From the NCBI RefSeq assembly GCF_006717095.1, contig NZ_VFQE01000001.1:930001-994000 (forward strand): a DNA stretch of 64,000 nucleotides. The letters run 5' to 3'. The translations under genes and the position numbers were made by a program. This DNA is from Blastococcus colisei (GTDB lineage: Bacteria; Actinomycetota; Actinomycetes; Mycobacteriales; Geodermatophilaceae). Numbering within the stretch: the stretch's first letter is position 1; each line of letters begins with the position of its first letter. The notes below the pieces were generated by a model. It did not search any database, was not told where the DNA came from, and saw nothing but the letters and a program-made list of their open reading frames with translations. Shown in pieces: positions 1 through 64,000 of this stretch.

Positions 1-1471
<1,471 letters not shown>

Positions 1472-1472
1472 C

Positions 1473-2573
1473 GTGCGACACGCGGTGATCATGGCTGGCG
1501 GATCCGGGACGCGGCTGTGGCCGCTCTCGCGCGCCCAGCGGCCCAAGCAGTTGCTCGACGTGGTGCACGACGCCGACGGCGGCGCCCACAGCCTCCTGGT
1601 GGAGGCGTTCACCCGCCTGGCGGCGGTGCTGCCGGCGGAACAGATCTGGGTCTGCACGGCCGCCCGCTACGGCGAGCAGGTACGCGCGGCGCTGCCGGAG
1701 CTGGGCGCCGACCGGCTGGTCCTGGAGCCGGTCGCCCGGGACACCGCCAACGCCGTCGGGCTGACCGCTGCGCTGGTGGCCGACGTCGACCCGGACGCCG
1801 AGCTCGCCGTGGTCAGCGCCGACCACGTCATCCGGCCGGTCGAGCGGTTCGCCGCCGTGCTGGAGACGGCCTACCGGGCGCTCGCCGCCCGCCCGGATGC
1901 CCTGGTGACCCTCGGCATTCCGCCGGCCTCGCCGGCCACCGGCTTCGGATACGTCCAGCGTGGCGCCGCCACGGAGGTGGCCGGGGTCGCCGAGGCCGCG
2001 TCGTTCCGCGAGAAGCCCGACCGGGCGACCGCGGAGGCCTACGTCGCCGACGGGGGGTACCTGTGGAACTCGGGCATGTTCGTCTGGCGCGCCCGGACGG
2101 TCCTCGACGCCCTGGCCGACCACCTGCCGGAGTCCGCCGAGGGGCTGGCGCGGATCGTCGCCGCGCCGGCCGGCCCGGAGCGCGAGCGCGTCCTGGGCCA
2201 GGTGTTCCCCACGCTGCCGAAGATCAGCGTCGACTACGCCGTCCTGGAGCCGGCCGCCGCCGAGCCGGGTCGGGTGCTCGTCGCCGACCTCGACGTCGAC
2301 TGGCTCGACGTCGGCTCCTGGCCGGCGTTGGCCCACACGCTCGAGACCGACGGGGCCGGCAACGCCGTCCGTGGCCCCTCCGTGCTGGTCGACGCCTCCG
2401 GCAACGTCGTCTTCAATGACGACCCCGACCATCTCGTGGCCCTCGTCGGCGTCCACGACAGCGTCGTCGTCCACACCGCCGACGTGACGATGGTCTGCCC
2501 CGTGTCCGACGCCGAGCGGGTCAAGCAGCTGCTGGCCGTCGTCGAGGAACGGTACGGCCCCCGGTTCGGCTGA
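1473..2573 (+). CDS. manC: Mannose-1-phosphate guanylyltransferase (GDP-mannose pyrophosphorylase)
   Basis: Makes GDP-mannose from mannose-1-phosphate and GTP, feeding mannan, lipomannan or phosphatidylinositol mannosides. The 366-residue product begins VRHAVIMAGGSGTRLWPLSR, the nucleotidyltransferase signature loop. It continues with VSADHVI, FREKP and GGYLWNSGMFVWRA, diagnostic of the mannose-1-phosphate family, and DWLDVGSW near the C-terminus. It lacks a fused isomerase domain; ManA is separate at 20 kb. The GTG start sits directly after the preceding stop codon. ManB at 14.1 kb and ManA supply the upstream steps. Confidence 0.93.
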   Translation: MRHAVIMAGGSGTRLWPLSRAQRPKQLLDVVHDADGGAHSLLVEAFTRLAAVLPAEQIWVCTAARYGEQVRAALPELGADRLVLEPVARDTANAVGLTAALVADVDPDAELAVVSADHVIRPVERFAAVLETAYRALAARPDALVTLGIPPASPATGFGYVQRGAATEVAGVAEAASFREKPDRATAEAYVADGGYLWNSGMFVWRARTVLDALADHLPESAEGLARIVAAPAGPERERVLGQVFPTLPKISVDYAVLEPAAAEPGRVLVADLDVDWLDVGSWPALAHTLETDGAGNAVRGPSVLVDASGNVVFNDDPDHLVALVGVHDSVVVHTADVTMVCPVSDAERVKQLLAVVEERYGPRFG

Positions 2574-2583
2574 GTCCGGTCGC

Positions 2584-2589
2584 TAGCCT
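2584..2589 (+). promoter_or_regulatory. -10 box (TAGCCT), leaderless spacing
   Basis: TAGCCT lies exactly 6 nt before the ATG at 2596 and no ribosome binding site is visible, so the SDR gene probably has its own leaderless transcript. Confidence 0.5.
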
Positions 2590-2595
2590 CCGCGC

Positions 2596-3366
2596 ATGAA
2601 GAGCTTCGACGTCGCAGCCGTTGTCAGTGGAGGAGCCTCCGGGCTCGGTGCGGCCACCAGCCGGGCCCTGGCCGCCCGGGGGGCGGCCGTGACGATCCTC
2701 GACCTGCAGGAGGAGCGCGGGCAGGCGCTGGCCGCGGAGCTGGGTGGGCACACCACCTTCGTCCGGACCGACGTCACCGACGAGGCGTCCGTCCAGGCCG
2801 CGATCGCCGAGGCGACCGGCAAGGACCGGCCGTTGCGGATCGCGGTCAACTGCGCCGGCATCGGCTGGGCCCAGCGCACCGTGGGGCGCGGCGGCGAGGC
2901 GCACGACCTCGGCGCGTTCACGAGGACGGTGATGGTCAACCTCGTCGGCACCTTCAACGTGCTCCGGCTGGCGGCGGCGGCGATGTCGGCCACCGAGCCG
3001 GGCGAGGACGGCGAGCGTGGCGTCGTCGTGAACACCGCCTCGATCGCGGCCTACGACGGGCAGATCGGGCAGGTCGCCTACGCGGCGTCCAAGGGCGGGA
3101 TCGTCGGGATGACCCTCCCGGCGGCGCGGGACCTCTCCAGCGTCGGCGTCCGGGTCTGCACGATCGCCCCCGGGTTGGTCGACACGCCGCTGCTGGGCAG
3201 CCTCCCCGAGGAGGCGCGGACGGCGCTGTCGGCGGGCATACCCTTCCCCAAGCGCCTCGGCCGTCCCGAGGACTTCGCGGAGCTGGCGCTCGCCATCGTC
3301 ACGCACGGCTACCTCAACGGCGAGGTCATCCGGATGGACGGCGCGCTGCGCATGGCACCGAAGTGA
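2596..3366 (+). CDS. Short-chain dehydrogenase (3-hydroxyacyl-CoA dehydrogenase type II-like)
   Basis: A 256-residue classical SDR. The cofactor loop is SGGASGLG, with an acidic residue after strand 2 (ILDLQEE) suggesting NAD preference, then [19 protein letters not shown] and the catalytic YAASK. The C-terminal part ([35 protein letters not shown]) resembles HSD17B10-type enzymes that oxidise 3-hydroxyacyl-CoA or hydroxysteroids. The true substrate is unknown. It stands between sugar-nucleotide genes and a DNA glycosylase with no obvious functional link. Confidence 0.85.
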
Positions 3367-3396
3367 CCGCCTGACCGCTGCACCCGGGGGAACGTC

Positions 3397-4335
3397 CTGA
3401 ACACCGTCACGCTGTCCTCGGTTACTGCGGCGTTCGAGTCCGCCTGGACGCCGGACTGGCCGCTGGACCTCGCGCGGGCACTGGGCCCGCACCGCCGCGG
3501 CATCGGGGACCCGACCATGCGGGTGGCGGCCGACGGGATCTGGCGGACCACGACGACCGACGACGGCCCGGCCACCGTGCGGATCGCCCTCGGAGCCGGC
3601 ACGGTCCAGATCACGGCGTGGGGGCCGGGGGCCGAGCGTGCCGGGGCGACGGTGCCCGAATGGCTGGGCGCCGCCGACCGCACCGACGGCTTCGACCCCT
3701 CCGGCCACCCCGTGGTCGCCGAGCTGCACCGCACGACGCGGTGGCTGCGGCTGGGTCGCACGGGCCGCACCTGGGATGCGCTCGTGCCCGCGGTCCTGGA
3801 GCAGAAGGTGACCGTCGTCGAGGCCAACCGGGTGTGGCGGGACCTGTTGCGCCTGGCCGGTGCGCCGGCGCCGGGACCAGCCCCCGACGGGATGCGGGTG
3901 CTCCCGTCGGCGTCACGGGTGCTGGACGTCACCGACTGGGAGTGGCACCGCTGCGGCCTGGACGGGGCCCGCCGGCGGGCGCTGCGGGCGGTGGCGTCCG
4001 TCGCGTCGCGACTCGAGCCGGAGGTGGCCGGGAACTCGGCCGCGCTGCAGCGGCGGCTGTGCTCGATACCCGGCATCGGGGTCTGGACGGCGGCCGAGGT
4101 GGTCCAGCGGACCCTCGGCTGCCCCGACACGGTGAGCGTGGGGGACTACCACCTGAAGAACGTCGTGGGCTGGGCTCTGGCAGGTCGGAGGAACACCGAC
4201 GACGCGGGCATGCTCGAACTGCTGGAGCCCTGGCGGGGCCACCGGCAGCGCGTGGTCCGCCTGCTGCTGGCCGGCGGTCCGCGCCGCCCGCGGCACGGGC
4301 CGCGCTTCGCGCCGACGGACTACCGGTCGATCTGA
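3397..4335 (+). CDS. HhH-GPD DNA glycosylase (3-methyladenine glycosylase II / AlkA-like)
   Basis: Base-excision repair glycosylase. The helix-hairpin-helix is LCSIPGIGVWTAAEV, followed by a Gly-Asp motif in SVGDYHLKN that should hold the catalytic Asp. The first ATG in frame is at 3517, but the 40 codons upstream (including LDLARALGPHRRGIGDPT) look like conserved family sequence. The frame is open back to a TGA at 3364 with no ATG, GTG or TTG. A CTG at 3397 preceded by GGGGGAA is the best start, giving 312 residues. The ATG at 3517 would cut into the conserved N-terminal domain (272 residues). Function is confident; the start is inference. Confidence 0.82.
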   Translation: MNTVTLSSVTAAFESAWTPDWPLDLARALGPHRRGIGDPTMRVAADGIWRTTTTDDGPATVRIALGAGTVQITAWGPGAERAGATVPEWLGAADRTDGFDPSGHPVVAELHRTTRWLRLGRTGRTWDALVPAVLEQKVTVVEANRVWRDLLRLAGAPAPGPAPDGMRVLPSASRVLDVTDWEWHRCGLDGARRRALRAVASVASRLEPEVAGNSAALQRRLCSIPGIGVWTAAEVVQRTLGCPDTVSVGDYHLKNVVGWALAGRRNTDDAGMLELLEPWRGHRQRVVRLLLAGGPRRPRHGPRFAPTDYRSI

Positions 4336-4348
4336 CCCTCGGGACCGC

Positions 4349-5215
4349 TCAGAGCCCGTGCAGGAGCGCGAGCAGGTAGTCGCCGTAACCGCTCTTGCCC
4401 AGCGGCTCGGCCGCGCGCCGCAGCCCGTCGTCGTCGAGCCAGCCGTTGCGCCAGGCGACCTCCTCGATGCAGCCGATCTTGAGCCCCTGCCGTTCCTCGA
4501 CCACCGAGACGAACTCGGTGGCCTGGCGCAGCGAGGCGAACGTGCCGGTGTCCAGCCAGGCGGTGCCCCGGTCCAGCGCCGTGACGGTCAGCCGCCCCTC
4601 GCGCAGGTAGTGCTCGTTGACCGCGGTGATCTCCAGCTCGCCCCGGGCGCTGGGGCTGATGCCGCGGGCCACCTCGACGACGTCGCCGGCGTAGAAGTAC
4701 AGCCCCGGCACCGCGAAGGAGCTCTTGGGCCGGGCCGGCTTCTCCTCGATGGAGAGCACCCGGCCGTCGGTGTCGAACTCCACGACGCCGTACTCCCGCG
4801 GGTTGGAAACGTGGTAGGCGAAGACGTGCCCGCCGGCCGGGGAGGGGAGCCGGCTGAGGGCGGTGCCCAGTCCGGCGCCGTAGAAGATGTTGTCGCCGAG
4901 CACGAGGGCCGCGGGCTCGCCGTCGAGGAAGTCCGCCCCGATGAGGAAGGCCTGCGCCAGCCCCTCGGGGTGCGGCTGGACGGCGTACTCGATGCGCATG
5001 CCGAACCGGGCGCCGTCCCCGAGCAGCGCGCGGAAGGCGGCCTGGTCGCCGGGCGTGGTGATGATCAGCACCTCGCGGACGCCGGCCATCATCAGCGTCG
5101 AGAGCGGGTAGTAGATCATCGGCTTGTCGTACACGGGCATGAGCTGCTTGCTCACGGCCTGGGTGATGGGGAACAGCCGGCTCCCGGTCCCGCCCGCCAG
5201 AATGATGCCTCGCAC
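4349..5215 (-). CDS. rmlA: Glucose-1-phosphate thymidylyltransferase
   Basis: First step of dTDP-L-rhamnose synthesis: glucose-1-phosphate plus dTTP gives dTDP-glucose. The 288-residue protein starts with the signature [18 protein letters not shown]. It has [38 protein letters not shown] and GTAWLDTGT, and the normal family length. The GTG start is supported by a TACGGT box 6 nt upstream. It lies beside rmlC on the same strand; rmlB and rmlD are not in the window. The rhamnosyltransferase at 536 would consume the product. Confidence 0.96.
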
Positions 5216-5221
5216 CGCGTC

Positions 5222-5227
5222 ACCGTA
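5222..5227 (-). promoter_or_regulatory. -10 box of rmlA (TACGGT), leaderless spacing
   Basis: Read on the minus strand, TACGGT is followed by 6 nt and then the rmlA GTG at 5215. Confidence 0.5.
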
Positions 5228-5298
5228 TCGGGGGAACGCGTCGCGTCCGCCGCGCTGAACTGGGCCCTCCCCAGAAGGAGGGACCGGTCAGCCGGCCC

Positions 5299-5907
5299 TC
5301 AGGAGGACAGCGCGCGCAGTTCGGCGTACCGCGCCGCGCACTGCTCCATCGTCGGCAGCAGACCCGACTCCTGGGCCTCGGCGAGCGTCGGGGCGGCCCG
5401 GTCCTTGGCCGAGAACTCGAACTCGAGGCCGGAGGGCCACGGCAGGTCCAGCTCGGGGTCCATCGGGTCGACGCCGAACTCGCGGCCGGGGGAGTAGCCC
5501 GTGGACACCAGGTAGGTGACCGAGCTGTGGTCCGTCAGCGAGACGAAGGCGTGGCCCAGCCCCTCGGCGAGGTAGACCGCACGCGGCTCGGCGCTGTCGA
5601 GCAGGACCGAGTCGTGGACGCCGAACGTCGGCGAGCCGAGGCGGATGTCCACGACCACGTCGAGGACCTTGCCCGAGGGGCAGTACACGTACTTCGCCTG
5701 GCCGGGCGGGACGAGCGCGAAGTGCACCCCGCGCAGGGCGCCGCGGGCGGACACGCTGTGGTTGGCCTGGGCCAGGGTGAGCGCGAAGCCGGTGGCCTCG
5801 GCGAGCACGTCGGCGCGGTACCACTCGGTGAAGCGTCCGCGGGCGTCCCCGTGCGGCACGAGGTCCAGCACGTAGCTGTCCGGGACGGCGAGTTCGCGGA
5901 TCTGCAC
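5299..5907 (-). CDS. rmlC: dTDP-4-dehydrorhamnose 3,5-epimerase
   Basis: Third enzyme of dTDP-rhamnose synthesis, a cupin. The 202-residue product shows DARGRFTEWYRAD, QANHSVSARGALRGVHF with the catalytic His region, GKVLDVVVDIR and AEGLGHAFVSL. The C-terminal tail (TMEQCAARYAELR) is common in actinobacterial RmlC. The GTG start is placed by a TAACGT box 6 nt upstream. About 80 nt separate it from rmlA, so rmlA has its own promoter. Confidence 0.95.
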   Translation of the reverse strand: MQIRELAVPDSYVLDLVPHGDARGRFTEWYRADVLAEATGFALTLAQANHSVSARGALRGVHFALVPPGQAKYVYCPSGKVLDVVVDIRLGSPTFGVHDSVLLDSAEPRAVYLAEGLGHAFVSLTDHSSVTYLVSTGYSPGREFGVDPMDPELDLPWPSGLEFEFSAKDRAAPTLAEAQESGLLPTMEQCAARYAELRALSS

Positions 5908-5913
5908 GTGCCG

Positions 5914-5919
5914 ACGTTA
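5914..5919 (-). promoter_or_regulatory. -10 box of rmlC (TAACGT), leaderless spacing
   Basis: TAACGT on the minus strand lies exactly 6 nt before the GTG at 5907. It overlaps the stop codon of fbiB, so rmlC has a promoter inside the end of the preceding gene. Confidence 0.5.
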
Positions 5920-7038
5920 TAGAACCGCCGGGAGGGTGCCGAGCCACAACCTCCCGACGAGTGAGGAGCCGCCGGGCGTCCCGACGGGCTCCCAGCGGGT
6001 CGCCCATCCCTCGGCGTGCAGCTGCACGATCGCCGCGCCGAGCAGGGCGCCCAGGTTCAGCGCCGTCGTCAGGTTCGGGGTGTCGGTGAGGTGGACGTCG
6101 ATGACGCCGTCGCCCTCGCCCCCGTGGCGGAGGACCACCGGGAACTCCGGGAGGGCGGCGCTGGCGACGCGGAAGGCGGAGGCCGCCGCGGAGAGCTCGC
6201 CGGCCCGCGGGACCAGTTCGGCGCCCGGCTCCCGGGCGCGGACGAGGTCGCGCGCGCCGTAGGGGAAGAGGTCGTCGGCCGGCAGCCGCACGAGGGGCCG
6301 CGTGCCCGGATCGTCCTCGCCGGCCGGTGCCGGCGGGAGCCCGCGGACGACCGCGACGGGGACCCCGGCCAGCTTCCCCTTGACCAGGTCCGCGGCGGAG
6401 GCGAGCTCGTCGACGACCGCCACGCGGGTGGTCTCCAGACGGTTGCCCCAGGCGTCCACCGCTCCCCGGTGGTCGGTCAGCGCGGCGATCCCGGCCGAGC
6501 CGACCGCCACGTCCGTGAGCCCCTCGCGCCAGGTCCGGCCGAAGGTGTCGCTCACCACCACGGCGACCCCGACGCCGAGCAGCTCCCGGAGCCGGTCGCG
6601 CAGGCGGCGGGCGGAGGCGTCGGCGTCCTCCGGGAGGAGCACGAGGACGTCCTGGCGCACGTTCGAGGCGTCGATGCCCGCGGCGGCCACCACCCAGCCC
6701 TGACGGGTCTGGACGATCGCCAGGGGTCCGCGGCGGGCCACCACGCGCACCGCCTCGTCCTCGACCGCTTGCAGGCGGACCGCCTCGCGGTCGGCCCCGG
6801 GAGGCACGTGCAGGAGCCGGCCCTCCACCTTGGAGACCGCCTTGGAGGTGACGACGACGACGTCGCCGTCGGCCAGCCAGGGCGCCGCGCCCGCGATCGC
6901 CGCCGCCAGGTCGTCGTCCGGCGCGAACTCGGGTAGCCCGTGGACGGGCAGGATCGATACACCCGATGGAACGGCCCCGTCCCGGGCCCCACCCTGAGCC
7001 TGCGAAGGGTGGGCAGGACGGGGTCCTTCTTCAGCCAT
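5917..7038 (-). CDS. fbiB: Coenzyme F420-0:L-glutamate ligase
   Basis: Adds glutamate residues to F420-0. The CofE domain (about residues 30-270 of 373) has [66 protein letters not shown] and [19 protein letters not shown]. tuberculosis FbiB is about 448 residues with a C-terminal FMN nitroreductase-like domain. Here only about 100 divergent residues follow the ligase domain, so that second activity may be missing or altered. The ATG overlaps the cofD stop (ATGGCTGA), so the two are translationally coupled. Residues 2-24 are encoded by a dispersed palindromic repeat and look unlike the family. Confidence 0.92.
6973..7033 (-). repeat. Stop-anchored palindromic repeat, copy 1 (after cofD, inside the fbiB coding start)
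   Basis: On the minus strand it begins with the cofD TGA and reads TGAAGAAGGACCCCGTCC at the left end and GGGACGGGGCC at the right, with near-inverted ends and a GC-rich centre. It is read in frame as the N-terminus of fbiB. Related copies are listed below. Confidence 0.75.
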
Positions 7039-7990
7039 CGGCGGCATCGAGGGCGGCGCGGGCCAGCGCCGCGGTGGCCTCGGGGGAGGACATGAGCAGG
7101 GGCACCTGCCGGACGTCGACCCCCGGGACGTCCGCGGGGTCGTCGGGGGCCACCAGCCAGGCGTCGAGGAGGCCCTCGGCGGACCGGGCGCCGTAGTGCC
7201 GGCCGACGCCCTCGGCGCTGACCTCGATGCCCAGGGCGGGCAGGCAGCGGTCGGCCATCCCGCGGACGACGGCACCTCCGACGATGGGCGAGACGCCGAC
7301 GATGCGGGCCGGGGAGGCGAGCAGCGCCGCGCGCAGGCCGGGGACGCCGAGGATCGTGCCGATCGACACCACCGGGTTCGACGGCGCGAGCAGGACGGCG
7401 TCGGCCGTGGCGAAGGACTCGACGACACCCGGGGCCGGGCGGGCCACGTCGACCCCGATCTGGACGAAGGCCCGCGGGTCGAGGGCGGCGCGGTGCCGAA
7501 CCCACCACTCCTGGAAGTGGATCGCGCGCTGCCTGTCCGACTCCGGGTCGGGAACGACGACGTGCGTCTCGACCCGCTGGTCGCTCATCGGCAGCAGGGT
7601 CACACCCGGCTGCCAGCGGTCGGCGAGCGCCGCGGTCACCGCCGACAGCGGATAGCCGGCGTCGAGCATGCGGGTGCGGACGAGGTGGGTCGCCACGTCG
7701 CGGTCGCCCAGGCCGAACCAGTCGGGGTCGGCGCCGTAGGCGGCGAGCTCCTCCTTGACCGTCCAGCTCTCGCCGGCCCGGCCCCAGCCCCGCTCCTCGT
7801 CGATGCCTCCGCCGAGGGTGTACATCACGGTGTCGAGGTCCGGGCAGATCCGCAGGCCGTGCAATGTCACGTCGTCGCCGGTGTTGACGACGGCGGTGAT
7901 CTCCGCCTCCGGCCGGGCGGCGCGAACCCCACGCAGGAATCGAGCCCCTCCGGTCCCACCAGCCAGCACGACGATCTGCACGAAAGACAT
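7031..7990 (-). CDS. cofD: Phosphoenolpyruvyl-F420 precursor transferase (CofD/FbiA)
   Basis: Transfers the phospho-enolpyruvyl (or phospholactyl) unit to FO in F420 synthesis. The 319-residue protein has the family landmarks [65 protein letters not shown] and GVSPIVGG. Length is normal. It is the first gene of the cofD-fbiB operon, and its last codons overlap the fbiB start. F420 is the cofactor expected for the PPOX-type protein at 34.0 kb. Confidence 0.96.
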
Positions 7991-8106
7991 CGTGCCCGAT
8001 AGGCAGTTGTCGACTGTTCCACGGGCGTGTCGGGAGTTGGAACGAGATCTGACGAACGCCTGGTACAGGTGGGGCTGCTGTGGCGTGTCGCTTACACCGG
8101 GCGAAG

Positions 8107-8136
8107 TTGACGGGCAGGCAACGACACGCGTGTAAT
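8107..8136 (+). promoter_or_regulatory. Candidate whiB2 promoter
   Basis: TTGACG (8107-8112), an 18-nt spacer and TGTAAT (8131-8136) form the best sigma-A-like promoter in the 230-bp gap upstream of whiB. It would give a leader of about 80 nt ending in the purine-rich GAGAGGGGAC before the ATG. Confidence 0.4.
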
Positions 8137-8221
8137 TCCGGCGATGTCATCGAGTGCTTGGCGGTCCGGGAACGTCCCGGGGACCGCGCACCGGGACAAG
8201 AGCGAGAGGGGACGCAACGAC

Positions 8222-8581
8222 ATGGCCGAGGTTTCGTGGTTGAGCGACTACGTCAGTGGCAACGACCGGTCCGACCGGTTCGGGGCGGGCGCCGGCCAGG
8301 GCTCGAGCCAGGGCATGGGCCAGGGGATCGCCGGCCTGCTGGGCATCGGTGCCGAGGCCGACGCCCAGTCGTGGCAGGAGCAGGCGCTGTGCGCCGAGAC
8401 CGACCCCGAGGCGTTCTTCCCCGAGAAGGGCGGCTCCACCCGCGAGGCGAAGAAGATCTGCACCGGCTGCGAGGTCAAGGCGCAGTGCCTGGAGTACGCG
8501 CTCGCCAACGACGAGCGCTTCGGCATCTGGGGCGGCCTGTCCGAGCGTGAGCGCCGCCGGCTGCGTCGCCGCGCCGTCTGA
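8222..8581 (+). CDS. whiB2: WhiB-family iron-sulfur transcription factor (WhiB2/WhmD type)
   Basis: Actinobacteria-specific regulator of septation and cell division. Residues ALCAETDPEAFFPEKGG, then CTGC, then QCLEYALANDERFGIWGG give the four Cys that bind the [4Fe-4S] cluster and the GIWGG turn. The basic tail ERRRLRRRAV contacts DNA. The 119-residue protein is longer than M. tuberculosis WhiB2 (about 89) because of a Gly/Gln-rich N-terminal stretch. I chose the ATG at 8222, after a purine-rich site; an in-frame start at 8144 would add unrelated residues. Its position next to cofD and the Rv3259/Rv3258c-like genes matches mycobacteria. Confidence 0.93.
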   Translation: MAEVSWLSDYVSGNDRSDRFGAGAGQGSSQGMGQGIAGLLGIGAEADAQSWQEQALCAETDPEAFFPEKGGSTREAKKICTGCEVKAQCLEYALANDERFGIWGGLSERERRRLRRRAV

Positions 8582-8637
8582 AACCACTCCCTGCCCCACC
8601 GCTCGCGGCGGGAGCCGGCGGGGGCCAGGACGGGTCC
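8579..8637 (+). repeat. Possible divergent copy of the stop-anchored repeat (after whiB2)
   Basis: Starts at the whiB2 TGA, contains CCCCACCGCTCGC in the middle as in other copies, and ends GGACGGGTCC. The left end lacks the GAAGGACCCCGTCC sequence, so membership is uncertain. Confidence 0.35.
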
Positions 8638-8682
8638 GCCGCCCGAGAACGAGACAGCATGACCTGACCCCTCGGGTCATCC

Positions 8683-8715
8683 CACAGCCGCCGACGGTGC
8701 CCGTCGGCGGCTGTG
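8683..8715 (+). terminator. Strong hairpin after whiB2
   Basis: Perfect 15-nt arms (8683-8697 and 8701-8715, CACAGCCGCCGACGG) around a TGC loop. A smaller TGACCC/GGGTCA hairpin lies at 8665-8679. No U tract, as is usual in high-GC actinobacteria. Likely ends whiB2 transcription. Confidence 0.6.
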
Positions 8716-8728
8716 GTCGTATTCGGGG

Positions 8729-9538
8729 GTGTTCACCCGGGTCGCCGTCGGTCGTGCCGGGGTGGTCCGCGAGGTCCGTGCAGCGGGTCCGCTGATGGCC
8801 GCTCTTCGCGCCCCGGCGACCGCCCGCGGGCCCTGGCTCACCGCCGTGCTCAACGCGGGGGCCGCCCGCCGTGGCGGCGGCCGGCCGGTGGCGATCGTGG
8901 TCGAGCCGCACGCGCAGGGCCGTCCGGAGGCCGTGGCGTTCCTCACCCTGCGCCGCCGCGGCCTGGCGACACACGTCACGATGCTGGGCGACGGGGTGGG
9001 TCCGGTTCCCGGTGGTCGGCCGCCGGCACGGCTGCTCGCCCGCGACGGACGGGCCGCCGAGCTGCTCGCGGTGGGGATCTGCGACCTGCTGAACTCGCTG
9101 CGGGGTCCCCGGCGGCTGTCCCTGACGGGCCTGCCGCTGGGCGATCCGACGGCGCGGGCGCTGGCGGCGCAGCTGCCCGACGGGCTGATCGCCAACGCCC
9201 GCAGCAGTGGGACCGTCGACGGGCTCGACGGCGTGGGTGAGGTGGCGCGGAGCCAGGAGTCGCGCGACCTCGAGCGACTGCTGCCCGCGGTGCTGGCCCG
9301 CGAGCCGGACCGTCGGAGGCGGGACTTCCTGCGGGCCGCCGCCCGCCTGCACGCCGCGATCGGGCAGGTCGAGCTGGCCGTGCTGCCCGGCGGCGAGCAG
9401 CCGCGAGCCGCGCTGCTCACCCTCGTCGACGGCGCCGACCGCTGGCCCTGGTGGGGCTGGACCGACGTCGGGGGCCTCGACCCCGGCATGGGTGCGCCGG
9501 TGGTCGCGCTGACCGATCCAGCGCATGGCTGGCCCTGA
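8729..9538 (+). CDS. Conserved-looking hypothetical protein
   Basis: A 269-residue soluble protein I do not recognise. It has no membrane segment or signal peptide. The C-terminus (DRWPWWGWTDVGGLDPGM) is rich in Trp and Gly. It sits in whiB2 neighbour territory and ends 3 nt from the convergent gene that follows. The GTG start is only 14 nt past the whiB2 terminator, so a leaderless transcript or a later start (ATG near 8793) is possible. Clean codon-position GC bias supports it being real. Confidence 0.6.
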   Translation: MFTRVAVGRAGVVREVRAAGPLMAALRAPATARGPWLTAVLNAGAARRGGGRPVAIVVEPHAQGRPEAVAFLTLRRRGLATHVTMLGDGVGPVPGGRPPARLLARDGRAAELLAVGICDLLNSLRGPRRLSLTGLPLGDPTARALAAQLPDGLIANARSSGTVDGLDGVGEVARSQESRDLERLLPAVLAREPDRRRRDFLRAAARLHAAIGQVELAVLPGGEQPRAALLTLVDGADRWPWWGWTDVGGLDPGMGAPVVALTDPAHGWP

Positions 9539-9541
9539 GCG

Positions 9542-10462
9542 TCAGCCGCCGTAGGTGATCACGCTGGCCCCGTCGTCCCGCGTGCCCACGCGCTCGTCGC
9601 CGAGCTCGAGCAGGCCGGTGGCAGCCTCCCGCCCGTTCCCGGCCCGGCCGTCACGGGGAGCGGCGGTCACCGTGAACTCGTAGACCCGTCCGGTGGCGAC
9701 AGGGGGCGAGCCGAACGGCTCGCGCCAGGTCGGGAACGCACCCGAGACGCGGAGCGTGTCGCCGTCGGGTCGCACGGCGAGCTCCGGCGCGGACAGCTGG
9801 GCGTACTCGGTGACCGACCGGCTGCAGCCGGCCGCGACGGGGTCCTCGGGCGCCTCGTCGCGCAGGCAGTTGTACGTCTCGAGTTCCACCTCGGCGGTCG
9901 CCCGCCCGTCCGCCGCGGTCACCCGCACCGTCGGAGCGGCCACCGTGACGCCGACGGCGTGCCGTTCCAGGACGACGTTCTCGAACGCCAGCTCCGCCGA
10001 CACGGAACCGGGCGCCGGTCCGGGCGAGGTGCTCGCCCGCTCCGGCCGGGCGTCCCTGTCCCCGACGCCGGCGGGGTTCGGGGCCCGGGCGGTCGCGACC
10101 GCCGCGGCCGCACCGATCAGCAGCAGCGCGGTGACGGCCATCGCGACCAGCACGCCGGTGCTCCCGGACCTGTCCCGTGGTGGCACGGGCGTCGCCGGCG
10201 GGCGAGGCGCGGGGGCGCTGAGTGCCGGCCAGCCCGCGTCCGGGAGAGGTGGGGCGGGCACGGAGCCGGGTGGGGACTCCAGGAAGCCGGGCAGGTCGTC
10301 GACGACGGGACCGGGGGGTGGCGGTGCGGCCGCTCGGGTGCCGGGGCGGCGGCGCCGGGCCCTGACGGCGAGTGCGCCGAGCACCGGCAGGAGCATCCCC
10401 AGCACCAGGCCGAGCACGAGCCACGGCCCGGCGGTCACGGGGATCTCCATCGCGGTCAGCAT
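9542..10462 (-). CDS. Hypothetical membrane-anchored protein
   Basis: A 306-residue protein with two membrane segments: WLVLGLVLGMLLPVLGAL near residues 14-31 and VLVAMAVTALLLIGAAAAVA near residue 105. A Pro/Ala-rich loop lies between them. The C-terminal half (about 150 residues, Cys in YNCLRDEAPEDPVAAGC) would be outside and looks like a beta-rich domain. No family recognised. An ATG at 10450 is an alternative start that fits the membrane segment equally well. Convergent with the preceding hypothetical gene. Confidence 0.6.
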   Translation of the reverse strand: MLTAMEIPVTAGPWLVLGLVLGMLLPVLGALAVRARRRRPGTRAAAPPPPGPVVDDLPGFLESPPGSVPAPPLPDAGWPALSAPAPRPPATPVPPRDRSGSTGVLVAMAVTALLLIGAAAAVATARAPNPAGVGDRDARPERASTSPGPAPGSVSAELAFENVVLERHAVGVTVAAPTVRVTAADGRATAEVELETYNCLRDEAPEDPVAAGCSRSVTEYAQLSAPELAVRPDGDTLRVSGAFPTWREPFGSPPVATGRVYEFTVTAAPRDGRAGNGREAATGLLELGDERVGTRDDGASVITYGG

Positions 10463-10510
10463 CCCAGGGCGTCCCGCGCGGGCTCGCCGGTGACCGCCGG
10501 GCCGCCCTGC

Positions 10511-10969
10511 TCAGCCGGTGGGGTCGATCTCCTCGGGGTCCCGGCCCAGCAGGACCGCGACCTGGTCGACGACCACGTCGCGCACGAGGTCGGCGAGGTC
10601 GTCGCGGTCATGCGCCCGGATCTCCAGCGGTCGCCGGTAGACGACGATCCGCGGCGGCACCTCGCGGCCGTTGTCGCGGTGGGCGGGCAGCACCCGGGCC
10701 AGCGGCACGGAGGCGTCGTCCAGGACGTCGGCGTCCAGGACGACGTCGTCGGGACTGGTGTGCTCGACCCAGGGCACGTCCTCGACGGCGAACTCGACGC
10801 CGGCCAGCTCACGCTCCCAGCGGCGCTCGATGTCCTCCACGGCGTCGAGGACCAGGTCGTCGAACTGCTCGGCGCGGCTGCGGGCCAGCGGGACCTCGCT
10901 GGGCACCAGGCGGCCGCGCAGTCCGCGACCGTGGCGGTCGCGGCGGGAGCGGTTCGGGGGTCGGCTCAT
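10511..10969 (-). CDS. Metallopeptidase-like (zincin-fold) protein lacking its active site, Rv3259-like
   Basis: A 152-residue protein resembling the small zincin-like family (Rv3259 position in M. tuberculosis): LARSRAEQFDDLVLDAVEDIE, then IVVYRRPLE, then a final helix. Where active members have HExxH, this protein reads VVVDQVAVLLG, so the zinc ligands and catalytic Glu are absent. A non-enzymatic role is likely. It is divergent from the DUF3499 gene, as in mycobacteria. Family assignment is from memory of the pattern. Confidence 0.7.
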   Translation of the reverse strand: MSRPPNRSRRDRHGRGLRGRLVPSEVPLARSRAEQFDDLVLDAVEDIERRWERELAGVEFAVEDVPWVEHTSPDDVVLDADVLDDASVPLARVLPAHRDNGREVPPRIVVYRRPLEIRAHDRDDLADLVRDVVVDQVAVLLGRDPEEIDPTG

Positions 10970-11163
10970 GACGGGTCGAAGGGTACGGCCACCGGCGGGG
11001 CTGCGGCCGAGACACGGGTGCGGGAAGGGCCAGGACCGGTGTCGGTGCCTGCGGGGTCATCGTGCAGGATGGGGCGCGGCGTCCACCGTCGACCAGATTT
11101 CCGGTGCGCCTGCTCCCATCGACCGCCGAGCGCGATTACTGTGCCGAGCGTGAGGAACCGGTG

Positions 11164-11514
11164 GTGAGGCAGTCACGTCGCTGCTCGCGCAGCGGCTGCG
11201 CGCAACCGGCAGCGGCGACTCTGACCTACGTGTACGCGGAGTCGACGGCCGTTGTCGGTCCGTTGGCGACGTTCTCCGAGCCGCACAGCTACGACCTGTG
11301 CGAATTCCACGCCGAGCGCCTGACGGTTCCGCGCGGCTGGGAGGTCGTCCGCCACGAGATCGACCTCGACGACGCCGGGCCGACCGGTGACGACCTGCTC
11401 GCCCTGGCTGACGCCGTCCGCGAGGCGGCGCGCCCCGAGCCGCCGCGAAACCCCGCCGACGACGGCAGTGGCACCCGTCGTGGACACCTCCGGGTCTTGC
11501 CTGACCTGACCTGA
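11164..11514 (+). CDS. DUF3499 family protein (Rv3258c-like)
   Basis: A small conserved actinobacterial protein of unknown function, 116 residues from the chosen start. It begins VRQSRRCSRSGCAQPAAATL, with Cys pairs (RRCSRSGC, DLCEFHAERL) suggesting a zinc site, and continues WEVVRHE. The start at GTG 11164 is set by GAGGAA 6 nt upstream. The open frame reaches back to 11062, but that extension has no family character. Always near whiB2 and manB in actinobacteria; here an HNH gene has been placed between it and manB. Confidence 0.8.
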   Translation: MRQSRRCSRSGCAQPAAATLTYVYAESTAVVGPLATFSEPHSYDLCEFHAERLTVPRGWEVVRHEIDLDDAGPTGDDLLALADAVREAARPEPPRNPADDGSGTRRGHLRVLPDLT

Positions 11515-11883
11515 GTTCCCTTGCGGTGAGGGCGGGACGTCGGCGCTCGTAGCGAGCGCGCGGCGTTTCCAGCACACCGTTGGACCCTGCTCGCGGCAGC
11601 CCAGAAGGATCTGCGGGTACCCGTGTTCCCCCTCCGGGGAAAGTGCCGGCCGTTCATGAAGTAGTCGCGCGACGACCGTGCCGTCGGCCGGGTGAGATCG
11701 GCGGCCTCCCGCTCAGGTGTTCGTGGCCGCGCAGGCCGTCATCGTCGCAGCCAGCACTCAGCGCTGGTGCGAGGGCAGGGCTACCGCGGCATCCGGACCC
11801 GCAGGCTGGAGGTTGGGACGCGGCGCCCGGGCAGGCGCGGGTTCCTACCTCACCCTCAACGCAGTGGGCGTGAGTCCCAGCGT
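11515..11883. other. Intergenic region without a recognised gene
   Basis: About 370 bp between the DUF3499 stop and the end of the HNH gene. It contains a GCGCTCG-TAG-CGAGCGC hairpin shortly after the stop, which may be a terminator, and a second TTCCCC/GGGGAA hairpin near 11627. Short frames on both strands have no family character. The HNH gene ends here, so this may be flanking sequence carried in with it. Confidence 0.4.
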
Positions 11884-13908
11884 TCAGAAGGGGATGCGCG
11901 GGTCGGGTGGGGCGGGCCTGGATGCGCGGATCGCGGCGCGGGCCGCGGCGTACTTCTGCTGGCCGGTGGGTGGTGGTGGGAGGGCGGTGGGGGTGCTGCC
12001 GTCGTCGGTGCCGAAGGCGGGCGGGTGGGTGGTGAGGGTGCGTCCGCTGGGCAGGGTCCACACCAGGCCGCCGTCGGGGTCGCGGTGCAGTCGCCAGCCG
12101 GGGGCTTGGTGGGAGAGGCGGTGGTGGTGTTCGCACAGGCAGGCGAGGTTGTCGTGCGCCGTGGGCCCGTGGGGGTGGGGGGTCTGGTGGTCGAGGTCGC
12201 AGCAGCGGGCGCGGGTGCGGCAGCCGGGGAAGCGGCAGCGTCGGTCGCGGAGTTGGACGAAGCGGTGGAGGGGGTCGGTGGGGCGGTAGGCGTGGGTGCC
12301 CGGTGGGGGTCTGAGTCCGTGGCCGGTGGTGGCGGCGTGCCGGAGTTCGGTGCTGTCGGTGAGCGCCAGCAGCGTGCCGGTCAGTTGGTCGGTCACCGCG
12401 ATGCGGGGCCGTTCGGCGAGCGCGGTGTCGATCAGCCGGCGGGTGTCCAGCAGTCGGGTCAGCGCCGCCCGTGCTGCTGTGTCGGCGACGCCGGTCCGGG
12501 TCTGCCGGGCGGCGCCGGTGAGGGTGGTGAGTAGTTCCTGGGCTGCGGTGAGTTCCGCGCTGCGCAGCGCGGCGATGTCGGTGTCGGGCCGGCGGCCAGG
12601 GGAGGCGGCTGCGGCGGAGGGGCCCGGCTCGGCGGTCGCGGCCTCCCCGGCAGCGCCGCGCTCGGCGACGCCGCCCTCAGCAGCGCCGTCCTCAGCGGTG
12701 CCCCCCTCGGCGGTGTCGGTGTCGGTGTCGGGGTCGGTGTCGTCGGCGGTGTCGGCGTGGGCCGCCTCCGTGTCGTCGCCCTGCCCGTCAGCGCCGGGCG
12801 TGTCGGTGTCGGTGTGGTGGCCGTCGGTGTGGTGGTTCTCGGTGTCGCCGGGGGTGGGTGCGGGGCGGGGGAGCAGGCCGAGGGTGTAGGCGAGTTCGCG
12901 GAGGAGTGCGGCGGGCACGAGGTCGCCGTCGACCTCGGCCGGCTCGTCGGCGCCGGGTCCGTGTCCGGTGAGGGTGTCCACGCCGGTGACCAGGGTGAGT
13001 GCGATCTGCACCGGCGGGTGGTCGGCGTGCGGGCGCAGGATGAGGTCGGCGAGGCAGTCGGCCATGCGCTGCTGGTGGGTGCGGGGGTCACGGTCGCCGT
13101 TCTCGTCGTATGCGCAGGCCGTGGCGTAGGCGCTGAGCGTCTGGTGGCAGGCGCGGGCGAGCGGGGTGGCCCACAGCGTGGTCATCGCCGTCATGCCGTC
13201 GTCGCGGGCGTCCAGCCGGACCTGCCTGTTCCGCACGGCGGCGGCCAGTCGTTGCGCGGCGGCGGCGGCGTCGATGCGGGCGACCGCGCGCCGCAGACAG
13301 GCCCGCAGGGCGGCGGTGGTCTGCCGCGGGGCCCGGGGCAGCACCGCCGCCTGCACCTGCGCGCGTTTCTGCGGGGTGGACACCGGGCCGGCGATCTCGA
13401 CCATCACGTGCGCGTGGGCGGGGGAGATGTCGCCGGCGCCCAGCGCGGCGAGGGTGGCGGGCAGGCCCTCCACCAGGGTCACCGCCTCGACGAGCATGAG
13501 GGAGGCGGTCCGCGCGGAGACGCCCAGCGTGGCCGCGGCCTCGTCCACGGCCCATTCGCTGACCTCGGTGAGTGCGGCGGGCCGGGCCGCGACCGATGCC
13601 GCCGAGGCCGCGCCCCGCTCGCCGGGTGCGCGGTCGAACATCGCCGCCGGGCGGCTGCGGGCGAAGGCGGCCAGGGCCCGGGCGCGGGCGGCGGCGGCGC
13701 GGGCGGCGTCCCGGTCGGCGGCGGCCGCCTGGTCGAGCTGGGCCGCGCCGGCCGACAGCAGCCGGGCTCGGGCGTCGAGGAAGCGCTGGTGCTCGTCGCG
13801 GACGAAGTCGGCGGCATCGGGGTAGTCGGCGCCGAACTCGGTCTCGAGGCAGGCGATGACGTAGGCGTCGTACTCCGCCGCCGTCAACACCACCACGTCG
13901 TCGAACAC
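11884..13908 (-). CDS. HNH endonuclease with DUF222 domain (13E12 repeat family)
   Basis: A 674-residue protein of the multicopy actinobacterial 13E12 type. The N-terminal DUF222 helical region spans roughly residues 30-330. A low-complexity Asp/Thr/Glu/Ala linker covers about 355-430. The C-terminal HNH nuclease near residue 555 has CRFPGCRTRARCCDLDHQTP and CLCEHHHRLSH. The Cys pairs bind structural zinc and the His residues act in DNA cleavage. It breaks the mycobacterial order DUF3499-manB, which fits mobility. The GTG start lies inside a perfect LexA-type SOS box, with a TATCAT box 7 nt upstream, so it is probably DNA-damage induced. Biological role in the family is unknown. Confidence 0.9.
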   Translation of the reverse strand: MFDDVVVLTAAEYDAYVIACLETEFGADYPDAADFVRDEHQRFLDARARLLSAGAAQLDQAAAADRDAARAAAARARALAAFARSRPAAMFDRAPGERGAASAASVAARPAALTEVSEWAVDEAAATLGVSARTASLMLVEAVTLVEGLPATLAALGAGDISPAHAHVMVEIAGPVSTPQKRAQVQAAVLPRAPRQTTAALRACLRRAVARIDAAAAAQRLAAAVRNRQVRLDARDDGMTAMTTLWATPLARACHQTLSAYATACAYDENGDRDPRTHQQRMADCLADLILRPHADHPPVQIALTLVTGVDTLTGHGPGADEPAEVDGDLVPAALLRELAYTLGLLPRPAPTPGDTENHHTDGHHTDTDTPGADGQGDDTEAAHADTADDTDPDTDTDTAEGGTAEDGAAEGGVAERGAAGEAATAEPGPSAAAASPGRRPDTDIAALRSAELTAAQELLTTLTGAARQTRTGVADTAARAALTRLLDTRRLIDTALAERPRIAVTDQLTGTLLALTDSTELRHAATTGHGLRPPPGTHAYRPTDPLHRFVQLRDRRCRFPGCRTRARCCDLDHQTPHPHGPTAHDNLACLCEHHHRLSHQAPGWRLHRDPDGGLVWTLPSGRTLTTHPPAFGTDDGSTPTALPPPPTGQQKYAAARAAIRASRPAPPDPRIPF
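12655..12835. repeat. Low-complexity tandem coding repeats in the HNH gene linker
   Basis: Degenerate direct repeats (GGTGTC and related 6-mers in the middle, CTCxGCGGTG-type units at the edges) encode the Asp/Thr and Gly/Ala/Glu-rich linker. Length is likely to vary between strains by slippage. Confidence 0.6.
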
Positions 13909-13916
13909 ATGTTCGA
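13901..13916. promoter_or_regulatory. LexA SOS box over the HNH gene start
   Basis: TCGAACACATGTTCGA matches the actinobacterial SOS consensus TCGAAC-N4-GTTCGA at all 12 fixed positions. It overlaps the GTG start codon (13906-13908), and on the minus strand the TATCAT box (13916-13921) abuts it, so bound LexA would block initiation. Confidence 0.8.
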
Positions 13917-14051
13917 TGATAGCGGACGTGCGGGGGCCTCACCAGCGGTTTCGGAGGAGCGTTGCTCCGGGTGCGGCGACCGGGCTGGTCGTCCGGCAGC
14001 CGGTCCCAGGTCCGCGGCGGTGCCCCCGAGCCGTGGCCCGCCGGCCGCCGT

Positions 14052-14057
14052 TAGGGT
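14052..14057 (+). promoter_or_regulatory. -10 box upstream of manB (TAGGGT)
   Basis: TAGGGT followed by a small CCGGGTG/CACCCGG hairpin and a leader of about 50 nt ending in GAGGGTGAG before the TTG start. Confidence 0.4.
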
Positions 14058-14112
14058 CGGCGACGCCGGGTGTCACCCGGCCGCATGATGTCGCGAGCGA
14101 GGGTGAGCTGCG

Positions 14113-15477
14113 TTGCCGGACCTGTCACCGATCATCAAGGCGTACGACGTCCGCGGCGTCGTGCCCGGCGACTGGGACGAGGATGTCAGCCGGGCGATCG
14201 GCGCGGCGTTCGCCGAGTTCGTGATGAGCGACGGCGAGGCCACCGCGGTGGTCACCGCCCATGACATGCGCGAGTCCTCGGTGCCGCTGTCGCGGGCCTT
14301 CGCCGAGGGCGTGATCAGCCGTGGCGTCGACGTCGTCGAGGCGGGCCTGGGCTCCACCGACCTCCTGTACTACGCGTCCGGGTCGCTCGACATGCCGGGC
14401 GCGATGTTCACCGCCAGCCACAACCCCGCGCAGTACAACGGCATCAAGATGTGCCGCGCCGGTGCGGCGCCGATCGGCCAGGACTCCGGCCTGGCGACGA
14501 TCCGCGAGTGGGCCGAGCGCGACGCCTACGACCGTGTCCCCGACCGGGTCGGGACGGTCAGCTCCCAGGACGTCCTCGCCGGGTACGCGGACCACCTGCA
14601 CTCGCTCGTCGACCTGTCGGGCATCCGCCCGCTGACCGTCGTCGTCGACGCCGGGAACGGCATGGGTGGGCACACAGTCCCCGTTGTCCTCGCGGGCCTG
14701 CCGCTGGAGATCGTGCCGCTGTACTTCGAGCTCGATGGCAGCTTCCCCAACCACGAGGCCAACCCCCTCGACCCGGCGAACCTCGTCGACCTGCAGGCCG
14801 CCGTCCGCGAGCACGGCGCCGACATCGGCCTGGCCTTCGACGGCGACGCCGACCGGGTGTTCGTCGTCGACGAGAACGGCGACCCGGTGAGTCCCTCGGC
14901 GGTGACGGCTCTGGTCGCCGTCCGCGAGCTGGCCAAGGGCCGCGGGACGACGATCATCCACAACCTGATCACCTCCCGGGCGGTCCCCGAGATCGTCCGT
15001 GAGTACGGGGGCGAGCCGGTCCGGACCCGCGTCGGGCACTCCTTCATCAAGGAGGAGATGGCCCGCACCGACGCGGTCTTCGGGGGTGAGCACTCCGCGC
15101 ACTACTACTTCCGCGACTTCTGGCGGGCCGACACCGGCATGCTCGCCGCCATGCACGTGCTGGCCGCGCTGGGAGAGCAGTCCCGGCCGCTGTCGGAGCT
15201 GACCGCCGCCTACAGCCGGTACGCGGCATCCGGCGAGATCAACTCCACGGTCGCCGACACCTCGGCGACGATGGGCGAGGTCCGCGATGCCTTCGCGGAG
15301 CAGGACGGCGTCGCCGTCGACGAGCTGGACGGCCTGACGGTGCAGCTGCCCGACGGCGCGTGGTTCAACCTGCGGGCCAGCAACACCGAGCCGCTGCTGC
15401 GGCTCAACGTCGAAGCGCCGGACGAGGCGCGGATGACCGAACTTCGGAATCGGATCCTGGGAATGGTGCGCGCATGA
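14113..15477 (+). CDS. manB: Phosphomannomutase / phosphoglucomutase
   Basis: Interconverts mannose-6-phosphate and mannose-1-phosphate. The 454-residue protein has the phosphoserine loop TASHNP (Ser near residue 101), the metal loop DGDADR (about 243-248), the sugar-binding GGEHSAHYYFRDF and the phosphate-binding RASNTEPLLR, in the right order for the alpha-D-phosphohexomutase family. The start is TTG, with GAGGGTGAG upstream and the conserved IIKAYDVRG immediately after. It overlaps the next gene by ATGA, so they are coupled. It works between ManA and ManC, both in the window. Confidence 0.95.
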   Translation: MPDLSPIIKAYDVRGVVPGDWDEDVSRAIGAAFAEFVMSDGEATAVVTAHDMRESSVPLSRAFAEGVISRGVDVVEAGLGSTDLLYYASGSLDMPGAMFTASHNPAQYNGIKMCRAGAAPIGQDSGLATIREWAERDAYDRVPDRVGTVSSQDVLAGYADHLHSLVDLSGIRPLTVVVDAGNGMGGHTVPVVLAGLPLEIVPLYFELDGSFPNHEANPLDPANLVDLQAAVREHGADIGLAFDGDADRVFVVDENGDPVSPSAVTALVAVRELAKGRGTTIIHNLITSRAVPEIVREYGGEPVRTRVGHSFIKEEMARTDAVFGGEHSAHYYFRDFWRADTGMLAAMHVLAALGEQSRPLSELTAAYSRYAASGEINSTVADTSATMGEVRDAFAEQDGVAVDELDGLTVQLPDGAWFNLRASNTEPLLRLNVEAPDEARMTELRNRILGMVRA

Positions 15478-15683
15478 CGGAGACCTCGAACCCGGCGACC
15501 GGGCCCCTGGGCCTGGACCCGCACCTGCTCTCGATCCTGGCCTGCCCGGACACCCACCACAGCCCGCTCACCGTCGACGAGCAGGCCGGCGAGCTGCTGT
15601 GCACCACGTGCGACCGGGCCTTTCCGGTGCGCGACGGCATTCCCGTCCTCCTGCTGGACGAGGCCCGTCACCGGAGCGCGTGA
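15474..15683 (+). CDS. Trm112 family protein
   Basis: A 69-residue zinc-ribbon-like protein: LLSILACPDTHHSPL, then LLCTTCDRAFPVRDGIPVLLLDEA, the Trm112/YcaR pattern. In bacteria this small family is of uncertain role; in eukaryotes Trm112 activates methyltransferases. The ATG overlaps the manB stop codon. In other actinobacteria a Trm112-like gene also sits between manB and the SIS gene. Confidence 0.9.
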   Translation: MTETSNPATGPLGLDPHLLSILACPDTHHSPLTVDEQAGELLCTTCDRAFPVRDGIPVLLLDEARHRSA

Positions 15684-15707
15684 CGCCAAGATGACGGGGA
15701 GCGCCCG

Positions 15708-16850
15708 ATGACGTCGCCCGAGCTCGCCGAGGAGGTCCTCGACGACCTCGACCTGCTGCGCGCGCGGGACCCGAGGGGCCTGCTGCCGGCGGTCGCGGGA
15801 GCCGGCGCCCAGGTCCGGGAGACTGCGCGGCTCACCGCCGAGGCGGGCCTGGCGCGGGTGACCGGAGGGGGCCGGCCCCGCGGGCTGGTCATCGTCGCCC
15901 GCCGCGAGGGCGCGGTGGCCGCCTCGGTGCTGCGGGCGCTGCTGGGCCCCTCCAGCCCGGTCACCGTGGAGGTCGTGCCAGGACCGACGCTGCCGGTGTG
16001 GTCCGGCCCGAGCGACATCGCCGTCGTGGCCACCCGCACCGGTGCCGGAACCTACGCGGTCGCCCCCGCCTACGAGGCCGCCCGGCGAGGCGTCGCACTC
16101 GTCGGCATCGGGGCCGAGGACGCGCCGTTGCGCGCCGCGTGCTCCGCGGCCCGTGCCCCCTACGTCGCGCTGCCGGGCTCCCGGGTGCAGCACACCACAC
16201 TGTGGTCGCTGCTCACGCCGCTGCTGCTCCTGGCCCGTGATCTGGAGCTGCTCCCCGCGGAGGTCGCCGACCCCGAGGCGATCGCCACGGCGCTCGACGA
16301 GGTCGCCATGGAGTGCGGCCCCGCCCGGGAGTCGTTCGTCAATCCGGCCAAGACCCTCGCCCTGGAGCTGCTCGACGCCCTGCCGGTGATCGTCGCCGAG
16401 GGGCCGCTCGCCGGGGCGGCGGCCGCCCGGATCGCCGACCAGCTGGCCACCCTCGCCGGGCTGCCCGCGACCGGGTTCCGACTGCCGGACCAGCGCGTCG
16501 CGGCCTGCGCGGTCCTCGGCGGGCCGCTGGCCCCGCGCGACGCGGACGACTTCTTCCGGGACCGTGCCGACGATCCGGGCCGCCGGCTGCGCCTGCTGAC
16601 CATCCGCGACACCGACGCCGGTGGGGACGACGGCGCGGGGGAGCGGGAACCGCGCTCGGCCGCCGCCGCGACGGACGAGGTGCTGCGCACCGCGGCCGCC
16701 CACACCGTCCCGGTCAGCGGGCTCGCCGAGCACGGTGACCCGGGCCGCTTCGCCCGACTGCCCCGCCTGGCGCGGCAGCTGGCCGTCGCCGACTTCAGCG
16801 CCGTCTACCTGGCACTCGCACTCGACAACGAGCGGGCCCTCCGCCCATGA
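15708..16850 (+). CDS. SIS-domain protein, phosphoglucose/phosphomannose isomerase-like (Rv3256c/TobH type)
   Basis: A 380-residue protein with two sugar-isomerase-like halves. GLVIVARREGAVAASVLRAL and SDIAVVATRTGAGTYAVAPAYEAARRG resemble SIS repeats. The C-terminal half (AEGPLAGAAAARIADQLATLAG) resembles the bifunctional PGI/PMI C-terminal domain. Catalytic residues are not clearly conserved. Its place between manB and manA suggests a role in hexose-phosphate metabolism, but enzymatic activity is unproven for the mycobacterial homologue too. Confidence 0.78.
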   Translation: MTSPELAEEVLDDLDLLRARDPRGLLPAVAGAGAQVRETARLTAEAGLARVTGGGRPRGLVIVARREGAVAASVLRALLGPSSPVTVEVVPGPTLPVWSGPSDIAVVATRTGAGTYAVAPAYEAARRGVALVGIGAEDAPLRAACSAARAPYVALPGSRVQHTTLWSLLTPLLLLARDLELLPAEVADPEAIATALDEVAMECGPARESFVNPAKTLALELLDALPVIVAEGPLAGAAAARIADQLATLAGLPATGFRLPDQRVAACAVLGGPLAPRDADDFFRDRADDPGRRLRLLTIRDTDAGGDDGAGEREPRSAAAATDEVLRTAAAHTVPVSGLAEHGDPGRFARLPRLARQLAVADFSAVYLALALDNERALRP

Positions 16851-17009
16851 CCCTGCGTCGACGGCCCGGCCGCGGCAGCCGAGGGCTTCGACGGGGCGCG
16901 ACCGGGTATCAGCGCCGGGAATCGTCGAGCGCATCCGCGCGCGGCACGGCCGGACGAGCCAAGATCACAAGGACAGCGCACACGTGCTGACCGACCGGAA
17001 GGACTTCCC

Positions 17010-17954
17010 GTGGCGGGTGGACTGGTAGCCCTGCTGGACGACGTGGCGGTGCTGGCGCGCGCCGCCGCCGCCTCGATCGACGACATCGGGGCCGCCGCAG
17101 GGCGAGCCAGCATGAAGGCGGCCGGCGTCGTCGTCGACGACACCGCGGTCACGCCGCAGTACGTGCACGGCCTCAACGCCGAGCGCGAGCTGCCGATCAT
17201 CCGGAAGATCGCCTTCGGCTCGCTGCGCAACAAGCTCCTGATCATCCTGCCCGCGATCCTGCTGCTCAGCCAGTTCCTGCCCTGGCTGCTCACGCCGATC
17301 CTGATGATCGGCGGTGCCTACCTCTGCTACGAGGGGGCGGAGAAGATCTGGCACCGGATCAGCGGCCACGCCGAGGCCCACGCCACGGTGGAGGACGCGC
17401 TCCCGGACGAGAAGACCATCGTGTCGGGGGCCGTGCGCACCGACTTCATCCTGTCGGCCGAGATCATGGTCATCAGCCTCAACGAGGTGGCGAGCGAGGC
17501 CTTCCTCTCGCGGGCGGCCATCCTGGTCGTCGTCGCCATCGGGATCACGGTGCTGGTCTACGGCGTCGTCGGCCTGATCGTGAAGATGGACGACGTCGGG
17601 CTGGCTCTTTCCCAGCGCTCCGGGAAGGGCATCGCCCGCTTCGGCCGCGGACTGGTGAAGGCCATGCCGCGGTTGCTCAGCGCCCTCACCGTCATCGGGA
17701 CCGTGGCGATGCTGTGGGTGGGTGGGCACATCATCCTGCTGGGCACCGACGAACTGGGCTTCCACCCGCTGTACGAGTTCGTGCACCACCTCGAGGAGGC
17801 CGCGCACGATGCCACCGGCGCGCTGGGCGGGGTGGTCGGCTGGATCGTCAACACGCTGGGCAGCGCGATCCTCGGGCTGGCCGTCGGGGCGCTGGTCGTG
17901 CTGGTCATGAACCTGACGTTCCACCGCAAGAAGAAGACGGCCGAGGCCCACTGA
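17010..17954 (+). CDS. DUF808 (YedI-like) inner-membrane protein
   Basis: A 314-residue integral membrane protein. It begins MAGGLVALLDDVAVLARAAA, then DDIGAAAGRASMKAAGVVVDD, the DUF808 signature, followed by several hydrophobic segments (LLIILPAILLLSQFLPWLL, AAILVVVAIGITVLVYGVVG, ALTVIGTVAMLWVGGHIILL, ILGLAVGALVVLVMNLTF). Function is unknown. The GTG start leaves a 160-bp gap to the previous gene. The stop codon starts a palindromic repeat. Confidence 0.9.
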   Translation: MAGGLVALLDDVAVLARAAAASIDDIGAAAGRASMKAAGVVVDDTAVTPQYVHGLNAERELPIIRKIAFGSLRNKLLIILPAILLLSQFLPWLLTPILMIGGAYLCYEGAEKIWHRISGHAEAHATVEDALPDEKTIVSGAVRTDFILSAEIMVISLNEVASEAFLSRAAILVVVAIGITVLVYGVVGLIVKMDDVGLALSQRSGKGIARFGRGLVKAMPRLLSALTVIGTVAMLWVGGHIILLGTDELGFHPLYEFVHHLEEAAHDATGALGGVVGWIVNTLGSAILGLAVGALVVLVMNLTFHRKKKTAEAH

Positions 17955-18080
17955 AGAAGTCGAAGGACCCCGTCCTCCTCACCCTTCGCAAGATCGGGAC
18001 GAGCCTCGGGGCGGGGCCTTACCCCACCGCTCGCAGCTCGCGGCGGTGCCATGGGAAGGGCCGGGCCTCGGGACGGGGCC
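17952..18080 (+). repeat. Stop-anchored palindromic repeat, copy 2 (after the DUF808 gene, composite)
   Basis: The first unit (17952-18018) starts with the TGA stop, has GAAGGACCCCGTCCTCCTC and ends GGGGCGGGGCC. A second partial unit (about 18019-18080) has a core CCCCACCGCTCGCAGCTCG and ends CTCGGGACGGGGCC. Two copies or one expanded copy side by side. Confidence 0.75.
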
Positions 18081-18107
18081 GGTGGCCGTTGGGGGACAGT
18101 GGGAGTC

Positions 18108-19871
18108 ATGCACTCGGGGAAGACCGACCGCACTCTGCTGTCACCGGAGCGCCGCCGGGCCGACCGGGACGCGCTCGCCGAGGGCGTCGTCGACGTCCTC
18201 GTGATCGGCGGCGGGGTGACCGGCGCGGGCGCGGCGCTGGACGCGGCCAGCCGTGGGCTGTCGGTGGCGATCGTGGAGGCGCGCGACTGGGCGGCGGGGA
18301 CGTCGAGCCGCTCGAGCAAGCTCATCCACGGTGGGCTGCGCTACCTCGAGCAGTTCGCGTTCCCGCTGGTCCGCGAGGCGCTGTCCGAGCGTTCCCGGCT
18401 GGTCCAGACGATCGCCCCGCACCTGGTGACCCCGCTGCCCTTCCTGCTGCCGCTCACCGCGCCGGTCTGGCAGCGCGCCTACTTCGGCGCCGGGGTCGCC
18501 CTCTACGACGTGCTCGGCGCTGCCTTCACGCCGGGTCGGGAGATTCCTCGCCACCGGCACCTGTCCCGGACGAAGACCCTGGCGGCCTTCCCGGCGCTGA
18601 GGGGCGACGTCGTGCGCGGTGCCATCCGCTATTGGGACGCCCAGGTGGACGACGCGCGGCACACCCTCGCCGTCGTGCGCACCGCGGCCGGGTACGGGGC
18701 GCGGGTGCTCTCCAGCGCCCGGGTGACCGGGCTGCTGCGGGACGGCGCGGGCACGGACTCGCCGGTCGTCGGTGCCCGCGTCGCTGACCTGACCGACGGG
18801 TCGTCGTTCTCGGTGCGGGCCCGCAGCGTCGTGGCCGCGACCGGTGTCTGGAGCGACGACATCGGGTCGATGCTCGGCGACTCGGCGCCGAGCCTCAAGG
18901 TGCGGGCCTCCAAGGGGGTGCACCTGGTCCTGCCCGGGTCGGCCATCGACCGGGCCGGGCTCGGCGAGGCGGGTGGCTCGCAGGCCGGCCTGATCCTCCG
19001 GACACCCACCAGCGTGCTGTTCGTCATCCCGTGGGGCGAACGCTGGATCGTCGGCACCACCGACACGCCGTGGCGGCTGGACCGCGACCATCCCGCGGCG
19101 AGCAGCGCCGACATCGACTACATCCTCGATCAGGTCAACCGGGTGCTCGTACGGCCGGTCGGCACCGACGACATCCTCGGTGTCTACGCGGGCCTGCGGC
19201 CGCTGCTGGCGGGGGAGTCCGACGAGACGAGCCGGCTCTCGCGCGAGCACGCCGTCATCACCCCGGTCCCCGGCCTCGTCCTGGTCGCCGGCGGCAAGTA
19301 CACGACCTACCGGGTCATGGCCGAGGACGCCGTCGACGCGGCGGTCGCCGGCCTGCCGGGAGTCCCGGCGTCCCGGACGGCGCGGCTGCCACTGGTCGGC
19401 GCGCACCGCTGGCAGGACGTCAGGGTCCGGGCGGCCGAGCTCGCGGCCGCCGGCGGGGTGCCCGAGGAGACCGTGGGACGGCTGCTGCGCCGGCACGGCG
19501 ACCGCATCCAGGACGTCCTCGACCGGGTGCGGGACGACCCGGCGCTGGGCCGGCCGCTGGAGGGGGCGCCGGGCTACCTGGCCGCTGAGGTGCTGCACGC
19601 CGTCGTCGCCGAGGGGGCGCTGCACCTCGACGACGTCCTGACGCGGCGGACCCGCGTGTCGATCGAGACCGCGCACCGTGGGGTCGAATCGGCCCCGGAG
19701 GTGGCCCGTCTCATGGCCACGACCCTGGGCTGGGACGAGGAACGGACCGCGCGCGAGGTGGCGCACTACGCCGCGCGCGTCGACGCCGAACGGGAGTCCC
19801 AGCGGATGCCCGACGACCACACCGCGGACGCCGCCCGGCTCGGTGCCCCGGACGTGCGCGCGGGGGTGTGA
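18108..19871 (+). CDS. glpD: Glycerol-3-phosphate dehydrogenase, FAD-dependent
   Basis: Membrane-associated respiratory enzyme that oxidises sn-glycerol-3-phosphate to dihydroxyacetone phosphate and passes electrons to quinone. The 587-residue product has the FAD fold VLVIGGGVTGAGAALDAASRG, TSSRSSKLIHGGLRYLE, WGERWIVGTTDTPW and GGKYTTYRVMAEDAVD, plus the usual C-terminal cap domain. I chose the ATG at 18108, just after the repeat; the frame is open slightly further upstream through repeat sequence. It is not part of the mycobacterial synteny block, and there is no glycerol kinase beside it. Confidence 0.95.
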   Translation: MHSGKTDRTLLSPERRRADRDALAEGVVDVLVIGGGVTGAGAALDAASRGLSVAIVEARDWAAGTSSRSSKLIHGGLRYLEQFAFPLVREALSERSRLVQTIAPHLVTPLPFLLPLTAPVWQRAYFGAGVALYDVLGAAFTPGREIPRHRHLSRTKTLAAFPALRGDVVRGAIRYWDAQVDDARHTLAVVRTAAGYGARVLSSARVTGLLRDGAGTDSPVVGARVADLTDGSSFSVRARSVVAATGVWSDDIGSMLGDSAPSLKVRASKGVHLVLPGSAIDRAGLGEAGGSQAGLILRTPTSVLFVIPWGERWIVGTTDTPWRLDRDHPAASSADIDYILDQVNRVLVRPVGTDDILGVYAGLRPLLAGESDETSRLSREHAVITPVPGLVLVAGGKYTTYRVMAEDAVDAAVAGLPGVPASRTARLPLVGAHRWQDVRVRAAELAAAGGVPEETVGRLLRRHGDRIQDVLDRVRDDPALGRPLEGAPGYLAAEVLHAVVAEGALHLDDVLTRRTRVSIETAHRGVESAPEVARLMATTLGWDEERTAREVAHYAARVDAERESQRMPDDHTADAARLGAPDVRAGV

Positions 19872-19962
19872 GCCACCGGTCCCGTGGCGGTCGCTGAGGG
19901 GTCCCCCTCCCACGGGTGAAGACCTCCTGCGGGACCGGCCCGGGCCGGTAGCCTCCCAGCCG

Positions 19963-21138
19963 ATGTGGCAGCTGATGAACACCGTGCGGCACTACCCCTG
20001 GGGTTCGCGCACGGTCATCCCGGAACTCCTGGGTGAGGTCAGCCCTGCCGACCAGCCGTACGCGGAGCTCTGGATGGGCGCCCACCCCGACGCGCCGAGC
20101 GTGCTGTCCACCGGCACGCCGCTGGACAAGGCCATCCAGTCCGACCCCGACCTGTTGCTGGGCCCGGCCGTCAGCGAGCGGTTCGGCGGTCGGCTGCCGT
20201 TCCTTATGAAGGTGCTGGCCGCGGAGCAGCCGCTGTCCCTGCAGGCGCACCCCACGACCGAGCAGGCGCAGGCCGGCTTCGCGGCCGAGGAGACGGCGGG
20301 GATCCCGCACGACGATCCCAAGCGCACCTTCAAGGATCCCTTCCACAAGCCGGAGCTGCTCCTCGCGCTCACCGAGTTCGAGGCCCTGTGCGGCTTCCGG
20401 CCCGTCGAGGAGTCGCTGCACTGCCTGGCCAAGCTGCAGGTCCCCGAGCTGAAGCCGACGATCGCGGCACTGGCCCGCGGCGGCCTGCGCGCGGCCATCC
20501 CGCAGCTGCTCGCGCTGAGCCCGGAGCTCCGCGACGAGCTGGTCACCGCCGTCGCCCGGTCGGCGACCCGGTTCGTGACCGCGCACGACCCGGAGTTCAT
20601 CAACACCTACCGGTGGGCGGCGTCGCTGGCCGAGACCTACCCCGGCGACCCGGGGGTGGTCATCTCGCTGATGTGCAACCACCTGAAGCTGGCCCCGGGC
20701 GAGGCGGTCTACCTCCCGGCGGGCAACCTGCACGCCTACCTGTCCGGGGCCGGCGTCGAGGTGATGGCCAGCTCCGACAACGTGCTGCGCGGTGGCCTGA
20801 CCGGAAAGCACGTCGACCTGGCCGCCCTGATCGAGGTACTGGACTTCGCCGACGGGCGTGTTCCGGTCATCCACCCGGTCCTGGGCCCCGGTGGGCTCCG
20901 CTACCCCGTGCCGGTCGAGGACTTCGACCTCACCCGGATCCAGCTGGACGCGCAGACCGGTTCCCTGACCACCCGTGGCCCTCAGGTCCTGCTGTGCACC
21001 GAGGGCGACGCGGAACTCGCGTCCGCCGACGGGACGCTGACCCTCGCGCAGGGGGCGGCGGCGTTCATCCCGGCCGGCGTGCCGGTCAGCGCCCACGGGC
21101 CGGCCGTGCTGTACCGGACGACGACCGCCCTTCGCTGA
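19963..21138 (+). CDS. manA: Mannose-6-phosphate isomerase, class I
   Basis: Converts fructose-6-phosphate to mannose-6-phosphate, the entry to GDP-mannose. The 391-residue cupin enzyme has NTVRHYPWGSRTVIPELLG, PFLMKVLAAEQPLSLQAHP with zinc ligands Gln and His near residue 93, FHKPELLLALTEFEALCGFR with the zinc Glu, and YLPAGNLHAYLSGAGVEVM near residue 250. The ATG at 19963 has a TAGCCT box 8 nt upstream, which fits a near-leaderless transcript. With ManB and ManC it completes fructose-6-phosphate to GDP-mannose. Confidence 0.95.
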   Translation: MWQLMNTVRHYPWGSRTVIPELLGEVSPADQPYAELWMGAHPDAPSVLSTGTPLDKAIQSDPDLLLGPAVSERFGGRLPFLMKVLAAEQPLSLQAHPTTEQAQAGFAAEETAGIPHDDPKRTFKDPFHKPELLLALTEFEALCGFRPVEESLHCLAKLQVPELKPTIAALARGGLRAAIPQLLALSPELRDELVTAVARSATRFVTAHDPEFINTYRWAASLAETYPGDPGVVISLMCNHLKLAPGEAVYLPAGNLHAYLSGAGVEVMASSDNVLRGGLTGKHVDLAALIEVLDFADGRVPVIHPVLGPGGLRYPVPVEDFDLTRIQLDAQTGSLTTRGPQVLLCTEGDAELASADGTLTLAQGAAAFIPAGVPVSAHGPAVLYRTTTALR

Positions 21139-21257
21139 ACCGGGTGTTCCGTTCGGGATCCGGCCATCCCTCGTAGCCTGGGTCGACCGGGAACGGACGT
21201 CCCGGGAAGCGTCGAGCACCTCGCCCGCCCGGGCCGAGGCCGGAGGAGGGCGACCTG

Positions 21258-21332
21258 GTGCGGTACCACCGCGTGTCCATGGACCCGGAGCGGCGCGACG
21301 GCTCCCGGACGTCGGTACGGGCCGGCCAGTGA
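21258..21332 (+). CDS. Possible 24-codon leader peptide coupled to the YfhO-like gene
   Basis: A GTG at 21258 follows a near-perfect ribosome binding site (GGAGGAGGG, 7-nt spacing). The 24-residue product is VRYHRVSMDPERRDGSRTSV plus RAGQ, and its TGA overlaps the GTG start of the next gene (GTGA). It lies out of frame with that gene, in a leader of about 140 nt after a TAGCCT box at 21174. It may set translation of the membrane protein by coupling. The peptide resembles nothing I know. Confidence 0.4.
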   Translation: MRYHRVSMDPERRDGSRTSVRAGQ

Positions 21333-23584
21333 GCGCTGACACCACCGACCAGGTCGTCGGCGCATCCGTCGCGGCCGCTCGCGACACCGCCGGCTCCCCA
21401 GCCGCCCCCTCGCTGCCCAGGCGGATCGGACGCCGGCTGCGCACCACCCCGGAATGGCTCGTCACCCTGGGGGTGGGGGCGCTCTCGGGCCTGATCGGCC
21501 TCATCCCGCAGTGGCGGGGGAACTTCTTCTACTACGTCGGTGACAACGTCGAGTCGTTCATCCCGCGCTGGCACATGCTGGGGACGGCGCTCCGGAACGG
21601 GGAGTGGCTGGTCTTCGACCCGGACAGCTGGGCCGGCGGGAACGTGGTCGGGGAGGCCGCGTACGGGGTGTTCAACCCTGTCACGCTGGTGGACGCCGTC
21701 CTGATCTCCACCTTCGACAACCTGTCGCTCGCTGCGGCCGCCGTGATGGTCCAGTTCCTCGCCCTCCTCGCGATGGGCACGTACCTGCTGGCCAGGGAGT
21801 ACGGGGCCGGCCGTGTGCCGGCCGTCGTCGTCGCCGTCGCCCTGCCGGTGTCGGGCTTCACGCTCTGGTACGAGGCCTCGGGCTGGCCGGCCGGCCTCAT
21901 GGCGTTCACCTGGGTGACCCACTTCTGGTGGTCCGCGCGGCGGCACGCGCGCGGTCGGCTGATCCCCCTCGTGCCCTTCCTCTTCGGGTTCCTCGCCATG
22001 ACCACCGGGAACCCCTACGCGGCGCTGGGCCTGGTGGTCGTACTCGCCGCGATCGCCGTCGAGCTCCTCCTGCAGCGCAACCTCGCCCGGCTCGCGCACC
22101 TGGTGGTCATGGGCGCCTGCGTGGGCGTGGTCGCGTTCCTCGTCTTCCTCCCGCTGCTCGGCACGAGCTCCGTCTCCGCGCGCCAGCAGCTCGCCGACCT
22201 GGTGAACGACACCTTCCTCGTGCCCGACCTCGGCGACCTCGCAGCCTCGAGCTCACCGACCTACCTGCCCTCCATCACCAACTGGAACGGCGCGCTGCTG
22301 GAGCAGCTGCCTTCCACGTACTTCGCCTGGTTCGTGCTGCCCCTCCTGCCCTGGCTGCGATGGGCGGACGCCCGGCACCGGCTGGCATCCATGACCAGCC
22401 TGTTCGTCGTCGCCGGCCTGTACCTGCTGGCCACCGTGGGGCCCTCGAACCTCTGGCTGTTCCGCTGGCCGCTGCGGCTGATCGAGTACCTCTACCTCGC
22501 GCTCGCTGTGCTGTTCGCCGTCCTGCTGTCCGCCGGGCTCGCGACCGACCGGCGACGGCAACGGGCCGTGGCGAGCGCCGCGGTGGTCCTGGCCGGGGCG
22601 TACCTGTCCTGGGCCGTCCAGCCGGAGATGACGCGGGTCCACGTGGCGGGGCTGGCGGGGGTCGCGATCCTCGTCGCCCTCGCCACCACGGCGTTCTTCC
22701 GGCGCGGCATGGCCGCCCTCGGCCTCGTCGTCGTCGTCGGCACGGCCGGGGTGGTCGCCTTCCAGACGACGGTCTTCCCGCCCGTGCCGGAGGGGCACAT
22801 CCCCAACTACCCGGCCTACGAGCTCTCCGGTACGTCGGCCGGTGCGGTCGATTACGAGGGCAGGGTGCTGCAGCTCGCAGCCCAGACCGGCGTGACGTCC
22901 CAGCAACTCCGCTCGGGGGAGTTCCTCTTCGGGAACCTGCCCGGCGCGGCCGGGGTCGACAGCCTGACCAGCTACAGCGGGATCGGGTTCCTGGAGTTCA
23001 ACGACGAACTGTGCATCGACTACCGGGGGGTCATGTGCCCGGAGGCGTTCGACCGGCTCTGGGCGCCTGCCGGCGGCGGCGTGCCGGTGCCGCTGATCGA
23101 TGCGCTGGGCGTGTCGACGCTGGTCGTCCAGCACTCGCTGGTCCCCGGGGTCGCCGACGAGGCGCCACCCGAGGGCTGGGCGCTGGCCGACCGGACGCCG
23201 GTCCGCTCGGTCTGGGTCCGCGAGGAGCCGCTCGCCGGCCCCGGGCGCGTCACCTGGGCGTCCCCGGAGGTCGACGTCCTCGCCGGCTCTGCGACACCCC
23301 GCCGGGAGACGGTGGACTACCGTGCCGACGGCCCGGGCCGCATCCTGCTGGCGCGACTGGCGTGGCCCGGATACACCGCGACGGTGGACGGGCGGGAGAT
23401 CGAGGTCGACAACGGCCCGGCCGGGCTGATCGTCCTGGACGTGCCTGCCGGCGAGCACACGCTCACCGTGACCTACGAGATCCCCGGTCTCCGCCTGGGG
23501 GCCGCAGCGGCCGCGTCGGCCGCGATCGTCGTGCTGGTGCAGACGCTGGTCTGGTGGCGCCAGCGGCGTCGATGGCGCGGGTGA
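21329..23584 (+). CDS. YfhO-like polytopic membrane protein (probable GT-C-type)
   Basis: A 751-residue protein with about 11-13 hydrophobic helices, from WLVTLGVGALSGLIGLIP near residue 43 to a final ASAAIVVLVQTLVWWRQ. A large outer domain lies before the last helix. An early acidic loop (FFYYVGDNVESFIPRWH) occupies the place where GT-C glycosyltransferases put their catalytic Asp. The outer domain ends WPGYTATVDGREIEVDNGPA, typical of YfhO-family proteins. B. subtilis YfhO helps glycosylate lipoteichoic acid. Here it precedes a galactofuranosyltransferase, so a role in wall glycan decoration is plausible but unproven. Confidence 0.75.
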   Translation: MSADTTDQVVGASVAAARDTAGSPAAPSLPRRIGRRLRTTPEWLVTLGVGALSGLIGLIPQWRGNFFYYVGDNVESFIPRWHMLGTALRNGEWLVFDPDSWAGGNVVGEAAYGVFNPVTLVDAVLISTFDNLSLAAAAVMVQFLALLAMGTYLLAREYGAGRVPAVVVAVALPVSGFTLWYEASGWPAGLMAFTWVTHFWWSARRHARGRLIPLVPFLFGFLAMTTGNPYAALGLVVVLAAIAVELLLQRNLARLAHLVVMGACVGVVAFLVFLPLLGTSSVSARQQLADLVNDTFLVPDLGDLAASSSPTYLPSITNWNGALLEQLPSTYFAWFVLPLLPWLRWADARHRLASMTSLFVVAGLYLLATVGPSNLWLFRWPLRLIEYLYLALAVLFAVLLSAGLATDRRRQRAVASAAVVLAGAYLSWAVQPEMTRVHVAGLAGVAILVALATTAFFRRGMAALGLVVVVGTAGVVAFQTTVFPPVPEGHIPNYPAYELSGTSAGAVDYEGRVLQLAAQTGVTSQQLRSGEFLFGNLPGAAGVDSLTSYSGIGFLEFNDELCIDYRGVMCPEAFDRLWAPAGGGVPVPLIDALGVSTLVVQHSLVPGVADEAPPEGWALADRTPVRSVWVREEPLAGPGRVTWASPEVDVLAGSATPRRETVDYRADGPGRILLARLAWPGYTATVDGREIEVDNGPAGLIVLDVPAGEHTLTVTYEIPGLRLGAAAAASAAIVVLVQTLVWWRQRRRWRG

Positions 23585-23741
23585 CGTCAGCGAGCTGGCA
23601 TCTGGTCGCTCTGCGTGACGACCCAGGGGGTTTTCGGCTCGGCAGCGACCGCTCGGGCTGTCGGACCCACCTGTCGCGGTTAGCGTTCTCCGAGCTGTGC
23701 CCGCCACGCGGGGAACGTCGTCGACAGGGAGCCCTTCGTCC

Positions 23742-25631
23742 ATGGTGCTGTACACCGAGGCGCCGGCTGCGCGCCAGCAGGCCGTCCAGCCCGCCGTACG
23801 GGCCGGCCGGCTGCTCGCCCAGCGCACGCTGTTCGCCGGTCCCTCGCCGGACGCGCCGGACGAGCTCTACGTCGCGCCCGTCAAGGGCGTGCTCGTCCAG
23901 GAGCGGACCCGGCTGACCCTCGACGGCCACGCCGTCGCGTCCACGAACACGTACTTCGGCCGTTTCCCCGCCTCGTACTGGCAGCGCTGGACCTCCGCGC
24001 GCTCGGTCGACGTCAGCGCGGTCGTGAGCGGCTCGGGTCAGGTGCGCGTGATGGCGTCCGACAGTGCCGGGGAAGCGCGCGCGGTCGCGACCCGGCGCAT
24101 CGACGACGGCCGGTCGGAGGCCGTCGAGCTGACCGTGGCCATCGACAAGTTCGTGGACGGCGGAGCCCTCTGGCTCGAGTTCCGGACGACCGCTGCGGAA
24201 CTGACCGTCGAACAGGTGCGCTGGACGGTGGCGGCCATCCGGCCGCGCCGATCGACCGCCGTCGTCATCTGCACGTACAACCGGGCGGACGACTGCCTGG
24301 CCACCCTGCGCACGCTCGTCTCCGATCCCGAGGTGACCGCGGAGCTCGGCGCCGTCTACGTGATCGACCAGGGCACCGACACGGTCGACTCGCGGGACTC
24401 CTTCCCGGCCGTCGCGGAGCTGCTCGGCTCGACCCTGCACTACATCCGGCAGCCGAACCTCGGCGGCGCCGGCGGCTTCACGCGCGGCATCTACGAAGCC
24501 GTCCGCAACGAGACCAGCGACCGCGTCAACCTCCTGCTGATGGACGACGACATCCGGCTGGAGCCCGACACCGTCTTCCGGCTGCGCGCACTGGCCGACC
24601 GGGCGGACCAGCCCGTCATCGTCGGCGGGCAGATGCTGAACCTCCTGCACCCCGACCGGCTGCACGTCGGTGCGGAAACGGTGGACCTGGGCATCCTGCG
24701 CGCGGGGCTGCCGGTCAAGGACGCCCTGGCCAACACCGACGTCACCGAGGAGCAGCAGGACATCCGCGTGGACGCCGACTACAACGCGTGGTGGTCGTGT
24801 CTGATCCCCTCCGAAGTGGTCCAGGCGATCGGCTACCCGTTGCCGATGTTCTTCCAGTGGGACGACATCGAGTACGGGCTGCGCGCCCGTGCGGCCGGGT
24901 TCCCCACGGTGACCCTGCCGGGGGCCGGCGTCTGGCATGCCGAGTTCTCGTGGAAGAACTGGGACGACTGGTCGCGGTACTTCAGCTTCCGGAACTCGCT
25001 GATCACCAGCGCCCTGCACAGCGACTTCGACCGGCGGCGGCTCGTCAACCATCTCGCCAAGCAGCTGGTCGACAGCCTGGTCTCCATGCGCTACGGCCTG
25101 GCGGCGCTGACGATCCGCGCGGTGGAGGACTTCCTCCGCGGCCCCTCCGTCCTCGATGACGGCGGTGCCGACACCGTCGCCGAGGTCCGCAAGCTGTGGG
25201 CGGCGTACCCGGAGACGGCCAACCACCCCGTCCACGCCGTGCCCGGCGTGCCGTCCGTCGGCATGCCGAGGACGACATCGCCCGGTACGCCCTCGATGCT
25301 GCGGTCCGTGCTGGCCAAGCGCATCATCTGGCAGCTGCTGCGCAAGCCCAGCGGTACGGCAGCCGTCCCCGTGTCCGATGCCTCCTGGTGGCACGTGGCG
25401 CAGTTCGACACGGCCGTCGTGACCGATGACTCGCAGGAGGGCGTCCGGGTTCGCCGCTTCGACCGGGGCGTCATGCTCGAGCTCGCCCGTCGTGGTGGCG
25501 AGGTGCTCTGGCGGCTGGCGCGGGACGGCGAACGCGCCCGGGAGCAGTACCGGTCGCAGCTGCCGGAACTGACCGACCGCGAGACGTGGACGCGACTGTT
25601 CGAGGGGCGCCGGCAGGCGGCCGAGCGGTAG
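23742..25631 (+). CDS. glfT2: Galactofuranosyltransferase, GlfT2-like
   Basis: Polymerises galactofuranose from UDP-Galf. The 629-residue protein matches GlfT2 layout. An N-terminal beta-rich domain (about 1-160) is followed by a GT-A domain with [26 protein letters not shown] and the metal motif [11 protein letters not shown]. The acceptor-side motif is [13 protein letters not shown], then [14 protein letters not shown] with the catalytic-region His. A C-terminal helical domain follows. ATG 23742 has AGGGAG upstream; an upstream GTG at 23697 is less likely. A TAGCGT box at 23681 fits a leader of about 48 nt. The glf product at the window start is its substrate. Confidence 0.9.
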
Positions 25632-25643
25632 CGGTCGACCGCT
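25630..25643. promoter_or_regulatory. Perfect 14-bp palindrome at the glfT2 stop
   Basis: AGCGGTCGACCGCT reads the same on both strands and overlaps the glfT2 TAG. It could be an operator for ahcY or part of a terminator. Confidence 0.3.
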
Positions 25644-25681
25644 GGGCGGCGCGGGTCCGGGCCGCGCCGCCGGTGTGGACG

Positions 25682-25809
25682 TATCCTGGGGGCGGCACGA
25701 GCCCCGCCGAAGCCTCGGCATGCTCGCTCTCCCCGCTCCCGCGGGGATCGAAGCGACCCTGCATCCGACTGCATCGCCCGGCCTGCCGGCCGGGCCCACC
25801 TGGAGCGAC
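25682..25809 (+). promoter_or_regulatory. ahcY promoter (TATCCT) and structured leader
   Basis: TATCCT at 25682-25687 is a good -10 box. The following leader of about 115 nt contains CCCCGCTCCCGCGGGG and a strong GCCCGGC/GCCGGGC hairpin just before the ATG. I compared it by eye with SAH and SAM riboswitch consensus sequences and could not make a match, so it is left as an unassigned leader. Confidence 0.4.
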
Positions 25810-27294
<1,485 letters not shown>

Positions 27295-27300
27295 GGTCTT

Positions 27301-27364
27301 CAGGCATAGGAACCTTTACCTGCGTCCCGGGCCGTCGGGGAGGGGGTAAAGGTTCCTATGCCTG
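27301..27364. repeat. Perfect 20-bp inverted repeat between ahcY and mtrA
   Basis: The left arm CAGGCATAGGAACCTTTACC (27301-27320) is exactly complementary to 27345-27364, with a 24-nt GC-rich spacer. A further GAGGTC/GACCTC pair (27293-27298, 27366-27371) extends the stem across a small mismatch. Arms are about 50 percent GC in a genome above 70 percent. It starts 6 nt after the ahcY stop. It may be a bidirectional terminator, a miniature mobile element or a regulator site upstream of mtrA. Confidence 0.8.
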
Positions 27365-27445
27365 CGACCTCGCGGGGAGTCGACCGCCGCCGCGCCGACA
27401 TCTCACCCGGACGGGTAGGCCACCTTTGCCGCTGAGCAGCGCAGA

Positions 27446-28162
<717 letters not shown>

Positions 28163-28217
28163 CCGGCGCGGAGCGCGGCGGCGGAGCCGCCGGCACCGGA
28201 ACGGTCACAATGGCGGA

Positions 28218-29936
28218 GTGACCCGCACCGCGCTGCCGCCCGGCGGCTCCGAGGCGCCCGCTCCGGCGCCCGAGCCGCCCGCGCGGGTCGGTGCGGAGCT
28301 CCGGCGCCTCCGCCGGGGCTTGCGGCGGCGCACGGGCCTGGCCCGTCGCCGTGCCCAGCGCGTGGCGCGGCGGGAGACCGCCCGCGCCCTGCACGTCTGG
28401 CGCTCGTCCCTCCAGGTGCGCATCGGCGCGATCACCATGCTCGTGGCCGGCACCGTGGTGGTCATCGTCAGCCTCGTGCTGTTCAGCCAGATCCGCGATC
28501 AGCTGCTCTCGGTCAAGGAGGAGGCGGCGATCGACCAGGCGCAGGCCGGGGTCGTCTACGCGCAGACGCAGGTGCCGGCCATCGCCCCCGGCGACGGGGC
28601 GAGCGTCCGTTCGACGCTGAACCGCACGGTGAACGCGCTGCTGCAGCGAGGCGGCGCCGCCGGTGACTTCGCGGTGGTGATGGTGCACCGCACCAGGGAG
28701 GTGGAACGGACCGCCCCGAGCCCCAGCCCCGTCTTCCAGGCCCTTCCCACCGATCTCCGTGCCGACGTCGCCTCCGGGGGGCAGTCCCGCAAGTACCACC
28801 CGGTGCCGGACGCGTCCGGCGAGCCGCAGCCGACGCTGCTCGTGGGGGCAGCGGTGCCGAGCGACACCAGCGGAGCGCAGCAGGTCGAGCTCTACTACGC
28901 CTTCCCGCTCCAGCAGGAGGCGGAGAGCCTCTCGCTGATCCGGAGCACGGTGGTGATCAGCGGGATCGCGCTGACGCTGTTCGTCGTGGGCATCGGGGTC
29001 CTGGTCACCAGGCTGGTGGTCGACCCGGTCCGCCGGGCCGCCGGAACGGCGCAGCGGCTGGCCGAGGGGCAGCTGGAGGAGCGCATGGCGGTGCGCGGCG
29101 AGGACGATCTGGCGCGTCTGGCGACCAGCTTCAACGCGATGGCCGACAGCCTCCAGCGGCAGATCACCCAGCTGGAGGGGCTCTCCCAGCTGCAGCAGCG
29201 GTTCACCTCCGATGTCTCGCACGAGCTGCGGACACCGCTGACGACCGTGCAGATGGCCGCCGACGTGCTGCACGAGGCGCGCGAGGACTTCCCGCCGCAC
29301 GTCGCCCGGTCGGCGGAGCTGCTCCGGGCGGAGCTCGACCGGTTCGAGGGGCTGCTGACCGACCTCCTGGAGATCAGCCGCTACGACGCCGGGGCCGCCG
29401 TCCTCGACTCCGAACCGGCCGACCTGGGCGCGCTGGTCGCCCGCGTCGTCGCCGGTATGACCTCGCTGGCCGAGCGGCACGGCTCCGAACTGGTCGTGAA
29501 CAGGCCCGGCGAGGCGGTCATCGCCGAGGTCGACGCGCGCCGGGTGGAGCGGATCCTGCGCAACCTGGTGGGCAACGCCATCGAGCACGGCGCCGGGCGC
29601 CCCATCGAGATCACCCTGGCGGCCAACCGCACCTCGGCCGCGGTGACCGTGCGCGACCGCGGTGTGGGGCTGAGCTCGGCAGAGGCCCAGCACGTCTTCG
29701 ACCGGTTCTGGCGGGCGGACCCGTCGCGGGTGCGCACGGTGGGCGGCAGCGGGCTGGGCCTGTCCATCAGCCTCGAGGACGCCCGCCTGCACGGCGGCTG
29801 GCTGCAGGTGTGGGGTCAACAGGGACAGGGTGCGCAGTTCCGGCTCACGCTGCCACTGACGGCCGGCGGGGAGCTCACGAGCTCTCCGCTGCCGCTACGA
29901 CCCGCTCTCATCAGGCAGCCGGGGAGGCCGCTGTGA
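28218..29936 (+). CDS. mtrB: Sensor histidine kinase MtrB
   Basis: Partner of MtrA. The 572-residue protein has a basic N-terminus, a first membrane helix (ITMLVAGTVVVIVSLVLFS) near residues 73-91, an extracellular domain, a second helix (VVISGIALTLFVVGIGVLV), and HAMP. The His-box is FTSDVSHELRTPLTTVQM (His near residue 335), and ATPase boxes are GNAIEHGAG, DRGVGLS and GGSGLGLSIS. GTG start 55 nt after mtrA, with CACAAT 6 nt upstream. Its last codon overlaps the lpqB start (GTGA). Confidence 0.96.
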   Translation: MTRTALPPGGSEAPAPAPEPPARVGAELRRLRRGLRRRTGLARRRAQRVARRETARALHVWRSSLQVRIGAITMLVAGTVVVIVSLVLFSQIRDQLLSVKEEAAIDQAQAGVVYAQTQVPAIAPGDGASVRSTLNRTVNALLQRGGAAGDFAVVMVHRTREVERTAPSPSPVFQALPTDLRADVASGGQSRKYHPVPDASGEPQPTLLVGAAVPSDTSGAQQVELYYAFPLQQEAESLSLIRSTVVISGIALTLFVVGIGVLVTRLVVDPVRRAAGTAQRLAEGQLEERMAVRGEDDLARLATSFNAMADSLQRQITQLEGLSQLQQRFTSDVSHELRTPLTTVQMAADVLHEAREDFPPHVARSAELLRAELDRFEGLLTDLLEISRYDAGAAVLDSEPADLGALVARVVAGMTSLAERHGSELVVNRPGEAVIAEVDARRVERILRNLVGNAIEHGAGRPIEITLAANRTSAAVTVRDRGVGLSSAEAQHVFDRFWRADPSRVRTVGGSGLGLSISLEDARLHGGWLQVWGQQGQGAQFRLTLPLTAGGELTSSPLPLRPALIRQPGRPL

Positions 29937-31657
29937 CCGGGCTCCGGGGTGCCGTCGTGCTGATCGTGCTGCTCGCGCTGTCGGCCTGCTCCACGGTGCC
30001 GATGACGTCGTCGACCGTGCAGATCACCCAGGCACCGAGCCGGCCCGCCGAGGTCGTCGGCATCGAGCCGCTTCCGCCGGAACCGGGGGCCACGCCCGAG
30101 GAGGTCGTCCGGTCGTTCATCGACGCGGCGGCGAGCGCCCGGCAGGGCCACCCCGTGGCCGTGGAGCACCTCGCCCCCGAGGCGGCCCGGACCTGGGACG
30201 ACGAGGCCGGTATCACCGTCATCAGCCCGGGCTACGCGACCGTCACCACCGCGGCCGGCGCGGTGGAGGTGACGGCGAACCCGGTGGGAACGATCGACGA
30301 CCGCGGGGTCTTCACCGTCACGACCGGGACCACCTTCACCCGCCAGTTCACCCTCGAGCAGGTGGAGGGCGAGTGGCGCATCACCGACCCTCCCGACGGT
30401 CTGATCATCCTCGAGCCGGACTTCCAGCGGCTCTACGAGGAGTCACCCGCCTACTTCCTCGACCCGACCTACCAGCGCCTGGTGCCCGACCCGCGCTACG
30501 CCATCTCGGGTGACGCGTTGCCCACGGTCGTGGTCGAGCGGCTGATCGCCGGACCCTCCGCCCCGCTGGCCGCCGGGGTGCGCAACGCGTTGGAGGGCGC
30601 CATGTTGCGCAGCGCGGTCACCATCGAGGGCCAGACCGCCGTCGTCGATCTCACCGGGCTCCCCGCCGAGCCGTCGCCGCTGCTCGGCCAGCTCTCCGCG
30701 CAGCTGGTGTGGACGCTGACCCGGCTCGGCAACGTCACCATCCGCTCGGTCGAGGTGCGCATCGACGGAGAGCCGGTCGCCATCGCCGAGGTGCCCGACG
30801 AGCAGACGCCCGAGCACTGGAGCGGCTTCGACCCCGATGCGGTCCCCCTGGAGACGGTCGGCCACTACCTGACCGATGGCGGGCTCCACACGGTCACCAC
30901 CGGCGAGCCGGTCCCCGGCCCCGCCGGTACCGGCGAGTACGGCCTCACCGACGCCGCGGTCTCGATCGACGCCGCCACCGGGCAGCCGACTTTCCTCGTC
31001 GGCGTCCGGCCCGAGGCCGGCGGGGTCACGCTGCTCGCCGGTCCCTACGACGGCGCGCTGGCCCCTGTGCTCAGCGGCTCCCGGTGGAGTTCCCCCTCCG
31101 TGGCGATCACCCGCACGGAGGTCTGGGTGGTGCGGGACGGCACCTCGGTCGTGCGGGTCCAGGCCGGCGGCCCGCCGCAGGCGGTGGCCACGCCGACCCT
31201 CCCCGGGCTGGGGGTGACCGAGGTGCTCGAGCTCTCGCCCGACGGGACGCGCGCGGCGCTGGTCATCGACGGGTCGGGCGACCGCGGCCTCTACATCGGG
31301 ACCGTGGTCCGTGCCGACGACGGCAGTGTCGCGCTGCGGGACTTCCGCACGATCGCGCCGCAGCTGTCGGGGGTCGTCGACGTCGCCTGGCAGGACAGCG
31401 GAACCCTGATGGTGCTCGCCGGTGACGCGCGGGACGGCCGGATCGTGCCCTACGAGGTCGGCGTCGACGGCTGGGGCCTCGCCGAGATCTCCCAGTCGGG
31501 CCTCCCCGACCAGCCCCGGTCGGTCGCCGCCGTTCCCACCCGGCCGCCGCTGGTGGACGCGGGAGGCACGATCTGGCAGCTCACGGGCGGCACCTGGTCC
31601 ACCCTGCTGCGCGGGCAGGAGCCCCTCCCGGGGACGGCGCCGTTCTACCCCCTCTGA
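29933..31657 (+). CDS. lpqB: Lipoprotein LpqB
   Basis: Lipoprotein that interacts with MtrB and modulates MtrA phosphorylation in mycobacteria. The 574-residue precursor starts with a signal peptide and lipobox LALSAC, giving lipidated Cys19. A sporulation/germination GerMN-like domain follows (about 190-320), including ALPTVVVERLIAGPS and VVDLTGLPAEPS. A C-terminal beta-propeller covers the rest. The GTG start overlaps the mtrB stop, so synthesis is coupled. Stop codon marks a dispersed repeat. Confidence 0.94.
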   Translation: MTGLRGAVVLIVLLALSACSTVPMTSSTVQITQAPSRPAEVVGIEPLPPEPGATPEEVVRSFIDAAASARQGHPVAVEHLAPEAARTWDDEAGITVISPGYATVTTAAGAVEVTANPVGTIDDRGVFTVTTGTTFTRQFTLEQVEGEWRITDPPDGLIILEPDFQRLYEESPAYFLDPTYQRLVPDPRYAISGDALPTVVVERLIAGPSAPLAAGVRNALEGAMLRSAVTIEGQTAVVDLTGLPAEPSPLLGQLSAQLVWTLTRLGNVTIRSVEVRIDGEPVAIAEVPDEQTPEHWSGFDPDAVPLETVGHYLTDGGLHTVTTGEPVPGPAGTGEYGLTDAAVSIDAATGQPTFLVGVRPEAGGVTLLAGPYDGALAPVLSGSRWSSPSVAITRTEVWVVRDGTSVVRVQAGGPPQAVATPTLPGLGVTEVLELSPDGTRAALVIDGSGDRGLYIGTVVRADDGSVALRDFRTIAPQLSGVVDVAWQDSGTLMVLAGDARDGRIVPYEVGVDGWGLAEISQSGLPDQPRSVAAVPTRPPLVDAGGTIWQLTGGTWSTLLRGQEPLPGTAPFYPL

Positions 31658-31748
31658 GAAACAGCCCCGTCTCGGGCCCGGCATCCACAGGAGAAGGACC
31701 CGTCCTCCTCAGGCCTCGCAGGCTCGGCCCGAGCCTCGGGACGGGACC
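31655..31748 (+). repeat. Stop-anchored palindromic repeat, copy 3 (after lpqB)
   Basis: Begins at the lpqB TGA with TGAGAAACAGCCCCGTC, then a unit GAGAAGGACCCGTCCTCCTC to CTCGGGACGGGACC. The right end is 1 nt before the TAGGGT box of the next gene. The left unit looks truncated, as if one copy was inserted in another. Confidence 0.7.
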
Positions 31749-31749
31749 A

Positions 31750-31755
31750 TAGGGT
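31750..31755 (+). promoter_or_regulatory. -10 box (TAGGGT), leaderless spacing
   Basis: TAGGGT is exactly 6 nt from the ATG at 31762 of the ComF-like gene. Confidence 0.5.
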
Positions 31756-31761
31756 GCTGGG

Positions 31762-32583
31762 ATGGCCAGGTCGATGCTCGCCGGGATGGGGGCCGCGCTC
31801 GCCGATCTGGTCCTGCCGCGCACCTGCGCCGGGTGCGGGATCCCGGGCGCGATGTTCTGTGCCGGCTGCGCGGAACTGCTGGCCCGGCCCCGGCCGGCCG
31901 CACCGCGACGCGTTCCCTGGGGCTTTCCGCCGACGGCCGCCGCCGGGGCCTACGCCGGACCGGTCCGGCCGGCGGTCCTGGAGTTCAAGGAGCGCGGGCG
32001 GGCCGAGCTGGCCCGGCCGCTCGGCGCAGCGCTCGCCCTGGCCGTCGCGGCGGTCGTCTCCGCCGTCCCCGGGCCGCTGGGGCCGTGGCGCCCGGTGACG
32101 CTCGTGCCGGTGCCGAGTTCCCGGGCGGGCCTGCGCTCGCGCGGCCGGGACCACGTGCGGGAGCTGACGGTGCGGGCGGTCGCGGAGCTGCGAGCGGCCG
32201 GCGTGCCCGCCGCGGAGGCGCGGCTGCTGCGCCGCCGTGGGCACGTGCGGGACTCCGCGGGGCTGTCCGTGGCGCAGCGCCGGGCGAACCTGTCCGGCAC
32301 GTTCCAGCGTGTGGCCACGCGCCCGCCGCCGGCTCCGGGCGCGTTGCTGGTCGTCGTCGACGACGTCGTGACGACCGGCGCCACCCTCACCGAAGCCGCG
32401 GCGGCGCTCGCTGCCGGCCGCCCCGCAGGGGCCACGCCGGTCCTCGCCGCCGTCGTCGCAGCGACCCCCAGGGCCGCCCCCGAGCGTGCTCCGCAGGCCC
32501 ACCTGCACGTTGTCCCGAAGCGGTCCGAGAACGTCTGCCGCGGACCCGGCGACCGACTGTCGGGACCCGACGGGAGGGACTAG
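31762..32583 (+). CDS. ComF family phosphoribosyltransferase-like protein (Rv3242c-like)
   Basis: A 273-residue protein with an N-terminal zinc-binding part (LPRTCAGCGIPGAMFCAGC) and a type I phosphoribosyltransferase domain, including the PRPP loop LLVVVDDVVTTGATLTEA near residue 200. ComF proteins assist DNA uptake in competent bacteria. In actinobacteria, where the gene always sits between lpqB and hpf, the role is unknown. The leaderless-type promoter separates it from lpqB. Its TAG overlaps the TAGCGT box of hpf. Confidence 0.9.
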   Translation: MARSMLAGMGAALADLVLPRTCAGCGIPGAMFCAGCAELLARPRPAAPRRVPWGFPPTAAAGAYAGPVRPAVLEFKERGRAELARPLGAALALAVAAVVSAVPGPLGPWRPVTLVPVPSSRAGLRSRGRDHVRELTVRAVAELRAAGVPAAEARLLRRRGHVRDSAGLSVAQRRANLSGTFQRVATRPPPAPGALLVVVDDVVTTGATLTEAAAALAAGRPAGATPVLAAVVAATPRAAPERAPQAHLHVVPKRSENVCRGPGDRLSGPDGRD

Positions 32584-32622
32584 CGTCGAAGCGACCTACA
32601 ACCGGCTCAACCGGGAGGTCCC

Positions 32623-33306
32623 ATGGAGATCGTGGTCCGAGGTCGCAACGTCGAGGTTCCGGAGCACTACCGCCAGCACGTGGAAGACAAGGTCGGTCAG
32701 CTGGAGCGGTTCGACGCCAAGCTGTCCCGCATCGACGTGGAACTGTTCCACGAGAAGAACCCCCGCCAATCGGCGGCCTGCCAGCGTGTGGAGATCACGC
32801 TGCGCGGCAAGGGCCCCGTCGTCCGCGCCGAAGCCGCAGGCCCCGACTTCTACGCCGCACTCGACATGGCGTGCGCGAAGCTCGACAACCGGCTCCGTCG
32901 CGCCGCCGACCGCCGCCGCGTGCACCACGGCCGGCGCACACCGGCCAGTGTGCGGATCACCGGCAACACGGCCGCGGAGGTCGGCGCCATCGACGCCCTG
33001 GAGCTCGATCGCCAGCTCGCCGAGGGGCCACACGTGACCGACCTCGACGAGCACCTGCCCGGCCGTGTCGTGCGCGAGAAGCACCATCCGGCCACCCCCA
33101 TGACCGTCGACCAGGCCCTGCACGAGATGGAGCTGGTCGGCCACGACTTCTTCCTCTTCCAGTGCGCCGACACCGGGCAGCCGACGGTCGTCTACCGCCG
33201 GCACGCCTACGACTACGGCCTCATCCGGCTGACCGAGGTGCCGCAGAACGGCAGCGGGCCGGCGTCCTCCCGCACGGCCGAGCAGCCGGCCGTCTCCACC
33301 GCCTGA
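32623..33306 (+). CDS. hpf: Ribosome hibernation promoting factor, long form
   Basis: Stabilises inactive 70S or 100S ribosomes in stationary phase or stress. The 227-residue protein has the S30AE N-terminal domain (EIVVRGRNVEVPEHYRQHVE to about residue 105, with the basic helix NRLRRAADRRR). The C-terminal dimerisation domain (about 145-210) has VVREKHHPATPMTVDQALHE and GLIRLTEVP. Upstream are TAGCGT at 32581-32586 and GGGAGG before the ATG, so unlike many neighbours it has a leader and RBS. Confidence 0.95.
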   Translation: MEIVVRGRNVEVPEHYRQHVEDKVGQLERFDAKLSRIDVELFHEKNPRQSAACQRVEITLRGKGPVVRAEAAGPDFYAALDMACAKLDNRLRRAADRRRVHHGRRTPASVRITGNTAAEVGAIDALELDRQLAEGPHVTDLDEHLPGRVVREKHHPATPMTVDQALHEMELVGHDFFLFQCADTGQPTVVYRRHAYDYGLIRLTEVPQNGSGPASSRTAEQPAVSTA

Positions 33307-33402
33307 CGCGCCCGTCCCTGGAGTCGATCATCGTCTGCATGCACGACGAGCGGCAGGACACGCCGCAGGATCGAGCAGGTGGACGATGATCCACTCCGGG
33401 GG

Positions 33403-33900
33403 TCAGGCGCTCTGTCGCCCGAACAGGACGGCGTCGGCCGTCCGGCGGTCGCGGTAGTCCAGACAGCGCCGGACGATGCCCTCCTCCTCGAACCCCGCCC
33501 GTCGGGCCACCGACAGCGGGGCGGTGTTGGCCACGTCGACGAAGAGGTGCACCCGGGCGGCGCCGTGCGCGAAGGCCCACTCGACGAGATCACCCGCCGC
33601 CTCGGCCGCGTAGCCCTTGCCGCGGGCCCAGTGCGCCGTCCAGTAGCCGATCTCCGGTCCCAGGCGGCCGGCCGTCAGCGCGTGCATGCCGCAGGAGCCG
33701 ACGAGGTCTCCATCGGCTTCCACCACGCAGCCCAGGTCGGTGCCGCCGGCTCGGGCGCGCGGCGCGACACCGGTGACGTACTCGACGGCGGCCTCGCGGG
33801 TGTAGGGCGAGGGCAGCGCACTGAGCCACCGCGTGATCTCCGGGTCCGGGCAGGCACGGAAGACCGCGTCCACGTCGTCCACCCGGTAGGGACGCAGCAC
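33403..33900 (-). CDS. GNAT family N-acetyltransferase (RimJ/RimL-like)
   Basis: A 165-residue acetyltransferase. [41 protein letters not shown] (acetyl-CoA P-loop) and [21 protein letters not shown] match the ribosomal-protein acetyltransferase branch. The substrate is unknown. The usable start is GTG 33900, but TDRL directly upstream is the usual start of these proteins, and the codon that should be Met is CGC. A palindromic repeat copy ends just before it, so the native start was probably lost. Confidence 0.85.
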
Positions 33901-33914
33901 GAGCCGGTCGGTGC

Positions 33915-33974
33915 GGCCCCGTCCCGGGTCCCACCGCGAGCTCGCGAGTGGTGGGGAGGACGGGGTGTTTCTCA
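33915..33974 (-). repeat. Stop-anchored palindromic repeat, copy 4 (between PPOX and GNAT genes)
   Basis: On the minus strand it starts with the PPOX-gene TGA (TGAGAAACACCCCGTCC) and ends GGGACGGGGCC. The centre CGCGAGCTCGCG is a perfect palindrome, making this the most symmetric copy and able to fold into one long hairpin. Confidence 0.8.
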
Positions 33975-34364
33975 GGCGTTGCCCAGAACCCTGTCGACCG
34001 AGATCTCGAGGACGACGCGGGCCGGGTTCTCGCGGGGCTGCCGGTAGCGCCGGGCGTAGCGCTGCACGGCGTCGGCGACCGCGGCCGCGTCGTCGCGGAC
34101 CACCGCCGTCCCCTCGAGGGTGATCCAGCGCCGGCCGTCGACCTGGCAGACGGCGACCCGCTGCTGTCCGGTGCGCACGTGCCGGGCCTTCGCCGACGTG
34201 CCGGAGGTGATCACCCGTGCGGTGGCCGTCGGGACGTCGTACGTGACGCCGACCGGGACCACGTGCGGGCTGCCGTCGGCGCGCAGCGTGGTGAGGGTCG
34301 CCAGGTGCCGTTCGGTCAGCAGGTCGAGCAGGCCGGCGTCGAGGTCATGGGGATCGTGGGGCAC
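33972..34364 (-). CDS. PPOX-class F420-dependent oxidoreductase-like protein
   Basis: A 130-residue split-barrel protein of the pyridoxamine-oxidase-like FDOR group: [29 protein letters not shown], then [14 protein letters not shown] and [15 protein letters not shown]. In actinobacteria these small proteins commonly bind F420 or heme or FMN. F420 is likely because this chromosome makes it (cofD, fbiB). Substrate unknown. GTG start with a TAGCCT box 6 nt upstream; the promoter region is shared divergently with secA. Confidence 0.8.
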
Positions 34365-34370
34365 GCGGGA

Positions 34371-34376
34371 AGGCTA
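34371..34376 (-). promoter_or_regulatory. -10 box (TAGCCT), leaderless spacing, PPOX gene
   Basis: On the minus strand TAGCCT is followed by 6 nt and the GTG at 34364. Confidence 0.5.
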
Positions 34377-34424
34377 CGGAGCGGGTGCTGTGCCGTACTG
34401 GCTGATCCGAGCGCGCACGCCGCC

Positions 34425-34430
34425 TACGCT
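34425..34430 (+). promoter_or_regulatory. -10 box of secA (TACGCT), leaderless spacing
   Basis: TACGCT is 6 nt before the GTG at 34437, which decides the secA start between two adjacent GTG codons. Confidence 0.5.
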
Positions 34431-34436
34431 GGGGTC

Positions 34437-37445
<3,009 letters not shown>

Positions 37446-37457
37446 ACCGCATCCGCA

Positions 37458-37492
37458 CAGCGCCCCCGTCGAGCACCTCGGCGGGGGCGCTG
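37458..37492. terminator. Terminator between secA and the Rv3235-like gene
   Basis: Perfect 11-nt arms CAGCGCCCCCG (37458-37468) and 37482-37492 around a 13-nt loop, placed 12 nt after the secA stop and before the convergent gene. Likely bidirectional. Confidence 0.7.
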
Positions 37493-37503
37493 TCGTTCCC
37501 GGT

Positions 37504-38061
37504 TCAGCCGATCTGCAGGGCGGTGCACCGCCAGCGGCCGTCGATGCCCTCCAGCCGGGCGGCGACGGCGTGGGCCCGTCCGGCCCGCCGGGCGACGGCG
37601 CTGATCTCCGCGACGCCGTCGACCGGTTCGCTGACGTGGACGGGACCCACGAGCAGCGGACCGGTGCCCTCGGTGCACCACCGCGGGCGCCGGCCCTGGA
37701 TCAGGGCGGTGAAGACCGCGAGCGAGGTCATCGCCTGCACCTGGGTGAGCGGTCGGTGTCCCGCCAGTGCCTCGAGGGTGCACGTGACCAGGCGACGTCC
37801 GGTCACCCGGGCGTCCGGGAGCTCGGCGCGCACCGACCAGGACGGGCCGAAATCGTCGTCCGGTCGTCCCACCGTGCGGGCGGCGAGGGGCCGGGGCCCC
37901 GGGCGGTGTGCGGGCCGGGGCGCGGTGACGCCCGGCAGCACGAGCCGCAGCGGCAACCGCTCGTCGTCCAGAGGTGGTTGCGGCGTGGGGACGACGACCA
38001 GCCGCAGAGGCGGCCGTGCGGCCAGGGGGGACGGCTCGGGTGCGCGGGTGGAGGCGGTCAT
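37504..38061 (-). CDS. Rv3235 family protein (DUF6459-like)
   Basis: A 185-residue protein with a Pro/Arg-rich N-terminal half. The compact C-terminal domain has RLVTCTLEALAGHRPLTQVQ, RPRWCTEGTGP and WRCTALQIG, the pattern of the actinobacterial Rv3235/DUF6459 family (function unknown). I place the start at ATG 38061; a longer frame to 38205 overlaps the LysM gene in another frame. Neighbouring LysM and HTH genes are a recurrent set beside secA in actinobacteria. Confidence 0.78.
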   Translation of the reverse strand: MTASTRAPEPSPLAARPPLRLVVVPTPQPPLDDERLPLRLVLPGVTAPRPAHRPGPRPLAARTVGRPDDDFGPSWSVRAELPDARVTGRRLVTCTLEALAGHRPLTQVQAMTSLAVFTALIQGRRPRWCTEGTGPLLVGPVHVSEPVDGVAEISAVARRAGRAHAVAARLEGIDGRWRCTALQIG

Positions 38062-38113
38062 CGGGTAACTCCGGGGATCGTCGGTCGGTCGAGGGGCGCG
38101 GGTGGACGGGGGC

Positions 38114-38815
38114 TCATGTCGACTCCGGCGGGCGCAGCACCTGGCCGGGCAGCAGGCGGTCGGGGTCGGGACCGATGACGTCGGCATTCGCCGCCCACCA
38201 GGCATGCACCGCCCGGGCGGTCTCGCCGTCCGTCGGCGGCATCCCCGCCCGTTCGAGCAGGCGGGCCTCCGCGATGTGCCAGAGGCAGTCGCCGCGGACG
38301 ACGACGTGTGATCCCCGCTCCGGGGCGGCGGGTTGCTCCGCAGGCCAATCGGGCACCGACGTGGGCGCAGGTGCGGCGGCCGGAACCGCCGCGGCGGGCC
38401 AGTCGGGTACGCCCACGGCCGGTGCGGCGGCCGCTGCCGCAGGGGCCGTGACGGTGACCGCCACTCCGGCGATCGGGGCTGCTACACCGAGGCCGAGACC
38501 CAGGAGCAGGCCGGCGCTGCGTCGCGCGCCGGCCGGCAGGAGCACCTGGGTGGCCAGCCGGGCGGCAGTGCCGAGCAGGCCGGGGAGGACCGAGGCGGCA
38601 GTGAGCCCGAGCCCCAGGACGCCCCAGGCCCACACGGCCCAGGCGAGCAGTCCCGCCGCAGCGATGACCAGAGCATCGGGCCCCGCGGTGTCGACCGTCC
38701 GCTGAGGGGCGGCCAGGGTGCCGGTCATCTCATCGACCCCGGGGGTCAGCCCGGCGAGCGCTGTGGCGATGAGGGCCATCGCAGCTGCGGTGAGCGCCAG
38801 TCTGCGGACGGACAC
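38114..38815 (-). CDS. LysM-domain membrane protein
   Basis: A 233-residue protein with a signal-like first helix (LALTAAAMALIATALAGL), a second membrane segment (DALVIAAAGLLAWAVWAWGVLG), a third (SAGLLLGLGLGVAAPIAGVA), an Ala/Pro-rich linker and a C-terminal LysM-like module (VVVRGDCLWHIAEARLL to LLPGQVLRPP). LysM binds peptidoglycan, so the tail probably reaches the wall. GTG start with GAGAGGAGG upstream and a TAGTCT box at 38844-38849. It precedes the Rv3235-like gene on the same strand. Confidence 0.85.
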   Translation of the reverse strand: MSVRRLALTAAAMALIATALAGLTPGVDEMTGTLAAPQRTVDTAGPDALVIAAAGLLAWAVWAWGVLGLGLTAASVLPGLLGTAARLATQVLLPAGARRSAGLLLGLGLGVAAPIAGVAVTVTAPAAAAAAPAVGVPDWPAAAVPAAAPAPTSVPDWPAEQPAAPERGSHVVVRGDCLWHIAEARLLERAGMPPTDGETARAVHAWWAANADVIGPDPDRLLPGQVLRPPEST

Positions 38816-38843
38816 GGCACGCCTCCTCTCGTTGGTGGATGCA

Positions 38844-38849
38844 GACTAG
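38844..38849 (-). promoter_or_regulatory. -10 box of the LysM gene (TAGTCT)
   Basis: On the minus strand TAGTCT lies about 28 nt before the GTG at 38815, with a strong RBS in between. The AAATGCA repeats overlap its -35 region. Confidence 0.45.
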
Positions 38850-38857
38850 GACAAGCA

Positions 38858-38874
38858 AATGCATGTAAATGCAA
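38858..38874. promoter_or_regulatory. AAATGCA direct repeats, putative operator
   Basis: Two copies of AAATGCA (38858-38864 and 38868-38874) with a 10-bp period, on the same face of the helix, in an AT-rich patch. They sit between the -10 of the LysM gene and the start of the divergent gene. The HTH protein gene at 39.5 kb is a candidate binder, but that is a guess. Confidence 0.4.
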
Positions 38875-38913
38875 GTATCCACAGAGATCTAGGGTTGAGT
38901 CACGGAGGTGGCG

Positions 38914-39483
38914 ATGCGCTGGCAGCAGCTGTTCGACGACTTGCAGTCGCAGTTCGAGGCAGAGGAGGCGGCCGCCGCACGGGCCGAGTCGGCGTCCAGG
39001 ACGCGGGCCGAGGTCGGTGCGGTGCGGCTGGCCGAGCGACTGGGTGGCGCCCTGGGCTTCCCGCTCGTCCTCGGGGTCCGTGGCGCCGGTCAGGTCGCGG
39101 GCACCCTCGTCGACCGGGGGCCGGACTGGCTGCTGCTGGAGGACGAGCAGGGGCGGGAGCAGTTGGTGGCGCTGGCCGCGGTCCGCACCGTGTCAGGGCT
39201 GGGCCGGCGCACGGCCGTCCCCGAACCCGCCGAAGGGGTCCGCGCTCGCCTGGACCTGCGCTGGGCGCTACGGGGACTGGCGCGCGACCGCAGCTCCGTC
39301 CACCTCGTCCTCGACGACGGCGCGGCGGTGACCGGCACGGTGGACCGCGTCGGAGCGGACTACGTGGAGCTGGCCGAACACCCCGCGGACGCGCCGCGTC
39401 GCACCGAATCGGTGCAGGGCGTGCGGGCCGTGGTCATCGGTGCCGTCGCGGTCGTCCGGACGCTGGTGCCCGGACTCGGCTGA
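38914..39483 (+). CDS. Conserved hypothetical protein
   Basis: A 189-residue soluble protein beginning MRWQQLFDDLQSQFEAEEAA, a charged helix. Two similar beta-rich segments follow (VAGTLVDRGPDWLLLEDEQG and VTGTVDRVGADYVELAEHP), suggesting an internal duplication of an Sm/SH3-like strand pattern. No known function. The ATG at 38914 is set by GGAGG with 5-nt spacing; a GTG at 38908 overlaps that site and is unlikely. Found beside the HTH gene and LysM gene in the same arrangement in related actinobacteria as far as I recall. Confidence 0.7.
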   Translation: MRWQQLFDDLQSQFEAEEAAAARAESASRTRAEVGAVRLAERLGGALGFPLVLGVRGAGQVAGTLVDRGPDWLLLEDEQGREQLVALAAVRTVSGLGRRTAVPEPAEGVRARLDLRWALRGLARDRSSVHLVLDDGAAVTGTVDRVGADYVELAEHPADAPRRTESVQGVRAVVIGAVAVVRTLVPGLG

Positions 39484-39526
39484 GCGCGGTCGCAGTGATC
39501 GGCGGCCGGCGCCGGGAGTGCGCGGA

Positions 39527-39784
39527 TCAAGCGCGGGAGGAACCGCCGCTGGAGACTTCGCGCTCGGCCGCCGGTTCCTCGGCGGGGACCGTGCCGGCGC
39601 GAGCCTCGGCGTACTTCTGCTGGATGAAGCGCTCGAGCTCGTCGACCTCGACGCGCCACTGACCGCGGCCGCCGATCTGGATGGCGATCAGTTCCTTTCG
39701 GCGGACCAGGGCGTAGGCCTGGGACCACGAGACGTTGAGGGTCTCCGCGACGTCGTCGAGGGTCAGGAAGCGGGGCGTGGGCAT
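39527..39784 (-). CDS. Small helix-turn-helix (excisionase-like) DNA-binding protein
   Basis: An 85-residue MerR/excisionase-type winged helix: RFLTLDDVAETLNVSWSQAY is the HTH, ALVRRKELIAIQIGGRGQWR the wing, and VEVDELERFIQQKY the following helix. The tail is Ala/Glu-rich. Members of this type include BldC-like regulators, but the sequence is not BldC itself. Standing alone, not beside an integrase, it is more likely a chromosomal regulator than an excisionase. Confidence 0.85.
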   Translation of the reverse strand: MPTPRFLTLDDVAETLNVSWSQAYALVRRKELIAIQIGGRGQWRVEVDELERFIQQKYAEARAGTVPAEEPAAEREVSSGGSSRA

Positions 39785-39995
39785 CGGTCTCTCCGTCCGG
39801 TCGCGGTCAGTCTGTCAGCCCGTCCGGGGACACATGGCGGTTCTCCACACCCGAACGTGTGGATGACGAGTGCGCGCCATCGCACGTATGACGCATCATC
39901 TGCACTCGAACGCCGTCATGCCTGGCTTCAGGCACGCGACACGCCCTGTCGCCGGCGTCTGTGCACCGGTCGGTGCTGGAAGAGGTGAACGTGCT

Positions 39996-40781
39996 GTGAC
40001 CGCCGTCCGGCCGTCGGCCGCCCCGCCCCCCGCGGTGGACGCGGCCCCCGGTCCGGCTCCGAGACGGGTACGCCCGCCGCGCTGGCTGGACCTCCGGCTC
40101 GTGCTCGGCGTCCTGCTCGTGCTCGCGTCGGTGCTGCTCGGCGCGCGGATCGTCAGCTCGGCCGACGCGACCGTCCCGGTCTGGGCGGTCGCCGAAGACC
40201 TCGCCGCCGGGACGGAGTTGAGCCCCGAGGACCTCGTCGCGGTCGACGTCCGGCTGGACGAGGCCGGCGGCGCATACCTGTCCACGGGCACCCGCCCCGC
40301 AGGCCGCACGCTGGGCCGCGCGGTGCGCGAGGGAGAGCTGCTGCCTCGTTCGGCGCTGGAGGAGAGCGACGACCTCGTCCAGCTGGCGCTGCCCGTGCAG
40401 TCGGGCTACGTGCCTCCCGGTCTGCAGCGGGGGCAGCTGGTCGACGTCTACGCGGTGGCCGATCCGGCTGCCGGCGCCACGGCGGTCGCCGACGGCAGCG
40501 TCACGCTCGTGGTCGCGCGCGCTCCCGTGCAGGCGCTCTCCGGACGCTCGGAGGGCGTGCTGTCCACGCCGACGACGGCGGTGCAGGTCGTCGTCGCGGT
40601 GCCGGCGGACGACGCGGCAGACGTGCTCGCGGCCATCGCCGGGCGCCCGCTGGTCGTCGTCGTCCACGAGTCGGTGGACGTCGACGAGGTCGACGCGGGC
40701 ACGGTCGGGTCGCGTGCGGCCATCGGAGGAGCTCCCGCGGCGGGGGCGACGACGTCGGCGCCGGCAGGGCCGGCCGGCTGA
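39996..40781 (+). CDS. SAF-domain membrane protein, CpaB/RcpC-like
   Basis: A 261-residue protein with one N-terminal membrane helix (LDLRLVLGVLLVLASVLLGARIV) and an outer SAF domain (VWAVAEDLAAGTELSPEDLVAVDV, LPRSALEESDD, GYVPPGLQRGQLVDVYAV), as in CpaB of Flp/Tad pilus systems and in flagellar P-ring chaperones. I chose GTG 39996 because GGAAGAGG lies just upstream; the frame is open to 39870. It overlaps the next gene by one base (TGATG). No pilin, CpaF or TadBC is nearby. Confidence 0.8.
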   Translation: MTAVRPSAAPPPAVDAAPGPAPRRVRPPRWLDLRLVLGVLLVLASVLLGARIVSSADATVPVWAVAEDLAAGTELSPEDLVAVDVRLDEAGGAYLSTGTRPAGRTLGRAVREGELLPRSALEESDDLVQLALPVQSGYVPPGLQRGQLVDVYAVADPAAGATAVADGSVTLVVARAPVQALSGRSEGVLSTPTTAVQVVVAVPADDAADVLAAIAGRPLVVVVHESVDVDEVDAGTVGSRAAIGGAPAAGATTSAPAGPAG

Positions 40782-42076
40782 TGGCCCTCCAGGTCTTCAC
40801 CGCCGTCACGGGCGCGGCCTGGGAGTCGGAGCTGGTCGGTGCCCTCGACCGGGCCGACCACGGGGTCACCGTCGTCCGCCGGTGCGTGGACGTCTCCGAG
40901 CTGCTGGCGGTCGCGGCGACCGGGACCGGCCAGGCGGCCCTGCTCTCGGCCGAGCTCCGTCGACTGGACGGCGACGCCGTCGCCCGGCTCGAGGCGGCCG
41001 GGGTGGCCGTGGTCGGTCTGGTGGAGCCGGGTGACGAACGGGCCGCCGACCGGTTGCGGCAGCTGGGAGTGCGGCAGGTCCTACCGGCCGACGCCGACCC
41101 CGACGCGATCGCGCAGGCGCTGCGGGAGGCGGTCGCCGGCGCGCCGTCCGCGGGGCGGGACGTCGCGGACCCGCGGGCCGCGCTGCCGCAGCTCGGTGCG
41201 CCCGAGCAGCCGGAGGAGCGCCCGGCGGGTCGCGGCCGCGTGGTGGCGGTCTGGGGGCCGACCGGCGCACCGGGGCGGACGACGGTCGCGGTCGGCGCGG
41301 CCGACGAGCTGTCCCGGCTGGGGGTGTCGACCCTCCTGGTCGACGCCGACGTCTACGGCGGCGTGATCGCCCAGATGCTCGGCCTGCTCGACGAGTCGCC
41401 GGGACTGGCCGGCGCGGCGCGGCTCGCCGCCTCGGGAAGCCTGGATGCCGCGCACCTGGTGCGGCTGGCGTGGGCGGTGCGGCCCCAGCTCCGGGTGCTC
41501 ACCGGCCTGGCACGCGCCGACCGGTGGCCCGAGCTGCGTCCGCGGGCGGTGGGCACGGTGCTGGAGGAGGCCCGCCGGTTGGCCCAGGTGACGGTGGTCG
41601 ACTGTGCGTTCAACCTCGAGGACGACGAGGAGCTCTCCTTCGACACGGCGGCGCCCCGGCGCAACGGGGCGACCCTGGCAGTGCTGGAGGACGCCGACAC
41701 GGTGCTGTGCGTCAGCGGCGCCGACCCGGTGGCTCTGCAGCGCAGTATCCGGGCGCTCGGGGAGCTCCGGGACGTGCTCCCGGACGTGGAGCCGGTCCTC
41801 GTGGTCAACCAGGTGCGACGCGGGCCGGTGCCAGGGGACCCGCGCCGGGAGATCGGGGAGGCCTTCGAGCGCTTCGCGGGCCGCGAGGTGAGCTTCTTCC
41901 TCTCTGCCGACCGGCGGGCCACCGACGCGGCTCTGGCGTCCGGCCGCTCGCTGGCCGAGGTCGCGCCCGGATCTCCGCTCCGGGTCGAGCTGCGGGCGCT
42001 GGCCGCGGCCGTGGCCGACGTTCCCGTTCCTGCGGGGCGGCGGCGAGGGGTCCGCCGCCAGCCGGTGTCCCGGTGA
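40781..42076 (+). CDS. CpaE/MinD-like ATPase
   Basis: A 431-residue protein with a degenerate receiver-like N-terminal domain (about 1-130) and a MinD/ParA-type ATPase. The P-loop is WGPTGAPGRTTVAVGAADE near residue 160. The Lys residues of the usual KGGxGKT are Thr and Arg. LVDADVYGG and VVDCAFNLEDDEELSFD follow. CpaE localises pilus machinery in Caulobacter. Coupled to the CpaB-like gene by overlapping stop and start, so the pair acts together. Confidence 0.82.
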   Translation: MALQVFTAVTGAAWESELVGALDRADHGVTVVRRCVDVSELLAVAATGTGQAALLSAELRRLDGDAVARLEAAGVAVVGLVEPGDERAADRLRQLGVRQVLPADADPDAIAQALREAVAGAPSAGRDVADPRAALPQLGAPEQPEERPAGRGRVVAVWGPTGAPGRTTVAVGAADELSRLGVSTLLVDADVYGGVIAQMLGLLDESPGLAGAARLAASGSLDAAHLVRLAWAVRPQLRVLTGLARADRWPELRPRAVGTVLEEARRLAQVTVVDCAFNLEDDEELSFDTAAPRRNGATLAVLEDADTVLCVSGADPVALQRSIRALGELRDVLPDVEPVLVVNQVRRGPVPGDPRREIGEAFERFAGREVSFFLSADRRATDAALASGRSLAEVAPGSPLRVELRALAAAVADVPVPAGRRRGVRRQPVSR

Positions 42077-42108
42077 GCGCCGAGATGTGCGGGATCCCCG
42101 GCGAGCCG

Positions 42109-42114
42109 TAGCGT
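42109..42114 (+). promoter_or_regulatory. -10 box (TAGCGT) of the WS/DGAT-like gene
   Basis: TAGCGT followed by a leader of about 20 nt containing GAGGAG before the ATG at 42139. Confidence 0.45.
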
Positions 42115-42138
42115 GAGCCACCGACCCTGAGGAGATCG

Positions 42139-43518
42139 ATGGTCGAGCGGCTGACCAGACTGGATGCGTCCTTCCTCTACCTCGAGGAACCGGGTACGCC
42201 GATGCACGTCGGCGGCGTGCTGGTCCTGGAGCGACCTCCCGGTGGGGTCGAGGCGCTGGCCGCTCTCGTGCAGGCGCGGCTGCCGCTGGTACCGCGCTAC
42301 CGCCAGCGGGTCGCGGAGGTGCCTGGTCACCTGGCCGACCCGGTGTGGGTGGACGACCCGGACTTCGACATCGACTACCACGTGCGCCGGTCCGGTCTGC
42401 CCCGCCCGGGCACCGAGGCCCAGTTGCTCGACCTGGTGTCCCGGCTGACCTCCCGCCCCCTCGACCGACGGCGTCCCCTGTGGGAGGCGTACCTGGTGGA
42501 GGGGTTGTCCGACGATCGCGTCGCGGTGGTCACCAAGACGCATCCGGCGCTCGTCGACGGCCTCAGCGCGCTCGACATCGGGCAGGTGCTCCTGGACGTC
42601 GATCCGGACGCGCCCATCCCGCCGGCCGAGGAGTGGCACCCGAAGCGGCCGCCGAACGGTGCCGCGCTGGTGTGGGAGGCGCTGGACGAGTACGCCCGGC
42701 GGCCCTCGGCGGTGGTGGACACCGTGCGGGGAGCGGTCACCGATGTCAGGTCCACCGCCGCCCGCGTCACCGGGGTCGCCGGTGGCCTGCTGCGCACCGT
42801 GCGGAAGACGCTCATGCCGGCGCCGCACAGCCCGCTGAACGCGACGGTGAGCCGGCAGCGTCGAGTCGCGGTCGCGCGTGCGGAGCTCGACGACCTGAAG
42901 AAGATCCGCAAGGTCCACGGCGGGACGGTCAACGACGTCCTGCTGACGGTCGTGACCGGCGCACTGCGGGAGTGGTTGCTCTCCCGCGGGGAGCCGGTCG
43001 TGGCCGGGACGTCGGTGCGCGCCCTCGTGCCCGTGTCGATGCAGGACGAGGACGCCGCCCCCGGCAACCGCGTCTCCTCCTACCTGGTCGACCTGCCGGT
43101 CGGGGAGCCCAATCCCCGGGTGCGCCTGACCCGCCTCAGTTACGCGATGCGGGGCATCGCCCTGCACGGGCAGTCCGTGGGTGCCGACAGCCTCATCGCG
43201 CTCACCGGCTTCGCGCCGTCCACGCTGCACGCGCTCGGCGCCCGGGCGGCGCGGGGGCTGTCCCGCCGGCTGTTCAACCTGGTGGTCACCAACGTGCCCG
43301 GTCCTCAGCTGCCGCTGTACGCGGCAGGCAGCCGGATGCTCGAGGTGTTCCCGGTCGTCCCCCTGGCCCGGGGGCAGGGGCTGTCCATCGGGATGACCAG
43401 CTATGACGGCCGGGTCTACTTCGGGTTCAACGCCGATCGTGACGGGGTCGGCGACGTCGACGTGCTGGCCGACCTGGTGGAGCAGGAGGTCGGCCAGCTG
43501 GTGGAGACGGCGAGCTGA
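42139..43518 (+). CDS. WS/DGAT-family acyltransferase with altered active site
   Basis: A 459-residue protein of the wax-ester synthase / diacylglycerol acyltransferase family. It has LTRLDASFLYLEEPGTPMHV at the start, SRPLDRRRPLWEAYLVEGL, GGTVNDVLLTVVTGALREWL and LFNLVVTNVPGPQLPLY. The active-site motif HHxxxDG reads THPALVDG (His135, Pro136), so the second, catalytic His is replaced by Pro. It may be inactive in triacylglycerol synthesis or have another role. Own promoter and RBS. Confidence 0.9.
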   Translation: MVERLTRLDASFLYLEEPGTPMHVGGVLVLERPPGGVEALAALVQARLPLVPRYRQRVAEVPGHLADPVWVDDPDFDIDYHVRRSGLPRPGTEAQLLDLVSRLTSRPLDRRRPLWEAYLVEGLSDDRVAVVTKTHPALVDGLSALDIGQVLLDVDPDAPIPPAEEWHPKRPPNGAALVWEALDEYARRPSAVVDTVRGAVTDVRSTAARVTGVAGGLLRTVRKTLMPAPHSPLNATVSRQRRVAVARAELDDLKKIRKVHGGTVNDVLLTVVTGALREWLLSRGEPVVAGTSVRALVPVSMQDEDAAPGNRVSSYLVDLPVGEPNPRVRLTRLSYAMRGIALHGQSVGADSLIALTGFAPSTLHALGARAARGLSRRLFNLVVTNVPGPQLPLYAAGSRMLEVFPVVPLARGQGLSIGMTSYDGRVYFGFNADRDGVGDVDVLADLVEQEVGQLVETAS

Positions 43519-43566
43519 GTCCGCTTCCGGGATACGGTCGCTCTTTCGACGAAGGGAGCGATCCGG

Positions 43567-44079
43567 GTGCGCGTGTACCTGCCTGCCACCACCACGGTCC
43601 TGCGGACCCTGGTGGACGAGGGTGCCCTGCCCGGACCGCACACCGTCTTCGCGGTGACACCTGAGCTCCGGCAGTTCTACGAGCTGAGCGACGCCGATGC
43701 CGACGTCGAGGAGCTGGAGTACGCGGCCCTGCTCGGGGCGGCTCGCGCCAGCCTGCGGCTGATCGACATCGATCCCACCGCGGCGCGCCGGCGGGTGGTC
43801 GTGGCCGCCGACGTCCCCGACGGCGGGGTGCAGCCGATCGACGACCCGGACACCGACCGGGGCGCGGCGCGCGTCGAGGCCGGCATCCGGGTGCAGGACG
43901 TCGCCAGCGCGCACATCGACGGCGCGGATGCCGAGGACGACGTCCGCGCGGCGGTGAACGTGGTGCTCGAGGCCGACCTGGGCAGCGAGGACGCGCAGTT
44001 CGTCGTCGACCAGGCCGAGGGTCACGAGCTGGCCTGGTACGCACGCCAGGAGATGGGTTCGGCGCTCGACCTGCTCTGA
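43567..44079 (+). CDS. Conserved hypothetical protein (DUF6912-like)
   Basis: A 170-residue acidic soluble protein starting MRVYLPATTTVLRTLVDEGA, with FAVTPELRQFYELSDADADVEELEYAALLGAARAS and a C-terminal LAWYARQEMGSALDLL. The pattern resembles an uncharacterised actinobacterial family (DUF6912). GTG start after GAAGGGAG. The 3-prime end overlaps the convergent FHA-FtsK gene by 58 nt. Confidence 0.75.
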   Translation: MRVYLPATTTVLRTLVDEGALPGPHTVFAVTPELRQFYELSDADADVEELEYAALLGAARASLRLIDIDPTAARRRVVVAADVPDGGVQPIDDPDTDRGAARVEAGIRVQDVASAHIDGADAEDDVRAAVNVVLEADLGSEDAQFVVDQAEGHELAWYARQEMGSALDLL

Positions 44080-47000
44080 CCCCCCGCCGGCCATGGTTCC
44101 GAAGGGGCGGGCATCTGTCGCCGGGCCACCTGCACGCGCTGTATCCCCGCGCCGGTGACCAGCCAGCCGCTCCCGGGGCGCTGGGGAAGCGGGGTCCGGG
44201 GGAGCCGGACGCCCAGCAGATCAGCGTCACCGGGGCCCGGGCACAGCAGGAGCCCGGTGCGGCTGCGCCGAAGGGCGGCCACCGGCCCCTGGTAGTGCGC
44301 CGACAGGGAACCGGCGTTCGCGGCGGCGACGAGGGCCACTCCTCCGTGGGTGCCGCCGGTGATCCGGGTGAGGGCCGGCATGTCCGCCGGGGCGCCGACG
44401 CCGTCGGCGACGACGACCCCGGGGCGGCCGTCGAGGCCGTCGAGCCACTCCGATGTGCCGGTCTCGTCCGCTGCGTCCAGCCGGACAGCCCCGGGAACCG
44501 GGTCCTGCGCGTCGGCGGCCGGTGTGCGCGGTCGGCCGAGGAGCAGCACGGCCGCGCCGAGGGCCGACAGATGCTGGGCGAAAGCCGTCAACGCCGAGGA
44601 GCGGCCGCTGCCAGCCGGCCCGGTCACCAGCAGCCCCCCGGTACGGAGCAGATCCACGGTGAGTGGCCGGCCCTCGTCGCCCCCTGGCCCGATGGGGAGG
44701 AGCAGCTCAGCGGGGTCTGCCAGGCGGGCGGAGACCGAGTCGTGCGCCGGGAGCGTCAGCCAGGGATCGGCGGGCAGTTGGACGATGCGCAGCGGCTCCC
44801 GGCGGGGGCGCCCGCCCGGTGCTGCGGGGGTCACCGCCCGGGGGAGCGCGAGCTGGCATTCCCGTCCCTCCTCGCCGACCAGCGCCCGGCCCGGGGACCG
44901 TTGTGCGGGGACGTCCCGGGCCGCGATGCCGGCCACCGCGTAGTCCGCGCGATCCGGGAGCGGGAGGACGAGTCGCTGACGTGCGACTGCGGCGAGGCGG
45001 CCGCCGGGCACGGCGCGGTCTGCGGTCGCGACGCAGGTGAGGCCGACGGCCGCGCCGTCACGCATCACCCTGAGGAGGTTCGCCGATCCACGACCCGGGT
45101 CGTTCTCGTCGAGCAGGGTGCTGATCGTCTCGACGCCGTCGACGAGGAGCAGGATCTTCGGGTTCCCGCCGTTGCCCGTCCCCGCTCGTCGGCTCGCGAT
45201 CTCCTGGGCCAGCCGGTCGACGAGCCGGACTGTCCGGAGCGGGTCCTCGCCGCTCACCACCGTGCCGCTGTGGGGGAGCGGCGCGGCCTCGCCGGCCAGC
45301 ATCCCGGCGCCGGCCTCCAGCACGTGGACGTGCAGCTCATCGGGACCGAACCGGCTCACGGCCTCGCCGAGCACGGTCCGCAGCAGTGTGGTCCGGCCAC
45401 TCCGGGGTCCGCCGACCGCCAGCCAGGTGCCCCCGTCGTCGAGGTCCAGCCGCAGCACCTCCTGCGACTGCTGGTCGGGACGGTCGATCAGCCCGAGGGC
45501 GAGCAGCGCCCGCTCGGAGCAGGCCGGAGGAGTGCTCTCGTCGAGCGCGCCGGCGGGAATGTGGTCGGGGAGCGGCGGTCGCCACGGACGGTGCGGCGTC
45601 GGTACGCCGGTTTTCCGGCAGCGCTCGGTCAGGGCGCGGCAGAGGCGGGCGAGGTCGCTGTCGCCCGCGGCGGTGCGGCGCTCGGCGTGCGGCGTCTCGG
45701 AGAGCGGCCAGCTCCAGCGCCGGGCCGTGGGCGTGGTGCCGGCCGCCACCGGGGTGTGCCCGGCGACACGGGCCACCTGGAGCGCCGTAGGTGCGCCGCT
45801 GCCGGAGCGCAACCAGGCACGGCCGGGCACGTCGAGCGGCAGGTGTGCCGCCTGAGGGGTACCGAGGACGTCGCGGGACTCCGCCTCGTCGGTCGTGCGG
45901 AGGCAGATGCGGAGGCTGCAGTTGGCCCGGATCTCCGGCGAGACGACTCCGCTGGGCCGCTGGGTGGCCAGCACGAGGTGAACACCCAGGGAACGGCCCC
46001 GCTGGGCGATGGCCACCAGCCCCGGCACGAACTCCGGGAGTTCTTCCGACAGGCCGGCGAACTCGTCGACGACGATGACCAGCCGGGCCAGGTCGGCCGA
46101 GTCGGGAAGGCCCGCGATGTCGGCCACTCCGTGGGCGGCCAGGACCGCCTCGCGCCGGGTGAGCTCGGCTGCCAGCGAGCGCAGGGCGCGCGCGGTGGTC
46201 TGCCCGTCGAGGTCGGTCACCAGTCCGACGGTGTGCGGCAGCGCGGCGGCCTCGGCGAAGGCGGCGCCCCCCTTGTAGTCGACGAGGAGGAACGAGCAGC
46301 GGTCGGGCGGGTGGTTCAACGCCAGCCCGGCGATGAGGGTCTGCAGCAGTTCGGACTTCCCGGACCCGGTGGTGCCCGCGATCAGTGCGTGTGGCCCCTG
46401 GCGGCAGAGGTCGACCGTCAGCGGTCCGTGGGCGGTTCGCCCCAGCGGGGCCACGAGGCGGTCGCGGGCGCGGGACCAGGACACGGCGATCTGGTCCGTC
46501 TCGCCGGGCTGGTGCCCGGCACCGGCCACGTCGAGCAGACGGACCCGACGAGGGAGCGTGCTGTCGGTGGCCACCGGTGTGAGGGCGGCCAGGTCTCGGG
46601 CCAGATCAGCAGCCAGCCTGGCGGAGAGCCGGTCGACGGCCACCCCGCTGCGGTCGGGAAGGCCCTGCCGGCTCAGCACGCCGGTGTCGCCCGTCTCCCC
46701 GGACAGCCGCAGCACGGCGTCGACGTCGACCGTGAGCTCCTCCTGCGTGTCCGCCGAGGTGAGGACGACGACGCCGGCAGCACGAGCCGCGCGCAGAGTG
46801 GCGGAGGTCCGCGGATGCACGGGGCCGTCGACCACGACCACGAGCCACCCGGGCCGGGGATCCGCCTGCCCGGTGACCATCGCCCGTCGCCCGGCCACGA
46901 GCGCCGCCAGGCGTGCGTGGAGGCCGTCGTCGGTCGTGTGCTCCTCGACCGACGGTTCCGGGAGGAGGACGTGGACCGCGCCCGGATCCAGGTGGGGCAA

Positions 47001-48323
47001 CCAACGGCTCCAGGCCCAGTCCGACAGCCGGTCCGCCGCCACCAGGAGGAGAAGGTCCACCTCCCCGGGGGCGTGCAGCGCGCAGATCTGGGCGACCACC
47101 GTGGAGAGCGAGCCCGCGGTCCGTTCCCGAGGACCGACGACCGCCAGCCCGCCGGTGGTGCGGAGGTCCACGACCACCGGCAGATGGGCTGCGGTCTCCC
47201 GCGTCCGCGCCCCCTCGCCGTCGATGCGGACCACCCGGGTGGTTCCCGGGCCACTGCCGATGCGGATGCCGAGTGCCTCCTGGTCGTCGCGCGTACGGCT
47301 CCACAGCAGCGAGGTGCGCCGTCGGGCGGCCACGGTCAGTGCCGCGAGGTCGGGGTATGCGGCCTCGGCGGCGCGGATGTCTGCACGGACGGCCTCGCTG
47401 AGTCGCGCCTCGGCGGCTCGGACCTCGAGGGCGTGTGCGGCCGCTTCCCGCCGGCCGCTGCGGCGTCCGGACCACCGCTCGGACAACCAGGTCGCGAGCG
47501 CCACCACGGGGCTCAGCAGGGCGAAGAACAGGAACGTGGGAGCGTTCAGCAGCCAGGCCATCGTCACGCCACCCACCGCAGGCAGAGCGACCGCGATCCA
47601 GGCCAGCCGCCGGCGGGGAGCGGAGGCCGGCGGCCGGGGGAACCGCACCTCGACCTCCGGCGCTGGTGCGCTCATCCGCGGAACGGGGCGCACTCGCCGC
47701 CGCCCGTCCGGTCCGGGGTCGAGAGTCGGCGGCGGCGCGACGGGTCCGGCGAGCACCACAGCGCTGGCGCCGAGCCGGAGGACCGCGCCGGCCGGCCACT
47801 CCCGCGGGTCCTCCGCGAGATCGGCACCGTCGAGCCGGCTCCCGTTGCTCGACCCCAGGTCGGTGACCGTGACGGAGCCGCCGCCGACGTGCACCCTCGC
47901 GTGCCGGCGGGACACGTCCGGGTCGTCGAGCCGCACCTGGGCATCGCTGCTGCGGCCGATGACGTGGTGCCCCTGGCCGAGCGGGAGGGAGCGTCCGGCA
48001 TCGGGCCCACCGACGACGTGCAGCTCGAGTGCGCTCGGAGTGCGCCCCGCGTGCTGCCGTCGGACCGGCCGGCCCACGCCCAGGACCGCTCCGTGGTCGA
48101 GCACCGACGCGGTGAGGGGAGTGTCGTCGGCCAGGCGCGTGGATCCGGCCCACAGGCCGTCGACCGGCCCTCCGACGACGTCGGTCATCGCCGGGAGCAC
48201 CTCGCACAGCCGGTGGTGGCGCGCCGCGGTGACCTCGACGTCGAGCGTGCCCCGGTCGCCGGCCAGCGTCCAGCAGCGGGCGGCAGGTACACCGGGGGCA
48301 TCGCCGGTCGGGAAGTCGGTCAC
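44022..48323 (-). CDS. FHA-FtsK/SpoIIIE secretion ATPase (EssC/EccC-like, type VII secretion type)
   Basis: A 1433-residue membrane ATPase. The first 90 residues are beta-rich. An FHA domain (about 90-185) has HHVIGRSSDAQVRLDDPDVS and DLGSSNGSRLDG. Two membrane helices (about 245-285) follow, then a linker and three FtsK-like ATPase domains. Walker A motifs are GTTGSGKS (about 648), GGPRSGRTT (about 970) and GPAGSGRSS (about 1233); VIVVDEFAGL is the first Walker B. N-terminal FHA plus membrane helices plus three ATPases is the EssC layout of Firmicutes type VIIb systems; EccC lacks FHA. It is divergent from a WXG100 gene, its likely substrate. EccB, EccD, EccE and MycP are absent nearby. Confidence 0.88.
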   Translation of the reverse strand: MTDFPTGDAPGVPAARCWTLAGDRGTLDVEVTAARHHRLCEVLPAMTDVVGGPVDGLWAGSTRLADDTPLTASVLDHGAVLGVGRPVRRQHAGRTPSALELHVVGGPDAGRSLPLGQGHHVIGRSSDAQVRLDDPDVSRRHARVHVGGGSVTVTDLGSSNGSRLDGADLAEDPREWPAGAVLRLGASAVVLAGPVAPPPTLDPGPDGRRRVRPVPRMSAPAPEVEVRFPRPPASAPRRRLAWIAVALPAVGGVTMAWLLNAPTFLFFALLSPVVALATWLSERWSGRRSGRREAAAHALEVRAAEARLSEAVRADIRAAEAAYPDLAALTVAARRRTSLLWSRTRDDQEALGIRIGSGPGTTRVVRIDGEGARTRETAAHLPVVVDLRTTGGLAVVGPRERTAGSLSTVVAQICALHAPGEVDLLLLVAADRLSDWAWSRWLPHLDPGAVHVLLPEPSVEEHTTDDGLHARLAALVAGRRAMVTGQADPRPGWLVVVVDGPVHPRTSATLRAARAAGVVVLTSADTQEELTVDVDAVLRLSGETGDTGVLSRQGLPDRSGVAVDRLSARLAADLARDLAALTPVATDSTLPRRVRLLDVAGAGHQPGETDQIAVSWSRARDRLVAPLGRTAHGPLTVDLCRQGPHALIAGTTGSGKSELLQTLIAGLALNHPPDRCSFLLVDYKGGAAFAEAAALPHTVGLVTDLDGQTTARALRSLAAELTRREAVLAAHGVADIAGLPDSADLARLVIVVDEFAGLSEELPEFVPGLVAIAQRGRSLGVHLVLATQRPSGVVSPEIRANCSLRICLRTTDEAESRDVLGTPQAAHLPLDVPGRAWLRSGSGAPTALQVARVAGHTPVAAGTTPTARRWSWPLSETPHAERRTAAGDSDLARLCRALTERCRKTGVPTPHRPWRPPLPDHIPAGALDESTPPACSERALLALGLIDRPDQQSQEVLRLDLDDGGTWLAVGGPRSGRTTLLRTVLGEAVSRFGPDELHVHVLEAGAGMLAGEAAPLPHSGTVVSGEDPLRTVRLVDRLAQEIASRRAGTGNGGNPKILLLVDGVETISTLLDENDPGRGSANLLRVMRDGAAVGLTCVATADRAVPGGRLAAVARQRLVLPLPDRADYAVAGIAARDVPAQRSPGRALVGEEGRECQLALPRAVTPAAPGGRPRREPLRIVQLPADPWLTLPAHDSVSARLADPAELLLPIGPGGDEGRPLTVDLLRTGGLLVTGPAGSGRSSALTAFAQHLSALGAAVLLLGRPRTPAADAQDPVPGAVRLDAADETGTSEWLDGLDGRPGVVVADGVGAPADMPALTRITGGTHGGVALVAAANAGSLSAHYQGPVAALRRSRTGLLLCPGPGDADLLGVRLPRTPLPQRPGSGWLVTGAGIQRVQVARRQMPAPSEPWPAGGQSRSSAEPISWRAYQASS

Positions 48324-48374
48324 GGTCGCGATCTTGTCCGCTGCCGGCCACCCGCCGGGACGGTCGCGGCGAAT

Positions 48375-48404
48375 CTGTGGACAGCGACGGGCCTGTGGAC
48401 AGCG
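48375..48404. promoter_or_regulatory. CTGTGGACAGCG direct repeats in the FtsK/WXG100 promoter
   Basis: Two perfect copies of CTGTGGACAGCG (48375-48386, 48393-48404), period 18 bp. TGTGGACAG is one base from the reverse complement of the actinobacterial DnaA box TTGTCCACA. They lie between the two divergent starts. Confidence 0.35.
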
Positions 48405-48429
48405 GGGGAGGTGTCGGCGCCGGACGCCC

Positions 48430-48435
48430 TAGCGT
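48430..48435 (+). promoter_or_regulatory. -10 box (TAGCGT) of the WXG100 gene
   Basis: TAGCGT gives a leader of about 32 nt carrying the strong RBS GAGGAGGA before the GTG at 48474. Confidence 0.45.
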
Positions 48436-48473
48436 TCGCCGCCACCGGGATGGACCCGGACCGAGGAGGAACC

Positions 48474-48767
48474 GTGAAGGTCGACATCGCCACCCTGCAG
48501 TCCATGGCGGGCCAGTGCCGCGCCGAGGCCGCCGACACCGCCGGCCGGCACGCCACCCTGTCCAGCAGCATCAACACCTCGGTGCTCGACGGGTGGACCG
48601 ACAGCCAGGCGGCCGTCCAGTTCAGCCAGCTCTACGAGCAGTGGCGGATGTCGGCTCAGGGCGTCAGCGACGCCCTGACCGGCATGGGCGCACTGCTCAC
48701 CAACGTCGCCTCCTCCTACCAGCAGCACGAGGCCGACATGGCCGCGCGCATCGGCGCGATGCTCTGA
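48474..48767 (+). CDS. WXG100 family protein (ESAT-6-like type VII substrate)
   Basis: A 97-residue, Cys-free helical hairpin protein, the normal WXG100 size. The turn that normally reads WxG is LDGWTDSQAAVQF (Trp near residue 41), so the Gly is Asp. The C-terminal secretion signal YxxxD/E is present as SSYQQHEADM (Tyr near 82, Glu near 86). Best RBS in the region (GAGGAGGA). It is single, with no paired second WXG100, so it probably forms a homodimer. Divergent from the FHA-FtsK ATPase that would export it. Confidence 0.88.
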   Translation: MKVDIATLQSMAGQCRAEAADTAGRHATLSSSINTSVLDGWTDSQAAVQFSQLYEQWRMSAQGVSDALTGMGALLTNVASSYQQHEADMAARIGAML

Positions 48768-48840
48768 GTCCTCGGCACAGCGACGCCGTGGGTGGCGTCC
48801 GGCCGCCCACGGGTCGCCGCCGGACGCAGCTCCGGCTCAG

Positions 48841-48876
48841 GAGGCGGCACGGGAGGCGGCACGGAGGCGGCGCGGA
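48841..48876. repeat. Short GGAGGCGGCAC tandem repeat
   Basis: About three copies of a 12-13-bp GAGGCGGCACGG unit in the spacer between the WXG100 gene and the MaoC gene, just upstream of a TAAGAT box at 48887-48892. Likely variable in length. Confidence 0.5.
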
Positions 48877-49008
48877 GAGCCGTCCGTAAGATCACCACCC
48901 GTCCAGGCGGTCCCCGGTGCGCCGTCGTGGGTTGCCGGCCGCCCGCGGGTGGGCCGGCGGCTCCCGCGCCCGGTGTCCGGCTCAGTCGTCCACATCGGGA
49001 GCCAGCAG

Positions 49009-49515
49009 ATGCAGTTCGGTCGGTACTACGAGGAGTTCGAGGTCGGGGCCGTCTACAAGCACTGGCCCGGGAAGACCGTCACCGAGTACGACGACCACCT
49101 GTTCTGCCTGCTCACGATGAACCACCACCCGCTGCATATGGACGTGAACTACGCGGAGAAGACCACCGACTTCGGCAAGAACGTCGTCGTCGGCAACTAC
49201 ATCTACTCGCTGCTGCTCGGCATGAGCGTCCCGGACGTGTCCGGCAAGGCCATCGCCAACCTGGAGATCGAGTCGCTGCGGCACGTGGCACCCACGTTCC
49301 ACGGCGACACGATCTACGGCGAGACGACGGTCCTCGACAAGACCCCGTCGAAGTCGAAGGACGACCGGGGCGTCGTGTACGTCGAGACGATCGGCTACAA
49401 GCAGGACGGCACCGTCGTCTGCATCTTCCGCCGCAAGGTCATGGTGCCCAAGCAGTCCTACGGCAAGGCCCGCGGCGGAGAACAGCCCGGTCGTCCGGAG
49501 CCCACCCCGCGCTGA
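49009..49515 (+). CDS. MaoC family hotdog dehydratase
   Basis: A 168-residue single hotdog domain. It begins MQFGRYYEEFEVGAVYKHWP, then TVTEYDDHLFCLLTMNHHPLHMDVNYA with the hydratase motif His, and FGKNVVVGNY. Related to MaoC-like enzymes that hydrate enoyl-CoA or mesaconyl-CoA-type substrates. The exact substrate is not readable. Start ATG 49009, with GGGAG upstream; upstream frame to 48949 lacks family sequence. The leader runs about 110 nt from a TAAGAT box. Confidence 0.88.
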   Translation: MQFGRYYEEFEVGAVYKHWPGKTVTEYDDHLFCLLTMNHHPLHMDVNYAEKTTDFGKNVVVGNYIYSLLLGMSVPDVSGKAIANLEIESLRHVAPTFHGDTIYGETTVLDKTPSKSKDDRGVVYVETIGYKQDGTVVCIFRRKVMVPKQSYGKARGGEQPGRPEPTPR

Positions 49516-49546
49516 GGCTCCTGCCGGCGCGGTCCGGGCGGCGGCG

Positions 49547-49993
49547 TCAGTGGTGGAGGACTCCCCACGCGCGGAGGGTCTCCACCAGCCGCGGGGTGCA
49601 CGGCAACCGGTCCAGGGCGGCGGGGTCGGCGAGCACGACATCGATCGCGTCGTCGCCGGCCACCGGCTGCTGGTCCGGCGGATCGAGCGTGCAGGCCAGG
49701 TCGACCACGTCGTACACGACGGTGCCGGCGGGGATGCGGACCTGCCCGACCACGTCCCCGACGGCGACCCTCAGGCCGGTCTCCTCGAGCACCTCCCGGC
49801 GGACCGCCTGCGCGAGGGTCTCGCCTTCCTCGACCCGCCCACCGGGCAGCGACCACAGCCCGGCGTGCGGATCGTGGCCACGCCGGATCAGCAGCAGCCG
49901 GCCGTCGGCATCCAGGACGACGGCGCCGACGCACGCCACGACCGGCGGCCCGTCGTCCACGGGTCCGGGGGTGGCGGGTCGTTCGGGCGGCAC
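49547..49993 (-). CDS. NUDIX hydrolase
   Basis: A 148-residue Nudix protein: [20 protein letters not shown], then [26 protein letters not shown], which matches the GX5EX7REUXEEXGU box. It hydrolyses a nucleoside diphosphate linked to another moiety; substrate unknown. The start is GTG 49993, chosen because a TAGCGT box lies 7 nt upstream. A longer frame to 50131 overlaps the promoter of the divergent gene. Confidence 0.9.
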
Positions 49994-50000
49994 GGACGGC

Positions 50001-50006
50001 ACGCTA
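50001..50006 (-). promoter_or_regulatory. -10 box (TAGCGT) of the NUDIX gene
   Basis: On the minus strand TAGCGT is 7 nt from the GTG at 49993, consistent with leaderless transcription. Confidence 0.45.
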
Positions 50007-50091
50007 CCCAGGGGACCTACCGGTGGCCGTCCCGGCGGTGGCGTCGCGCCCCGCTTGACGATTACCGGATGTCCCAGGACGGTGATGCCCG

Positions 50092-50715
50092 ATGAGCGTC
50101 TCGCCGGTCTGCCCCCGATGCGGCGAAACACTCGTCGTCCGGCCCGGCTCGGCCGCGCAGGCGTGGTGCCACGTGCACGGCGCGGTCACGCCGCTGCACC
50201 ACACCGTCCTCGTGGCCCACGACGCGATCTCCGCAGTGACCGCGGATGCCCGCGTGCCCGCCTGGGTTCCCGATCCCATGCCGGCCGGGTGGTCGGTCAC
50301 CGGCATGGCCTGGGGCGGCGAGCCCGGCGCCCGGGCGATCGTCGTCGACTGCGCCGGCCCGGCGCCGCTCGGCGGCTCCGCCGAGCTGGTCCTGGTCGCC
50401 GAGGAACCGGGCACCGGGGTCGGCTGCGGGTACGCCGGCCTGCCCGGACTCGACCCCGGCGACGTGATCGAGGGGCCCTCGTCGGTCGACGTCAAGGCGG
50501 CCGGACAGCACGCTCCGCTGTGGGCCGTCCCGACGGCCGACGACCGCGCGGCCTTCGTGGGCGAGGCCTACGGCGTCTGGTTGTGGCTGGTCATGTGGCC
50601 GATGAACGCCGCCTGGCTGCTCGCCGAGCAGCTGGAGCTCATCGACCTGCGCGATCGCATCTACCCCGACCTGCCGTTGGGCCCGCCGAGCGAGCACCTG
50701 ATCCCCGGGCGCTGA
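50092..50715 (+). CDS. DUF6758-like conserved protein with N-terminal zinc ribbon
   Basis: A 207-residue protein. It begins [25 protein letters not shown], a Cys4-like zinc ribbon. A hydrophobic helix near residue 165 ([20 protein letters not shown]) lies in the C-terminal half. This is a widespread actinobacterial family, sometimes mislabelled phosphotransacetylase, with no proven function. It opens a run of co-oriented genes (small membrane protein, PH-domain protein, PHP, RecB-like), in an order I recall as common in this group. Confidence 0.75.
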
Positions 50716-50879
50716 GCGGAACCCGACCGGTCGCTTTCCTGACCGGCGCGTCGCCGGTGTGACGCCTGGGCTCTCTGTTACCCATGGGACGAAGCCGTCC
50801 GCCCCAGGGGGTGGACCCTGTACCCGCAGGCTCGCACCCACCGGAGCCTGCCCGCACGAGCGCACCCGTGGAGGTGGCG

Positions 50880-51038
50880 GTGAACCTCAAGAAGGTCGTC
50901 ACCTGGTTGGTCGTGGCATTCGTCGTCTTCTACGTCATCCAGGCCCCCGAGCACTCCGCCGAGCTGGTGCGCAGCGCCGGGGAGGCGCTCGGCGACGCAG
51001 CGTCCTCGCTCGCCCAGTTCGTCGGCTCGCTGGTCTAG
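50880..51038 (+). CDS. Small single-pass membrane protein
   Basis: A 52-residue protein, VNLKKVVTWLVVAFVVFYVI followed by an amphipathic tail (HSAELVRSAGEALGDAASSL). One membrane helix at residues 6-22. The GTG at 50880 is set by GGAGG with 5-nt spacing; the frame is open further upstream to 50784 but without membrane or family character. It is 12 nt from the PH-domain gene and probably in an operon with it, so the two may share a membrane role. Confidence 0.7.
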   Translation: MNLKKVVTWLVVAFVVFYVIQAPEHSAELVRSAGEALGDAASSLAQFVGSLV

Positions 51039-51050
51039 TCCGCTGACCGC

Positions 51051-51692
51051 ATGACCGGACCCGCGCCCCTGGAGCTCCCTCCCCGGGCCAGCAAGGACGT
51101 CGAGAAGTACCTGCTGCCCGACGAGACGGCGGTGGTCGCGACCCGCCGGCACTGGGCGGTGCTCATCGAGCCGACGGCCAAGTTCCTGCCGTTCTTCGTC
51201 GCCGGGGGCTGGCTGCTCCTGTTCGACCCCGACAACCGGGTCACCAGCTCGGCCGGGCTCCTGGTGATCCTCGGCTCGCTCGTCTACTACGGCCTGCGGG
51301 TCGGCGAGTGGTGGATGCGGCACTTCATCGTCAGCACCCGTCGCGTCCTGCTGACCTCGGGTGTCATCGTGCGCACGGTGACCCTCCTGCCGCTGCGGCG
51401 GATCACCGACCTCACCTGGAAGGAGACACTCCTCGGCCAGGTGCTCGGGTACGGCACCTTCCGGTTCGAGTCCGCCGGGCAGCAGCAGGCGCTGTCGGAG
51501 ATCACCTTCCTGCCGGGCGCCGACGTCCTCTATCGCCGGGTCAGCGCACTCCTCTTCAGCAGCGACTGGGGCGGCGGGGGCGGAGCCGCCTCCAGCGGTG
51601 ACGACGAGGGCAACCCGGAGCCGCCGCCTCCGCGGCCACCCGCAGGCGACGGCGGACGGCGGGACACCGAGCCCATCCCGCGCCTCCCGTGA
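51051..51692 (+). CDS. Bacterial PH domain (bPH2, YdbS/YdbT-like) membrane protein
   Basis: A 213-residue protein. An N-terminal DETAVVATRRHWAVLIEPTA is followed by two close membrane helices (FLPFFVAGGWLLLF and LLVILGSLVYYGLRVG) and a bPH2 domain (FIVSTRRVLLTSGVIVRTV, LRRITDLTWKETLLGQVLGYGTFRFES). A Gly/Pro-rich tail ends it. The family may bind lipids or peptides; function unknown. Confidence 0.88.
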   Translation: MTGPAPLELPPRASKDVEKYLLPDETAVVATRRHWAVLIEPTAKFLPFFVAGGWLLLFDPDNRVTSSAGLLVILGSLVYYGLRVGEWWMRHFIVSTRRVLLTSGVIVRTVTLLPLRRITDLTWKETLLGQVLGYGTFRFESAGQQQALSEITFLPGADVLYRRVSALLFSSDWGGGGGAASSGDDEGNPEPPPPRPPAGDGGRRDTEPIPRLP

Positions 51693-51714
51693 TCCTGGGG
51701 CAGGCTGGGCCGTG

Positions 51715-52572
51715 ATGCGGATCGACCTGCACACCCACTCCTCGGTTTCCGACGGCACCGAGAGCCCCGCCGACCTGCTCGCCGGCGCCTGCGCTGCCGG
51801 CCTCGACGCGGTCGCCCTGACCGACCACGACACGACGGCCGGCTGGTCGGTGGCCGAGGCCACGCGCCCCGCCGGCCTCACCGTCGTGCCCGGCATGGAG
51901 ATGTCCTGCCGGTGGTTCCCCGGCGACCAGCCGCCGATCAGCGTCCACCTGCTTGCCTACCTGTTCGACCCGAACCATCCCGGCTTCGCCGCCGAGCGGG
52001 CCCGGCTGCGCGACGAGCGGCTCGAGCGCGGGGAGCGCATCGTGGCCGCGCTCGCCACGGCCGGGTACCCGGTGTCGTGGGAGCGGATCGTCGAGCGGTC
52101 CGACGGCGGCGTGGTCGGGCGCCCGCACATCGCCCGCGCCCTGGTGGAGGCGGGCGCGGCGGACTCGGTCGACCACGCATTCGCGACCCTGCTGCACCAC
52201 CGCAGCCCCTACTACGTCACGAAGGCCGACACCGAGGTCCGCGAGGGCATCGCCCTGGTGCGCGCGGCCGGCGGGGTCCCGGTCTTCGCCCACGGCCTGG
52301 CCACCAAGCGGGGGCGGATCGTCGGGGACGACGCGATCGCCACGATGGTCGATGCCGGGCTGCTGGGGCTCGAGGTGGACCATCCCGACCACTCGCCCGA
52401 CGAGCGGGCCCACCTGCGCGGCCTCGCCGGCGACCTCGGGCTGATCATCACCGGCTCCAGCGACTACCACGGCACCAACAAGGTCACCCCGATCGCGGCC
52501 TGCACGACCGACCCCGACCAGTTCGAGGCGATCCTGACGGCCGGCACCGGCAGCACGCCGTTCCGCGACTGA
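51715..52572 (+). CDS. PHP-domain phosphoesterase (RNase AM / nucleoside-bisphosphate phosphatase-like)
   Basis: A 285-residue PHP protein with the metal-binding order MRIDLHTHSSVSDGTESPADLL, TDHDTTAGW, PGMEMSC and, near the end, ITGSSDYHGTNK. Similar enzymes (YciV/RnaAM) act as 5-prime-3-prime exoribonuclease or 3-prime,5-prime-nucleoside bisphosphate phosphatase. ATG 51715, with an in-frame GTG one codon earlier. Same strand as the PH-domain gene, 22 nt apart. Confidence 0.92.
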   Translation: MRIDLHTHSSVSDGTESPADLLAGACAAGLDAVALTDHDTTAGWSVAEATRPAGLTVVPGMEMSCRWFPGDQPPISVHLLAYLFDPNHPGFAAERARLRDERLERGERIVAALATAGYPVSWERIVERSDGGVVGRPHIARALVEAGAADSVDHAFATLLHHRSPYYVTKADTEVREGIALVRAAGGVPVFAHGLATKRGRIVGDDAIATMVDAGLLGLEVDHPDHSPDERAHLRGLAGDLGLIITGSSDYHGTNKVTPIAACTTDPDQFEAILTAGTGSTPFRD

Positions 52573-52596
52573 GCCGGGACCGTCGGACCCGCTCGT

Positions 52597-52602
52597 TACC
52601 GT
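52597..52602 (+). promoter_or_regulatory. -10 box (TACCGT) of the RecB-like gene
   Basis: TACCGT lies 7 nt before the ATG at 52610. It overlaps the alternative GTG at 52601, which makes the ATG the likely start. Confidence 0.5.
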
Positions 52603-52609
52603 GAGCGCC

Positions 52610-53464
52610 ATGGGGACGAGCGCGCAGATGGAGATGCCGGGCATGCCGCGCCGGCTGTTCTCCGCGACCCCCAGCAAGCTCGCGTCCTTCGCCGACTGCC
52701 CCCGCCGCTACCGGTACGCCTACGTCGACCGGCCGACCCCGCCCAAGGGGCCGGCGTGGGCGCACAACACGGTCGGTGCGGCCGTGCACGCCGCGCTCCG
52801 CTCGTGGTGGGACCTCCCGGTGCAGAAGCGGACGACAGGGGCGGCGCGGCAGCTGTTGTACGCGGCGTGGTCGCAGAACGGGTTCCGGGACGCCGAGCAG
52901 GCCGACCGGTGGCGCGCGCGGGCCGCGGGCTGGATGACCGACTACGTGCCGACGCTGGACCCGACCGACGAGCCCGTGGGCAACGAGCGCACGGTCGGTG
53001 CCACCACCGGGCGGCTGGCGCTGTCCGGCCGGGTCGACCGCATCGACCAGCGCGGCGACGAACTGGTCATCGTCGACTACAAGACGGGGCGGGTGCCCTC
53101 CACCGACGACGAGGCCCGGGGGTCACCGGCACTGGCGGCCTACGTGCTCGGGGTGCGTCGCACGCTGCGGCGGCCGTGCAACCGGGTGGAGCTGCACCAC
53201 CTGCCCAGCGGCACGGTGGCCGCCTTCGAGCACACCGAGCGGTCGTTGGCCAACCACGTCCGGCGCGCGGAGGACATCGCCGTCGACATCACCGCGGCGA
53301 CCGAGCAGATGGCGGCCGGCGAGGATCCGGACGCCGCCTTCCCGACGGTCCCGGGCCAGCAATGCAGCTGGTGCGACTTCCGGCCCAGCTGCCCGACCGG
53401 GCAGGCGGCCGTCCCGCCGCGCGAGACGTGGAGCTTCCTCGCCGAGGACGAGAAGGGCACCTGA
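52610..53464 (+). CDS. RecB-family PD-(D/E)XK nuclease with [4Fe-4S] cluster
   Basis: A 284-residue single-domain exonuclease of the Cas4/AddB/RecB type. SATPSKLASFADCPRRYRYA holds the first Cys, near residue 29. LSGRVDRIDQRGDELVIVDYK gives the catalytic Asp and Lys. CSWCDFRPSC near residues 248-257 gives the other three Cys, so the iron-sulfur clamp is complete. Such stand-alone proteins are common in actinobacteria and presumably act in DNA end processing. No helicase or CRISPR genes nearby. Confidence 0.9.
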   Translation: MGTSAQMEMPGMPRRLFSATPSKLASFADCPRRYRYAYVDRPTPPKGPAWAHNTVGAAVHAALRSWWDLPVQKRTTGAARQLLYAAWSQNGFRDAEQADRWRARAAGWMTDYVPTLDPTDEPVGNERTVGATTGRLALSGRVDRIDQRGDELVIVDYKTGRVPSTDDEARGSPALAAYVLGVRRTLRRPCNRVELHHLPSGTVAAFEHTERSLANHVRRAEDIAVDITAATEQMAAGEDPDAAFPTVPGQQCSWCDFRPSCPTGQAAVPPRETWSFLAEDEKGT

Positions 53465-53470
53465 GGGAAC

Positions 53471-53532
53471 GGCCGCGCTGCAGGAGTCCGCGCCGAGCGT
53501 GCGAGGTGCGGGGGCAGCAGGGTCCTCTTTCA
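53471..53532 (-). repeat. Stop-anchored palindromic repeat, copy 5 (after the DUF2236 gene)
   Basis: On the minus strand it starts at the TGA (TGAAAGAGGACCCTGCTGCC) and runs through CCTCGCACGCTCGGCGCGGA to GCGGCCGTTCC. It closely matches copy 6 in the middle (CTCGCACGCTCGGCGCGG). The convergent RecB-like gene stops 7 nt beyond its far end. Confidence 0.7.
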
Positions 53533-54405
53533 GGCGGCCGGCACCTCCGTCACCCGTTCCCAGCCGGCCCGCGCGATCGGTGACCAGCGCGTCCGCTCCG
53601 GCACCGCCACCAGGGCGGTCCGCAGTGCCCGAAGCGCCGCCGTCGCCGCCGTGTCCGTGAGCCCGAGGCCGGGCAGCGAGTACATCCGCCGCGCCCACGG
53701 CGGCAGGGTCGCGAAGCCCAGTGAGGCCAGCGTCACCCACGCCGGACGGGCCGGGGTGAGCAGCTGCACCCAGCCCTTCATCGGTGGCAGGAAGAGGTCG
53801 CGCACCCCCTCCAGCGCGGCCGGCGTGACCGCCAGTGAGGGGCGGGTGTCCTCCAGGTAGGCGTCCAGCTCGGCCACCGACCGCGGCACCGTCTCCAGCG
53901 GCACGCCGACCAGGTGCGCGAACGCCACCTGCTCGGTCACGTACCGGTCGGCGTCGTCGTCGGTCAGGGGCACACCCGCCCGGCGCGCCGTCGACAGGAG
54001 GGAGTCGACCGCCGTGGCGTGCACCCAGAGCAGCAGGTCGGGGTCGTCGACCCGGTACGCCCGGCCGGTCCTCTCCTCCACACCGGACAGCTGACGGTGG
54101 TAGCCCCGGACGCGGGCCGCCATCCGCCGGGCCTCGGTGCGCGAGCCGAAGGTGACCGTCTCCATGTACTCGCCGGTGCGGGTCATCCGCATCCACCAGT
54201 CGTCCTTGAAGCCGGTGGAATTGCGCGCCACGCCGTCCATCGCCACCGGGTGCAGCGCCTGCAGCATGAGGGCCCGCAGGCCGCCCACGTGGTACGAGGG
54301 ATCGCCGTGGATCCGCCAGGTGATGCTGTCCGGGCCGAAGAAGCCCAGCCGGTCCTCCTCGGCCGTCCAGTCGTCCGGCGAGGGCAGCGGGGCCAGCCGG
54401 CTCAT
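53530..54405 (-). CDS. Oxygenase MpaB family protein (DUF2236)
   Basis: A 291-residue protein with GPDSITWRIHGDPSYHVGGLRALMLQALHPVAMDGV at the N-terminus, GEYMETVTFGSRTEARRMAARVRGYH, DPDLLLWVHATAVDSLL and PLPP-like helices, matching the DUF2236 family that includes the mycophenolic acid pathway oxygenase MpaB and latex-clearing protein relatives (heme-type histidines). Substrate unknown. The ATG overlaps the stop of the upstream hydrolase by 4 nt, so the pair is coupled. Confidence 0.88.
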   Translation of the reverse strand: MSRLAPLPSPDDWTAEEDRLGFFGPDSITWRIHGDPSYHVGGLRALMLQALHPVAMDGVARNSTGFKDDWWMRMTRTGEYMETVTFGSRTEARRMAARVRGYHRQLSGVEERTGRAYRVDDPDLLLWVHATAVDSLLSTARRAGVPLTDDDADRYVTEQVAFAHLVGVPLETVPRSVAELDAYLEDTRPSLAVTPAALEGVRDLFLPPMKGWVQLLTPARPAWVTLASLGFATLPPWARRMYSLPGLGLTDTAATAALRALRTALVAVPERTRWSPIARAGWERVTEVPAA

Positions 54406-55319
54406 GACCGCACCGCGGCGCCGGCCCAGAAGTCGAGCAGCACCTCCAGCGTCCGCACCGGGTTCTCGACGGCGGGGGAGTGGATGGAGTTGAGGATGAC
54501 CTCGTGGCGCGCGCCCAGCCGCTGCGCCATGTCGGCCTGCACGTGCGGCAGCCAGGCGTCGTCGGCCTCGCCGTGGGCCACGAGCAGCGGCACTCCGACC
54601 GCGGCCAGCTCGGGCACCCGGTCCGGCTCCTCGAGCATCGCATCGGCCATCCCGCGCAGCCCCGCCTCGGAGTTGCGCAGGAACCGGCGGGAGTAGAAGT
54701 CCCGCGTCGGCGCCGGCACCGCCTGCGCCCGCGGATCGGTCATGGCGACCTGCTCGAGCGTCTCGTGCACCAGCCGCACGCCGCCGGCGTCCAGCAGCGG
54801 GCCGAGATGGTCCAGCAGCTCCGCCCGCCGGCCGCCCAGCTTCGAGGGCCCCGAGCCGAGCAGGGTGAAGGAGGTGAAGAGCGTCGGCTCGGCCAGCACC
54901 GCGGCCCGCGTCACCAGGCCGCCGAAGCTGTGCCCGAGCAGGTGCAGCGGCTCGCCGGACTCCTCGCGCAGGACCCGGGCGACGGCGAGGACGTCGCGCC
55001 CGAGTTCCTCGACGGAGTAGGCGGCCGGGTCGTCGGGGCCGGGCGACTCGTACTGCCCGCGCTGGTCGAGCGCGACCACCCGGTAGCCGGCCCCGGCCAG
55101 GGGGGCCAGCAGCGGCGCGAAGTCCTCCTTGCTGCCGGTGTAGCCCGGGACCAGCAACGCGGTGCCGCGGACAGCCTCGCCACCGGTGTCCAGCGCGGTC
55201 AACGGGCCTGCGCGACCCGGGAAGGTCCGGTGCGCAGCCTCGTGGACGGCGAGCTGCCGCAGATCGTCGGGGGCGATGGCGAGGGGCACGGTGAACTCTG
55301 CGCCGCCGGGCAGGACCAT
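54402..55319 (-). CDS. Alpha/beta hydrolase
   Basis: A 305-residue hydrolase. TALLVPGYTGSKEDFAPLLA is the oxyanion-hole region, VVALDQRGQYESPG follows, the nucleophile elbow is LLGHSFGGLVTRAA (Ser near residue 146), and VAHGEADDAWLP and NSIHSPAVENP supply the acid and His. Substrate unknown; esterase or lipase-like. First gene of a two-gene operon with the DUF2236 oxygenase. Confidence 0.9.
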   Translation of the reverse strand: MVLPGGAEFTVPLAIAPDDLRQLAVHEAAHRTFPGRAGPLTALDTGGEAVRGTALLVPGYTGSKEDFAPLLAPLAGAGYRVVALDQRGQYESPGPDDPAAYSVEELGRDVLAVARVLREESGEPLHLLGHSFGGLVTRAAVLAEPTLFTSFTLLGSGPSKLGGRRAELLDHLGPLLDAGGVRLVHETLEQVAMTDPRAQAVPAPTRDFYSRRFLRNSEAGLRGMADAMLEEPDRVPELAAVGVPLLVAHGEADDAWLPHVQADMAQRLGARHEVILNSIHSPAVENPVRTLEVLLDFWAGAAVRS

Positions 55320-55362
55320 GGCCCCCAGTGAACCCCGCTGCGGCCGGGCGTGCAGCAGCGGG

Positions 55363-56508
55363 TCAGCGGTAGCCGACGACGCCGTCGTCCGACCGGAGGA
55401 CGACGGCCGGGCCGATCGCCGATGCCGTTCCTCCGGGGGGCAGATCGGCGATCGCGGAGCGGGACAGCTCGGCGCCCGTGGCCACGTCCCGGAACGAGAA
55501 CCCGTCCCGGTCCGGCAGCACGAGCGAGCCCGGCCGGGCGGCGTCCTTGGCGTCCGCCGGCACGGGCAGTCCGACCGCGGGGGCCTCCCACAGGACCGCG
55601 CCCGACGAGGTGTCCCGCACGGTCACCGTGTCGTCGACCCGCACCAGCGAGACCGGGCCGACGGTCACCTGCTCGACGTCCGTCGTGCCCGCTGGCACCG
55701 GCAGCCGCGCCAGCTCCGCGCCGTCCGGGCCGCTCAGCATCCGGACCTCGTCACCGACGAGCACCGTCACCGCCCCGTCGGCGCCCAGGAGCCGGACGGC
55801 GTCGTCCTCGGCCGCAGGCAGGGCGCGGTTCCAGTGCTCCGAGCCGGCGAAGCCGTCGAGGAGGCGCACCTGCACGTCGGAACTGCTTTCGCAGCGCTGC
55901 AGCACGACGACGCCGGTGCTCCCGGTGTCCGCGTCGACGAACCGGCAATCCTCCGGGGCGGCCTGGCGCCAGCGGATGCCGCTGCCGGTCGGGTCGAGCG
56001 TGAGGACCCCGGTGGGGTTGACCGCCAGCACGATGGCGCTGGTCGAGTCCAGGACGGCGTCCCCGGCGAGGTCGAGGCTCCGGGTCCATTCCCGCACGCC
56101 GGTGCCCGCGTCCAGGGCGACGGCCTCGTCGCAGCGGTCCGCGGTGGCGAACACGGCCACGGCCACGCCGTCGGTGACGGTCAGGCCGCACATCCGGGCG
56201 TTGGACCGCGTGTAGTGCCACGCCTCCTCGCCGGTGAGCGGGTCCAGCGCACGGATCCCGTGCTCGGATCCGACGACGACCCGGCCCTCGGACACGATCC
56301 TCTCAGGCAATGGGTTGCCGTCGGCCGACCACGCCTCGGAGACGGCACCGGCCGGCGTCCCGGAGGGGACGTCGGCCGGCGGCGCGGTGGTGCTCTCCGT
56401 GGCGGCCGCGTCCGAGCCCCGCCACAGCAGGGCGGCGATCAGGACCAGTGCCACGGTGCCCGCCGTCCACACCCACACCCGCAACGGCGGCCGGCGGAAC
56501 GGAGGCAT
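55363..56508 (-). CDS. PQQ-binding-like beta-propeller protein, membrane-anchored
   Basis: A 381-residue protein with an N-terminal membrane anchor (VWVWTAGTVALVLIAALLW) and an outer beta-propeller of PQQ-like repeats (VGSEHGIRALDPLTGEEAWH, VALDAGTGVREWTRSL, VLTLDPTGSGIRWRQ, VRDTSSGAVLWEAP). No enzymatic residues recognised; such proteins often act as scaffolds or sensors at the envelope. The ATG at 56508 (or GTG 56511) lies just after the rhlE stop; the open frame upstream is antisense-like shadow within rhlE. Two Cys pairs may form disulfides. Confidence 0.82.
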   Translation of the reverse strand: MPPFRRPPLRVWVWTAGTVALVLIAALLWRGSDAAATESTTAPPADVPSGTPAGAVSEAWSADGNPLPERIVSEGRVVVGSEHGIRALDPLTGEEAWHYTRSNARMCGLTVTDGVAVAVFATADRCDEAVALDAGTGVREWTRSLDLAGDAVLDSTSAIVLAVNPTGVLTLDPTGSGIRWRQAAPEDCRFVDADTGSTGVVVLQRCESSSDVQVRLLDGFAGSEHWNRALPAAEDDAVRLLGADGAVTVLVGDEVRMLSGPDGAELARLPVPAGTTDVEQVTVGPVSLVRVDDTVTVRDTSSGAVLWEAPAVGLPVPADAKDAARPGSLVLPDRDGFSFRDVATGAELSRSAIADLPPGGTASAIGPAVVLRSDDGVVGYR

Positions 56509-56513
56509 CACGT

Positions 56514-58313
56514 TCAGGCGGCGGACTCGGAGCCGCCGCCGCCGCGGTTGGCGCCGCCGCGGCGACGACGGCGGCGCGGCTTGCTCGCGGCGCCCTCGGT
56601 GGGCGTGGACTCCGGTGACGCGGCAGGGCTCGACTCGCCCTCGGCCGCGGGCGCGCCGGTGCGGCGGGTGCGGCGACGGGGGCGGCTCTTGCCCTCGCCC
56701 TGCTCGCCGTCGGCCGACCGGCCCGGACGCTCGCCCTGACGGCCGCCGGAGGGACCGCGCTGGCCGGCCCGCCCACCTGAATCCCCGCGGCCGCCGGAGG
56801 TCGGCCGGTTGCGCTTGCCGGTCTCGCCGAGGTCCTCGAGGGTCTCGGCGTCCAGTCCCTCGCGGGTGCGCTGCGAGCGGGGCAGCCGGCCCTTCGCGCC
56901 CTCGGGCACGTCCAGGTCGGTGTAGACCCAGGGGGAGGTGGAGTAGGTCTCCGGCGGGTCGGCGAAGTCGAGGTCGAGCGCCTTGTTGATCAGCTGCCAG
57001 CGGGGGATGTCGTCCCAGTCGACCAGCGTGACCGCGACACCGGTGCTGCCGGCCCGGCCGGTGCGGCCGATCCGGTGCACGTAGGTCTTCTCGTCCTCGG
57101 GGCACTGGTAGTTCACGACGTGGCTGACGCCGGTCACGTCGATGCCGCGGGCGGCGACGTCGGTGGCCACCAGCACGTCGACCTTGCCGCTGCGGAAGGC
57201 GCGCAGCGCCTGCTCGCGGGCGCCCTGGCCGAGGTCGCCGTGCACGGCGGCGGCGGCGAACCCGCGGTCGACCAGCTCGTCGGCGACCTTCTGCGCGGTG
57301 CGCTTGGTGCGGCAGAAGACCATGACCAGGCCGCGGTCCCGCGACTGCAGCACGCGGGAGAGCAGCTCGGGCTTGTCGAGGTTGTGCGCCCGGTAGATGA
57401 ACTGGGTGGTCTGCGGGACCGTCGAGCCCTCGTCGTTGCCGTGCGCCCGGATGTGCGTGGGCTGGGTCATGAACGAGCGGGACAGGGTCACGATCGGGCC
57501 GGGCATCGTCGCGGAGAACAGCATCGTCTGCCGCTTGTCCGGAACCATCGCGAGGATCCGCTCGATGTCGGGCAGGAAGCCCAGGTCGAGCATCTCGTCG
57601 GCCTCGTCGAGGACGAGCACCTTCACCTTGCCCAGGATCAGGTCGCCCCGCTGGGCCAGGTCGAGCAGCCGGCCGGGCGTGCCGACGACGATCTCGACAC
57701 CCTTCTGCAGCGACTCGACCTGCGGCTCGAACGCGCGCCCGCCGTAGATGGCCTGCACCCGGATGCCGCGCTTGGCGCCGGCGGCGCCGAGGTCGCGGGC
57801 GACCTGCACGCACAGCTCACGGGTGGGGACGACGACCAGCGCCTGCGGGACGCCGTCACCGCCCTCGGCCGGCGGGCTGATGCGCTGCAGCATCGGGACG
57901 CCGAAGCCGAGGGTCTTGCCGGTGCCGGTGCGCGCCTGGCCGATCAGGTCGTTGCCGGCCAGCGCCAGGGGGAGAGTCAGCTCCTGGATGGCGAAGGTGC
58001 GGGTGATCCCGACCTCGGTCAGCGCGGCGACGATGTCGGGGTGCACGTCGAAGTCGCTGAACAGCGGGCTGTCGCCGGCGACGGGGGCGCCGCCGAGCTC
58101 TTCGACCTGCGACTCGAGCTCCTCGGGGGCGGGCGCGCCGGTCTCGGCGTGCTCGAGGGCGACCGCTTCGGTGGCCACGGGGGTTTCGGGCGTGGGGGTG
58201 TTCTCGATGGAGGTCAGTGCTCTCGCCTCTGGTCTGCCGGGGGAGAGGTTCCGTCGCGCTCGTCGCGGCGGTCCTGTCCCGGTGGGTTGTCGCGGGATCA
58301 GTTCCAGCGCCAA
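56514..58313 (-). CDS. rhlE: DEAD-box ATP-dependent RNA helicase (RhlE-like)
   Basis: Remodels RNA, probably in ribosome assembly and cold adaptation. All motifs are present: FAIQELTLPLAL (Q), ARTGTGKT (I), PTRELCV (Ia), TPGRLLDLAQ (Ib), DEADEML (II), SAT (III), VFCRTKRTAQKVADEL (IV), ATDVAARGIDV (V) and HRIGRTGRAG (VI). A long Arg/Gly/Ser-rich tail (about 480-599) binds RNA. The start is uncertain: TTG 58313 gives 599 residues, while a CTG near 58217 or a GTG near 58180 would remove an N-terminal stretch that does not look conserved. The core begins near residue 85. Confidence 0.92.
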   Translation of the reverse strand: MALELIPRQPTGTGPPRRARRNLSPGRPEARALTSIENTPTPETPVATEAVALEHAETGAPAPEELESQVEELGGAPVAGDSPLFSDFDVHPDIVAALTEVGITRTFAIQELTLPLALAGNDLIGQARTGTGKTLGFGVPMLQRISPPAEGGDGVPQALVVVPTRELCVQVARDLGAAGAKRGIRVQAIYGGRAFEPQVESLQKGVEIVVGTPGRLLDLAQRGDLILGKVKVLVLDEADEMLDLGFLPDIERILAMVPDKRQTMLFSATMPGPIVTLSRSFMTQPTHIRAHGNDEGSTVPQTTQFIYRAHNLDKPELLSRVLQSRDRGLVMVFCRTKRTAQKVADELVDRGFAAAAVHGDLGQGAREQALRAFRSGKVDVLVATDVAARGIDVTGVSHVVNYQCPEDEKTYVHRIGRTGRAGSTGVAVTLVDWDDIPRWQLINKALDLDFADPPETYSTSPWVYTDLDVPEGAKGRLPRSQRTREGLDAETLEDLGETGKRNRPTSGGRGDSGGRAGQRGPSGGRQGERPGRSADGEQGEGKSRPRRRTRRTGAPAAEGESSPAASPESTPTEGAASKPRRRRRRGGANRGGGGSESAA

Positions 58314-58533
58314 CGCAGCCAGCAGAACCGGGCGTTCCGGAGATCAGGCCCGGGAGACAGCCCGAGAGGGCGTCGTCCAGCGGTCGTCAGCGCACAGATA
58401 CACAGCGCACCCGGAGGTGCACCGATTCCCATGGTAGCGCGGCCACCGGTTAGCCTCTGCGCGCCGCGCTGTCCCAGGTGACCTGCGCCACCTGTTCCGA
58501 CCGGCGGCCCCTCGTGGATTCCAGGAGATGTGT

Positions 58534-59187
58534 GTGACGACCTCGGTCGACAGCAGTGCCGTCGTGGACCTGCTGGGCGCGCTCGCCTACGCCGAGCTCA
58601 CCGCCTTCGACCGGCTGGCCGAGGACGCCCGGCTCGCGCCCACGCTCACCGGGCGGGCCGCGCTGGCGAGGATGGCGGCGGCCGAGATCGGGCACCACTG
58701 CCGGCTGGTGGAACGGCTGGAGCAGTTGGGTGCCGACCCGTCGCAGGCCATGGCGTCGTTCGTCCCTGCCCTCGACGCGTTCCACGAGAGCACCCGGCCC
58801 AGCACCTGGTTGGAGGGGCTGGTCAAGGCCTACGTCGGCGACGGGCTGGCCAGCGACTTCTACCGCGAGATCGCCGCCTTCCTGCCCGACCCGGACCGCG
58901 AGCTGGTGCTGGAGGTCCTCGCCGACACCGGCCACGCCGACTTCGCCGTCCGCGAGGTGCGCGCGGCCATCAAGGCCGACCGCAAGGTTTCCGGCCGGCT
59001 GTCCCTCTGGGGACGGCGGCTCGTGGGTGAGGCGATGAGCCAGTCGCAGGCGGTCATCGCCGAGCACGACGGGCTGGCCGAGCTGATCATCGCCGGCACG
59101 GGTGACATCTCCGGCGTCGCGCGGCTGATCGAGCGCATCACCAGCGCCCACACCCAGCGGATGAAGGCACTGGGGCTCAACCCGTGA
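58534..59187 (+). CDS. Ferritin-like fold protein (Rv3210c / MiaE-like)
   Basis: A 217-residue all-helical protein: LLGALAYAELTAFDRLAEDA, then AAAEIGHHCRLVERLEQLG and a later VLEVLADTGHADFAVREVRA. The Glu and ExxH-like pairs resemble the diiron site of ferritin-like tRNA-hydroxylase relatives. In M. tuberculosis the equivalent gene Rv3210c also adjoins rhlE. Function unknown. GTG 58534 is set by AGGAG with a 6-nt gap; an ATG at 58528 abuts that site. It overlaps the next gene by GTGA. Confidence 0.75.
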   Translation: MTTSVDSSAVVDLLGALAYAELTAFDRLAEDARLAPTLTGRAALARMAAAEIGHHCRLVERLEQLGADPSQAMASFVPALDAFHESTRPSTWLEGLVKAYVGDGLASDFYREIAAFLPDPDRELVLEVLADTGHADFAVREVRAAIKADRKVSGRLSLWGRRLVGEAMSQSQAVIAEHDGLAELIIAGTGDISGVARLIERITSAHTQRMKALGLNP

Positions 59188-59918
59188 AGGACCCCGATGC
59201 CCCCCACGCCTCGCACGCTCGGCGCGGGCCCCTGCACCGGGGCCGTCGGGCGCCGCACCTAGTCGTCGTCGGGGCCGGAACGGGCATCTCCCAGGCCACC
59301 GGCCGCCGGCTCGGCGCCGACGGCTACGCCGTCGGGCTGGTCGCCCGCAGGGAGGGTCCGCTGGCCGAGATCGGCAGCGCGCTGCGCGAGGACGGCGTCC
59401 GGACGGAGTGGGCGACGGCGGACGCCGGGGACCCACGATCGCTGACCGCGGCCGTCGAGTCGCTCACGGCGGCCCTCGGGCCGGTCGGTGTCCTGCTCTA
59501 CAACGTGTCCGTGGGCCGGGCGGCCGCCGTGCCCGATCTGGCGCCGGAGGACCTGCTGGGTGATCTGGCGGCGGGGGCGGTGGGCCTGCAGACGGCGGTC
59601 CGCGCCGTCCTGCCCGGGATGCGGGAGCGCGGAACGGGCACCGTCCTGGTCACCGGCGGCGGGTCGGCGGACCGGCCCATCCCCTCGATGGCGAGCCTGG
59701 GCGTCCAGAAGGCGGCGCTGCGTGCTCTGGTGGACGTGCAGGCCAAGGCGCTGGCGCCCGAGGGCATCCACGTGGCCACGGTGACGGTCCGCGGGCTGGT
59801 CGGGGAGGACGAGCAGATCCACCCCGACCGGGTGGCCGCTGTCTACGCCGAACTGGTGGCCGAGACCGCAGGCCCGCAGGAGACCTGGCGGACCGTCGTC
59901 GAGTTGAAGGCCCACTGA
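59184..59918 (+). CDS. SDR-fold protein lacking the catalytic Tyr
   Basis: A 244-residue Rossmann protein. HLVVVGAGTGISQATGRRLG is the cofactor loop, then VARREGPL, VLLYNVSVGRA and TGGGSADRP. Where active SDRs have YxxxK this reads LGVQK, so the Tyr is Leu. The Lys remains. Enzyme activity is doubtful; it may bind a nucleotide only. The GTG start overlaps the upstream stop, and the first 20 residues (KDPDAPHASHARRGPLHRGR) are encoded by a dispersed palindromic repeat rather than family sequence. Confidence 0.85.
   Translation: MKDPDAPHASHARRGPLHRGRRAPHLVVVGAGTGISQATGRRLGADGYAVGLVARREGPLAEIGSALREDGVRTEWATADAGDPRSLTAAVESLTAALGPVGVLLYNVSVGRAAAVPDLAPEDLLGDLAAGAVGLQTAVRAVLPGMRERGTGTVLVTGGGSADRPIPSMASLGVQKAALRALVDVQAKALAPEGIHVATVTVRGLVGEDEQIHPDRVAAVYAELVAETAGPQETWRTVVELKAH
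59185..59244 (+). repeat. Stop-anchored palindromic repeat, copy 6 (start of the SDR-like gene)
   Basis: Starts at the TGA of the ferritin-like gene (TGAAGGACCCCGATGCC), with CTCGCACGCTCGGCGCGGG in the middle and CACCGGGGCC at the right end. It is fully translated as the N-terminus of the next protein. Confidence 0.75.
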
Positions 59919-59924
59919 CGAGAA

Positions 59925-59959
59925 CGGGGCGCCGCCCGCAGGATGCGGACGACGCCCCG
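59925..59959. terminator. Bidirectional terminator between the SDR-like and DUF3107 genes
   Basis: CGGGGCG (59925-59931) pairs with CGCCCCG (59953-59959) around an inner CCGCA-GGA-TGCGG stem. It lies between two convergent stop codons. Confidence 0.6.
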
Positions 59960-59973
59960 GTCGGGGTGTGCGT

Positions 59974-60210
59974 TCAGGCGCCGGCGATGAAGCCGACCCG
60001 GCGCTGGTCGGCCTGCGCGATCTCGACGTAGGCGATCCGGTCGACGGGGACGACGACACGACGACCCCGCTCGTCGACCAAGGTCAGCAGACCGTCCTTG
60101 CTCGAGCCGGACATGGCTGCGGCGACATCCGCAGCGATCTCGTCAGGGGTCTTGGGGCTGTCGATGACCAGCTCCCGGGGGGAGTGCTGGACGCCGATCT
60201 TGACTTCCAC
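59974..60210 (-). CDS. DUF3107 family protein (TB9.4 / Rv3208A-like)
   Basis: A 78-residue actinobacterial protein, MEVKIGVQHSPRELVIDSPK to YVEIAQADQRRVGFIAGA, of unknown function. Always next to the TetR gene in this order (Rv3208-Rv3208A). GTG start with GAGGAGG and a TAGCGT box about 40 nt upstream. Convergent with the SDR-like gene. Confidence 0.9.
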   Translation of the reverse strand: MEVKIGVQHSPRELVIDSPKTPDEIAADVAAAMSGSSKDGLLTLVDERGRRVVVPVDRIAYVEIAQADQRRVGFIAGA

Positions 60211-60325
60211 GTGGGCGATGCCTCCTCGTTCGCGCGACTACCCCCACGCTAGCCCAGCGGTGGTGCGACCGGCCCGCCGTGCGGCTGCGCCGTCAGCGAA
60301 CGTGACCCCGCGCAGGCGGGTCCTG

Positions 60326-60955
60326 CTACTCGACCCGCGGGAAGCCGGAGATGCCCCGCCAGGCCAGAGCAGTCACCAGGGCGACCGCTTCGTCGCGGGA
60401 GACGGTCCCCTTGCGGGGCAGCCACCAGCGCGCGCTGGTCTCCGACAGCCCGGTCAGCCCGGAGGCGAGCAGCAGCGCGCGCTCGGGGTCGAGGCCGGTG
60501 TCGGCGGCGATCACCTCGGCGATCGCCTCGACGCAGGCGCCGGTGCCCCGGTCGACGATCGCCCGGACGTCGGGGTCGTTGCGCAGATCGGACTCGAAGA
60601 CCAGGCGGAACGCCTCGCCCTCGGCGTCGATGAAGTCGAAGTACGCCCCGACGGCGCCGTCCACGCGGGCCCGGTTGTCGTCCGTGCCGCCCATCGCCTG
60701 CGCGACGCGGTCGGCCAGCTCGGAGACGTGCTCCTCGAGCAGGGCCAGGTACAGCTCCCGCTTGCCGGGGAAGTGCTGGTACAGCACCGGCTTGCTGACA
60801 CCGGCCCGGTCGGCGATGTCGTCCATCGCCGCGGCGTGGAAACCCTGGGCCACGAAGACGTCCTGCGCGGCACGCAGCAGTTGGAGCCGACGCGCACCCC
60901 GGGGGAGTCGGGACGTGCGCCGGTTGTTGACGGCGGCGGGACGGGGCGGCTGCAT
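60326..60955 (-). CDS. TetR family regulator (Rv3208-like)
   Basis: A 209-residue repressor. The HTH is LLRAAQDVFVAQGFHAAAMD and DDIADRAGVSKPVLYQHFPG, with a C-terminal ligand domain (YFDFIDAEGEAFRLVFESDL). Ligand unknown. The TAACAT box at 60966-60971 lies 10 nt upstream of the ATG, and the gene is divergent from the hydrolase at 61024, the most likely target besides itself. Confidence 0.92.
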   Translation of the reverse strand: MQPPRPAAVNNRRTSRLPRGARRLQLLRAAQDVFVAQGFHAAAMDDIADRAGVSKPVLYQHFPGKRELYLALLEEHVSELADRVAQAMGGTDDNRARVDGAVGAYFDFIDAEGEAFRLVFESDLRNDPDVRAIVDRGTGACVEAIAEVIAADTGLDPERALLLASGLTGLSETSARWWLPRKGTVSRDEAVALVTALAWRGISGFPRVE

Positions 60956-61010
60956 GGCACCGGGGATGTTACCGGCGGGTTCTCGTACCGCATGCCCGGC
61001 CGGCGGGGAT

Positions 61011-61016
61011 TACCGT
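61011..61016 (+). promoter_or_regulatory. -10 box (TACCGT), leaderless spacing
   Basis: TACCGT lies 7 nt before the ATG at 61024. The opposing TAACAT of the TetR gene is only 40 bp away, so one bound TetR dimer could block both. Confidence 0.5.
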
Positions 61017-61023
61017 CGACCGG

Positions 61024-62106
61024 ATGTCCGAGGCCCCTCCGCCCGACGTCGCGGCGGCCGACGTCCCGGCGGCGCGCCCGTCGGCCACCCCGCTGCCCGC
61101 GCGCACCTCGCTCCTCCCGCTCTGGCCGGGGGAGGCGCTGGTTGTCCGCGGCGGCGAGGTCTTCGTGCGCACCACCCCGTGGACCGGCCCGGTCGACGGT
61201 GCGGCGGAGGACGCGCCCCGCGAGCGGGCGCTCTACGTCCACGGCCTGGGCGGGGCGTCGACGAACTGGACCGACCTCGCCGCGCTGCTCGCCGTCCGGT
61301 TCGACGGCTGGGCGCTCGACCTGCCCGGCTTCGGCCGGTCGCAGCCACCCTCGCGGGGGCGGTACTCGATCCGCGGTCACGTGCGCGCGGTCGTCGACGT
61401 CCTCGAGCACGTCGTCGCGCAGCCGGGGAAGGCGGCGGGGCGTCCGGTGCACCTGCTCGGCAACTCGCTCGGCGGACTGGTCAGCCTCTTCGTCGCCGCG
61501 CGTCGTCCCGACCTGGTGGCGACCCTGACGCTGGTGTCACCGGCCATGCCCGTCTACCGCGTCCCACCGGCGTTCAGCCGCGCCCTGCTCCTGCTCCTCG
61601 TACCCGGCATCCCCACCTTGGCCGCTCGGCGGATGGGCGGCATCACGCCGGAGGAGAACGTGCGGGGCATGATCCGGATGTGCTTCGGCGAGCCCGGCAG
61701 GGTGCCGCCGGAGCGGGTCGAGCAGGCGGTCCAGGAAATGCGCGAGCGCGCCCAGCAGCCATGGGCCGGGCATGCGCTGACCCGGAGCATGCGCGGCCTG
61801 ATCACGTCCTACCTGCGGGTCGGGGCGGCGAACGCCTGGCGCGCGGCGCGCACCCTCCGGCCGCCGACGCTGGTGCTGTGGGGAGCCCGCGACAGGCTGG
61901 TCGACCCCGCGATGGCGCCGCGGCTGGCCTCCGTCGTCCCCGATGCCCGGCTGGAGGTCCTGGAGCGGGTCGGGCACCTGGCCATGCTGGAGGCGCCGGA
62001 GGCCACCGCCCGGGCGGTCCTCGGCATGGTGGAGGAGGCCGCGGCGTGCCGTGAGCCGCGCGCTGCGCCTGGACTCGCGACACAGCGTGAGACGCTGAGA
62101 AGCTGA
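61024..62106 (+). CDS. Alpha/beta hydrolase
   Basis: A 360-residue hydrolase. ALYVHGLGGASTNWTDLAAL, then LDLPGFGRSQPPSRG, the elbow LLGNSLGGLVSLFVA (Ser near residue 149), LWGARDRLVDP and VGHLAMLE for the His. Resembles the lysophospholipase/haloperoxidase-like group. Substrate unknown. Divergent from the TetR gene and possibly controlled by it. Confidence 0.9.
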   Translation: MSEAPPPDVAAADVPAARPSATPLPARTSLLPLWPGEALVVRGGEVFVRTTPWTGPVDGAAEDAPRERALYVHGLGGASTNWTDLAALLAVRFDGWALDLPGFGRSQPPSRGRYSIRGHVRAVVDVLEHVVAQPGKAAGRPVHLLGNSLGGLVSLFVAARRPDLVATLTLVSPAMPVYRVPPAFSRALLLLLVPGIPTLAARRMGGITPEENVRGMIRMCFGEPGRVPPERVEQAVQEMRERAQQPWAGHALTRSMRGLITSYLRVGAANAWRAARTLRPPTLVLWGARDRLVDPAMAPRLASVVPDARLEVLERVGHLAMLEAPEATARAVLGMVEEAAACREPRAAPGLATQRETLRS

Positions 62107-62132
62107 CGCCGGAAGACGGACGAGGAGCACGA

Positions 62133-63158
62133 GTGCGGCCTGTGGGAGGACGCCCCGCGGACGGCCGTCCTCCGGGCGGTCGCCCCGATGACGTGCGCCG
62201 TGTTCGCCCCGGCCCACCGGTCCCGCCGTCCGCGCGCCCGGTGACGGCGCGTCCGGAGGTCCGCACCGCCGAACGTCCTGGCCCGCTGGTCGCCCGCCCG
62301 GGCCTTCCCGACCCGGCCGGCCCGCGGCCGAGCGCACGGCAGCGGCCGGGGAGGCTCCGCGGCTTCGCCCGGCGCTACGGCTGGCGCGCGTACGCGATCC
62401 CGCTGCTCGCCCTCGCCACCATCGCGGTCCTGGTCGACCTGGCCCGCACCACGCCCGGCGTTCCGGCCGACACCGCCGCAGCCGCGCCGGCGACCGCGTC
62501 GGCTCCGGTCACCCAGCCCGCGCCGGTTCCGCAGCCGGCCACGGAGACCACCCCGACCGCTCCGGCGGAGGGTGACGTGGCGCCGCCCGAGGCGCCGCCC
62601 ACCGCCGGCGTGGAGAGCTACGTGGAGCAGGGCGCCGGGAGCCTGACGGTCGTCGACGGCACCTCCGCCGTCTCCGGCGCCGGCCCGCTGCGCCGCTTCA
62701 TCGTGGAGGTGGAGGACGGCAGCGGCGTCGCCGGCGCCCCCTTCGCGCAGGCCGTCGAGGCCACCCTCGCCGACCCGCGATCCTGGGGGAGCGAGGGCCG
62801 GATGTCCTTCCAGCGGGTCGGCGCCGCGGAGGCCGCGGCCGGGCAGTTCGACTTCCGGGTGAGCCTGGTCACCCCGGGCAGCATGGAGACCTACTGCCCG
62901 GGTGTGGGCACCGGTGGATACACCTCCTGCCGCTACGGCGATCGCGCCGTCATCAACCTGGCCCGGTGGGCGACCGCTGTCCCGCACTACGACGGCGACA
63001 TCGCCACGTATCGCCAGTACGTCGTCAACCACGAGGTCGGGCACGTCCTGGGCAACGGGCACGTCGACTGCCCGGGGGCGGGTCTGCCGGCCCCGGTCAT
63101 GGTGCAGCAGACCCTGAGCCTCGGCGGCTGCGTCAAGAACGCCTGGCCCTACCCATAG
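62133..63158 (+). CDS. DUF3152 secreted zincin-like protein (Rv3207c-like)
   Basis: A 341-residue protein with a Pro/Arg-rich cytoplasmic N-terminus, one membrane helix (AYAIPLLALATIAVLVDL, near residue 87), a Pro/Thr-rich linker and an outer domain. The end of that domain has NHEVGHVLGNGHVDCPG, a complete HExxHxxGxxH zinc motif, and CVKNAWPYP. DUF3152 is widespread in actinobacteria; peptidase activity is inferred. GTG start after GAGGAG. Same strand as the hydrolase, 26 nt apart. Confidence 0.9.
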   Translation: MRPVGGRPADGRPPGGRPDDVRRVRPGPPVPPSARPVTARPEVRTAERPGPLVARPGLPDPAGPRPSARQRPGRLRGFARRYGWRAYAIPLLALATIAVLVDLARTTPGVPADTAAAAPATASAPVTQPAPVPQPATETTPTAPAEGDVAPPEAPPTAGVESYVEQGAGSLTVVDGTSAVSGAGPLRRFIVEVEDGSGVAGAPFAQAVEATLADPRSWGSEGRMSFQRVGAAEAAAGQFDFRVSLVTPGSMETYCPGVGTGGYTSCRYGDRAVINLARWATAVPHYDGDIATYRQYVVNHEVGHVLGNGHVDCPGAGLPAPVMVQQTLSLGGCVKNAWPYP

Positions 63159-63176
63159 TCGTCCCTCCGGGACGAC
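63158..63176 (+). terminator. Hairpin after the DUF3152 gene
   Basis: Perfect 8-nt arms GTCGTCCC and GGGACGAC around TCC, starting on the last base of the stop codon. Confidence 0.55.
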
Positions 63177-63229
63177 ACCGCGGCCAGTCTCCGTTCCCCT
63201 GTCGCGCTGAGCCGTTTCCGCGCACCCGT

Positions 63230-63362
63230 CGGGGAGCCTCCGGCCCCCGCTCCGCGCACGCGCCTCGCAGGGCGGCTTGCCTCGTGATCCGCGACTCAGG
63301 TGCCGCCCCGGTGGCGCAGCGCGGCTCCGGCGGTCCGCTCGGGGAGCCTTCGGCCCCCCTCA
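63230..63362. repeat. Pair of CGGGGAGCC...GGCCCCC hairpin units
   Basis: Two near-identical 23-bp units (63230-63252 and 63340-63362), each a GGGGAGCC-loop-GGCCCCC hairpin, about 110 bp apart in the gap before the MscS gene. They differ at four positions at most. Could be terminators or a dispersed repeat. Confidence 0.45.
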
Positions 63363-63387
63363 CGGACCGCCCCAGCACACTGACGGC

Positions 63388-64000
63388 ATGACCGTCGAGG
63401 TGTTCGGACAGGAAATCCGGCTGCTGTTCCTCAGCGAGGAGAACGGCATCAAACTGCTGCTCACCCTCGGGCTGGTGCTGGCCCTGCTCCTCCTGCGATG
63501 GGCCGCCCGGTTCCTCGCCCGGACCCTCCTGCGCGGCCTGCACTACGAACGGGCGAGGTTCTGGACCCGGCAGGCGATCAACCTGGTCGCCGCGCTCCTG
63601 CTGCTGCTGGGCTTCCTGTCCATCTGGTTCGACGACCCGAGTCGCCTCGCCACGGGGATCGGCCTGGTGACGGCGGGTCTGGCGTTCGCGCTGCAGAAGG
63701 TCATCACAGCCCTCGCCGGCTACGTGGTGATCCTCCGCGGGGACACCTTCAACGTCGGGGACCGGATCACGATGGGCGGCGTCCGCGGCGACGTCATCGC
63801 CCTCGGGTTCATCCGCACCACGATCATGGAGATGGGGCAGCCGCCCGCCGTCCAGAACGCCGATCCCGCACAGTGGGTCCGCAGCCGGCAGTACACGGGG
63901 CGAGTGGTGACCGTGACCAACGACAAGGTCTTCGACGAGGCGGTCTACAACTACACCCGTGACTTCCCCTACCTGTGGGAGGAGGTCACCCTGCCGATCC
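63388..64000 (+). CDS. Mechanosensitive ion channel (MscS family), N-terminal part
   Basis: The first 204 residues of an MscS-type channel; the window ends inside it. Membrane helices are KLLLTLGLVLALLLLRWAA, AINLVAALLLLLGFLSIWF and the pore helix GIGLVTAGLAFALQKVITAL. The beta domain follows with GDTFNVGDRITMGGVRGDVI and VTNDKVFDEAVYNYTRD. Opens on high membrane tension to relieve osmotic shock. ATG start. Confidence 0.92.
   Translation, partial: MTVEVFGQEIRLLFLSEENGIKLLLTLGLVLALLLLRWAARFLARTLLRGLHYERARFWTRQAINLVAALLLLLGFLSIWFDDPSRLATGIGLVTAGLAFALQKVITALAGYVVILRGDTFNVGDRITMGGVRGDVIALGFIRTTIMEMGQPPAVQNADPAQWVRSRQYTGRVVTVTNDKVFDEAVYNYTRDFPYLWEEVTLPI

What the first reader, a model, noticed from the sequence alone, without database searches (positions are those of the whole stretch)
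6973..59244. A dispersed palindromic repeat family whose left end is the TGA stop codon of the upstream gene
Six clear copies (6973-7033 -, 17952-18080 +, 31655-31748 +, 33915-33974 -, 53471-53532 -, 59185-59244 +) and one weak (8579-8637 +) all begin exactly at a TGA stop and run in the sense of the gene that ends there. The consensus left end is about TGAAGAAGGACCCCGTCC, the middle has CTCGC and GCTCG palindromic parts, and the right end is about CTCGGGACGGGGCC, so the ends are near-inverted. Repeats that merely sit in gaps would not share the stop codon as an edge. The element may target or recreate stop codons, act as a terminator, or use its AGAAGGA (Shine-Dalgarno-like) just after the stop for reinitiation.
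Basis: partly seen in the sequence, partly recalled or inferred. Interest (0 to 1): 0.82.

Follow-up and report, generated by a model that had tools for sequence, protein, structure and literature searches.

The report
Palindromic repeats packed against stop codons
Bacteria of the family Geodermatophilaceae carry many copies of a short foldable DNA repeat, most of which sit within a few bases of the stop codon of a gene; it resembles known bacterial palindromic repeats, but how it gets there is unknown.

Summary
The family is real and larger than the window. A covariance model finds 6 strong copies in the window and about 90 in the 5.16 Mb genome (genus inferred: Blastococcus). In a 57-genome sample of the bacterial family 47 have copies; 16 genomes of other families of the order have none. 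Stems vary but covary; a bulged A, an A.C mismatch and the loop CTCGCANGCTCG are conserved. The stop-codon link holds: of 120 copies picked by loop sequence alone, 86 have the stop of a same-sense gene ending 0-6 nt before the stem. The stop belongs to the gene: element-free orthologues stop at the same codon in 54 of 62 comparisons. One gene end (ahcY) carries an element in 36 of 49 genomes looked at, sometimes with remnants stacked behind it. No T-run follows, another terminator-like hairpin lies further on, and the antisense strand folds better, so a terminator role is unlikely. No RAYT transposase was found in 16 own-genus genomes, no integron integrase reached its cut-off in 25, and reverse transcriptase does not track the repeat. 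Best reading: a new REP-like, probably mobile, non-autonomous palindrome family kept against stop codons; the insertion mechanism is not shown.

The parts
6967..7033 (-). family copy; gene stop TGA at 7031-7033, stem starts 4 nt later, tail begins GTTCCA
   Evidence: R1 86.9 bits; gene 7031-7981 minus
17958..18024 (+). family copy after stop TGA 17952-17954 (stem about 10 nt after the stop)
   Evidence: R1 54.6 bits; orthologous gene ends in G010, G011, G012 carry differing elements
18025..18080 (+). part of a second unit (loop and right arm) joined to the previous copy
   Evidence: partial R1 match 18025-18045; rest by reading
31655..31688 (+). gene stop TGA plus a stretch resembling a left end; not covered by the family model
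   Evidence: sequence reading
31689..31754 (+). family copy not at the stop; orthologous copy in G010
   Evidence: R1 60.2 bits
33909..33974 (-). family copy, stop TGA 33972-33974
   Evidence: R1 67.1 bits
53465..53532 (-). family copy, stop TGA 53530-53532; the plus-strand gene 52601-53464 ends right at its other side
   Evidence: R1 62.9 bits
59185..59250 (+). family copy, stop TGA 59185-59187, stem starts 1 nt after; orthologous copy in G011, empty in G010, G012, G015
   Evidence: R1 71.0 bits
8579..8637 (+). possible decayed copy after stop TGA 8579-8581
   Evidence: 14.6 bits, E 0.07; full element at the orthologous stop in G012
27292..27294 (+). stop codon of ahcY (gene 25810-27294): no element here, but a hot spot in relatives

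Best explanation
A REP-like family of short, non-autonomous palindromic elements of Geodermatophilaceae, about 57-60 bp of double hairpin (stem GG-A-CC... / ...GGCC with a bulged A, inner stem with an A.C mismatch, loop CTCGCANGCTCG), with a 16-nt tail (about GTTCCAGCACGTCACC) in a subclass. SHOWN: most copies sit directly against stop codons of existing genes, mostly in sense, most often 4 nt from stop to stem; the stop belongs to the host gene; the same stop is occupied by differing elements in different species; structure is kept while sequence varies. INFERRED: it is a mobile element recognised as a DNA hairpin (probably the antisense strand) by an unidentified transposase or recombinase that joins its left end just after a stop codon; new arrivals enter next to the stop and older units decay behind them; it lasts because this site harms neither the gene nor its terminator.
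For: Family and structure. Copies in 47 of 57 sampled genomes of the family (9 of 12 genera; at most 90 candidates scored per genome) and 0 of 16 genomes of other families of the order. Stop link: 86 of 120 copies picked without the left end, stop-to-stem gap 0-6 nt, 53 of them TGA with 4 nt (6 of the 120 had no recognisable stem start and got an estimated one). Null: in the window 57 gene stops against 174 non-coding stop triplets on both strands, so insertion at any tolerated stop triplet predicts about 25%, not 72%. Same gene, many species: ahcY stop has a sense element in 33 of 49 genomes, an inverted one in 3, half a one in 1, none in 12 (31 of the 33 by model match at the stop, the other 2 and the half by eye). 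Stacks and nested copies, by eye. DNA-level hint: antisense strand folds better in 222 of 240 copies with RNA parameters and in 191 against 25 with DNA parameters; 300 random 58-mers show no bias with DNA parameters.
Against: No mobilising enzyme found, and no polymorphic insertion between near-identical strains seen: filled/empty pairs had flanks at most 92% alike, the closest ahcY pair 97%. No target-site duplication established; the right boundary is uncertain because intergenic DNA diverges fast. The stop-to-stem gap depends on stop type (mostly 4 for TGA, 2 or 5 for TAG, 0 for two TAA), which 'insert just after the stop' does not explain. 34 of 120 loop-picked copies are not at a same-sense stop; in G000 9 of the 34 such copies abut a divergent gene start instead. 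Targeting against retention is not settled: by divergence from the nearest other copy the quartiles at stops are 14, 14, 10 and 20 of 23 (halves 28 and 30 of 46), so the most diverged copies are the most often at stops, as retention, or the model's left-end bias, would give. Folding 90 nt after 185 element-free gene ends also starts the strongest hairpin within 5 nt of the stop in 110, against 54 of 61 element ends, so a stop-proximal fold by itself is not special in this GC-rich DNA.
Confidence: 0.55

Rival explanations
1. A transcription terminator or mRNA 3'-end protector: selection keeps an RNA hairpin right behind the stop codon.
For: Sense orientation behind genes; stems kept by changes on both sides; 19 of 35 copies whose next gene faces them end within -8..+9 nt of that gene's stop, measured from the end of the model match; the most diverged quartile is most often at stops (20 of 23).
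Against: No T-run in any of 189 copies. At ahcY another terminator-like hairpin lies downstream in genomes with and without the element (by eye). A.C mismatches outnumber G.U pairs (84 against 51 after leaving out the constant A.C column, subtraction by hand, alignments fitted to the model), the reverse of RNA-level selection in sense. 11 of 41 co-directional next genes start within 30 nt. A complete congener, G015, has none.
Confidence: 0.17
2. A translation-level regulator: like E. coli REPs close to stop codons (recalled: Liang, Rudd and Deutscher 2015; not found), the hairpin stalls terminating ribosomes and tunes the upstream gene.
For: Stem starts 0-6 nt after the stop, inside the ribosome footprint (recalled); strong folding (mean -36 kcal/mol for the strongest hairpin in the 90 nt after 61 stops).
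Against: Turnover between element, other hairpin and nothing at the same stop among congeners; antisense folds better than sense. It may be a side effect rather than the reason.
Confidence: 0.15
3. A short sequence target, (C)T-purine-purine: the enzyme inserts after any such triplet and purifying selection leaves copies at stops and between genes.
For: TGA, TAG and TAA are all used; several copies away from stops keep TAG/TAA at the left end; C precedes TGA in 84 of 92 copies with TGA at -7. C before TGA at stops: 43 of 52 and 40 of 45 in two sets, against 273 of 418 background stops (P 0.012 and 0.0012).
Against: Expected share at gene stops about 25%, observed 72%. Against open-ended background genes (206 of 277) the C preference shrinks to P 0.22 and 0.04.
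Confidence: 0.25
4. An integron-type attC site (structured, behind stop codons, bulged bases, antisense strand active).
For: Position behind stops, conserved bulge, better-folding antisense strand.
Against: Integron integrase: all 25 genomes have weak matches but 0 of 25 reach the cut-off; 13 of 14 control genomes also give weak matches. No GTTRRRY/RYYYAAC boxes (recalled consensus; by reading); copies are scattered, not in an array.
Confidence: 0.03

Closest known systems
REP elements, GTAG and CGTC super-families (Di Nocera et al. 2013, PMC3733652: abstract, the genome-distribution section and the first of two parts of the discussion read)
   Same: Dispersed palindromes behind genes; conv-REPs mostly within 20 bp of both ORF ends; GTAG termini often provide the TAG stop; uneven between relatives; CGTC class lacks a known transposase
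   Different: 57-60 bp double hairpin, not 20-40 bp; GTAG in the 12 nt before the stem in 15 of 210 copies and CGTC in 15 of 210; no RAYT in the own genus; mismatches do not favour the sense RNA, while that paper uses G.T pairing as support for RNA roles
MIRU of mycobacteria (Supply et al. 1997, recalled; passages in PMC12548453 and PMC2734929 seen)
   Same: Short, apparently mobile repeats of actinobacteria at gene boundaries, thought to insert with little harm
   Different: Recalled DTGA target excludes C, but C precedes TGA in 84 of 92 copies; per PMC12548453 MIRUs insert at start codons and carry an ORF coupled to the next gene; no such ORF noticed here by reading
attC sites of integrons (recalled)
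   Same: Hairpin with bulges behind stop codons, antisense strand folds
   Different: No integron integrase over the cut-off, no attC boxes, not in arrays

Membership tests
REP (GTAG/CGTC) | palindrome of 20-40 bp with unpaired GTAG or CGTC tag at one end | tested here: not met
   57-60 bp; GTAG 15 of 210, CGTC 15 of 210 anchored copies
REP (GTAG/CGTC) | dispersed, extragenic, close to 3' ends of ORFs | tested here: met
   58 of 92 own-genome copies and 86 of 120 loop-picked copies at same-sense stops
REP with RAYT | Y1 tyrosine transposase (PF01797) in the genome | tested here: not met
   0 of 16 own-genus genomes; 1 of 9 genomes of other families; other genera of the family not searched
MIRU | insertion into DTGA with a coupled small ORF | tested here: not met
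   C before TGA in 84 of 92; ORF only looked for by eye
integron attC | integron integrase in the genome | tested here: not met
   0 of 25 over cut-off, weak matches in 25 of 25
intrinsic terminator | T-run after the hairpin | tested here: not met
   0 of 189 with 6 or more T in 10 nt
MITE | target-site duplication | tested here: inconclusive
   none apparent in junctions, but intergenic DNA too diverged
known structured RNA (Rfam 15) | match at gathering score | tested here: not met
   0 matches in the window

The most novel reading that the evidence does not exclude
An element whose insertion is guided by translation termination itself, or by an unknown hairpin-binding enzyme reading the stop triplet in context: all three stop codons are used, mostly the real stop of the gene, repeatedly at the same gene and with polarity (newest unit next to the stop).
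Probability: 0.12. Interest if true: 0.9.

Novelty: new variant of a known kind. Interest (0 to 1): 0.55.

Why it matters
It gives a clean case, in dozens of sequenced species, for asking whether palindromic repeats reach gene ends by targeted insertion or by selection. Its conserved bulge and mismatch, tight spacing to the stop and stacked remnants are testable traces of an unknown mobilising machinery.

Tried and rejected
RAYT/IS200 transposase as mobiliser: PF01797 in 0 of 16 own-genus genomes. Integron integrase: 0 of 25 over cut-off. Reverse transcriptase PF00078: found in 28 of 57 genomes and absent from copy-rich ones such as G002, G008, G010, G016, G019. Plasmids and phages (one copy as query) and viral contigs (loop pattern): no match. 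Rfam: none. A fold-based control for stop-proximal hairpins was not discriminating (110 of 185 element-free ends, 54 of 61 element ends). Interrupting DNA in L339 resembles a sequencing adaptor (recalled) at a contig end and was dropped as artefact. tRNA genes as alternative neighbours: of 59 loci scanned 5 hold tRNA genes, only L078 and L085 within 100 nt of the copy. A search for near-identical strain pairs found none. Paper searches: 39, 54, 66 and 71 gave 0 papers; one gave 5 papers, of which one was opened (PMC9686282, passages only: the term refers to CRISPR there); two gave 1 paper each, 47 three, 67 five; a passage sought in PMC5009743 was not in the held text.

Rows dropped: 21 of 92 own-genome and 4 of 35 relative copies had no recognisable stem start and are not in the left-end logo; 30 of 240 likewise. 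The 240 copies are 92 of G000, 35 of relatives and 113 of the 122 matches (9 weak or end-lying ones not typed in). One search used 80 of the 119 loci; the remaining 39 were added only.
Full report
What is there. The window lies in a 5.16 Mb, 4-contig genome; the window is 74% GC. Its congener G011 has a contig of 1,347,517 bases, the length of NZ_OCNK01000001.1 of Blastococcus haudaquaticus, so the genus is inferred to be Blastococcus. A covariance model from 12 copies (R1) finds six strong copies in the window and 105 matches at E up to 1 in the genome, 90 of them at E up to 1.3e-4 (only 150 of 13,026 first-look candidates were scored, so this may be a lower bound).

Structure. In the 12-copy MAFFT alignment 87.3% of cells pair, 11 of 19 pairs have changes on both sides and 0 of 500 shuffles reach the covariation score. 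Conserved are a bulged A in the outer stem, the loop CTCGCANGCTCG and an A.C mismatch in the inner stem (56 of 92 and 101 of 114 copies with letters at that column). Read on the other strand that mismatch is a G.T wobble. The antisense strand folds better in 222 of 240 copies with RNA parameters (sense better in 14) and in 191 against 25 with DNA parameters; 300 random 58-mers from the window give 127 against 142 with DNA parameters. Copies are related, so the P-values overstate independence. Outside the constant column, A.C mismatches (84) exceed G.U pairs (51); sense-RNA selection predicts the opposite. Di Nocera et al. used G.T pairing as support for RNA roles of REPs (PMC3733652, discussion part 1).

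The stop codon. Gene calls are my own crude codon-score caller. In the own genome 58 of 92 copies have a same-sense stop at the left end, but the model was itself built from copies with TGA there. So I took the copies found in named genomes by a loop-only pattern: 119 stretches, 120 distinct copies. Of these 86 are at a same-sense stop, 31 elsewhere (several nested, by eye) and 3 inside a called gene (first 81 copies: 61, 17 and 3; last 39: 25, 14 and 0). The stop-to-stem gap is 0-6 nt in all 86: TGA with 4 nt 53, TGA with other gaps 20, TAG with 2 nt 7 and 5 nt 4, TAA with 0 nt 2. The gap depends on the stop type, which I cannot explain.

Whose stop is it? Comparing gene ends in syntenic stretches of five congeners (own genome included; G015 only as target), the stop is at the same codon in 54 of 62 filled-to-empty comparisons, 17 of 17 filled-to-filled and 481 of 559 empty-to-empty. 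The stop belongs to the host gene. Stop type differs in 15 of 54 against 68 of 481 comparisons; the same sites recur in these counts, so this is only a hint that part of the stop can be replaced. At ahcY 7 of 33 genomes with a sense element have TAG or TAA, 0 of the 16 others.

A hot spot. I looked at the ahcY stop in 49 distinct genomes: the 30 best-matching of 57 and 19 more of the 25 with a match, so one genus is over-represented. A sense element is there in 33, an inverted element whose right end meets the stop in 3 (L326, L345, L348), half an element in 1 (L339, by eye) and none in 12, one of which (L295) has remnant-like sequence. In 31 of the 33 the model match starts at the stop; in L332 and L338 it covers a later or inner unit and the outer one was judged by eye. 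Several carry stacks, one full unit next to the stop followed by right halves and tails of others (L305/L340, L330, L341, L342; elsewhere L212, L086, L059, L056, by eye). A separate terminator-like hairpin lies further downstream with or without the element (by eye). Nested copies inside the loop occur elsewhere (L057, L070).

Spread. R1 hits in 22 of 41 genomes (own included), all in the own family, none in 16 genomes of other families; in a wider sample 47 of 57 genomes and 9 of 12 genera (strict filters). G015, same genus and 100% complete, has none. No hits in plasmids, phages or viral contigs.

Mechanism. Insertion at any tolerated stop triplet would give about 25% at gene stops (57 of 231 in the window), against 72% seen. 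Whether this is targeting or retention is open: sorted by identity to the nearest other copy, the share at stops is 14, 14, 10 and 20 of 23 per quartile (28 and 30 of 46 per half). On re-checking I found that I had first reported only the halves; because the most diverged quartile speaks for retention, or for the model's left-end bias, I lowered confidence in the best explanation from 0.60 to 0.55 and raised the terminator rival from 0.15 to 0.17. No very young copy was seen (best neighbour identity 0.96). The mobilising enzyme is unknown: PF01797 in 0 of 16 own-genus genomes, integron integrase 0 of 25 over cut-off, reverse transcriptase absent from several copy-rich genomes. Of the 34 own-genome copies not at a same-sense stop, 9 have the left end 9-15 nt from a divergent gene's start; in 7 of these 9 I see a TANNNT box at the border (by eye).

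Novelty. REPs near stops, and GTAG REPs that supply TAG stops, are in print (PMC3733652). For this bacterial family two searches of open-licence papers named it or its type genus: 5 papers, one opened; none; the other seven searches were general. Subscription papers were not searchable. I file it as REP-like, not as a member of the GTAG/CGTC super-families.

Noticed in passing
L026, L044, L059, L069, L073, L079, L102 (left flanks): Copies away from stops whose left end abuts what looks like the -10 box (TANNNT) of a divergent, possibly leaderless gene.
   Followed up: partly
L228, L232, L241, L245, L185: Genes that lack a stop at the left end and appear to read through the element, ending 76-94 nt after the stem start; L241 has TGC and L232 TGG where the stop would be.
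   Followed up: no
L339 about 2030-2222: Non-family DNA at a contig end inside an element; resembles a sequencing adaptor, so probably an assembly artefact.
   Followed up: partly
window 27295-27400: Behind ahcY a long hairpin (AGGCATAGGAACCTTTACC...GGTAAAGGTTCCTATGCCT) that also occurs in variant form in L292 and L293; possibly another small repeat or terminator.
   Followed up: no
L227 (SPQJ01000029.1): Record labelled Bacillus sp. AZ43 (unverified) carries the family; the label is probably wrong.
   Followed up: no
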